Assembly: GCA_002774355.1 (NCBI GenBank)
Contig: PEYN01000072.1
Coordinates: 1-32,132, forward strand
DNA from: Candidatus Marinimicrobia bacterium CG08_land_8_20_14_0_20_45_22
Lineage (GTDB): Bacteria > Fidelibacterota > UBA2242
DNA: 32,132 bases
Reading direction: 5' to 3'
In this document: positions 1 through 32,132 of the stretch, piece after piece
Layout of the letters: every line of letters begins with the position of its first letter
Position numbering within the stretch: the stretch's first letter is position 1
Program-made: the position numbers and the translations under genes
The notes under the pieces: generated by a model
What the model was told of the DNA's origin: nothing
Database searches by the model: none
What the model saw: the letters and a program-made list of their open reading frames with translations, nothing else

Positions 1-1
1 T

Positions 2-91
2 AACGTCGTTCTTCAAGCCGCTAAGTTATTAGGAGTTTCCGAACGGACTCTTCGCTATAAGATCGAGAAATACCAACTGCTTCCCAAGTGA
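2..91 (+). CDS. C-terminal end of an NtrC-family sigma-54-dependent regulator (partial)
   Basis: The window opens inside a gene. Reading from base 2 gives 29 codons and a TGA stop, including AAKLLGVSERTLRYKIEKY. This is the Fis-type helix-turn-helix that ends NtrC-class response regulators and enhancer-binding proteins: the AAxxLGVSxRTLRYKI pattern is characteristic. In this family the segment binds upstream enhancer dyads, while the missing AAA+ domain contacts sigma-54 RNA polymerase. The next gene downstream on the same strand carries a sigma-54-like promoter and two inverted repeats, so local regulation is plausible. Only the DNA-binding tail is visible, so the sensory input domain is unknown. 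Confidence 0.85.
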   Translation, partial: NVVLQAAKLLGVSERTLRYKIEKYQLLPK

Positions 92-110
92 TGGCAAGAA
101 TGCGCATATA

Positions 111-144
111 TTCGACAATTTTGTCGAATCCCCCACAAAATTGT
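111..144. promoter_or_regulatory. Two ACAA-N2-TTGT dyads, possible enhancer sites
   Basis: Bases 111-128 form an inverted repeat, TTCGACAA-TT-TTGTCGAA, with 8-base arms. Bases 135-144 read ACAA-AA-TTGT, the same core. The two centres (119.5 and 139.5) are 20 bases apart, close to two helical turns. They lie roughly 125-145 bases upstream of the start predicted from the sigma-54-like element at 238-254. Paired dyads at that distance are the usual layout of NtrC-family enhancer sites, and an NtrC-type gene ends just upstream. The first dyad could instead contribute to termination of that gene, but it has no proper T-run. Confidence 0.5.
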
Positions 145-237
145 TGGGAAAAATTGATTTTGGATAACCAATAATGCGCGGTCGAAATAAATCCTTTACC
201 GACGAGAAATCGGCTTTTGAGGCTATCAATTATCAAG

Positions 238-254
238 TTGGCACGCGAATTGAC
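238..254 (+). promoter_or_regulatory. Sigma-54-like -24/-12 promoter
   Basis: The sequence TTGGCACGCGAATTGAC fits the sigma-54 consensus YTGGCACGRNNNTTGCW at the whole -24 block and at TTG of the -12 block, with correct spacing. The one key mismatch is A in place of the C of the -12 GC. Transcription would begin near base 265, leaving about 42 bases before the ATG at 307. A neighbouring NtrC-type regulator supports the call. Confidence 0.5.
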
Positions 255-306
255 TTAATAATAGCCGGAATTTGAAATTGAGAACCACAAACAAAAAGGA
301 GAAAAA

Positions 307-780
307 ATGAAAAAACTCAATTTAATCGCAATGCTCGCGCTGAGCGCTCTTGTTATTCTGGTAACCATACCGACACAGATAAACGCTCAAACGCCAACCG
401 GACATGGAAAAAACTTCGTTGATGTCAACGGCGACGGTCACAACGATAATGCTCCCGACGCAGACGGCGACGGAATCCCGAACGGTCAGGACCCTGATTA
501 TGTTGCCCTGGGCACTGCTTCCGGTCGTGGAACGAGTCGCAAATTTGTCGATGCAGACGGCGACGGTTTCAACGATAACGCACCCGACATTGATGGCGAC
601 GGAATCCCAAATGGTCAAGATTCAGACTACCAGCGTCCGAGCAACGGAACGGGAAAGACTTCAGGAAAAGGACAGCACGGAAATGGCAAATATAGTCCCG
701 CGACTGGCACGACGCCCGGCGCCGGCGCTGGCATGGGCACAAAGAGACAGGCCAGACAAGGTGTAATCAACACTAAATAA
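307..780 (+). CDS. Secreted calcium-loop repeat protein
   Basis: A 157-residue protein with a clear signal peptide (residues 1-28, ending INAQ). Two near-identical blocks follow at about residues 37-65 and 80-108, each with two DxxGDG-type loops (DVNGDGHND, DADGDGIPNGQD; DADGDGFND, DIDGDGIPNGQD). Such loops are typical of EF-hand, dockerin and thrombospondin type-3 calcium sites, so calcium binding outside the cytoplasm is likely. The last 45 residues are rich in Gly, Lys and Arg and look disordered. A strong ribosome site (AAAAAGGAG) precedes the ATG. It is the first gene after the sigma-54-like promoter and is followed by a strong hairpin that may limit transcription into the next gene. I recognise no named family. 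Confidence 0.85.
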   Translation: MKKLNLIAMLALSALVILVTIPTQINAQTPTGHGKNFVDVNGDGHNDNAPDADGDGIPNGQDPDYVALGTASGRGTSRKFVDADGDGFNDNAPDIDGDGIPNGQDSDYQRPSNGTGKTSGKGQHGNGKYSPATGTTPGAGAGMGTKRQARQGVINTK

Positions 781-787
781 AACCCCT

Positions 788-822
788 GTAGGTCGGCGCT
801 CGGGCGCCGACCTACACTTTTT
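788..822 (+). terminator. Strong hairpin with T-run between genes 1 and 2 of the cassette
   Basis: Perfect 12-base arms (GTAGGTCGGCGC at 788-799 and its complement at 804-815) close a 4-base TCGG loop, followed by ACTTTTT. This is the form of an intrinsic terminator. Because the next gene starts only 40 bases on, it probably acts as a partial terminator or an RNA stabiliser. It could also be one copy of a dispersed REP-type palindrome. Confidence 0.6.
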
Positions 823-861
823 CAAAAAATGTTGCATCGATCAACCAAAAAGGAGAGAAAA

Positions 862-1449
862 ATGAAACCAATGACATTGTTTCTTTGGCTTTTTGTTTTT
901 ATATCTACAATACAGGCGCAGGAACGACCCAAACCGCGCGGTTTTATCGATGTAAATCATGATGGAATCAATGATTGGTTTCGGGATGCCAACGGCGATG
1001 GCATCAACGATCTGAACAATCAATCTTATCATCATTCATTCCAATTTCTCGACGAAAATAAAGATGGAATCAACAATCTTTTCACAGATGAAGATGGCGA
1101 TGGCGTCAATGATATCGATGCTCGCTATATCGACACAGACAAGGATGGAAGATGCGAAAACGTCGTCGATTTCAATCACGACTGGATAAATGATATCACG
1201 GGTTTGGTTTATAACCGCCGCGAATTAGGCGGACAACGTTACGGTTTCATTTTGGAAGAGAGCGGAAAACGACTCGAAAATTTCTCAGACAAAGATAAAA
1301 ACGGTCAGGACGATCGCTTGGGCAACGCCGGTGAAATGATACAAGGTCGCATGGATCGCTTCATTGATTCGGATGGCGACGGCGTTTGCGATCAGCGCGG
1401 ATTTAACCGACATCACAAACAGGGCGGACGGCAGAGGGGTAAAGAATGA
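862..1449 (+). CDS. Secreted protein with about eight calcium-binding loops
   Basis: A 195-residue protein. An upstream in-frame ATG at 829 exists, but AAAGGAGAG lies just before the ATG at 862, and starting there gives a clean signal peptide (MKPMTLFLWLFVFISTIQAQ). The mature part carries about eight DxNxDG-type loops: DVNHDGIND, DANGDGIND, DENKDGINN, DEDGDGVND, DTDKDGRCE, DFNHDWIND, DKDKNGQDD and DSDGDGVCD. It resembles the preceding protein in its loops but not in overall layout, and has a basic His/Arg/Gly-rich tail. The stop overlaps the next start (ATGA), implying translational coupling with the outer-membrane barrel. The function is unknown; calcium-dependent folding or binding at the cell surface is an inference. 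Confidence 0.85.
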   Translation: MKPMTLFLWLFVFISTIQAQERPKPRGFIDVNHDGINDWFRDANGDGINDLNNQSYHHSFQFLDENKDGINNLFTDEDGDGVNDIDARYIDTDKDGRCENVVDFNHDWINDITGLVYNRRELGGQRYGFILEESGKRLENFSDKDKNGQDDRLGNAGEMIQGRMDRFIDSDGDGVCDQRGFNRHHKQGGRQRGKE

Positions 1450-2585
1450 ATTTAGCCCGCGCATTTCGTATTTCGTACATCGTTCTGATTTCTGTTTCGT
1501 TTTCCTTTAGCCAGTGGAATCTCTATTTTGATACAATTGCCGGCCATGACGAAAACCTGATTCACACATACAACAAAATCGAAGACCAGATCATCATGCC
1601 TCAAATAGAATTATCTTATACTGGCAACCAATATGATGTTTACTACGACGGATCTTTCACTCAAGTCGTCAAGAATAGTCAATACAATAACGCCATTCAC
1701 TCTGTGGGCATCGACTTTTTAAAGGATATAGATCACTTGCACCAGACTTTCGGTCTTGACTATGCAATCCGAACTAATCAGGAAGAGTACAATTACTTCG
1801 ACTTTTGGGAAGTCGATGGATACTACCAGATATCATTGTCTCCCACGGATTGGAGCGCTCTAAAGGCGGGCGTTAACATGAATTACACCCATTTTCCTCA
1901 AGAAGAGGCGTGGGATCATTATGAAACAGGATTATCTCTCAACCAGAGATTCTTTTTACCTACGCGAAGCACGCTGATGCTTCGCCTGAATTATTTATAC
2001 CGCAATTTCTCACCATACCGAACATACTCAGTCACTCAGAGAATCTCTATAGATGAACTTCCAACGCTTTGGCAAATCGTTGGGTCAGTTCGACTCGCAC
2101 AATCCTTCGGCGAGCACTTCGGCGGCTACACCGAGTATGAATACCGACACAATCCATCAGAAGGAAATCCTTACCAAGCCGATCTGGTCATTTTCAGCCC
2201 GATCGACGATTACTTCGGATATTCGGGTTACCGCTGGAATAGTAATTTGAAGTGGAAAATTACCGGTGGGTTCTGGAGTAAAATCGATTTCACGCAATAC
2301 CAAAATACCTATATAAACCGTCCGATTTATGCATACGACTTCGACGCTAAAATGTGGATTGCAGATACGGACGGAAATTATACTGTCATCGGCAATACGC
2401 GGGAAGACCACGGTCACATAACCGAAATATCCGCGGGATATAAACTGAACAACCTTAACGAAAAAGCTTCCTCTTTAGAACTTTCAGGCGCCGTAACTTT
2501 TTTCAACAACCGGTCGAACGATAAATATTTCGAGTACACAGACGTTTTATATGGCCTGAGGGTAAGTTATAATTTGCAATGGTAG
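1446..2585 (+). CDS. Predicted outer-membrane beta-barrel protein
   Basis: A 379-residue protein with a signal peptide (residues 1-22, ending SFSQ). The rest consists of alternating aromatic and polar stretches typical of beta-strands, such as GGYTEYEYRH and EISAGYKLNN, rich in Tyr, Phe and Trp. It ends in YNLQW, and a terminal aromatic residue is the usual signal for outer-membrane barrel insertion. Its start overlaps the stop of the calcium-loop protein by four bases, so the two are probably made together. I do not recognise a named family. A role as membrane anchor or channel for the calcium-loop proteins is an inference from gene order only. Confidence 0.75.
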   Translation: MNLARAFRISYIVLISVSFSFSQWNLYFDTIAGHDENLIHTYNKIEDQIIMPQIELSYTGNQYDVYYDGSFTQVVKNSQYNNAIHSVGIDFLKDIDHLHQTFGLDYAIRTNQEEYNYFDFWEVDGYYQISLSPTDWSALKAGVNMNYTHFPQEEAWDHYETGLSLNQRFFLPTRSTLMLRLNYLYRNFSPYRTYSVTQRISIDELPTLWQIVGSVRLAQSFGEHFGGYTEYEYRHNPSEGNPYQADLVIFSPIDDYFGYSGYRWNSNLKWKITGGFWSKIDFTQYQNTYINRPIYAYDFDAKMWIADTDGNYTVIGNTREDHGHITEISAGYKLNNLNEKASSLELSGAVTFFNNRSNDKYFEYTDVLYGLRVSYNLQW

Positions 2586-2640
2586 CGATTTTATATAACA
2601 CGCCAGATACAACCTCTGAATAATGTTTTCACCCCAAATG

Positions 2641-2666
2641 AGACGCCGTAAGTTTGGCGCCTTTTT
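2641..2666 (+). terminator. Possible intrinsic terminator after the cassette
   Basis: AGACGCC and GGCGCCT pair at six of seven positions around an 8-base loop and are followed by TTTTT at 2662-2666. It lies 55 bases after the barrel gene, as expected for the end of this operon. The stem is short and has one mismatch. Confidence 0.45.
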
Positions 2667-2749
2667 GCTGCTTATCCGACGCAATAATTCTGTTTATATA
2701 GTTGGCAAGTTTTCTTAACTTCCGCCGTGAATTTGCATAAGGAGCATTT

Positions 2750-3688
2750 ATGAAAAAGTACTTATCAACATTATTATTAATTGGAATATTTCTGGGATCG
2801 GCTCTCGGACAACAGATCGACGTCCTTAAGACGGTAATCGTTTCCGATGGTCAGACTCAGAGATTTACTTCTCCGCAGTTCAGCCCCAATGGCTCGAAAA
2901 TCTTATTTTCGGAAGCGGGTTTTAAGGGATTATGGCTATATGATGTAAATCTAAAAATCATCGCCCAAATCAACGATTTACCCGGCGCCGGATACGAACC
3001 GGTTTTCACCCAAGACAGCAAGCAAATCGTTTTTCGGACGGATAATTACATCAAATACAAACGACATTCCTCGCTGGCGGTTCAGACGATTGCCGACAAA
3101 CAGATCGACTATATTGCCAAAGACGTGCGCTTCATGTCTCCGGCGTCCGTTCTGGAAAACCAGACCGTGATTTACCGAAAAGACAAAGATATTGCGGCAT
3201 ATAACACAAGCCGGAAAGAAACACTTCAGGCGAAAGCCGCGCTGGAAACTTACGGCTATGTCGAAGACCAGAAAATCGTCCTCGTCGCTAATGGTGTTCG
3301 CAATGAGATGACGCCGATGGGCGAAGGCAATTATATCTGGTTCTCTCTATCGCCGGATAAAACGAAAATGCTGTTCACGGTCGCAGGCGGCGGAACATTC
3401 ATCACTGATCTCGCCGGAAATGTGCTGGTCAAACTCGGTAAAGCTAACGCGCCCAAATGGTCGCCGGATGGCAAATGGATCTTATATATGCTCGATGAAG
3501 ACGACGGACATACGATGACCACCTCAGACATCTGGGCTGTTACCAGTGACGGCGCACAGAATATTCAATTGACAAAGACTGCCACCGACATCGAAATGTA
3601 CCCAGCATGGTCGCCTGCGATGGACAAGATCGTCTATGAAACCTTCGGTGGAAAAATCGCCTACATAAACATTGAGATTACAGACTGA
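2750..3688 (+). CDS. Secreted TolB/PD40-type beta-propeller protein
   Basis: A 312-residue protein with a signal peptide (MKKYLSTLLLIGIFLGSALG, cut before QQ) and a good ribosome site (AAGGAG). PD40-type blades recur: PQFSPNGSKILFSE near residue 43, EPVFTQDSKQIVFRTD near 84, PKWSPDGKWILYMLDE near 238 and PAWSPAMDKIVYE near 284. This WxPDGxxIxY pattern is typical of TolB and related propellers that mediate protein-protein or ligand contacts in the periplasm or outside the cell. It lies nine bases upstream of a secreted amidase gene, so the two are probably co-transcribed. At about 310 residues it is a propeller alone, without the N-terminal domain of true TolB. Confidence 0.8.
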   Translation: MKKYLSTLLLIGIFLGSALGQQIDVLKTVIVSDGQTQRFTSPQFSPNGSKILFSEAGFKGLWLYDVNLKIIAQINDLPGAGYEPVFTQDSKQIVFRTDNYIKYKRHSSLAVQTIADKQIDYIAKDVRFMSPASVLENQTVIYRKDKDIAAYNTSRKETLQAKAALETYGYVEDQKIVLVANGVRNEMTPMGEGNYIWFSLSPDKTKMLFTVAGGGTFITDLAGNVLVKLGKANAPKWSPDGKWILYMLDEDDGHTMTTSDIWAVTSDGAQNIQLTKTATDIEMYPAWSPAMDKIVYETFGGKIAYINIEITD

Positions 3689-3697
3689 GGTTAATCT

Positions 3698-6232
3698 ATG
3701 AAAACAACATATAGAATACTCTTCGCTTTTACAATCGCATGGTCGTTTTTAACCGCACAGGATTTAACCGGATATAAATTCTGCATCGATCCCGGACACG
3801 GCGGACACGAATCCGACGACCGCAACATGGCTTACGCGAATTTCTGGGAATCCGAAAGCAATCTCAGCAAAGCCTTCCTTCTGGACTCATTGCTGACGCG
3901 CATGGGGGCGACGGTCGTCCTGACCCGCCATTACAACGGCGATACGGGAAGCGATAACGATCCAGGTCTATCCGAACGCGCAGCGGTTGCCAATCAATGC
4001 GGGGCAGACCATTTTCACTCAATCCACAGCAATGGATACGATGGTAAATCTAATTATACACTGATCCTTTATCCCGGAATCACCGGCGACCCAAGGATAA
4101 ATGGAATTTCCGGTTATCCTTCCTGCCCGATCGAACTGACAATCGCCAACCAAATGGCAACTGAGATCAATGCGGCCAACCGCACAACATCCAAAACGAC
4201 AGCCGGAGACTGGACATTTTACGGAACCGGCAGGCCTTATCTCGGCGTGTTCAGTCCGCTCGTCGTACCTGGATCATTGTCCGAAGGTTCGTTCCACGAT
4301 TATCAGCCGGAAACCTGGCGTCTAAAGAGCAGCGCCTATCATCAGAACGAAGCTTGGGCGATTGCCCGCACTTTTTCATTAGTTTTCGACAGTTCTGATT
4401 TTTCCACACACAATTTGTCTGGTATTGTCCGGGATATGTATGAAAAAGTCAATTATACTTACCTCACATCAAATGACGCCTATAAACCAGTCAATAATAT
4501 CACCATCACGCTGAATCCCAGCGGAAAAGTGTTTCATGGCGACGCGCAGAACAATGGTTACTTTCTATTCGATAGTCTTGAGGCGGGCACTTACGAACTC
4601 ATCGCTACGGCGGAAGGATATTATCCGGACACGGCTTCTGTGACCATCGGTTCGTCCTTTTTCAATTTCAAAGACTTTAAATTGGTCTCCAATGTCCCGC
4701 CCTATATTGTATCATCCACTCCGACGGCAGGATTCGTCGATTTCCCGGCATGGAATCCGATCGTGATAACGTTTAGCCGTCCGATGGATACAACATTGAC
4801 CAAAGCCGCCGTTTCAATCGTCCCGAGTATTCCTCTCAAATTCGCATGGACTGGAACGACTAAACTCAGTATCACGTCCGATAGTCTGGATTTTCTGACC
4901 GCTTATACCATAACGATCAAGAATTCGGCACTGGACATACTCGGGCATTCTTTGGACGGAAACCACGACGGCGTTGGCGGCGACGATTACAGCCTTTCAT
5001 TTACGACCGGTCAGGAAGATATGGCCGCGCCGAAGATCGTTTCTATCTATCCAATCTATAATGCCGCCGGCATCGATCTTTATCCGATCATCAGCATCTA
5101 TTTTGATGAGAAATTGGACACCGCATCATTAACTGATGGCTTTTTTCTCCTGTTGGATTATCCCGCAGGCGATACACTTCCCACAACGGTCAAACATTAT
5201 TATGTCGGAGACCGGAGTGTCGTTCATATGTTCCCCAAAGAGACTTTGAAAGCCAACACAATTTACAAACCTCAGGTCTTATCCGGACTAAAGGATTTAT
5301 TCGGAAATACTATGCTTTCCAAGAAACTGATGCGGTTCACTACTGGCACAAAAGGCTGGGCAGTTACATCTATCGATAATTTTGAAGCCGGTTTTACCGA
5401 TAACTGGTGGACGCCTACCATGAGCGGCAGTACGACCGGCGTTCTCGACGATACGTCAACAGTCCGCGCGCTTACCGATTCGATTTACTTTTTCAGCGGG
5501 GCTGGACACGCTTCCATGAAACTTAAAGCCGGCTGGGATATGAGCGCCAGCGCTTGGTTGTTAAGGGAATATCTGTCCGGCGGCGCGCCCCGTAATGTAA
5601 CATTTACAGCCACCAACATTCTGCAAGCCTATGTCTTTGGAGACAATAGTCGCACACTCTTCCGGTTCGCGGTAGACGATGGCAGTGGTTTTTCCGGCCA
5701 CGAAGTCAGTCCATGGTACACGATCGACTGGATCGGCTGGAAATTAGTCAGCTGGGATATGACGAATGACACAACCGGCACATGGATTGGCAATGGCCCG
5801 CTGGACGGTACTCTGCGTTTTGATAGTTTCCAATTGTCCTATAATCCCGACGATGCATCAGCTACGAAAAGCTGTACCATCTACATCGACGAGTTGAGAC
5901 ATGTCAGCGTTCAAACGGTCAGCGCCATCTCCGAATCAACACCGCAGATGACTGAAACCTTTACCCTACATCAGAATTATCCCAATCCGTTCAATCCGAC
6001 GACCACGATTGCGTTTACGTTACCTCGGGAGTCCAATGTGCGGATCGAGATATTTAACGTGCTTGGAGAAAAGGTGCGCACCCTGACGAACGAACATTAC
6101 AACTCCGGTTACTGGTCGGTCAACTGGGACGGCACCAACGAAACCGGCTTGCAGGTTCCCACCGGCGTCTATTTTTACCGCATGATCACCAATATGGGCG
6201 TTCAGGTCAGGAATATGATGTTGGTAAAATAG
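3698..6232 (+). CDS. T9SS-exported N-acetylmuramoyl-L-alanine amidase with Ig-like domains
   Basis: An 844-residue protein expected to cut the amide bond between MurNAc and the stem peptide of peptidoglycan. After a signal peptide (ending FLTAQ) comes an Amidase_3 domain, about residues 25-230. It has DPGHGG (zinc His34), ESES (zinc Glu at 51 or 53), SIHSN (zinc His110) and LSEGSF (likely catalytic Glu196). Then follow a carboxypeptidase-regulatory-like beta domain (about 240-330), two Big_5-type Ig-like domains (about 335-550) with a DGNHDGVGGDD-like calcium loop, and a jelly-roll-like stretch. The last 88 residues contain QNYPNPFNPTT and end in MMLVK, a type A T9SS sorting domain. Export through the outer membrane implies action on external peptidoglycan or on the cell's own surface. 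Confidence 0.9.
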   Translation: MKTTYRILFAFTIAWSFLTAQDLTGYKFCIDPGHGGHESDDRNMAYANFWESESNLSKAFLLDSLLTRMGATVVLTRHYNGDTGSDNDPGLSERAAVANQCGADHFHSIHSNGYDGKSNYTLILYPGITGDPRINGISGYPSCPIELTIANQMATEINAANRTTSKTTAGDWTFYGTGRPYLGVFSPLVVPGSLSEGSFHDYQPETWRLKSSAYHQNEAWAIARTFSLVFDSSDFSTHNLSGIVRDMYEKVNYTYLTSNDAYKPVNNITITLNPSGKVFHGDAQNNGYFLFDSLEAGTYELIATAEGYYPDTASVTIGSSFFNFKDFKLVSNVPPYIVSSTPTAGFVDFPAWNPIVITFSRPMDTTLTKAAVSIVPSIPLKFAWTGTTKLSITSDSLDFLTAYTITIKNSALDILGHSLDGNHDGVGGDDYSLSFTTGQEDMAAPKIVSIYPIYNAAGIDLYPIISIYFDEKLDTASLTDGFFLLLDYPAGDTLPTTVKHYYVGDRSVVHMFPKETLKANTIYKPQVLSGLKDLFGNTMLSKKLMRFTTGTKGWAVTSIDNFEAGFTDNWWTPTMSGSTTGVLDDTSTVRALTDSIYFFSGAGHASMKLKAGWDMSASAWLLREYLSGGAPRNVTFTATNILQAYVFGDNSRTLFRFAVDDGSGFSGHEVSPWYTIDWIGWKLVSWDMTNDTTGTWIGNGPLDGTLRFDSFQLSYNPDDASATKSCTIYIDELRHVSVQTVSAISESTPQMTETFTLHQNYPNPFNPTTTIAFTLPRESNVRIEIFNVLGEKVRTLTNEHYNSGYWSVNWDGTNETGLQVPTGVYFYRMITNMGVQVRNMMLVK

Positions 6233-6339
6233 AGAACAGAATCTATTCACCGCAGAGAACACAGAGAGATTTTATAGTAGAGTGTCTTGAGCAATAGGGT
6301 GTTTTGTTTTCGGGTATGGCGTTTCGGGCAAGTTTACTT

Positions 6340-7650
6340 ATGACAAATAGTTTTGAAGCTGTCTTTCGTTCACTTCATCATAGAAACTTTCGCCTTTATT
6401 TCTATGGTCAAAGTATCTCACTGATCGGAACGTGGATACAGCGAATCGCCGTTCCTTGGTTGGTTTATAGTTTAACAGATTCCGCATTCTTGCTGGGCTT
6501 AGTTGGTTTTGCCGGTCAAATCCCAACATTTTTATTGACTCCTTTTGCCGGAGTTCTGGTTGACCGATGGAATCGCCGCACCATATTGATTACCACCCAA
6601 GTTTTGGCGATGATACAATCTCTACTTTTAGCCTTTCTATTTTTCGATAAATCTCTTGGGGTTTGGCATATTGTTTTTCTGAGTGTATTTCTGGGTTGTA
6701 TCAACGCTTTCGACATGCCCGTGCGGCAGGCATTTATTGTCGATATGATAGAAAAAAGAGCGGATTTGGGAAATGCCATTGCGCTAAATTCCTCTATGGT
6801 AAACAGCGCGAGATGGATTGGACCTTCTATCGCAGGCGTACTCATTTCTCTTACGGGCGAAGGAATCTGTTTTCTTCTGAATGGGATCAGCTACATTTTT
6901 GTGATTGTTTTTCTTTTATTGATGAAAATTCCTCCACAAAAAGAAAATTCTCAAAACACGGACGTATTACAGGAGCTAAAAGAAGGGTTCAATTATACAT
7001 TTGGGTTTACGCCAATTCGGTACATTATCTTTCTGCTTGCGCTAGTCAGTTTAATGGGAATGCCTTATACCGTGTTAATGCCTGTTTTTGCCAAGAACAT
7101 CCTTCATGGCGGACCGCATACATTCGGTTTTTTGATGGGCGCTTCGGGTATAGGCGCTTTGGTTGGCGCTCTCTATATGGCGTCCAAAAAAGGCGTTTTA
7201 GGGCTGGGAAAAAATATCCCCCTGTTCTCGGCTGTTTTTGGCGTCGGACTTATTGCCTTTGCTTTATCTCGTTCTTTTCTATTTTCACTGATATTACTCC
7301 TGATAACTGCCTTTGGGATGTTAATACAAATGACGGCAAGCAATACTATTTTACAGACTATTACCGATGACGATAAACGTGGTCGCGTGATGAGTTTTTA
7401 CACAATGGCTTTTATGGGAACCGTTCCTTTCGGAAGTTTGCTGGCGGGCGCATTGGCAAGTAGCGTTGGCGCGCCCAACACGCTGATAATCGGAGGCGTT
7501 ACGATCATCATAGGCGCTGTTGTCTTTGCCAGAAAATTGCCTGAGTTAAGAAAGATGGTTCATCCTATTTATATTCGTTTGGGAATCGTCCCGGAAGTCG
7601 CTTCGGTCATTCAGACGGCAACAGAATTAACCAGCCCGCCGGAAGAATAG
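6340..7650 (+). CDS. MFS transporter, EntS/MFS_3-type exporter
   Basis: A 436-residue integral membrane protein of the major facilitator superfamily. The start FRSLHHRNFRLYFYGQSISLIGTWIQ is typical of the MFS_3 (enterobactin-exporter-like) group, followed by the loop motif DRWNRR between helices 2 and 3. About 12 hydrophobic segments are visible. The frame opens at a TTG at 6304, but family members usually begin shortly before the FRxLxHRNFRL motif, so ATG 6340 is preferred; no strong ribosome site decides it. The family exports small molecules such as siderophores and drugs, and the substrate here cannot be read from sequence. The gene stands alone, with short CACAGAGA-like repeats on both sides. 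Confidence 0.85.
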   Translation: MTNSFEAVFRSLHHRNFRLYFYGQSISLIGTWIQRIAVPWLVYSLTDSAFLLGLVGFAGQIPTFLLTPFAGVLVDRWNRRTILITTQVLAMIQSLLLAFLFFDKSLGVWHIVFLSVFLGCINAFDMPVRQAFIVDMIEKRADLGNAIALNSSMVNSARWIGPSIAGVLISLTGEGICFLLNGISYIFVIVFLLLMKIPPQKENSQNTDVLQELKEGFNYTFGFTPIRYIIFLLALVSLMGMPYTVLMPVFAKNILHGGPHTFGFLMGASGIGALVGALYMASKKGVLGLGKNIPLFSAVFGVGLIAFALSRSFLFSLILLLITAFGMLIQMTASNTILQTITDDDKRGRVMSFYTMAFMGTVPFGSLLAGALASSVGAPNTLIIGGVTIIIGAVVFARKLPELRKMVHPIYIRLGIVPEVASVIQTATELTSPPEE

Positions 7651-7743
7651 AAAGCGCGGGTTCACACAGAGAGAAGCCCTGAACTCGCGGGATTGAGATC
7701 GTTTTTGTTTCAACGAGTTATAAAGAAAAATCCCTGAATCACA

Positions 7744-9240
7744 ATGCTAATTGAGACACAAGCCAGAAAACACGAACAAACGTATTCAGATGAGCATCGG
7801 AAACTATTTGGAGCGCACTACACTCCCGATTCTATATTGGATTATATCGTCCGCCGTTCTCTTCGTCCTTTGTTAGTATCTTCCGATAGTCTTCAGGACA
7901 TCAGGGTATTGGATCTGGCTTGTGGGTCGTGACTTTTCCTACTCAAAGCGTTTGACATCCTAGCTGATTATTGGCGTGATACTTCCGGAAACTTTGGAAG
8001 AGAAGAAGCCAAGTACATCATAGAAAACTCACTCTATGGCATCGATATAGACGAACGAGCGGTAATGGAAACAAGAAAGCATCTTCTTGAAAAAGCATCT
8101 TTGTCTGAATCTGAAGTCCCTCAGATAACGAGCAATATTATTAGTGGCGATGCTCTTGCCTTAAAAAGCCCTCCCCTTCAGCTTGATCTGGAATACCACG
8201 CGAACAATGATACTAAAGTATCCCAATTTGCCAAACATTCGTTTCACTGTATTGTTGGCAATCCACCTTATATCAGAATCCAGAATACTTCTGCGGAAAA
8301 ACGTGATTACTATACCTCAGCCTATCTGACAGCCTCCGGACGATTTGATATTTCAACCTTATTTATTGAATTGGCTGAACACCTTCTTAAAGATCAAGGT
8401 CGATTGGGTTTTATTGTATCAAATAAAATCCTAAGTACGTCGAGTGCAAAGCGATTGAGATCGTTTTTGATAAGCAACTTCGCTATTGAAGAGATTGTTG
8501 ACCTGTCAGACACCAAGCTCTTTGACGCGGCTGTGCTGCCAATGATTCTCATAACGACACACACGCAGAAAAATAACAATAACATTGCTTATTCCTCAAT
8601 CACAGAATCAAATAATCATATTGAAAACGCTATTCATACGGATGACATATTGGGATTGATAACAGAATCTCATATCCCATTTGAGGCAAACATCGAAATT
8701 ACACAACGGATATTCCAAGTCCAGCGTTTCTATACCAATACACCATCAGCTCGGGCAAATGTATGGACATTCCACAACGAGCGAGAGAATAGGCTACTCT
8801 CAATGCTGAGACGCAATTCCGCCTGTACATTAGGTGAGATTTCTGAAAAGATAAGCGTTGGTTTGAAAACTACCGCCGATCAGATATTCATTAAGCCTAT
8901 GACCCAAAATTTCATTAAGCAAAAAGGCTTCGAACCTGATGTTATCTTTCCCTTATTCGAAAGTCATAACATTGGACGTTGGAGATACTCTTGGAATGCG
9001 CGGCGTGATTTATATGTCCTATACCCGCATGCCGAGCAAGGTGGCAAAGTCGTCCCCATTAACCTTGAGGCTTATCCTCGTGTTAAAAAGTACCTCGAGG
9101 CTAATAAAACGCTATTAGAGGCGAGAACATATCTTGCTAAGAGTGACCGCCGGTGGTATGAAATATGGGTGCATCAATCACCGTCTGATTTTCGCCTGTT
9201 TTTTCCAAAGAATAAATTCCGTATCTTTGTTCTTGGGTAA
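7744..9240 (+). pseudogene. N6-adenine DNA methyltransferase (Eco57I/TaqI type), disrupted
   Basis: One frame carries the landmarks of a type IIG-like adenine methyltransferase: motif X (FGAHYTPDSILDY), motif I (LDLACGS-stop-LFLLKAFD), motif IV (GNPPYIRI near codon 173) and the start of a TaqI-type specificity domain (WYEIWVHQSPSDF). The methyl donor would be S-adenosylmethionine. Codon 63 (7930-7932) is TGA exactly where the second Gly of motif I belongs (GGA to TGA), so the gene yields a 62-residue peptide unless translation restarts at ATG 8065, which would lack motif I. The 3' end is also lost: after about 9198 the homology stops and the sequence becomes the reverse strand of an IS30 transposase. 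No partner nuclease is present. It is a dead restriction-modification remnant. Confidence 0.85.
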
Positions 9241-9361
9241 GCTGTTTGTATGAATCCATTTGTGCTCCTCTCGTCCCGACTTATCGGGGCAGGCCAAATG
9301 GTACGGCAGCTTGCCCGCTTTTCCAAGTCCTTCTCGAGTTGCACTTATTAGTTGAATCCAC
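9182..9361 (-). mobile_element. IS30-family insertion sequence remnant (5' end of transposase)
   Basis: On the minus strand, an ATG at 9259 preceded by GAGAGGAG opens a frame reading MDSYKQLTQEQRYGIYSLE and then KTGENQT. This matches the N-terminus of IS30 transposases (KQLTQEQRYQIYxLxKAGxSQ). Homology stops near 9182, where the sequence becomes the methyltransferase gene. Upstream of the ATG are a CCCGA-CTTA-TCGGG hairpin (9275-9288) and, near 9335-9361, a GTGGATTCAAC-like stretch that could be the element's terminal repeat. Only about 26 codons of some 300-400 remain, so the element is dead. The outer boundary is uncertain. Confidence 0.7.
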
Positions 9362-9434
9362 GCATTATTAACTTCTTGAATTTAACTTTTATTGTAATCT
9401 ACTGAATACCAGTCGATAATAGCATTTTTAGCAG

Positions 9435-9617
9435 CTATTTTTTTCCTTTAAGCCCCAATTTCCGGAAAGATGCCGCGTCGCCGGTGTAGGGAATCTTCAG
9501 AGCATCGGCGCCCAATTCGACCGCTATACAGGCAACGGCAATCAGAGCATCAGCCGTTTTATCGGCAGGAATTTGCTTGCCAACGACCATTGGTTCGATA
9601 ATAACCGGCAGGCCGAT
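9435..9617 (-). pseudogene. Class I aldolase (DeoC/LacD/Fba-like) internal fragment
   Basis: Minus-strand codons from about 9614 downward read GLPVIIEPMVVGKQIP, then KTADALIAVACIAVELGAD and ALKIPYTGD. This is a core segment of the DeoC/LacD/archaeal-type aldolase superfamily: the Glu of IIEPM and the Lys of ALKIPYTGD sit on barrel strands, the latter being the usual Schiff-base position. Both ends are missing. After SFRK the frame runs into unrelated residues and stops at 9435, and before GLPV the sequence is the sense strand of an S41 protease gene. About 58 residues of roughly 270 remain, so it cannot be an active enzyme. Confidence 0.7.
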
Positions 9618-10697
9618 TTCGATGTTAAAATTGTCCGTGATGAAATTCCGCTCTACAGCGTTTCGGCGGCTTTTATGCTGGATGACAGCACCGGCTATAT
9701 CTTCCTGAATCGCTTTAGTGGGACAACCAGCACAGAAGTCGAGCAAGCTCTAAGAAGACTATCCGGCGAAGGTATGCAACGTCTGATCTTCGATCTGCGC
9801 GGCAACAGCGGCGGATTTCTCGAACAGGCCGTCGAAATCACCGATAAATTCATCGGCGGGCGACAGAAAATCGTCTACACCCAGGGCCGGATTTCCAGTG
9901 CCAACGAGGAGTTTTATTCTGGTCACGCCGAACCGTACGAAAACATCCCACTGGTTATTTTGATCAATCGCGGTTCCGCCAGCGCCAGTGAGATCGTCGC
10001 CGGTGCTGTTCAGGATCTTGATCGCGGCATCATTGTCGGCGAAACCAGTTTCGGCAAGGGTTTGGTACAGCGCCAGTATCCTCTGCGGGACGGCTCGGCT
10101 GTGCGGGTAACAGTAGCGCGCTATTACACTCCCAGCGGCCGGCTGATCCAGCGGCCTTACGACGGCAAAATCGAGGATTATTACGATACATTCAGCGAAG
10201 ATAACCGCGACTCTCTTTTGGCAGTCAAAGATTCGCTCGAAAATCGTCCGTTATTCAAGACAACGAGCGGACGGACAGTTTACGGCGGCGGAGGAATTAC
10301 ACCGGATTACGCCGTTAAATACGATCGGGTTCTGAATAAAGAAACTTATAAACTCCTTGGTCACTCTTCGCGGGTCATCTTCGAATACGCGGCGGATTAT
10401 GTGAAAAAGAATAAGGACCTGGCCAAAGATCGGAAGAATTTTTACCGCAAATACGAAGTAAGCAATAAAGACTTTGAGGCCTTTAAGAAGGCGGCCAAGG
10501 GAAAAATCAGCGATCTGGATCTGACTCAAATCGAAAAAGACAAGGAGTACCTGAAAATCCTAATCAAGGCCGAAATCGCGCGCAGCTATTGGGGCTATGA
10601 TGAATACTACCGGATTTTGCGCCTGTCCGATAATCAGGTTTCGGCCGGCACTAAGTATTTAAGCGAAGCCCGTCAAATACTCCAAACCAGTCGCTAA
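9573..10697 (+). pseudogene. S41-family C-terminal processing protease, N-terminally truncated
   Basis: The frame encodes 374 residues. S41 homology starts near residue 16 (base about 9618): VKIVRDEIPLYSV, then DLRGNSGGFLEQ, the catalytic-serine region GSASASEI (residues 134-141) and the catalytic-lysine region FGKGLVQ (Lys162). In the family a signal peptide, helical domain and PDZ domain precede this core; all are missing, because upstream sequence is a reverse-strand aldolase fragment. The ATG at 9573 lies in that fragment and is not a natural start. The C-terminus appears complete, with an added helical tail of about 100 residues. Intact members cut proteins in the periplasm at their C-termini. 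Without a signal peptide this product should not reach the periplasm. Confidence 0.8.
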
Positions 10698-10705
10698 ACA
10701 ATATC

Positions 10706-10851
10706 TTTACCGGTAAATACAGAACCTCTCCCAAAAGATTACCTAATAAATTGATAAAGTTCTGATTAATCAGGGTGTTTTAGTATAACAAGCGGCCCTG
10801 GACATTTCTCTGAAAATATAAGCGAACTTCGACACGAGGCATTTACCGGTA
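10706..10851. promoter_or_regulatory. Repeated TTTACCGGTA palindrome upstream of the UroD-family gene
   Basis: TTTACCGGTAAA at 10706-10717 is a perfect 12-base palindrome, and TTTACCGGTA recurs at 10842-10851. A second perfect palindrome, CTGATTAATCAG, lies between them at 10762-10773. Even palindromes with a central CG are the usual shape of LacI-family operators. The second copy is 43 bases before the ATG at 10894. No LacI-family gene is in the window. The stretch 10698-10893 holds no gene. Confidence 0.35.
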
Positions 10852-10893
10852 GCGTTTATTTCAACTATAAATGTAAATTTTGCTATCAAGAAT

Positions 10894-12153
10894 ATGAAAG
10901 ATTATTCTATGACATCAAGAGAACGGGTTTTGGCGACGCTGAATCATGAACCGGTGGATCGGATTCCGGTCGATTTCGGCGGTCATCGTTCATCTGGCAT
11001 CTTGGCGATAGCTTACGCCCGCCTGAAAAAATATCTCGGCATTCGCGCGGGTAATATCTATGTGTACGATTTGCCCCAGCAACTGGCAATCGTCGAACCG
11101 GCCGTTTTGGACGAACTCGGCATTGACATAATCGAAATGGGACGCGGCTTCCTGACCGACGACCGCGAATGGAAAGACTGGGTACTGTCGGACGGCACAC
11201 CCTGTAAGATTCCAAATTACGTTCGTGTCGAGGAACGCGCCGGCGACTGGTATCTTCTGGCTATTGACGGCCGCGAGCTGGCCGTACGTAGGCACGGCAA
11301 TCCTTTCATGGAGCAAATTCATTTTCCAATGGCTGGCCGCGACTTCGAGCACGAATCGTTCGACGATCTCGAGGAACAACTCAATTACACAGTGTGGAAC
11401 GGCGCGGCGACTCCCGATGCCAGCTTTCCGCTCGATGGAAACGGCCTGCAGAAACTCGCCGACGGCGCCAGAAATTTGCGCAATTCGACCGACCGCGCCA
11501 TCGTCGGACTTTTCGATGGAAGCCTATTCGAGATTCCGCAAAATCTCTTCCGGATGGAAAATTATTTTACTTACCTGGCGCTTTACCCGGAAGCCGTCCT
11601 GCGCCTGACCGAAAAATTATACGCCATTCACCTGCAGAAATTGGAAAAATGGCTGACCGCGGTCGGGCCTTATATCGATGTAATTTTATTCAGCGACGAC
11701 TTTGGCACCCAGACCGGATTGTTTATCTCAAGGAACATGTTGCGCAAATTTTTCAAACCTTTTCAGCGCAGGCTCTTTAAGCGCGCCAGAGACTTGGCCG
11801 ACGTAAAAATCATGCTCCACTCCTGCGGCGCTATCGAGCCTCTGCTTGACGATCTGATCGAGGCCGGTGTGGATGCCATTAATCCGGTGCAGATTTCCAG
11901 CGCCGGCATGGACCCGACCCTGCTGAAAGCCAAATATGGACAGCGGATTTGCTTCTGGGGCGGCGGCTGCGATCCACATCGGATTCTACCCCAATCAACT
12001 CCGCAGGAAGTCGCCGAACATGTCCGTCAACAGGTTGCCATTATGCGCCGGGGCGGCGGATTTGTCTTTCAGCAGACGCACAATATTATGCCCGACGCAC
12101 GCCCCGAAAATATCGTCGCCATGTTCCGGGCAGTAAACCCAGTCAGCGGCTGA
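10894..12153 (+). CDS. Uroporphyrinogen decarboxylase (UroD/MtaA)-family protein
   Basis: A 419-residue cytoplasmic protein, the only intact gene in the decayed middle region. It opens with MTSRERVLATLNHEPVDRIP, the standard start of the UroD/MtaA superfamily, and keeps the C-terminal landmarks MLHSCGAIEPLLDDLIEAG, INPVQISSAGMD and WGGGCDPHRILP. HSCG is the His/Cys site that holds zinc in methylcobamide:CoM methyltransferases. True UroD proteins are shorter, about 350 residues, and this divergent branch more likely serves corrinoid-dependent methyl transfer. A corrinoid-protein fragment 290 bases away on the other strand fits that view. The start may be ATG 10894 or ATG 10909; neither has a strong ribosome site, and the family motif begins at 10909. 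The substrate is unknown. Confidence 0.85.
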   Translation: MKDYSMTSRERVLATLNHEPVDRIPVDFGGHRSSGILAIAYARLKKYLGIRAGNIYVYDLPQQLAIVEPAVLDELGIDIIEMGRGFLTDDREWKDWVLSDGTPCKIPNYVRVEERAGDWYLLAIDGRELAVRRHGNPFMEQIHFPMAGRDFEHESFDDLEEQLNYTVWNGAATPDASFPLDGNGLQKLADGARNLRNSTDRAIVGLFDGSLFEIPQNLFRMENYFTYLALYPEAVLRLTEKLYAIHLQKLEKWLTAVGPYIDVILFSDDFGTQTGLFISRNMLRKFFKPFQRRLFKRARDLADVKIMLHSCGAIEPLLDDLIEAGVDAINPVQISSAGMDPTLLKAKYGQRICFWGGGCDPHRILPQSTPQEVAEHVRQQVAIMRRGGGFVFQQTHNIMPDARPENIVAMFRAVNPVSG

Positions 12154-12357
12154 AACTGCTGATCAAATGTATCAGATTATCAACCGTATCTCATTTAACC
12201 TAGAATTCGAGATGCAAAAGTTTGCTAAGGTAAGGGTAAGTTTATAACGGCTTAGGAATAAGGTCGACCATAAACATTAATTATCCTATTGTCAAGTTCA
12301 GATTTTTCATTACTTTTTATTTTTCGCATCACTAAGCATTTTCTTACCGTTGCTTTC

Positions 12358-12428
12358 CCTCTGGCGTTGCACTTTTTAAAGTCTATAGCCAGAGGCAGAA
12401 AACTCGCGCCCGTGATCTCGCAGAGATC
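12358..12428. other. Two inverted repeats between convergent genes
   Basis: CCTCTGGC (12358-12365) pairs with GCCAGAGG (12388-12395) around a 22-base loop, and GATCTC-GCA-GAGATC forms a tight hairpin at 12414-12428. They lie between the 3' ends of the UroD-family gene and the corrinoid fragment, where bidirectional termination would be expected, but neither has a convincing T-run. I see no gene in 12154-12438. Confidence 0.4.
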
Positions 12429-12438
12429 TTGGCAATTT

Positions 12439-12810
12439 CTATGTGACCGCTCCGCTCAGCCGCTCCACGATCCGAACAGCCTCATTGGCATCCTGACCGT
12501 AGCCATGGGCGCCGATTGAATCGGCGTAATTCTGGGTAACCGGCGCACCACCAATGACTACCCTCACAGTAGGATTGTTTTTATAATGCTCGACGACTTC
12601 CTTCATGTATAACATGGTCGTGGTCAAAAGCGCACTGCACATTATGATATCTATACCAGATCTTACAGCCTCATCGTATTTTTCCACACTGCAGTTCGTG
12701 CCGAGATCCATGACCTCATAACCGGCACCTTTCAGCATAATGACGACTAAGTTCTTGCCGATGTCATGCAGGTCGCCCTTGACAGTGCCGACTGCGACTT
12801 TGCCATTCTG
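12439..12810 (-). pseudogene. Corrinoid (B12-binding) methyltransferase partner protein, N-terminally truncated
   Basis: The minus strand reads QNGKVAVGTVKGDLHDIGKN, then MLKGAGYEVMDLGTN, VIGGAPVTQNYADSIGA and GYGQDANEAVRIVERL. DLHDIGK is the DxHxxG motif whose His coordinates cobalt, and GYGxDA is the usual C-terminal mark. These are MtaC/MtbC/MttC-type corrinoid proteins, which carry the methyl group between a substrate methyltransferase and an acceptor. About 124 residues remain of roughly 210. The N-terminal helical cap is missing, and at about 12810 the sequence becomes a GltS-like transporter in another frame. An internal ATG at 12738 exists but would exclude the His motif. The fragment could have partnered the nearby UroD-family proteins. 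Confidence 0.8.
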
Positions 12811-13304
12811 CCCCCTTCAAAGCCGAATTTTTCCCAGTCGGCGCCGATCGTAAAAGCCTGCCCCGGCCCCATCCCAAAGCCCATCGGAAGCAGCAATCCC
12901 AGTCCCGCAAATAAATCCGGCCGCACCGTATAGATAAATACAAAACAGACCAGCAGGCCTATAATGCCCTGAATGATATAGATGGACAACATACTCAGTG
13001 AAAAACTGAGCGGACCCTTGCCCCACGAATTTTTCTCTCCGTGTAAACCAATAGATACAAACGTCAACGCCAACAGATGGTAGACATACAATCCCATTCT
13101 TTCTTCGGAAATCGGGATAATATTCAATATCTGAGTTCCCAGGATCAAACCAAGGAATCCAGCGATCAGGTTGTTTGGCACTAAATATTTCTGGAAGAAC
13201 AAGCCATAACGCCGGAAGACCGTTCCGGCGATTAAAAAAACACTCATAAAAGAAAAATCAAGCACAATGTCCTTGAAATTCAGATTAAAATTCCACAGTT
13301 CCAT
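12811..13304 (-). pseudogene. Sodium/glutamate symporter (GltS-like), C-terminally truncated
   Basis: The minus-strand frame starts at ATG 13304 with AAGGGG upstream and encodes about 165 genuine residues. Several hydrophobic helices are visible (FSFMSVFLIAGTVF, LIAGFLGLILG, SIYIIQGIIGLLVCFVFIY), followed by LLPMGFGMGPGQAFTIGADW. Gly-rich GFGMGPGQA next to an acidic/aromatic patch is typical of GltS-type sodium-coupled transporters. After GFEGG the frame passes into corrinoid-protein sequence out of frame and stops at 12747. Intact relatives have about 400 or more residues, so more than half is gone. It starts ten bases after the preceding small gene, so the pair once formed an operon. Confidence 0.7.
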
Positions 13305-13313
13305 ACGATCCCC

Positions 13314-13625
13314 TTATGCGCTTATTGTTTTTAATAAATCTTCCGTTTCAATCGCCCGGTTTTTCACAAAGCCGGGGAAAAAAACAGCCGACTGCCAGTA
13401 AAATGTTCCGTACTTCAGAAACAATTTTTTGGTAATCGGAATATTAAACCTGCTAGGCTTGCTTGGTTTGATAATAACAGGCTCTAGGCGATTCGACCCT
13501 TCCCTGTTTTTTTCAGTTTGGCAATAGCTTTAGCGACTTCATCTTTGGAAATACCGGTTAAATCCACGATCTCGCCGGCTTGCGCTATTACGGCTAAAAT
13601 TTCGGTTTCATAATTAGACTTTCAT
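13314..13625 (-). pseudogene. Small gene, about 103 codons, with two frameshifts; helix-turn-helix-like N-terminus
   Basis: On the minus strand a ribosome site (GAGGAG) precedes ATG 13625, but that frame stops after MKV. A +1-shifted frame continues with SNYETEILAVIAQAGEIVD, then LTGISKDEVAKAIAKLKK, and stops at 13484. This part resembles a winged-helix module. A third frame picks up near 13490 with EPVIIKPSKPSRFNIPITKK, then LFLKYGTFYWQSAVFFPGF, and ends at 13314, ten bases before the GltS-like start. Restoring two indels would give one protein of about 103 residues. I do not recognise the family. Two separate broken genes are an alternative reading. Confidence 0.5.
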
Positions 13626-13664
13626 TATCTCCTCAGCTAATAAAAGGCCTTACCGAATTAACTG

Positions 13665-14489
13665 CTACGATTCGGTCGGAGGATTTGGCCGGTCTAAGGC
13701 TTCCGGGTCTTGCAAACGGCGCACCGTACCACGGGCTAGCACTCCGGCCTGATAACCATCCACGATCCGGTGATCGAAAGTTCCGGTCAGTGGCAACATA
13801 TCCCGGATTACGACCTGATCATTGACCACAACCGGTTTTTTCTCAATCTTACCAATCGTGATAACCGCTGGAAGTTTACCCATCAGAAAAAGGGCTACCA
13901 TGCCGATCTGTAAACCAAAAGTCCAGATATTGGTCAACATTATGCTGCCAAACGGATCGGGCGGTATTTTCAGGAACGGAAAAGAAAGCCCCATGTCGAA
14001 AATCCACCATTTGACGAACAGGAAAACCGGACGCCGAAAAGGCCAGGGTATGTTTCCAATGACATCCCGGGCTGCAAATGCGCCCTTTTCTTTCTCTCCA
14101 CCGCGTTTCCTTTCGACTTCCTGTCGGACGATTTCACAGATTTCACTCACAGCCAAATGCAGACATTTTTTCAGAACCAGACCAGTCATAGAACTGCCGG
14201 CAACGTTTACTGTGACGAATATATTGACATCTTCACGGGCGATAACATGACAGTGCCGAACGAAGCAATTCATTTCCGGAATATCTTCATAAAGAGTACG
14301 GGCAAGTGCGGCTGCAACAAAATGGGTTATGGTTACTCGTACCCCGGCCTGTCTCTTGGTTTCGATATACTTTAGAATTTCCGTTACGTCAATTTAATAC
14401 GTTCCGTAAATCCTACTGTCCTTGGGCGCTGCATAGGTTGCTATTGCCAGACAGCGCCAACTGGTTGTAAGGGCTTTTTTTTCTTTCAA
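13665..14489 (-). pseudogene. 2-oxoacid dehydrogenase E2-type acyltransferase domain protein, in-frame stop
   Basis: The minus strand encodes the catalytic domain of dihydrolipoamide acyltransferases: IDVTEILKYIETKRQAG, then THFVAAALARTLYEDIPEMN and LPLTGTFDHRIVDGYQAG. The last holds the catalytic DHRIVDG. The frame extends upstream through SWRCLAIATYAAPKDSRIYG, also E2-like, but a TAA at 14394-14396 interrupts it where Glu (GAA) would fit. A TTG at 14489 with AGGA upstream could be the original start, giving about 274 codons with no lipoyl domain. Domain-only E2 relatives with an internal hydrophobic stretch (IMLTNIWTFGLQIGMVALFL) occur in uncharacterised operons. Translation from ATG 14273 could still make a 202-residue C-terminal part. 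Confidence 0.65.
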
Positions 14490-14656
14490 ACAATCCTCGT
14501 CACTTCTACCCCAATTCGCTCTTAATTTGAAACACGGAGACAAAAAAGCGAGATTTATTTGACCTTTCTCCTCATGACAATCAATATAGAAAATGGGTAA
14601 TTGACTGTAGTTGCGCGACTTACGGACTAATGTCTAATCGGTAACGGTAAAATCTA

Positions 14657-15745
14657 TCAGAGGCGTTTTTGAGTGGTTGGATCGAAATAATGAATTTTGT
14701 CCATATCAATCCAAATCTGACAGCAGCCGTCTGAATCCGGCTGAATAATCTGGCCAGCCCGGCTGACGATCACAGTTTTACCGGTTGTAAAATAGGCAAT
14801 GACCTCGTTGCCAAGCGGCTCGGTCAGTTCCAGTTTCAATTTGATGGGAGCGCCCGCCGATGCGGTTTGAGCCAGATGAATATCTTCTGGCCGGATGCCC
14901 ATTACAATTTCCCGGCCGATAAATTCTTCCAATTGTTGAGGATGATCGGTAGGGATCTGAATTTGGCACTGGCCTTCGTCAAGCAGCAGACCGTTTTCCA
15001 TTTTTATGACACCATGTACAAAATTCATGCTGGGATTGCCGATAAAACCGGCTACGAATATATCGGCCGGTTTCCGATAGAGTTCCAGCGGTGAATCAAC
15101 CTGATATACGAGCCCGTCTTTCATGACGGAAATCCGGTCGCCCATCGTCATAGCTTCGACCTGGTCATGAGTGACATAAACCATCGTAATCTTTAGTTGC
15201 TGATGCAGTTTCTTGATTTCCGTCCGCATCTGGAGGCGCAGCTTGGCATCCAGATTCGATAGTGGTTCGTCAAATAAAAAAACTTTGGGATTGCGGACGA
15301 TGGCGCGGCCCAGGGCTACTCGCTGACTCTGACCTCCGGAGAGCTGCTTCGGCTTACGTTTTAAAAGGTTAGTTAATTCGAGAATTTCAGCGGTTTCTTT
15401 TACCCGCTTATCTATTTCACTTTTGGAGATATTGCGCAGTTTGAGACCAAACGCCATATTTTCATAGACCGTCATGTGCGGATAGAGCGCATAATTCTGA
15501 AACACCATGGCAATATCACGATCTTTTGGGGCAACATTATTGACTAATTTGCCATCAATATAAACTTCGCCTTCAGTGGCTTCCTCCAGGCCAGCGATTA
15601 TCCGCAGCGTCGTCGACTTACCGCACCCGGACGGACCGACCAGTACATAAAATTCGCCGTCATTGATGGTCAGGTTCAGGTTTTTAATAACGGTGGTTTC
15701 CTTGCCGAAAACCTTGGTCAGATTCTTTAGTTCAATATTTGCCAT
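14657..15745 (-). CDS. ABC transporter ATP-binding protein, MalK/UgpC type
   Basis: A 362-residue cytoplasmic ATPase that drives CUT1-type sugar importers. All core motifs are present: Walker A GPSGCGKST (37-45), Q-loop Gln83, signature LSGGQ (135-139), Walker B VFLFDE (155-160) and H-loop His193. A C-terminal TOBE/regulatory region (about 235-362) includes GIRPEDIHLA. The length is normal for the family. A ribosome site (AGGA) precedes the ATG. No permease genes lie beside it; the nearest set, at 25472-28630, has no ATPase of its own, so this is its likely motor. The gene is divergent from a UroD-family remnant, and the spacer contains an operator-like repeat also present before the GntR gene. 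Confidence 0.93.
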   Translation of the reverse strand: MANIELKNLTKVFGKETTVIKNLNLTINDGEFYVLVGPSGCGKSTTLRIIAGLEEATEGEVYIDGKLVNNVAPKDRDIAMVFQNYALYPHMTVYENMAFGLKLRNISKSEIDKRVKETAEILELTNLLKRKPKQLSGGQSQRVALGRAIVRNPKVFLFDEPLSNLDAKLRLQMRTEIKKLHQQLKITMVYVTHDQVEAMTMGDRISVMKDGLVYQVDSPLELYRKPADIFVAGFIGNPSMNFVHGVIKMENGLLLDEGQCQIQIPTDHPQQLEEFIGREIVMGIRPEDIHLAQTASAGAPIKLKLELTEPLGNEVIAYFTTGKTVIVSRAGQIIQPDSDGCCQIWIDMDKIHYFDPTTQKRL

Positions 15746-15846
15746 TTCAGTCCTATCACGGTTAAGCGGTTAATCCGGCAGCGACATGCAATTTATCAAT
15801 TTCTTCTTGATACTAAGCGGAAATTAATATAAACTTTTTACGTTCT

Positions 15847-15865
15847 AAAGTCAACAAATGACTTT
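15847..15865. promoter_or_regulatory. Operator-like inverted repeat AAAGTCA-N5-TGACTTT, copy 1
   Basis: A perfect 7-base inverted repeat with a 5-base spacer lies in the divergent region, about 100 bases before the ABC ATPase start and 26 before the UroD remnant. The same pattern, followed by ATGA, recurs at 16497-16515 before the GntR gene. Two matching dyads around one regulator gene suggest its binding sites. Confidence 0.6.
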
Positions 15866-15890
15866 ATGAATTTTATCAATTTAGTAAGCA

Positions 15891-16373
15891 ATGACTATAA
15901 CAATGACAACTAATGAAAGAATCCGGCGGATGTTCGAACACCGCGAAGCCGACCGCATTCCGATTACGGATTCACCCTGGAGAACTACCATCGAACGCTG
16001 GCATCGCGAAGGATTATCGCCAAACCAGAGTTGGGTGGACTATTGCGGGATAGACCATGTCGAAAGGATTCGTGTCGACAATTCACCCCGTTTTCCCGAA
16101 CTGGTAATCGAAGAAACCGAAGAATATAAGATATATACGACCAAATGGGGCGCCACGCAAAAAGAATGGAAGCATGTTCAGTCTTCCTCGGAATTTCTGG
16201 ATGTCACGATTACCGATCCCGAAGCTATTACAATGGAAATGCAGCGGCTGATTCCGGTATTAAAAGAGTCCGGCGGTTACATATTTTCATCTGATCATTC
16301 GGTTCCCCCCAGTGTTAGTCTGGCCGATTTCCGAAGAATAATTGCACTAGCCAAGACTCTGGGAACCTACTAA
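15891..16373 (+). pseudogene. UroD/MtaA-family protein with a large internal deletion
   Basis: The 160-residue frame keeps both ends of the family. At the N-terminus it has TNERIRRMFEHREADRIPI, then WRTTIERWHREG. At the C-terminus it has ESGGYIFSSDHSVPPSVSL and IIALAKTLGTY, the usual closing motif. Full-length relatives have about 340-370 residues, so roughly 190 are missing between about residue 118 (ITDPEA) and 125 (MQRLIPV), including the metal-site region. The deletion kept the frame, so a short protein may still be made, but it cannot form the full TIM barrel. The start may be ATG 15891 or 15903. It lies just after operator copy 1 and diverges from the ABC ATPase. Confidence 0.75.
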
Positions 16374-16458
16374 ACAATCAATATCCGGAAAAATACTCAA
16401 TCGTATTCGTCTAAACATCGTCGATAATTCCAGATACAGAGTGAGATAAAAAAAATCC

Positions 16459-16485
16459 TTGCTATTTAGAAAAAAAGTGTATAAT
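16459..16485 (+). promoter_or_regulatory. Possible sigma-70-type promoter for the GntR gene
   Basis: TATAAT at 16480-16485 is a perfect -10 box. TTGCTA at 16459-16464 is a partial -35 box with a short 15-base spacer. Transcription would start near 16492, placing the operator at 16497-16515 just downstream, as expected for autorepression. FCB bacteria often use a different -7 motif, so this is tentative. Confidence 0.4.
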
Positions 16486-16496
16486 TTCAAGGTCGT

Positions 16497-16515
16497 AAAG
16501 TCATCTGATAACTTT
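16497..16515. promoter_or_regulatory. Operator-like inverted repeat AAAGTCA-N5-TAACTTT, copy 2
   Basis: The same dyad as at 15847-15865, with one arm mismatch (TAACTTT for TGACTTT) and the same ATGA extension. It sits just after the TATAAT box and about 150 bases before the GntR gene, so the regulator probably controls its own transcription and that of the receptor operon behind it. Confidence 0.6.
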
Positions 16516-16543
16516 ATGACTTGACAAATCTCGAGGAGTAAAA

Positions 16544-16651
16544 ATGCCAGTCCAGAGCCACCCGTCAATAAAATCCCGAATCCGCTGTCACATTCCTACC
16601 CGATCGGCGCCCGCGCTACTTCTTCCGTTAAATTCATTTAAAAACCCATAA
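16544..16651 (+). CDS. Possible 35-residue leader ORF before the GntR gene
   Basis: GAGGAG lies seven bases before an ATG at 16544. The frame runs 35 codons and stops at 16649-16651, four bases before the first possible GntR start (GTG 16655). The product starts MPVQSHPSIKSR and is basic and Pro/Arg/Ser-rich, with no recognisable domain. The strong ribosome site and the tight link to the regulator start are the only support. It may be a leader peptide coupling translation to gntR, or chance. Otherwise 16374-16654 holds only promoter and operator signals. Confidence 0.3.
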   Translation: MPVQSHPSIKSRIRCHIPTRSAPALLLPLNSFKNP

Positions 16652-16663
16652 CCAGTGGAAATC

Positions 16664-17362
16664 ATGAACAACATCACGCCCATTAACAAACAATCTCTGC
16701 CGGATACGATCGCCCGGGAAATCCGCAATTTCATCATTGATCGCAATTACCACAAAGGCGACCGGCTTCCGGCTACTGCCGAACTGGCCAAGTTATTTGG
16801 AGTTGGATTACCGACCTTACGCGAAGCTATTAAAAAACTGGAAACGATTGGCACCGTCGAGGTCAAACATGGTTCCGGCACGTATGTCGGTAAATATTTC
16901 GACCGCCTTTTCCTGCCGAATCCGATAGCCACATATGAGCCCCTGAAAAAGGCCAGATTGCTGGAATTGATCGATGCTCGCATCGCTATTGAAAGCCGTA
17001 TCATTCATCTGGCAATACCCAATGTGGATGCTGAGCATTTAGCCCGAATCGAGCAATTGATGGCAAGAACCGAAAATTACCCGGATGATTATCTCAAATG
17101 CGCCCTGAATTATCTTGAAATCGAAAATATGATGCGGCAGGCGGCTAATAATACGATCCTGTTCGAAATCGTAATCGCGATAACCAATCTCTATTCCGAG
17201 GATCAATTGGAAATTCTGAATGCACATATGCCTCGCGAAAAAGACTATGAAATCCATCGCAATCTGCTCACAGCTCTCAAGACCGGCGATGAGAAGGAAG
17301 TCATCGAGCTCATGGAAACCCGCTTTAAAATCATCCGTGATATAATTGATCAGTATATGTGA
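16664..17362 (+). CDS. GntR-family transcriptional regulator, FadR/FCD-like
   Basis: A DNA-binding repressor or activator of about 232 residues. The N-terminal winged helix is clear: IAREIRNFIIDRNYHKGDRL, then TAELAKLFGVGLPTLREAIK and VKHGSGTYV. The C-terminal helical domain (about 100-232) fits the FCD ligand-binding fold, but the usual metal-binding D-x3-H pair appears replaced (LEIENMM where DxEFHxx is expected), so the ligand may bind without metal. ATG 16664 is preferred over GTG 16655 because GTGGA sits just upstream. The gene lies between two copies of a shared dyad and the receptor operon, with 34 bases to the receptor start, so it is the likely local regulator. The inducer is unknown, presumably a sugar from the glycan. 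Confidence 0.87.
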   Translation: MNNITPINKQSLPDTIAREIRNFIIDRNYHKGDRLPATAELAKLFGVGLPTLREAIKKLETIGTVEVKHGSGTYVGKYFDRLFLPNPIATYEPLKKARLLELIDARIAIESRIIHLAIPNVDAEHLARIEQLMARTENYPDDYLKCALNYLEIENMMRQAANNTILFEIVIAITNLYSEDQLEILNAHMPREKDYEIHRNLLTALKTGDEKEVIELMETRFKIIRDIIDQYM

Positions 17363-17396
17363 TTTTTGTCTGATATATTTTTTAGGGAGATGTTAA

Positions 17397-20300
17397 ATGG
17401 GCCGGACATTAAATCGAATAATCTTCAGCAGTCAAACAATACTCCTGTTTACGGCATTTTCTTTTGCTGGTGTTACAGGAAAAATCCGGGGAATCGTGAC
17501 TGACAAGAGTACGGGAGCGTCGCTGATCGGAGCGAATGTCATCTTGGATGGTACGGTATTCGGGGCCGCCACTGATCAGAATGGCGAGTATTTTATATTA
17601 TCTGTTCCACCCGGAACATATTCTCTCAATTTTTCCATTATCGGTTACAAGAAAACGACGATGACTGACGTAAAAGTAATCATCGACCATACCACAGCGG
17701 TTAACGTAGAGCTGGAATCTCAGGCAATCAATCTGGGCGAAGAAGTCGTTGTAGTCGCCAAACGGCCGGTCATTCAAAAGGATATAACTAACAGTACCCA
17801 GTTCGTCGAGATGGAAGAATTGATGCAGCTGCCTTTCAGTGATGCCAAAGAAGCCCTGATGGTGCAAACGGGCGTTTTTATGGACCCGCTACCAGTCATA
17901 AGCGGGCCGAATGCGGCCGGACGGGGTGAAAACCGCTACTCGATCCGGGGCGGCGATCAGGGTGAAGTCAAATGGTTTATTGATGGAGTCCGCGTCGCTT
18001 CACTTTTTGAGGGTCGGGCCGACCGGGGCGGTTCTTTCACTAATATTAATATCTACTCCGTTCAGGAAGTCCAGATGATAACCTCCGGTTTTAATGCCGA
18101 ATTTGGCGAGGCTCAATCCGGTATCGTCAACGTCGTGACAAAAGAGGGTAAGGAAAAACTGAATTTTTCACTCGACTATGAGTACGGTCTGTCCGGACAA
18201 CATCATTCCGGTAATTATATTTATTCCCATCCGAGTTCTGGCAAATACCAGAATTGTGTTCGCGATATGTACGATGAATATAATGCCTGGCTGGCCTCTT
18301 TTGACAGCTCCACTCCGACCGCCGCGGATTCGGCGGCTTTCAGCGAATCCATGTCCGCCGCTGACGAAAAATGGTGGTCAAAATATCAAAAGGAATACCG
18401 CGACCACACCAACACTCCCAGTGATATCTGGTGGCTGAATTACGCATACAATTATCATAACGATTCTCTGGCGCTGGGAGAGATCGATCCGAACTGGATG
18501 ACGGCTTATCGTAAGAAATACATCTATGATTATCGCAAGATACCGGATTATAATTTTTATTTCACGGTGGGCGGACCACTTTTCAAACTTGGTGATATCC
18601 GGAGTACCTTTTTTCTGGCCACCCAGCTTAAAAGCGAAGCCTACACCTTGCCGCATCCCCGAGATTCCCATGATATAACCAACCTGACCTATAATTTTGC
18701 CTTTCAGGTCAAATCAAACATGAAATTACGCCTGAGCGGATTTTATAATTTGGACGAGGGCACCACAATGCAGGAATACGGTCAGTTTGTCAATCAGGCT
18801 AAATATTACCGCGGCTGGGGTTCACTGCTCGATACAAAAAATATCGATGTCAATCTGTTCTGGGATCATATAATCTCCAATAAGATGAATTATGATCTGA
18901 AATTAAGCTACTACCTGACCGATATTAAGGAATACCCTGGCGAGTATACCGAATTGGGAAGCAGCTCCAATCCCGATATCTGGGGCTGGCAGCGCTACGA
19001 CACTCTTTCCTACGATACCTATGTCGAGCCGTTCGATGCCTGGTCATTTATCTATGATCAGCATTGGCAAACCAGCGACTTGTCTTTGGTCGGCAGCTGG
19101 AAGTGGCAATGGAATTCCTATAATTTATTAAAAACCGGTTTCGAGTTTCGTTATAATAAAATCGCCGAACTGAAATCATATCGTTTTTCATCTTCTACTG
19201 ACTGGACTGAATACCCTGAACTTTACATGAACCGCAGTTTAAATGAAACCTATTATCCCATTCAATTCGCGACCTACATCCAGAATAAAATGGAATTCGA
19301 AAGCATGATCCTGAATCTCGGGCTGCGCTATGATTATTTCAATGCCAACCGCAACTGGTTTGCCACCAACAATATTTACCAGTTCAGTGTCAATCCTAAC
19401 TATGACGAGAGTCTTGATCCCGACGGGGATCAGGTTGATTCAAATGGTAATATTAAATATTCCTGGGAAAATGTCCTCAATCAACCGCGTGAAAAAACTG
19501 ATTCCTATCATATGATCAGTCCGCGTCTGGGTGTATCGTTCCCAATCACTGAAAATACTTTATTGCATTTCAGCTACGGACATTTTTACCAGATGCCGCC
19601 CTTGGACCGGATGTTCGAACTCGGTTATCTGCGGTCCCAGTATCTGATCGATGCAATCGCCGCCGAAAATGCCGCTGCGGCAGCTGAAGGTCGCACCGCT
19701 AATCATGTTCCTTCGACTTCAGGTGATCCGGAGCGGGTAGTGTTTCTGACCGCTCAACCACTGAAGCCAGAACTGACCAAATCGTTCGAAGTCGGCATCA
19801 AACAAAATTTCGGGGACGTGGCTTCTCTGGAAGTCACGGCCTTTTACAAAGACCAGTTTGATAAAACCGATGCCCGTGCGCAATTATTCGATCGGCGAAT
19901 CTACGGCTATAATCCTTTCACCGGGGAAACATCCGAAACTGTTTTTTACGTCAGTTCATTCCCGGGTGATTATGGAGATGCGCGCGGTGTTGAAATGACT
20001 TTCAGAACGCTGATGTCATCAAATTACACCTTAGATGTCAGTTATAGTTTCTCCAAATCTACCATCGGTCGCGCCAGCCCAGCCTACATTTACATTGATT
20101 CATCCGGAAATTATACTTATACCTGGGACAGCGACGTCAATAAACGTATTCCGGTTCAGAACACTTACAGTCGCCCGCACACTTTACGAACCAACCTGTT
20201 CCTGAAATATCCGAGTGATCTTCATATTCCGTTCCTTACACCGGTATTTAAAGGCACCAGCGCCAGTATTCTGTATCAATATGTCAGCGGCCAGACTTTT

Positions 20301-20627
20301 ACCTACCTGGATGCCGACGATCCACCGGATACTTATGATAACTATCGCTTACCGCCCTATCAAACGGTTAATCTGCGTCTGGAAAAAGCCATTAATATCC
20401 GCAAAGACCAGCAGTTATTTGTCTATGTTCGTATCACCAACCTTTTTAACTGGAAATCTTTAATTTCTCTTGGCTCATCTTACTGGACAGAAAGTGACGA
20501 TATTTTAGCCGATTATATCGAAAATGGTACGGTCACAACCGTTGATGAATATGGTTATGATATTTCCTGGCAGACCTATGCTCCGCCCCGCCGGATTTAC
20601 TTTGGCCTAAAATATTGTTTTCGATGA
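17397..20627 (+). CDS. TonB-dependent receptor with carboxypeptidase-like N-terminal domain
   Basis: A 1076-residue outer-membrane transporter. After a signal peptide (about 1-24) comes a carboxypeptidase-regulatory-like domain (about 28-115: KIRGIVTDKSTGASLIGANV, then DQNGEYFILSVPPGTYSL). The plug follows (about 130-245: RYSIRGGDQGEVKWFIDGVR, then NAEFGEAQSGIVNVVTK), and then a long barrel rich in Tyr/Trp strands ending in YFGLKYCFR. The plug motifs are canonical. It resembles the SusC/OmpA-like receptors of FCB bacteria that take up oligosaccharides or other large ligands with TonB energy, but no SusD gene is adjacent. A good ribosome site (AGGGAG) precedes it. It heads the operon behind the GntR gene. 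Confidence 0.92.
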   Translation: MGRTLNRIIFSSQTILLFTAFSFAGVTGKIRGIVTDKSTGASLIGANVILDGTVFGAATDQNGEYFILSVPPGTYSLNFSIIGYKKTTMTDVKVIIDHTTAVNVELESQAINLGEEVVVVAKRPVIQKDITNSTQFVEMEELMQLPFSDAKEALMVQTGVFMDPLPVISGPNAAGRGENRYSIRGGDQGEVKWFIDGVRVASLFEGRADRGGSFTNINIYSVQEVQMITSGFNAEFGEAQSGIVNVVTKEGKEKLNFSLDYEYGLSGQHHSGNYIYSHPSSGKYQNCVRDMYDEYNAWLASFDSSTPTAADSAAFSESMSAADEKWWSKYQKEYRDHTNTPSDIWWLNYAYNYHNDSLALGEIDPNWMTAYRKKYIYDYRKIPDYNFYFTVGGPLFKLGDIRSTFFLATQLKSEAYTLPHPRDSHDITNLTYNFAFQVKSNMKLRLSGFYNLDEGTTMQEYGQFVNQAKYYRGWGSLLDTKNIDVNLFWDHIISNKMNYDLKLSYYLTDIKEYPGEYTELGSSSNPDIWGWQRYDTLSYDTYVEPFDAWSFIYDQHWQTSDLSLVGSWKWQWNSYNLLKTGFEFRYNKIAELKSYRFSSSTDWTEYPELYMNRSLNETYYPIQFATYIQNKMEFESMILNLGLRYDYFNANRNWFATNNIYQFSVNPNYDESLDPDGDQVDSNGNIKYSWENVLNQPREKTDSYHMISPRLGVSFPITENTLLHFSYGHFYQMPPLDRMFELGYLRSQYLIDAIAAENAAAAAEGRTANHVPSTSGDPERVVFLTAQPLKPELTKSFEVGIKQNFGDVASLEVTAFYKDQFDKTDARAQLFDRRIYGYNPFTGETSETVFYVSSFPGDYGDARGVEMTFRTLMSSNYTLDVSYSFSKSTIGRASPAYIYIDSSGNYTYTWDSDVNKRIPVQNTYSRPHTLRTNLFLKYPSDLHIPFLTPVFKGTSASILYQYVSGQTFTYLDADDPPDTYDNYRLPPYQTVNLRLEKAINIRKDQQLFVYVRITNLFNWKSLISLGSSYWTESDDILADYIENGTVTTVDEYGYDISWQTYAPPRRIYFGLKYCFR

Positions 20628-20654
20628 GAACGGTGTAACGCGAAGGATCAGATT

Positions 20655-22517
20655 ATGATAAGACCAATAATAAAAAGTATCTCCGCATTATCCATCCTAA
20701 TTTTATTAAGTACAACTGGTTGGGCTCAGCGCATACCATCATTTGAAATTCATGATCGCGGCATTCTCTGGGAAACCATGAAAGACGACGGAACTATTGG
20801 CGCTCCCAATCCGACCAGTCGCTATCAGTTCTATCCCAGCATGGACTGGCCGGGCGGCCCCTCCGAACTTTCAACCAAAGATAATCAGCGATCTTACATG
20901 GTCGGCGCCGGCATCTGGGTCGGTTGGAAAAACAGCAGCGGTTCGATCATTTTCTCCGAAAACGGACCAATTTCTTCGGTCTATTACGGGACATTCGAAG
21001 AACTAGTCAAAATCGAAAACTATGTGGAAAATGACAATTACGATCCGAGCCTGCCGGAGCAGACAATTATCGCTCAATGGACCACTCCGGAAAATATTCA
21101 CATCCGCCGCACCAGTAAAGCCTGGAGCTTCCCTGATATAAATAATTTCATCATCATAGATTATGTATTCACCAATCAAACCGGCGCTAAAATTAGCGAC
21201 GCTTACTTCGGTTTCGTTTATCTGATCAGACCCAGTTATCAGGATGTTATGGTCCATAATGGCTGGGGCGATGAGCTCAGCCGTGAGGATGAATCGGTGG
21301 CGTATGATACTAGCCGGGCTCTGTTATATGCCTATGACAATTATATGGCCGACTATACTCAATATATGTGGGATTATGGCAACTGGTGGGACGATGTCGA
21401 GGAAATTCGTTCTCCGGGTTATGCCGGGTATACACTGCTGGGAGCCGACGCTGCCTCCGACAGCAGAGCTCAACCCGCTAACGTATTTTGGACCAGTTTA
21501 ATCGTCAACAAGAGTAATAAATTTACCTTGAGGGGAACTGCAAGTGCTTCCGATCTCTACGCCTTTTTAACCGGCTCAAATAATTCGCTCCAATCCGATC
21601 CGGAAACTCATATTTCTCCTATCATGATTATGAGCTGTGGGCCATATGATCTCGAAGCCGCCGATTCTGTAAAAATCACGCTCGTCGAAGCTGTAGATGG
21701 CTTGCCATTGAAAGATTGTATCAATATCAAATACGATAAAGTAGCAGATACCCAAGCTAATTTACCACAAGGATTGGCACTCCTTCATGAAACCATCGAT
21801 GACGCTCGTGTGCTTTATAATAATAACTGTCGGGTCACGGCCGTTCCACCGCCTTCACCTGAAATTGATATCGTGCCACTACCTTCCAGTCAGGAAATTT
21901 CCGTCAGCTGGGATCCTTATGAAACTGATTATCTGGATCCGCTCACCGGGCGGAATGATTTAAAGGAATATATCATTTATCGCAGTGAATACTCTTATAA
22001 CGGACCCTGGACGACTAAAGTAAAAAGTATCAAGCCCGGGAATTCCATCTCAATAACTCGTTATTTTAATGCAGAAACCGGTCGTTGGCAATATAATGAC
22101 AATACCATCAATCTGGGCGTCGGTTATTATTATGCCGTGACCGCTAAGGATAGCTCCGGTAATGAAAGCTGGCTGACCAACCGCAATTCCGAAGCCGTTC
22201 TGGCCGCCAGTTTTCCGGATTCAACCACGAAAAATGTCAAGGTTTTCCCTAATCCATTCCGCGAAAAATCCGGATTCCCGGCTACGGATGATGCCAATTC
22301 GATCGTCTGGACCAATTTGCCGGCCATATGCACGATCCGCATTTACACGTCCGCCGGAGAATTGGTCAAGACCCTTAAACACAATAATGCCGCTTCCGGT
22401 GAAGAGGTTTGGGACCAGCTGACTGACTCCCGCCAGCGGACGGCGCCGGGCATTTATTTCTGGACGGTGGAATCAAGCGTCGGGAATGCCAAAGGTTCGT
22501 TAATCCTGATCAAATAA
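20655..22517 (+). CDS. Secreted protein of unknown function with T9SS C-terminal domain
   Basis: A 620-residue protein with a signal peptide (ending TGWAQ). The central part (about 30-400) is beta-rich, with many Trp and Tyr residues and no family I can name. A fibronectin-III-like stretch follows (about 405-515, with ISVSWDPYETDYLDP and YYYAVTAKDSSGN). The last 98 residues begin VKVFPNPFREKSG and end in GSLILIK, a T9SS sorting domain. It is therefore probably exported through the outer membrane and anchored or released there. It sits 27 bases after the receptor and directly before the PorV-like gene. In gene order it occupies the place a SusD lipoprotein would take, so a ligand-binding role at the receptor is a fair guess, though it shows no SusD features. 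Confidence 0.8.
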   Translation: MIRPIIKSISALSILILLSTTGWAQRIPSFEIHDRGILWETMKDDGTIGAPNPTSRYQFYPSMDWPGGPSELSTKDNQRSYMVGAGIWVGWKNSSGSIIFSENGPISSVYYGTFEELVKIENYVENDNYDPSLPEQTIIAQWTTPENIHIRRTSKAWSFPDINNFIIIDYVFTNQTGAKISDAYFGFVYLIRPSYQDVMVHNGWGDELSREDESVAYDTSRALLYAYDNYMADYTQYMWDYGNWWDDVEEIRSPGYAGYTLLGADAASDSRAQPANVFWTSLIVNKSNKFTLRGTASASDLYAFLTGSNNSLQSDPETHISPIMIMSCGPYDLEAADSVKITLVEAVDGLPLKDCINIKYDKVADTQANLPQGLALLHETIDDARVLYNNNCRVTAVPPPSPEIDIVPLPSSQEISVSWDPYETDYLDPLTGRNDLKEYIIYRSEYSYNGPWTTKVKSIKPGNSISITRYFNAETGRWQYNDNTINLGVGYYYAVTAKDSSGNESWLTNRNSEAVLAASFPDSTTKNVKVFPNPFREKSGFPATDDANSIVWTNLPAICTIRIYTSAGELVKTLKHNNAASGEEVWDQLTDSRQRTAPGIYFWTVESSVGNAKGSLILIK

Positions 22518-22528
22518 AGGTGATGCGC

Positions 22529-23473
22529 ATGCAAAGAATATTCCTAATTATATCAATCACGGCGATCCTGACAATTGAAACACAGGCTCAATTTGATTAC
22601 GGATTCGATTTTTCCAAAGCCGGCAGCGCCGGACTACAATTTCTGAAGATCGGTGTAGGTGCCCGGGAAGCTTCTATGGGTGAAGCCTTTACCAGTCTGT
22701 CCGAAGGTGTCAATTCGGTTTTTTGGAATATCGCCGGTATTGGTTTCCTTACCCGGACAGCCGTAACTTTTTCACATAGTAACTGGCTGGTGGAAAGCAG
22801 TCACGATGCTTGCGCGATTGCAATTCCGATTCGCTCAATCGTAGTCGGAGTCAGTGCGATCAGTTTTCGGATTCAGGACTTCGAAGAAACAACTGTATCC
22901 GCTCCTAACGGAACCGGAAATATGATCCGCGCCGGCGATTATATGCTGGCTCTGGCCGTCGCCCGGCGCTTTACCGATAAACTGACGATCGGTCTGCAAA
23001 TAAAATATGCCGAGGAGATTCTGGATAACTACAATTATGGCAACGTCTTATTCGACATCGGCACAATTTACCGGACCGGATTCCGCGATCTGAAACTGGC
23101 TTTCGCTCTGCAGCATTTCGGCCCGGACAAGGTTTTAGCCGAACAACAATTCCGTATGCCTTTGCTATTTAGAGTCGGCGCTAGTGATAATATTTTTAAC
23201 ACCCGGACCCAACGCCTGACAGTTTCCGGAGAATTATTGCATCCGACCGACGCCAACGAGTATTTCTGTATCGGTCTGGAATATGAGTTTTTAAAAATGC
23301 TGGCCCTGCGCGGCGGTTATCGGACCAACGATTTCGAACATTATCTGACCACCGGATTCGGGTTGAAATTGCCCAATATTGGTTATTTTGGAACTAACTT
23401 CGACTATGCCTATGTTTCCTACGGCGATGTATTTGAAACAACGCATCGTTTTACACTCGGGATGTCTTTTTAG
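22529..23473 (+). CDS. PorV/PorQ-like (UPF0164) outer-membrane protein
   Basis: A 314-residue protein with a signal peptide (ending TQAQ). LQFLKIGVGAREASMGEAFT, then SVFWNIAGIGF, is the hallmark start of the PorV/UPF0164 group, a 14-strand FadL-like barrel. The end, HRFTLGMSF, is a typical barrel terminus. PorV is the T9SS shuttle that receives cargo from the translocon, and many FCB genomes carry several paralogues. Here the gene lies between two T9SS cargo genes, which suggests service to them. Possible starts are GTG 22520, ATG 22523 and ATG 22529; AAAGG at 22516-22520 is best spaced for 22529. Confidence 0.85.
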   Translation: MQRIFLIISITAILTIETQAQFDYGFDFSKAGSAGLQFLKIGVGAREASMGEAFTSLSEGVNSVFWNIAGIGFLTRTAVTFSHSNWLVESSHDACAIAIPIRSIVVGVSAISFRIQDFEETTVSAPNGTGNMIRAGDYMLALAVARRFTDKLTIGLQIKYAEEILDNYNYGNVLFDIGTIYRTGFRDLKLAFALQHFGPDKVLAEQQFRMPLLFRVGASDNIFNTRTQRLTVSGELLHPTDANEYFCIGLEYEFLKMLALRGGYRTNDFEHYLTTGFGLKLPNIGYFGTNFDYAYVSYGDVFETTHRFTLGMSF

Positions 23474-23480
23474 AGTAATA

Positions 23481-25475
23481 ATGAGATTTAGAACTACCGG
23501 ACAGAATATTTCCAATTTGATTCAGAGTGTGGGCCTGACTGGCGGCATGTTGCTCCTTACTCTCATACTGGCTCGGTGTAAATTCACTTCCGTTCAGCAG
23601 CCTGCCGGAGCTAAAACCGGCGATACAATTGCCGTTTATCTGACTGTCAAAGAAGATTACGCCGAAACCACCAACGCCCATAAAGGCTTGATCGGGGTAC
23701 TGGTTCCCGAAGACTGGACCTTTATTTCCGGCACCTATTCCAGCTCGGTCGGAAGTGGAAATTTGGAGTATTCCTCCAACTGGACCGATTCAGCCGAAAT
23801 ATATTATCCGGTCGGCGAATACGGGGATAATCTGAAGTGGATTGTGGTTCTTTCCGATTCCGGCTATATGTATTCCGATTTGCCCTCCGCGGATGTTACT
23901 TTGTTACTCAATACCGGAACGCTGGAAGGTTGTTTCAAAATGGCCTATATCGCCACCAAAGCTACCACCGGGCTTTTGGGAACCGGCTGGACGGCCTTTT
24001 CATATCCGCATGCAATTGGGATTCCCGATTCGACCGCCTGCGAAGGTTCCGATACGACCACCCTGAAAACGGAACGGGCTCCAGACTGGGATGATTTATT
24101 CAATCGCACCTCTGGCTGGACCGGAGCGGATGGCATTTATTCCATCCCGCTATCGGGTTGTGACATATTTAGAGATGACAGTCTGCAGAAAACTTTATTT
24201 CTGTTCAGCGATACCTTCATCGGTAGCGTTAACTCGGAAGGGAAACGGGTTAATTCCAAGCTTGTAAATAATACTTTGGCATTGCTAACCGGCTATGAAC
24301 CATCCGATGAAAAGACCGAGTTTACCTGGGGAGAGACCGCCAGTGGCACTCCAACGGCTGTATTTATCCCGGATACTCCTGAGTCTGCCTCCGGGGATTG
24401 GTATTGGTTAATGGATGGCATTGCGATTGGCGACACCGTTTACATTTACGGTATGCGCCTCAGCCCGAGTTCCACCAGTTCGCTGGGCTGGGAAATATCC
24501 GGAGTAGCCCTGATTTCATTTGCCGTTGACGACGATTTCAATATCTTCGACGTCAAACAGGTCGATACGCCTTTTCTCTATAACGCCTCAGACGGAACGC
24601 AGACAATCATTGGCCAGGCGATTATGCCAATGACGGAAGAATCTGGCAATCCGAACGCGGACGGCTTTCTGTATGTTTATGGGCCGCGCAGTGGGAGCGT
24701 AAGCCGGGAAATGGTCGTCTCCAGAGTTTTACCGCAAAATATCACCGATTTTTCGCAGTATCGCTACTGGAATGGCAACGACTGGGTAGCCGACATTGCC
24801 GAATGTGAAGCCTTAACCAATTCCATCTCAATGGAATTCAGCGTAACGCCTCTCGCAGACGGACGCTATATCTGTGTCTTCCAGCTGAACACCGTCAGTC
24901 GCAGTGTGGCGGTCAGATTCGGTGATAGCCCAACCGGACCGTTTGGCTATTATCAGCTTATCTGGGATTGTACGGAGAGCGACTCGAACCCCAATATCAT
25001 CATGTATAATGCCAAAGCCCATCCGCATCTGTCGAATCACGGCGAACTGCTGATCAGTTATAATGTCAATTCCTTCAATTACGATTCGTTTACCTATGTG
25101 GACATTTACCGTCCGCGGTTCATTACCCTGACCTACGACGACCAAAGCGGAGTAATTTATTGCCACTCAAAAGTTGTCCCGGAACAGTACACTTTATTAC
25201 AGAATTACCCCAATCCCTTTAACGCCACCACCCGGCTTACCTATCAACTTAGTCAGACATCTGACATTACTTTAAATATTTATGATTTGACCGGTCGACT
25301 GGTCCGCACTCTGGTTCAAAATCGCGCCGCCGCCGGAACGTACCAGGTTTTCTGGAACGGTGTTGATAGCATTGGCCGGCCGCTTCCGAGCGGGATTTAT
25401 TTTGCCCGAATCCAAATCCAGACGACCAACCGGCAGATGTTAACCGAAACCTGTAAGCTAATGCTGTTAAAATGA
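23481..25475 (+). CDS. DUF5005-like propeller protein with T9SS C-terminal domain
   Basis: A 664-residue secreted protein. Earlier in-frame ATGs back to 23379 lie inside the PorV-like gene, and ATG 23481 follows its stop by seven bases. The N-terminus has a hydrophobic segment (GGMLLLTLILARC), possibly a signal or lipoprotein peptide, though Arg before Cys is atypical for a lipobox. A cohesin-like or Ig-like stretch follows (about 45-190). Then DWDDLFNRTSGWTGADGIYS, TLFLFSDTFIG and DWYWLMDGIAIGDTVYIYG match the DUF5005/DUF4185 type of five-bladed propeller related in fold to glycosidases. The final 92 residues begin LLQNYPNPFNATT and end in LMLLK, a T9SS domain. A carbohydrate-acting surface protein is likely; the activity is unproven. 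Confidence 0.8.
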   Translation: MRFRTTGQNISNLIQSVGLTGGMLLLTLILARCKFTSVQQPAGAKTGDTIAVYLTVKEDYAETTNAHKGLIGVLVPEDWTFISGTYSSSVGSGNLEYSSNWTDSAEIYYPVGEYGDNLKWIVVLSDSGYMYSDLPSADVTLLLNTGTLEGCFKMAYIATKATTGLLGTGWTAFSYPHAIGIPDSTACEGSDTTTLKTERAPDWDDLFNRTSGWTGADGIYSIPLSGCDIFRDDSLQKTLFLFSDTFIGSVNSEGKRVNSKLVNNTLALLTGYEPSDEKTEFTWGETASGTPTAVFIPDTPESASGDWYWLMDGIAIGDTVYIYGMRLSPSSTSSLGWEISGVALISFAVDDDFNIFDVKQVDTPFLYNASDGTQTIIGQAIMPMTEESGNPNADGFLYVYGPRSGSVSREMVVSRVLPQNITDFSQYRYWNGNDWVADIAECEALTNSISMEFSVTPLADGRYICVFQLNTVSRSVAVRFGDSPTGPFGYYQLIWDCTESDSNPNIIMYNAKAHPHLSNHGELLISYNVNSFNYDSFTYVDIYRPRFITLTYDDQSGVIYCHSKVVPEQYTLLQNYPNPFNATTRLTYQLSQTSDITLNIYDLTGRLVRTLVQNRAAAGTYQVFWNGVDSIGRPLPSGIYFARIQIQTTNRQMLTETCKLMLLK

Positions 25476-26878
25476 AAGTGAAAACCGCCAAAATAATGAA
25501 CTACCCCGAAGCAAGCTTCGAGGAATTCTCTCGATTAAAAACATCCGTAATGACCGCCCTGGCCATTGGAGCTGCCATCATCCTTTTTTACCCACGCAGC
25601 CAGGCCCGGCCTACCGACCAACGTACGATTTCCTTCTGGAGTTGCAGCGGGCAGAAAGAAGATGTGCCTTTCATCGTAACCGCATTCAACGCCGCCCAGG
25701 ATTCGATTCGCGTCCTGTCCAATGCCATTCCCTGGCAGGAACAGGAGAAAAAAGTGCTGACGGCCATTCTGAGCGATAACCCACCGGATGCAGTTTCCCA
25801 GTTTATTCCGATTGTCAAATGGGCTTCGCGCATGGCACTGATGCCACTGGATGAACTGATTGCCCGGGATGACTTTGATACAGCAGCATTTTACCCGGCG
25901 TTGTGGCAGGAAATGAAATGGCTGGGTCACGTCTTTGGGATTCCGGTCAGTTCTGCTTCCTTTGCCTTCTTTTATAACAAAAAACTTTTTCGAGAAGCCG
26001 GTCTTGATCCGGAACGTCCGCCGAAAACCTGGGACGAAGTGGCTGCATACACGAAAAAACTGACGCGCTATGATGCTTCGGGAAATATCATTCAGATGGG
26101 CTTTTATCCCTTCTATAAATCGGCGCTGACAGCTTCGCAAAACTCACCATCTACACCTCTAATAATTGCCTGGGAGAAGGGAGCCTCCTTTCTCAGTGCT
26201 GATGGCAAACGGGTAACGCTAATCAACCCGCAATATGTGGAAGCTCTGGAATGGCTGCTGGATTTCACTAAGCCTTATCCCGTGGAAAAAATGGAAGCCT
26301 TTTCCGCCGGGTTCGGATACGGCGATCAGCACGCTTTCACCTCCGAAAAGGTTGCGATGATGATACTTCCGGATATCTTTCCTGATTATATCCGCCATCA
26401 CGCACCAGAACTGGATTACGGCATCGCGCTGACTCCGACCTTTCCGGGTTGTCCGATTGCCTCGTCGTCAGGATGCTGGTGGCTGGCAATTCCCCGGGGG
26501 TGCAAAGACCCAGAAGCCGCCTGGGAATTCATTAAGTTCGCCGCTAGTAAAAAAGTGCAATTAGACGCCTATAGCGTGATGGACCAAAATCTGTTTCCCG
26601 CCAACCGGCTGGCTACTGCCGATTCAATTTTTCTGCGGGATGGTAAGATGCAGATTTTCGTAACGCACCTGGAACACGCTCAGTCGCCGACGATCGTTCC
26701 GATGGCGCACGATGTCTTCTGGCGCGAATTTTACACAGCCCAGGAACTGATCGTCTACGGTAACCAGTCAATTGAAAAGGCCCTCGGCACGGCTCAGACC
26801 ATTATCCAGCATGAATTGGACAAGGCCCTGACCTATGACGAATATGTCCGTAGCAAAATGAAATTTTTCGATGAATAA
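25472..26878 (+). CDS. ABC transporter sugar-binding protein, family 1
   Basis: A 468-residue extracytoplasmic solute-binding protein of the carbohydrate group (CUT1). A positively charged N-terminus precedes a hydrophobic segment at about 25-42, a signal peptide or anchor; no clear lipobox is seen. Family features follow: TISFWSCSGQKEDVPFIVTA at the start of the mature protein, FAFFYNKKLFREAGLDPERP, then PPKTWDEVAAYTKKL, and CWWLAIPRGCKDPEAAWEFI. It captures an oligo- or monosaccharide in the periplasm and hands it to the two permeases encoded next. Its start overlaps the preceding stop (ATGA), and its own stop overlaps the first permease by eight bases. In-frame alternative starts at 25496 and 25550 would shorten the leader. 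Confidence 0.9.
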   Translation: MKVKTAKIMNYPEASFEEFSRLKTSVMTALAIGAAIILFYPRSQARPTDQRTISFWSCSGQKEDVPFIVTAFNAAQDSIRVLSNAIPWQEQEKKVLTAILSDNPPDAVSQFIPIVKWASRMALMPLDELIARDDFDTAAFYPALWQEMKWLGHVFGIPVSSASFAFFYNKKLFREAGLDPERPPKTWDEVAAYTKKLTRYDASGNIIQMGFYPFYKSALTASQNSPSTPLIIAWEKGASFLSADGKRVTLINPQYVEALEWLLDFTKPYPVEKMEAFSAGFGYGDQHAFTSEKVAMMILPDIFPDYIRHHAPELDYGIALTPTFPGCPIASSSGCWWLAIPRGCKDPEAAWEFIKFAASKKVQLDAYSVMDQNLFPANRLATADSIFLRDGKMQIFVTHLEHAQSPTIVPMAHDVFWREFYTAQELIVYGNQSIEKALGTAQTIIQHELDKALTYDEYVRSKMKFFDE

Positions 26879-27785
26879 GAAGATGCAGAAAACGACGAAA
26901 AATCCTCTCTACAAAAAGCAAGCCTGGCTCGGCTACCTTTTCGTGGCGCCCTGGATAATAGGATTCCTGGTTTTCGGCCTGTACCCGATTGTGATGTCTT
27001 TTTATTACAGCCTTTGCCAGTATGATGTCCTGCGGATTCCCCAGTTTATCGGCATGGGAAATTATCGGGAGTTATTGTTTGAAGACCCATATTTCTGGAA
27101 ATCGGCCTGGAATACAGCGTTTTATACTTTTATCCGGACGCCATTGGTGGTTATTGGGTCGTTGCTGCTGGCTGTTCTTGTTAATAATGCCATGAAGGGG
27201 ATCAAGATTTTCCGGACGATCTTTTTCATTCCATCAATTATTACCGGTGTGGTGTTGTCCGCCCTATGGCTCTGGCTGCTGAATCCCCAATACGGGCTGA
27301 TCAATTCCATTCTCGCCTTTTTCGGTTTGCCTGGACCGCTCTGGCTGCAAAGTCCGCACTGGTCCAAACCGTCAATTATTCTGATGAGCTTGTGGTCAAT
27401 TGGCGGCGGACGCATGCTGGTATTTCTGGCAGCTCTTCAGGGCATTCCCAAAGCGCTCTACGAAGTGGTGGATATCGACGGTGGCGGCTGGTGGAAAAAA
27501 TTTCGGTATATAACGGTTCCAATGGTATCGCCGGTGATCTTTCTCTGGACGGTCCTGGAAGTAATCTTTTCCTTTCAGGTATTTACAGAGGCCTATGTTA
27601 TGACCAAAGGCGGACCGATGAATTCCACCCTGTTCTATAATCTGTATCTCTATTATAAAGCCTTTGATGATTTCAGCATGGGCTACGCTTCGGCGCTGGC
27701 CTGGTTGCTGATGGTGATCATCCTGGTGGTTACGCTGATTCAGTTTATCGTTGGTAAAAAAGTCGTCTATTACGAGGGGGCCTGA
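26871..27785 (+). CDS. ABC sugar permease, MalF/UgpA type
   Basis: A 304-residue inner-membrane protein with about six hydrophobic helices, starting WLGYLFVAPWIIGFLVFGLY. This is the classic beginning of MalF/UgpA-type permeases. The EAA loop that docks the ATPase is at about 198-217 (EVVDIDGGGWWKKFRYITVP). FTEAYVMTKGGPMNSTL is another family mark. It overlaps the binding-protein gene and is followed after five bases by the second permease, giving the usual order of binding protein, permease, permease. The missing ATPase is probably the one at 14657-15745. Confidence 0.93.
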   Translation: MNKKMQKTTKNPLYKKQAWLGYLFVAPWIIGFLVFGLYPIVMSFYYSLCQYDVLRIPQFIGMGNYRELLFEDPYFWKSAWNTAFYTFIRTPLVVIGSLLLAVLVNNAMKGIKIFRTIFFIPSIITGVVLSALWLWLLNPQYGLINSILAFFGLPGPLWLQSPHWSKPSIILMSLWSIGGGRMLVFLAALQGIPKALYEVVDIDGGGWWKKFRYITVPMVSPVIFLWTVLEVIFSFQVFTEAYVMTKGGPMNSTLFYNLYLYYKAFDDFSMGYASALAWLLMVIILVVTLIQFIVGKKVVYYEGA

Positions 27786-27790
27786 GCAGT

Positions 27791-28630
27791 ATGAAGCCGA
27801 TCCGGCCGACGACAGTCCGAACATTTCTGGCGTATCTGCTTCTAGTAGCGGTTTCACTTGTTCTGATCATGCCCTTTGTCTGGATTATCTCGACTTCCCT
27901 GAAGGGCAACGAATCGATTTTTGCCATACCCCCGAAATGGATTCCGGAAACGCTGCATTGGGAAAATTATGCCAAGGTCTTTACCCAGATGCCCTTTTTT
28001 ACCTACATGAGAAATTCAGTATTTATCTCCGTGGTGGTGATTCTCGGCACCGTGCTGTCCAGTTCGCTGGTGGCTTACGCCTTTGCCTGTCTGAAATGGC
28101 CGGGTCGGGATGGGCTCTTTATCTTTGTGCTGGGCACCATGATGCTGCCCATGCAGGTAACGATGATTCCGGTGTTTGTGCTGTTCAAACAGTTTGGTTG
28201 GCTGAATACCTTCAAACCGCTGATTGTCCCAGCATTTTTTGGCGGTGGTGCGTTCAATATATTCCTGTTAAGGCAGTTTTTTCTGACAATACCTAAAGAA
28301 CTGTTTGAAGCAGCTCGCATCGATGGCTGTTCTGAATGGCGGATTTACTGGAAAATTGTTTTGCCCCTGGCGAAACCGGCGCTGGCCACGGTGGCGATTT
28401 TGACATTCATGATGACCTGGAACGATTTTCTGGGACCCTTGATTTATTTATCTGATAAACTGAAAGGAACCCTGGCGCTGGGACTGGCCATGTTTGTCGG
28501 TCAGTACCAGACGGAGTGGGGAGTGTTGATGGCGGCCTCCGTGCTGGTAATGCTGCCGGTGATTTTTCTGTTTTTCCTGTTTCAGAAATATTTCATTCGC
28601 GGTTTTATGATGAGCGGCATCAAAGGTTAA
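27791..28630 (+). CDS. ABC sugar permease, MalG/UgpE type
   Basis: A 279-residue inner-membrane protein with about six helices. The N-terminal VLIMPFVWIISTSLKGNESI and the EAA loop at about 173-195 (EAARIDGCSEWRIYWKIVLP) are standard for MalG/UgpE permeases, as is the C-terminal FFLFQKYFIRGFMMSGIKG. It forms the translocation pore with the preceding permease. The next gene, a GH38-like enzyme, starts four bases after its stop, so import and hydrolysis are in one transcript. Confidence 0.93.
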   Translation: MKPIRPTTVRTFLAYLLLVAVSLVLIMPFVWIISTSLKGNESIFAIPPKWIPETLHWENYAKVFTQMPFFTYMRNSVFISVVVILGTVLSSSLVAYAFACLKWPGRDGLFIFVLGTMMLPMQVTMIPVFVLFKQFGWLNTFKPLIVPAFFGGGAFNIFLLRQFFLTIPKELFEAARIDGCSEWRIYWKIVLPLAKPALATVAILTFMMTWNDFLGPLIYLSDKLKGTLALGLAMFVGQYQTEWGVLMAASVLVMLPVIFLFFLFQKYFIRGFMMSGIKG

Positions 28631-28634
28631 CAGA

Positions 28635-31600
28635 ATGAAGAAAAGACTTTCAATATCTATTTTGCTCTGGAGTATTCTGCTGGGATTTTCGGTAATACCC
28701 GAGGCTTTACCGCTGCAATTGTCTGCCAACGGCACAATTCCGGCCTGGCTGGTGGCCGGACCATTCAATCTGGAATTTCTCGGCTTTGGGGCTTTTGCCG
28801 ATTCGATTTTGCTCGATGAAACCCAACTCCAGCCGGCCATTGGAAAAACTGAAATCAGCGATCTGACCCAAAGTAAAACTACGACCTGGCAATATCAGGC
28901 ATCCAATCCGGGCGGATATGTTGATCTGAGCACCGCCATCGGCTGGGCTATTCCCGGTCGCGGAACCGAAAAAATCTGGTGGGGAAAAGCCGGTCTGGCA
29001 GCCACCTACCTGTATAGCCCAACCGAAATTGATGCCTTTTTGCTGACCGGCAGCAATTCCCGCTTAAAAATCACTTTGAATAATCAGGAAATATTCCGGC
29101 ATTGGAGTGACCGCAATGCTCAGGCCGACGCCGACACCATAGCCATTAATCTTAAAAAAGGCGCTAATCTGTTGGTTCTGACGGTCACGAATTCTCATTC
29201 TAATTTATACCCATTCCTCTTCGGCGGACTGGATTTGAAGTGGGGATTTTATGCCCGTTTGACCGATCGTAATCTCCAGCCTTTACAAAATATCGAAGCG
29301 CGACTCGCGAAAACCGAAAACCTACTCGACTTTGAACTGACTCCAACCATTTACTTTAAAAAAGGTAATGCCGGCCAATTATTACAGCGGCTCGATCTGG
29401 TCATCACGGCCTCGGATGCTCAAACTGAGCCGTTTGATTTCTCTATCAAGATTAACAAGAAAACCTACTCGTTTACGTTATCCCAAATCCCGGCCGGAAT
29501 CAGTCGCCGAGAAGTATATATTGACGAACCGGCCACGGATATTAAAGCCAGTTGCCTTCTGAAATCCGGCACGCGAAAAATCGGCAAAACCGTCAATCTG
29601 ACCCGGCAGCAACACTATCAGGTCTACCTGAACCTGATCTCGCACATGGATATCGGATACACCAACACTCAACCGGTCGTCGCCGAGCGGCATATTCAGA
29701 CGCTAGATGACGTCATAGACTATTGCGACCGATATCCGGATTTCAAATGGACGGTCGAAACAACCTGGATTCTCGAGAAATACCGCGAAACCCGTTCTAC
29801 AGCCCGGTTTCAAAAACTGATGGACCTGATAAAATCCGGCCGCATTGCGGTTTCGCCGATCTATTCCAATCCATATACCGGAATTATCAGCTACCCGGAA
29901 ATGACCCGTTCGTTCGACCTGGCTAAAAAACTTGCCGATGAATTCGGGATTTCCTTTCAAGCCGCGATTGTCAATGATCTGCCCGGTTTGTCCTGGATTA
30001 TTCCGCAGGTTTTAAACCAGGCTGGAGCGTCCTTTTTAGTTTGCGGTATCAATGATTTTTACGAAAAATACGCCGTGCGGAAAAATATCCCGAAAGTCTT
30101 TTACTGGGAAGGCGCCGATCACAGCAAGGTCTTAACCTATTTGACGAATGCCTACAACGAAGGCTTAATTTACGGTTTTGAAAAAGACACAACCGGCCTG
30201 GAAATCGGTTTATGGCAAAACCTCAAACAACTAAAGGCTTCCGGATATACCTTCGACCTCGTTTATCTGAATGCAGCCGTTAATGATAACAGTGGTATTC
30301 CCAAGTCTCAATTCGAAGCCGCGCAACATTGGAATCAGGTTTATGAATTCCCAAAAATTATTATCTCAAACCTGAACCAGTTTGCAACCGACTTTTCGGC
30401 TAAATATTCCGATGGTATTCCGACTCTGCGAGGCGACTGGACTTCCACCTGGGACATTCTTTATCAGAGCGAGCCGGAACTCTTTATCAATCATCGCGCC
30501 ATACAGCAAAAATTAATTTCAGCCGAAAAACTGACTACTCTCGACTGGTTGCTGAATCCGGAGGTGCTACCGGAAGAAAAAGAACTTTCAGAAGCGTATC
30601 GGTCTACCCTGAATTTTGCCGGACACGGTTCCGGTTTGGAATACAGCTACGGTTCCGCCGAGGAGAATCAGTGGGCGATGGCCAACCGCGTGGGCAATAT
30701 CAGCTTAGCCGAGTTGTTGGCTGAGGAGGTTTTGGAACGTAGTCTCTACCGTTTTTGCGTACCCCATTTCGCATTCGAAGCCAACGGCCTGCTGGTTTTC
30801 AATACCCTAAGCTGGAAAAGAGATGTGCCTGTGACCATTCAATTGCCGCATCTGAATCAAACCGTTTATCAGATCGTTGATCTTACCAATGGCCAGGTCG
30901 TTCCCAGTTATCAGAAAAACAACGAGGTCTTTTTCATTGCCCGTTCGATGCCGTCGCTGGGCTATCGTAAATATGAATTTGTACCCGGAGAATTGCTTCA
31001 TGATTCCCCGGATTTAGTTTCAACATCAAATTCGGTTGAAAATAAATTCTATCGCCTTGATTTCGACCCGGAATCCGGACAAATTCTGTCGGTAACCGAT
31101 AAAAAAAGCAGACACGCAATCGCCGACGAGCGCTTCAACCAACTGCTCTGCGAGAAAAATCTCGGTAAAGTCGCGTCAATTCTGACAGCCGCTACGACAC
31201 AGGTAACGGTCCGGGATGAACGCCCTGTGCGTTTGGTCCTGGATATTCGGCGCCCCGGATTTCTACTGGAAAATGTTCAGTACATTTTATGGAGTAAGAT
31301 AGACAGGATCGACATCGAATTTTCGATTGACGTCAGTCGCCTTGGAAATACGGAAGTCATCGAAGAATACGAACTGGCTTTTCCTTTTCTTCTCAAACAG
31401 CCCAAGACAATGCTCGAAATCATTGGCGGTTTTTTGAATCCCGAAACGGATTGCCTGCCGAGTAAACTAAACTCCAGCTTTTCGATTCGCCGGAGCGTGG
31501 CTCTTTCCGACCAACAAACAACTGTGTCCTGGGCGGCTCTTGATAGTCGGATTATCGCTCTTAAAAAATTCGGGCAGGACAGCCAGCCGGTATTGTATTC

Positions 31601-32060
31601 CAACTTCATCAACAATTTCCCACAAAACTGGAATCGTCACCAGATTACCGAAGGTCTTTTGAAAACGCGATTCGCTGTAACCGCTCAGGACGGCCAGTTT
31701 AATCCCGGTTTCACCGCCCGGTTTGGTTGGGAAGCGGCTACGCCGGCTGTCACAATGCGGGCTCCGCTTTCGCACAAAGATCCACAGGAAAATTTTCTTT
31801 CTATCAACAGACAGGAAGTCATTTTATTAGCGCTTAAAACTGATTATAAAAATGGCGATCTAATCTTGGAATTACTCAACGTCGATCCGCAAAATGCCGT
31901 AACTGTAAACGTCGCATCCGATTTATTTAAAGGCAAGAACGCCTTCAGTGCCAATATTCTCGGCAAAAAACTCCAGCCGTTGCAAAAGCTGGGCGGTGCC
32001 TTGATTGTCAATATCAAACCCAATGAATTATTGCCTATCATATTAACCAATGAAAGATAA
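28635..32060 (+). CDS. GH38-family alpha-mannosidase-like glycoside hydrolase
   Basis: An 1141-residue secreted protein with a signal peptide (about 1-26). An N-terminal galactose-binding or PA14-like region (about 35-215) carries WLVAGPFN and LKKGANLLVLTVTNSH. The catalytic domain starts near 330. SHMDIGYT contains zinc-ligand candidates His337 and Asp339, in place of the usual HxDxGW, and VNDLPGLSW contains Asp448 at the position of the catalytic nucleophile. The 109-residue spacing agrees with known GH38 enzymes. A helical middle domain and long beta-sandwich C-terminal part (about 700-1141) follow, as in the family. GH38 enzymes cleave alpha-mannosides by a retaining, zinc-dependent mechanism. 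It has no T9SS tail, so it probably acts in the periplasm on fragments brought in by the TonB receptor. Confidence 0.85.
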   Translation: MKKRLSISILLWSILLGFSVIPEALPLQLSANGTIPAWLVAGPFNLEFLGFGAFADSILLDETQLQPAIGKTEISDLTQSKTTTWQYQASNPGGYVDLSTAIGWAIPGRGTEKIWWGKAGLAATYLYSPTEIDAFLLTGSNSRLKITLNNQEIFRHWSDRNAQADADTIAINLKKGANLLVLTVTNSHSNLYPFLFGGLDLKWGFYARLTDRNLQPLQNIEARLAKTENLLDFELTPTIYFKKGNAGQLLQRLDLVITASDAQTEPFDFSIKINKKTYSFTLSQIPAGISRREVYIDEPATDIKASCLLKSGTRKIGKTVNLTRQQHYQVYLNLISHMDIGYTNTQPVVAERHIQTLDDVIDYCDRYPDFKWTVETTWILEKYRETRSTARFQKLMDLIKSGRIAVSPIYSNPYTGIISYPEMTRSFDLAKKLADEFGISFQAAIVNDLPGLSWIIPQVLNQAGASFLVCGINDFYEKYAVRKNIPKVFYWEGADHSKVLTYLTNAYNEGLIYGFEKDTTGLEIGLWQNLKQLKASGYTFDLVYLNAAVNDNSGIPKSQFEAAQHWNQVYEFPKIIISNLNQFATDFSAKYSDGIPTLRGDWTSTWDILYQSEPELFINHRAIQQKLISAEKLTTLDWLLNPEVLPEEKELSEAYRSTLNFAGHGSGLEYSYGSAEENQWAMANRVGNISLAELLAEEVLERSLYRFCVPHFAFEANGLLVFNTLSWKRDVPVTIQLPHLNQTVYQIVDLTNGQVVPSYQKNNEVFFIARSMPSLGYRKYEFVPGELLHDSPDLVSTSNSVENKFYRLDFDPESGQILSVTDKKSRHAIADERFNQLLCEKNLGKVASILTAATTQVTVRDERPVRLVLDIRRPGFLLENVQYILWSKIDRIDIEFSIDVSRLGNTEVIEEYELAFPFLLKQPKTMLEIIGGFLNPETDCLPSKLNSSFSIRRSVALSDQQTTVSWAALDSRIIALKKFGQDSQPVLYSNFINNFPQNWNRHQITEGLLKTRFAVTAQDGQFNPGFTARFGWEAATPAVTMRAPLSHKDPQENFLSINRQEVILLALKTDYKNGDLILELLNVDPQNAVTVNVASDLFKGKNAFSANILGKKLQPLQKLGGALIVNIKPNELLPIILTNER

Positions 32061-32132
32061 AATGTTCGCATTATCAACCACAAATAACCAAACCAAAGGA
32101 GGTTTTATGAAAATGAAAGATAAAATGTTCGC
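32050..32132 (+). repeat. 21-base direct repeat, 62 bases apart, ending at the window edge
   Basis: Bases 32050-32070 (starting AATGAAAGATAAAATG) are repeated exactly at 32112-32132, up to the final base. The first copy spans the end of the GH38 gene, the second lies in the start of the next gene. The true repeat may be longer, since the window ends there. Confidence 0.85.
32107..32132 (+). CDS. Start of a further gene (partial, at window edge)
   Basis: AAAGGAGG, a near-perfect ribosome site, lies five bases before an ATG at 32107. Only eight full codons remain (MKMKDKMF), too few to identify the product. The strong site and the short gap after the GH38 gene suggest the operon continues. Confidence 0.55.

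Follow-up and report, generated by a model that had tools for sequence, protein, structure and literature searches.

A loop-protein and outer-membrane barrel cassette as the predicted output of a two-component, sigma-54-dependent switch in Neomarinimicrobiota and two further phyla

In the window analysed here, the whole of contig PEYN01000072.1 (C72; 32,132 nucleotides) from Candidatus Marinimicrobia bacterium CG08_land_8_20_14_0_20_45_22, two secreted loop-repeat proteins and an outer-membrane β-barrel are encoded in one tight cassette which, judging from the sequence, is the regulated output of an adjoining histidine kinase and NtrC-type regulator and not a free-standing unit. The preliminary description had presented the three genes as a cassette of their own. 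Their linkage stands, whereas the free-standing arrangement does not, since the system also comprises the kinase and regulator, a sigma-54 promoter with its enhancer and, in many relatives, a Spy/ZraP-like chaperone. All genes, in the window and its relatives alike, were called as plain ORFs in metagenome assemblies.

The first gene, loopA (positions 307–780, + strand), encodes a secreted protein of 157 residues, made of two copies of the module FVDxxGDGxNDNAPDxDGDGIPNGQDxDY and a Gly-rich tail. The second, loopB (862–1449, + strand), is likewise secreted and lies in an ORF open from position 829, giving 206 or 195 residues with a start at 829 or 862, respectively; the ATG at 862, which stands behind AAAGGAGAG, is the likelier of the two. 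Both N-termini, read directly, are Sec-type signal sequences. Scored with the strict pattern D-x-[DN]-x-[DN]-G-x-x-[DN], loopA holds four loops and loopB six, and two degenerate ones (DTDKDGRCE and DFNHDWIND) bring loopB to eight, in agreement with the four and “about eight” loops first described. In 5000 composition-preserving shuffles, the mean number of loops was 0.02 for loopA and 0.04 for loopB, with maxima of 1 and 2. A scan of all window ORFs found no DxDGDGxxD-type loops outside these two proteins, and a search of the whole genome of origin with loopA returned loopA and loopB alone. The Pfam TSP3 model scores loopA at 15.3 bits, below its cut-off of 25, and does not match loopB; the AlphaFold2 model of loopB, at a pLDDT of 39, could not be used. 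From the motif we assume that the loop proteins bind calcium.

Neither loop protein carries a type 9 sorting domain (Por_Secre_tail or CHU_C), which is found in two other proteins of the window (3698–6232 and 23379–25475). Because they have Sec-type signal peptides without a surface-sorting domain, the periplasm would be their default location, and the calcium-stabilised surface structure proposed earlier finds no support. Helices with a weak resemblance to LTXXQ are joined to the loop module in two genomes, and ~45-residue, weakly LTXXQ-like repeats (LTEEQRQELQTLIESMQ..DATRDDIHDAVAATLEGWGIEVPE) are fused to or accompany the module at L030:408-980 and L094:7595-8134. The genome G017 encodes an additional secreted protein of 148 residues between loopA and loopB (L023:6094-6537, − strand).

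The third gene (1446–2585, + strand) encodes 379 residues ending in a C-terminal aromatic residue, and its start does overlap the loopB stop by ATGA (1446–1449), as had been noted. AlphaFold2, applied to this protein and 15 relatives, predicts with high confidence a barrel that has 16 membrane strands and lacks a plug (mean pLDDT 88.4, pTM 0.81), in agreement with the outer-membrane β-barrel first described. Neither Pfam nor NCBIfam yielded a match, a profile search against PDB sequences retrieved chance antibody matches alone, and Foldseek, run on the barrel model, returned as nearest solved structures only generic porins and exporters (AlgE, OprD and OmpG) at TM-scores of ~0.3–0.6 and 7–13% identity. 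With no sequence match in Pfam, NCBIfam or the PDB and generic Foldseek matches only, we reject that the barrel is a known transporter; it is an unnamed family as far as these three collections go, in line with the original proposal of a barrel with its own partners instead of a known transporter acting alone. The Pfam search also found no OmpA peptidoglycan-binding domain in any of the three cassette proteins, the weak TSP3 similarity being its only result.

Between loopA and loopB lies a perfect stem-loop of 13 bp followed by CTTTTT (787–816, + strand). Its sequence is present in a single copy in the genome, and a dispersed repeat was rejected on this ground; of 33 related loci, 30 have a stable stem-loop of differing sequence at the corresponding position (p ≤ 0.01 against shuffles; mean z −4.7). 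Since the hairpin follows the first gene and yet the operon continues, its simplest reading is that of a leaky terminator or mRNA stabiliser, which would give an excess of loopA. The operon is closed by a probable intrinsic terminator (2644–2659, + strand) with a 5-bp stem and a CCTTTTT tail.

The window opens inside the gene of an NtrC-like response regulator, cut by the contig end, of which the C-terminal Fis-type helix-turn-helix remains (2–91, + strand, reading NVVLQAAKLLGVSERTLRYKIEKYQLLPK up to the stop codon). Another contig of this genome, C154, ends in the very 42 bases with which the window begins, so that the regulator reading frame runs on across the join (G000:C154:1-3343, L099, with window positions 1–42), which lies inside the response-regulator gene and makes C154 the left-hand neighbour. 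C154 encodes a homologue of a relative’s kinase (51% identity over nearly the whole length) and then an NtrC-type regulator whose gene is cut by the contig end. From this exact overlap, the order of the locus is therefore kinase, regulator, loopA, loopB, barrel. The kinase is a membrane protein with the domains HisKA and HATPase_c, with a weak sCache_3 match in the sensor region of one relative, and the regulators of the relatives combine Pfam Response_reg (receiver), Sigma54_activat and HTH_8 (Fis). AtoSC, ZraSR and NtrC are the top models for the pair; however, the kinases of two relatives reach 220.7 and 190.1 bits where the ZraS equivalog cut-off is 479, and the regulators of two relatives reach 449.7 and 378.1 bits where that of ZraR is 760, with AtoC scoring higher.

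Sigma-54 promoters are the targets of NtrC-type regulators, which act from palindromes further upstream, and both elements are found between regulator and cassette. The palindrome TTCGACAATTTTGTCGAA (111–128), of the form TTCGACA-N4-TGTCGAA, is followed 127 bp further on by a sigma-54 (−24/−12) promoter element TGGCACGCGAATTG (239–252, + strand), 53 bp 5′ of loopA, which corresponds to TGGCAC-N5-TTG and reads TTGA, not TTGC, at −12. In nearly all related loci the same element is similarly placed. Most relatives also have the same palindrome, mostly 92–136 bp 5′ of the sigma-54 box (81 bp in G016), and often a second one ~20 bp, or two helical turns, downstream. In the window, a degenerate second palindrome CCCACAAAATTGTTGGG (132–148), ~20 bp from the first centre to centre, may likewise have a regulatory role. 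With an exact-pattern search, the core TCGACA-N4-TGTCGA was found at one site in the 2.6 Mb of the window’s own genome, at 112–127; across the phylum the exact core is present in 38 genomes and lies at the cassette in 23 of them by hand count. The regulator recognition helix SERVLRYKL accompanies the palindrome, whereas f2g13 regulators have SVTTLNYKV and the palindrome is absent from the single f2g13 promoter examined (G022), so that this covariation of helix and palindrome rests on a small sample. Altogether, the palindrome is a probable enhancer bound by the regulator, and a control circuit of this kind is strongly supported by the pattern of sites and genes.

Palindrome and promoter stand before other genes in some genomes, and the predicted regulon is therefore not always single-target. 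An orphan Spy-like gene in G025, located in a separate place, lies under its own palindrome and sigma-54 promoter. In G049, G240 and G243, palindrome and sigma-54 box are found 5′ of a gene for a 326-residue protein resembling an outer-membrane barrel (L172:7507-8681, L173:1137-2293 and L178:3844-4832), which diverges from a TetR-like gene and a cluster of membrane and oxidase-like genes; this outer-membrane protein is a possible second regulon member. In G016 and G019 the pair precedes an ABC transporter operon (L175:3780-8001 and L171:2914-4990), the box being 432 bp off in G019, and in G016 a related histidine kinase follows that operon, perhaps as part of a paralogous switch. Two loci of the phylum of G289 (L248 and L249) each have two palindrome-promoter pairs, of which the first precedes the loop gene and the other stands immediately in front of the barrel.

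The barrel profile matches 40 of 245 Neomarinimicrobiota genomes and the loopA profile 35, of which 34 also have the barrel. With one genome showing loopA only, six the barrel only and 204 neither, Fisher’s test gives p = 2.5e-34, a value that wrongly takes the genomes as independent and thus overstates the surprise. In the lone genome with loopA only, the contig stops ~80 bases behind that gene. The order kinase-regulator-loopA-(loopB)-barrel-(Spy-like) is repeated across families of the phylum: families f1, f2 and f3 have loopB, and in the other families, which are without it, the barrel is usually followed by a Spy/LTXXQ/Metal_resist protein. Among 36 Neomarinimicrobiota loci, 22 have such a protein next to the barrel; the window’s own operon has no Spy-like gene.

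Genomes outside Neomarinimicrobiota are matched by the barrel profile, too. In the phylum of G388, loopB occurs in 14 of 64 genomes, and the same 4-nt overlap of loopB and barrel is kept in nine of ten scorable loci, with kinase and regulator adjacent; G388 itself has the order loopA-loopB-barrel-kinase-regulator together with palindrome and promoter, and in L203 and L204 the first operon gene is Spy/LTXXQ-like. As the loci of this second phylum were found via loopB, the independent tests there are the barrel, the control DNA and the regulators only. In the phylum of G289, 48 of 82 genomes have the barrel, and locus L237 repeats exactly the window’s gene order. Taking the three phyla together, we compared 67 barrel loci having at least 700 bp of upstream sequence with 123 control windows from the same loci. 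Loop proteins immediately precede the barrel in 65 of the 67 loci and are found in none of the control windows, and a palindrome stands 70–180 bp before a sigma-54 box in 46 loci, again against none of the 123. A kinase or regulator is encoded within 9 kb in 55 of 67, a count based on broad models that speaks for adjacency, not orthology. That the three genes are unrelated neighbours is rejected by the co-occurrence across genomes and by the 65 of 67 loci with loop-barrel linkage; the families belong together, as had been supposed. A single-protein scan of GTDB contigs returned no relatives, and a plasmid search with a loop protein found nothing; a wide alignment of the barrel was too divergent for a pattern scan, and a narrow one led to eight Neomarinimicrobiota loci.

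Some loci are followed by genes for multihaem cytochromes (642 residues in L031, 439 in L179), and periplasmic ferredoxin-like proteins are encoded after the barrel in G017 (L023:2246-4211, − strand), with the same ferredoxin genes in G019 (L037). In the window itself, the region 16655–32060 is an apparent carbohydrate-use locus with a GntR regulator, a TonB-dependent receptor, an extracellular solute-binding protein and a GH38-type glycosidase, and it also encodes a DUF4185 protein with a type 9 sorting domain. A MalK-type ABC ATPase is encoded at 14657–15745, and an Eco57I-type restriction-modification methylase domain at 7744–9240, apparently split over the ORFs 7744–7932 and 8065–9240.

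With modest confidence, we favour the view that the operon is the output of a dedicated two-component, sigma-54-dependent switch for envelope stress (or metal stress), following a logic like that of ZraPSR and Cpx. The kinase would sense when the periplasm or the outer membrane is disturbed, and the phosphorylated regulator would bind the palindromes and activate sigma-54 RNA polymerase at essentially one target, with the stem-loop behind loopA setting the level of loopA far above those of loopB and the barrel. The loop proteins would fold on divalent cations, most likely calcium, in the periplasm and might act on the barrel from that side, buffering cations, gating the channel or serving as an outer-membrane scaffold; where a Spy/ZraP-like chaperone is present, it would handle misfolded envelope proteins. 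Within this scheme, we infer both the stress signal and the contact between loop proteins and barrel. A more specific version, which we regard as possible rather than probable, is an undescribed multi-phylum envelope-stress system in which a sigma-54 two-component switch deploys an abundant calcium-loop protein that uses its own barrel as a docking site or as an exporter, divalent-cation binding directly reinforcing or gating the outer membrane.

Against a stress switch, the weak sCache_3 match would fit a nutrient sensor, too. Together with AtoC as top regulator model, AtoS or ZraS as kinase model and the predicted porin-like fold, it is compatible with a substrate-sensing kinase of the DctB/AtoS sort that switches on a porin, the loop proteins serving as periplasmic binders of ions or substrate. 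Across the relatives, however, no transporter is conserved next to the cassette, and the recurrent partner is a Spy/ZraP-like chaperone; mainly because of this partner we prefer envelope or metal stress, and we hold an uptake function to be distinctly unlikely. The barrel might instead export the loop proteins to form a calcium-bound surface layer or adhesin, with the sensor only timing production. The conservation, in more than one phylum, of the translational overlap between loopB and barrel, the predicted lack of a plug and a stem-loop that could make loopA abundant would all suit this, and barrel-linked TSP3 repeats do act at the surface elsewhere, in TraAB of myxobacteria (PMC12045341). 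Display at the surface nevertheless appears unlikely to us, given that the loop proteins are without the sorting domain that other window proteins have and that a 16-strand barrel lacking POTRA or other secretion domains is no known protein exporter; the fusions of LTXXQ-like helices with the loop module, seen in two genomes, also point, weakly, to the periplasm.

A part for the barrel in an apparatus of extracellular electron transfer or metal handling is suggested by the cytochromes downstream in several loci (L031, L179) and by the ferredoxin genes by the barrel in G017 and G019, but it is very improbable: no multihaem cytochrome adjoins the window cassette, and no MtrB-type porin is among the listed barrel matches. 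A conserved electron-transfer operon was rejected, as the cytochrome neighbours vary and most families lack them.

What is known of envelope-stress responses comes mainly from Proteobacteria. The system described here is a regulated outer-membrane module, unnamed in the libraries searched and present in Neomarinimicrobiota and two further phyla, whose full control region can be read from the sequence, and the predicted regulator site is precise enough to read off the regulon. Under the favoured envelope- or metal-stress reading, it might serve as a direct test case for a joint action of calcium-loop proteins and a barrel during stress.

The open-access literature searched holds no description of the system; within that literature, its control logic is known in kind, while the output of calcium-loop proteins plus barrel is undescribed. 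With AlgE, OprD and OmpG the barrel shares a single-chain barrel fold, yet it differs from them in sequence (7–13% identity, TM-score at most ~0.6, no sequence family match). OmpA/OprF-type proteins and TraB likewise combine an outer-membrane barrel with TSP3-like calcium loops, and TraB joins barrel, TSP3 repeats and a peptidoglycan-binding domain in one chain (PMC12045341), whereas the cassette has separate proteins, a larger barrel and no OmpA domain. The locus of ZraPSR, the NtrC-type system of E. coli that responds to envelope stress and zinc, resembles that of the cassette: in both, one target operon adjoins the genes of a histidine kinase and of a sigma-54 activator of the NtrC type. 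ZraR acts as a conditional factor with a single target, zraP/zraSR, to which it binds, and the target operon encodes a periplasmic chaperone (PMC8249747). A Spy/CpxP-like protein is among the targets in many relatives of the cassette, but the window’s operon has no Spy-like gene. The ZraPSR output, however, includes neither calcium-loop proteins nor an outer-membrane barrel; because the kinases and regulators of the relatives stay far below the ZraS and ZraR cut-offs and the output is different, we do not file the cassette as ZraPSR. ZraPSR and Cpx both act on envelope integrity (PMC10848872), and Cpx/CpxP and the Zra2 system of Vibrio cholerae resemble the present one as two-component envelope responses with a periplasmic accessory protein (PMC10848872), from which the cassette is set apart by its sigma-54 dependence, as predicted from the promoter sequence, and by its barrel and loop proteins.

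Follow-up and report, generated by a model that had tools for sequence, protein, structure and literature searches.

The window analyzed here is the whole of contig C72 (32,132 bases) of the host metagenome-assembled genome (MAG; 2.63 Mb, 97% complete), whose closest named kin are Candidatus Neomarinimicrobiota (L049 and L059). Nine genes on the + strand, from a GntR regulator through a GH38 enzyme (positions 16655 to 32060), are separated by intergenic spacings of -8 to +34 bases and therefore likely constitute a single transcription unit. Because the window covers the entire contig, this operon may extend past the contig end. Gene identities, assigned using curated profile models, and gene spacing are well supported, and all of the genes listed in an earlier sequence-only reading of this DNA (i.e., a receptor, two T9SS-tailed proteins, a PorV-like protein, a CUT1 importer, a GH38 enzyme, and a GntR regulator) were present. 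The operon starts with a GntR/FCD transcription regulator identified by domain models (16655 to 17362), located 34 bases ahead of the gene for a TonB-dependent receptor (TBDT; 17397 to 20627). Downstream of the receptor are a protein of 620 amino acids, hereafter F620 (20655 to 22517), a PorV/PorQ-family barrel (22520 to 23473), and a protein combining DUF4961, DUF4185 (a five-bladed propeller resembling GH183), and an ordinary T9SS tail (23481 to 25475). The remaining genes encode a CUT1 extracellular solute-binding protein (25472 to 26878), ABC permeases of the UgpA/MalF type (26871 to 27785) and the UgpE/MalG type (27791 to 28630), all three recognized by domain models, and a GH38 alpha-mannosidase-like enzyme with a signal peptide (28635 to 32060). 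As had been proposed, the ATPase of the importer lies outside the operon. It is encoded by a divergent neighbor of the UgpC/MalK type (14657 to 15745, - strand), which scored 488.7 bits against the UgpC subfamily cutoff of 432 and has an OB_MalK domain.

The TBDT is composed of an N-terminal CarbopepD_reg_2 domain, a Plug domain, and a barrel. It failed the SusC/RagA model (TIGR04056), with a partial match of 81.7 bits against a cutoff of 368. F620 was characterized by AlphaFold2 modeling, a fold search, a family alignment, and its tail class. The predicted structure (pLDDT, 84; pTM, 0.80; built on 38 relatives) comprises a signal helix, a beta-rich domain (residues ~30 to 390), an FN3-like domain, and a T9SS-type tail. 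No SusD fold was found among the 50 matches listed by the fold search, and Pfam showed no match of F620 to the SusD families PF07980 and PF14322. The best fold matches were GH94 phosphorylases and their relatives GH116 and GH161, the common element being a beta-sandwich domain. Because the TM scores were low (0.26 to 0.30 on the whole chain) and the rmsd was high, the model only suggests that the sandwich is of a carbohydrate type and a candidate for ligand binding. A PDB sequence search with F620 gave chance matches only, and a search of PHROGs gave no matches. The sandwich domain of F620 is the sole part of the system outside known families. Orthologs in the loci of other genomes were 49 to 74% identical to F620 of the window in the family alignment. 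No lipobox was found at the F620 N terminus, and anchoring must therefore come from the tail or from a partner. The tail itself is weak, scoring 16.8 bits against the TIGR04183 cutoff of 23 (i.e., below the cutoff for type A tails), and a comparison of tails across loci placed it in a class of its own, distinct from ordinary T9SS tails.

The barrel passed the PorV/PorQ family model (NF033709; 169.4 bits versus 90), fell below the PorV equivalog (NF033710; 54.8 bits versus 250), was also under the PorQ equivalog cutoff, and had a weak PorP match. Its AlphaFold2 model (pLDDT, 86) is a 14-stranded, FadL-type barrel. The predicted PorV fold is reflected in its top fold matches, the PorV chains 8gl6_F and 6h3i_F in T9SS translocon structures (TM, 0.73 to 0.76); the former is a PorV structure with a RemA tail bound. 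FadL and a BAM-associated barrel ranked behind PorV. The T9SS core is present in the host, with SprA and PorU detected at 800 and 750 bits, respectively. In a tree, five of the seven host barrels outside triads branched apart from the triad barrels; a single clade of triad barrels was not cleanly supported, as two barrels from T9SS regions, both on very long branches, fell among them. On host contig C33 (G000:C33), a SprA gene is followed by PorV-family barrels outside triads, which are likely T9SS components proper.

The DUF4185 gene probably starts at the ATG at position 23481 and not at the overlapping TTG at 23379. The DUF4185 domain was detected at 54.5 bits (versus 39.5 for Pfam), and the T9SS tail of the protein is of the ordinary type A (TIGR04183, 35.6 bits versus 23). 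DUF4185 corresponds to GH183, a family of endo-D-arabinanases (PMC10115798, PMC10509167). Using the catalytic residues described in the same two studies, we found that D217, D244, and E452 match the GH183 catalytic acids. The nucleophile, the acid/base Asp, and the third Glu were invariant in 14 sequences (the window protein and 13 relatives). Judging from these residues, the protein is likely a surface endo-glycosidase. Its N-terminal Cys is conserved between the window protein and the L050 to L059 orthologs, several of which have a perfect lipobox (e.g., ISGC); a conserved Cys or lipobox together with a T9SS tail represents an unusual double sorting signal. Ignavibacterial versions of the locus encode a second DUF4185 protein (L052, 18958 to 20037; L053, 20351 to 21439; L056, 18433 to 19500) that keeps all catalytic acids and is without a T9SS tail or an obvious signal peptide, and they also carry stand-alone DUF4961-T9SS proteins.

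The N-terminal domain of GH38 was recognized at 84.7 bits (versus 25). The enzyme keeps the zinc motif HxD as HMD (residues 337 to 339), and its D448 aligns with the Asp of PDTFG in 2wyh, in the region of the catalytic Asp. No T9SS tail was found on the window GH38, which is probably periplasmic. A second, T9SS-tailed GH38 lies directly behind the triad at another locus (L055, 12706 to 15597). The CUT1 importer set is complete in the window, consisting of an SBP_bac_1/8 protein, two BPD permeases, and the MalK/UgpC-type ATPase with its OB domain. The closest solved relative of the binding protein is 4r9f (MBP1; 116.7 bits), which we assume to be a mannan-oligosaccharide binder. A mannan or N-glycan substrate is a guess, and DUF4185 points to D-arabinofuranose as well. 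We tentatively propose, with about one chance in four, a glycan in which alpha-mannose and D-arabinofuranose both occur; arabinomannan or glycans of microbial surfaces would be examples.

The same components were found in Ignavibacteriota, a Melioribacter MAG, a KSB1 bacterium, and two Neomarinimicrobiota, at loci fetched by F620 similarity only; the gene set is thus conserved across phyla. Where enough contig was available, these loci contained TBDT, F620, PorV-like, DUF4185, and GH38 genes, often accompanied by a binding protein, two permeases, and GntR. The importer genes precede the receptor in Ignavibacterial versions, whereas they follow the DUF4185 gene in the window. The importer and GH38 are locus-specific additions, permuted in order or missing elsewhere, and the core of the locus is the ordered triad of TBDT, F620, and PorV-like barrel, not this particular glycan locus. 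Triads were found in Neomarinimicrobiota and in nine Ignavibacteriota/KSB1-type genomes. The F620 family is large: matches, some of them to the tail only, occurred in all 61 Neomarinimicrobiota genomes searched, and 15 to 71 matches per genome were found in nine other genomes. The order TBDT, F620, PorV-like was kept at 69 of 83 F620 genes, with many of the exceptions being due to contig ends or to the overlap filter. A few F620 genes were without a barrel or receptor nearby. This recurrence in dozens of genomes rules out a chimeric contig or a chance neighborhood. We could not find a prior description of the triad in the literature searched (mostly without subscription papers and preprints). 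The suggestion that the window holds an undescribed system can be kept in a modified form: the set recurs and no description was found, but the unit is the triad rather than the glycan locus. The host has at least eight triads, several with different enzyme sets, and almost all of the related loci inspected contained one.

Of 104 genes with a tail of the F620 class, 92 had a PorV-like gene behind them, and 87 of these also had a TBDT upstream. Ordinary T9SS tails within the same loci served as a working control. Only 4 of 99 had a PorV-like gene behind them; since loci were picked by F620 likeness, this value describes ordinary cargo near triads. The difference (92/104 versus 4/99) indicates that these genomes use two kinds of T9SS tail, one of which has its own barrel. 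Long open reading frames matching F620 in the tail only, which had been planned as a negative control, proved to belong to triads too. Additionally, the distances of TBDT, F620, and PorV-like proteins were correlated in 57 triads (r = 0.90 to 0.94; permutation maximum, 0.13), a correlation to which shared species history also contributes. For pairs with <40% identity, Spearman coefficients were 0.35 to 0.49, compared with at most 0.20 in permutations. Both the ordered linkage across phyla and the codivergence are well supported.

The enzymes beside the triads vary. In the host, the window triad is accompanied by GH38 and DUF4185, and others are accompanied by GH94 (C105), GH9 and a YdjC-type protein (C158), GHL10 proteins and a sodium-solute symporter (C118), and an FG-GAP T9SS protein (C33). 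The triads on C143, C17, and C60 lie beside SurA-like, PPIase, or trigger-factor genes, and such neighbors show no clear nutrient link, which counts against an uptake role. Just downstream of triads in other genomes we found GH20, GH9, GH18, GH66, GH106, PfkB and ROK kinases, CUT1 components, and amidohydrolases. Behind seven triads with a long F620 (~1,000 to 1,200 amino acids; L101, L104, L106, L107, L108, L113, and L114) lie genes for an InhA-like, T9SS-tailed protein of the protease type and for a subtilase. A glycan-only system was rejected on this basis, and a peptide-uptake branch of the triads seems to exist.

SusD is scarce where triads occur. The host genome had no match to PF07980 or PF14322, and PF07980 was not found in any of the 16 genomes of the host's family. 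Eleven of 61 Neomarinimicrobiota had a single copy or two of PF07980, and it occurred in 1 of 9 Ignavibacteriota/KSB1-type genomes. Among 118 genomes from the phylum that includes L053, none of the 20 SusD-rich ones (i.e., those with eight or more hits) had an F620 match, whereas 57 of the remaining 98 did (Fisher P = 3.6e-7, a nominal value because the genomes are related and are not independent samples). Both F620 and SusD were found in 29 genomes of that phylum, usually with few SusD copies. For the most part, one system stands in for the other, although the exclusion is not strict.

The absence of SusD from the host, the predicted non-SusD fold of F620, the conserved gene set, and the locus-specific barrel together make a T9SS protein in place of SusD the best reading of the locus. 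The sequence-only reading had tentatively assigned this role of binding layer to both T9SS-tailed proteins. For F620 it remains the best interpretation; the DUF4185 protein, with its ordinary tail, is most likely a surface endo-enzyme instead. We estimate a probability of roughly 0.6 that the triad is a SusCD-like uptake module in which a surface partner exported as T9SS cargo docks onto a PorV-like barrel dedicated to it. F620 would be exported through Sec and then through T9SS, and the cognate barrel would pick up its special C-terminal tail and carry or hold it at the surface beside the receptor. The barrel had been proposed as a dedicated shuttle. A locus-specific barrel does lie in one gene set with the receptor, but shuttling is one option and anchoring is as likely, given the PorP/SprF precedent described below. 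The F620 beta-sandwich would bind the substrate and hand it over or serve as a lid (i.e., the part played by SusD in SusCD). In the window system, the surface enzyme may cut the glycan, the receptor would then move oligosaccharides into the periplasm, GH38 may strip mannosyl residues, and the binding protein, CUT1 permeases, and ATPase would import the sugars into the cell, with GntR as the regulator. The weakest step is that F620 touches the receptor, which we infer from gene order and codivergence.

In the main rival reading, F620 takes no part in receptor function and is simply coregulated with the receptor. It would be a surface or secreted protein, i.e., a T9SS product (an adhesin or glycan binder) that is released or attached to LPS; the barrel would serve only its secretion, and the receptor would be lidless. 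T9SS cargo is generally released or attached by PorU, which the host has, and F620 is without a lipobox and has a tail related to type A tails. This explanation accounts poorly for the difference of F620-type tails from ordinary ones and their own barrel (92/104 versus 4/99), for a TBDT almost always lying upstream of F620, and for the codivergence of the two (r = 0.94), and we regard it as a rather unlikely, but the most serious, competitor of an uptake module. The barrel could alternatively be a FadL-type channel for small products and not the partner of F620, since FadL and channels for aromatic compounds are among its structural relatives. This is improbable, as its fold is closest to PorV chains of the T9SS, one of which has a substrate tail bound, and as the barrel tracks the F620-type tail whatever enzymes lie downstream, proteases included.

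Least credible is the view that F620 is SusD, or a lipoprotein like it, no longer recognizable by sequence, which would make the locus an ordinary polysaccharide utilization locus (PUL). The receptor is remotely SusC-like (81.7 bits), and the operon logic resembles that of a PUL, but the model of F620, which is of good confidence, shows a beta-sandwich with FN3 and tail, whereas SusD has a helical TPR fold; nor did we find an N-terminal lipobox in F620 or a PF07980/PF14322 match in the host. SusD in disguise was thus rejected by the fold and family searches.

An uptake module built on the triad has partial parallels in known systems. In SusCD PULs of Bacteroidota, too, a TBDT with an N-terminal CarbopepD_reg domain precedes a surface partner of its own, and a regulator and enzymes at the surface and in the periplasm are features of both systems. 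Both occur as numerous paralogs within a genome, each with a particular enzyme set, and the saccharide and peptide branches of SusCD have likely counterparts among triads. RagAB is the peptide branch of SusCD. Unlike SusCD, the triad is without SusD, its partner being a T9SS-tailed beta-sandwich protein with no lipid anchor; its core has the extra PorV-like barrel; and inner-membrane uptake in the window is through a CUT1 ABC importer. The triad may work like SusCD, yet it holds no SusD and its receptor falls below the SusC model. BtuB-BtuG of Bacteroides, which imports vitamin B12, is a TBDT with a non-SusD lid (PMC10404256). It resembles the triad in that a gene beside that of the TBDT encodes a surface partner of its own that is not SusD, and in lid-type uptake, which for F620 is a proposal; BtuG differs in being a lipoprotein beta-propeller without a T9SS tail or PorV-like barrel.

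Type B cargo of the T9SS stays attached to cognate PorP/SprF barrels of the PorV fold (PMC9143113), and a review proposed that cognate PorV-like barrels shield tails from cleavage (PMC10202324). As in the triad, specially tailed cargo is encoded beside its own PorV-fold barrel, with several pairs per genome. However, PorP/SprF pairs serve gliding or anchorage and have no TBDT in a fixed triad, and the triad barrels belong to PorV/PorQ (NF033709), with a weak match to PorP. The type B cargo and BtuBG precedents led us to propose a three-part outer membrane complex, in which the lid would be not a lipoprotein but T9SS cargo whose tail, left uncleaved, keeps it attached to a dedicated barrel. At close to even odds, complexes of this kind may form a class of TonB-dependent uptake machine in their own right, one that is widespread in FCB phyla poor in SusD and has split into importers for saccharides and for peptides. 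The GH183 loci for D-arabinan in Dysgonomonas and Microbacterium share the DUF4185 propeller with the GH183 catalytic acids (PMC10115798, PMC10509167), and that of Microbacterium also has an SBP_bac_8 ABC importer nearby. They differ in their outer membrane module and in their GH172 or GH116 partner, neither of which was found in the window, where GH38 is present instead.

Marinisomatota genomes have been described as being without most common sugar transporters and as having many TonB-dependent receptors (PMC8630151). The triad supplies such receptors with candidate partners, enzymes, and a testable mechanism, and it would join T9SS to nutrient uptake. F620 can serve as a marker for PUL-like loci missed by SusC/SusD searches in Neomarinimicrobiota, Ignavibacteriota, and KSB1-type genomes.

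Partial genes look abundant in the left half of the window. Upstream of the operon, a URO-D-like gene (15891 to 16373) has an in-frame internal deletion that joins residues 8 to 125 and 304 to 359 of an intact 359-amino-acid homolog (L049, 4658 to 5737), with the middle missing. An open reading frame at 13665 to 14273 has, by eye, an HRIVDG motif as in 2-oxoacid dehydrogenase acyltransferases, and one at 8065 to 9240 encodes an Eco57I-type methylase. Near the start of the window, two small secreted-looking proteins (307 to 1449) are packed with DxDGDGxxD repeats resembling calcium-binding motifs, and further along lies a predicted amidase with a T9SS tail (3698 to 6232).
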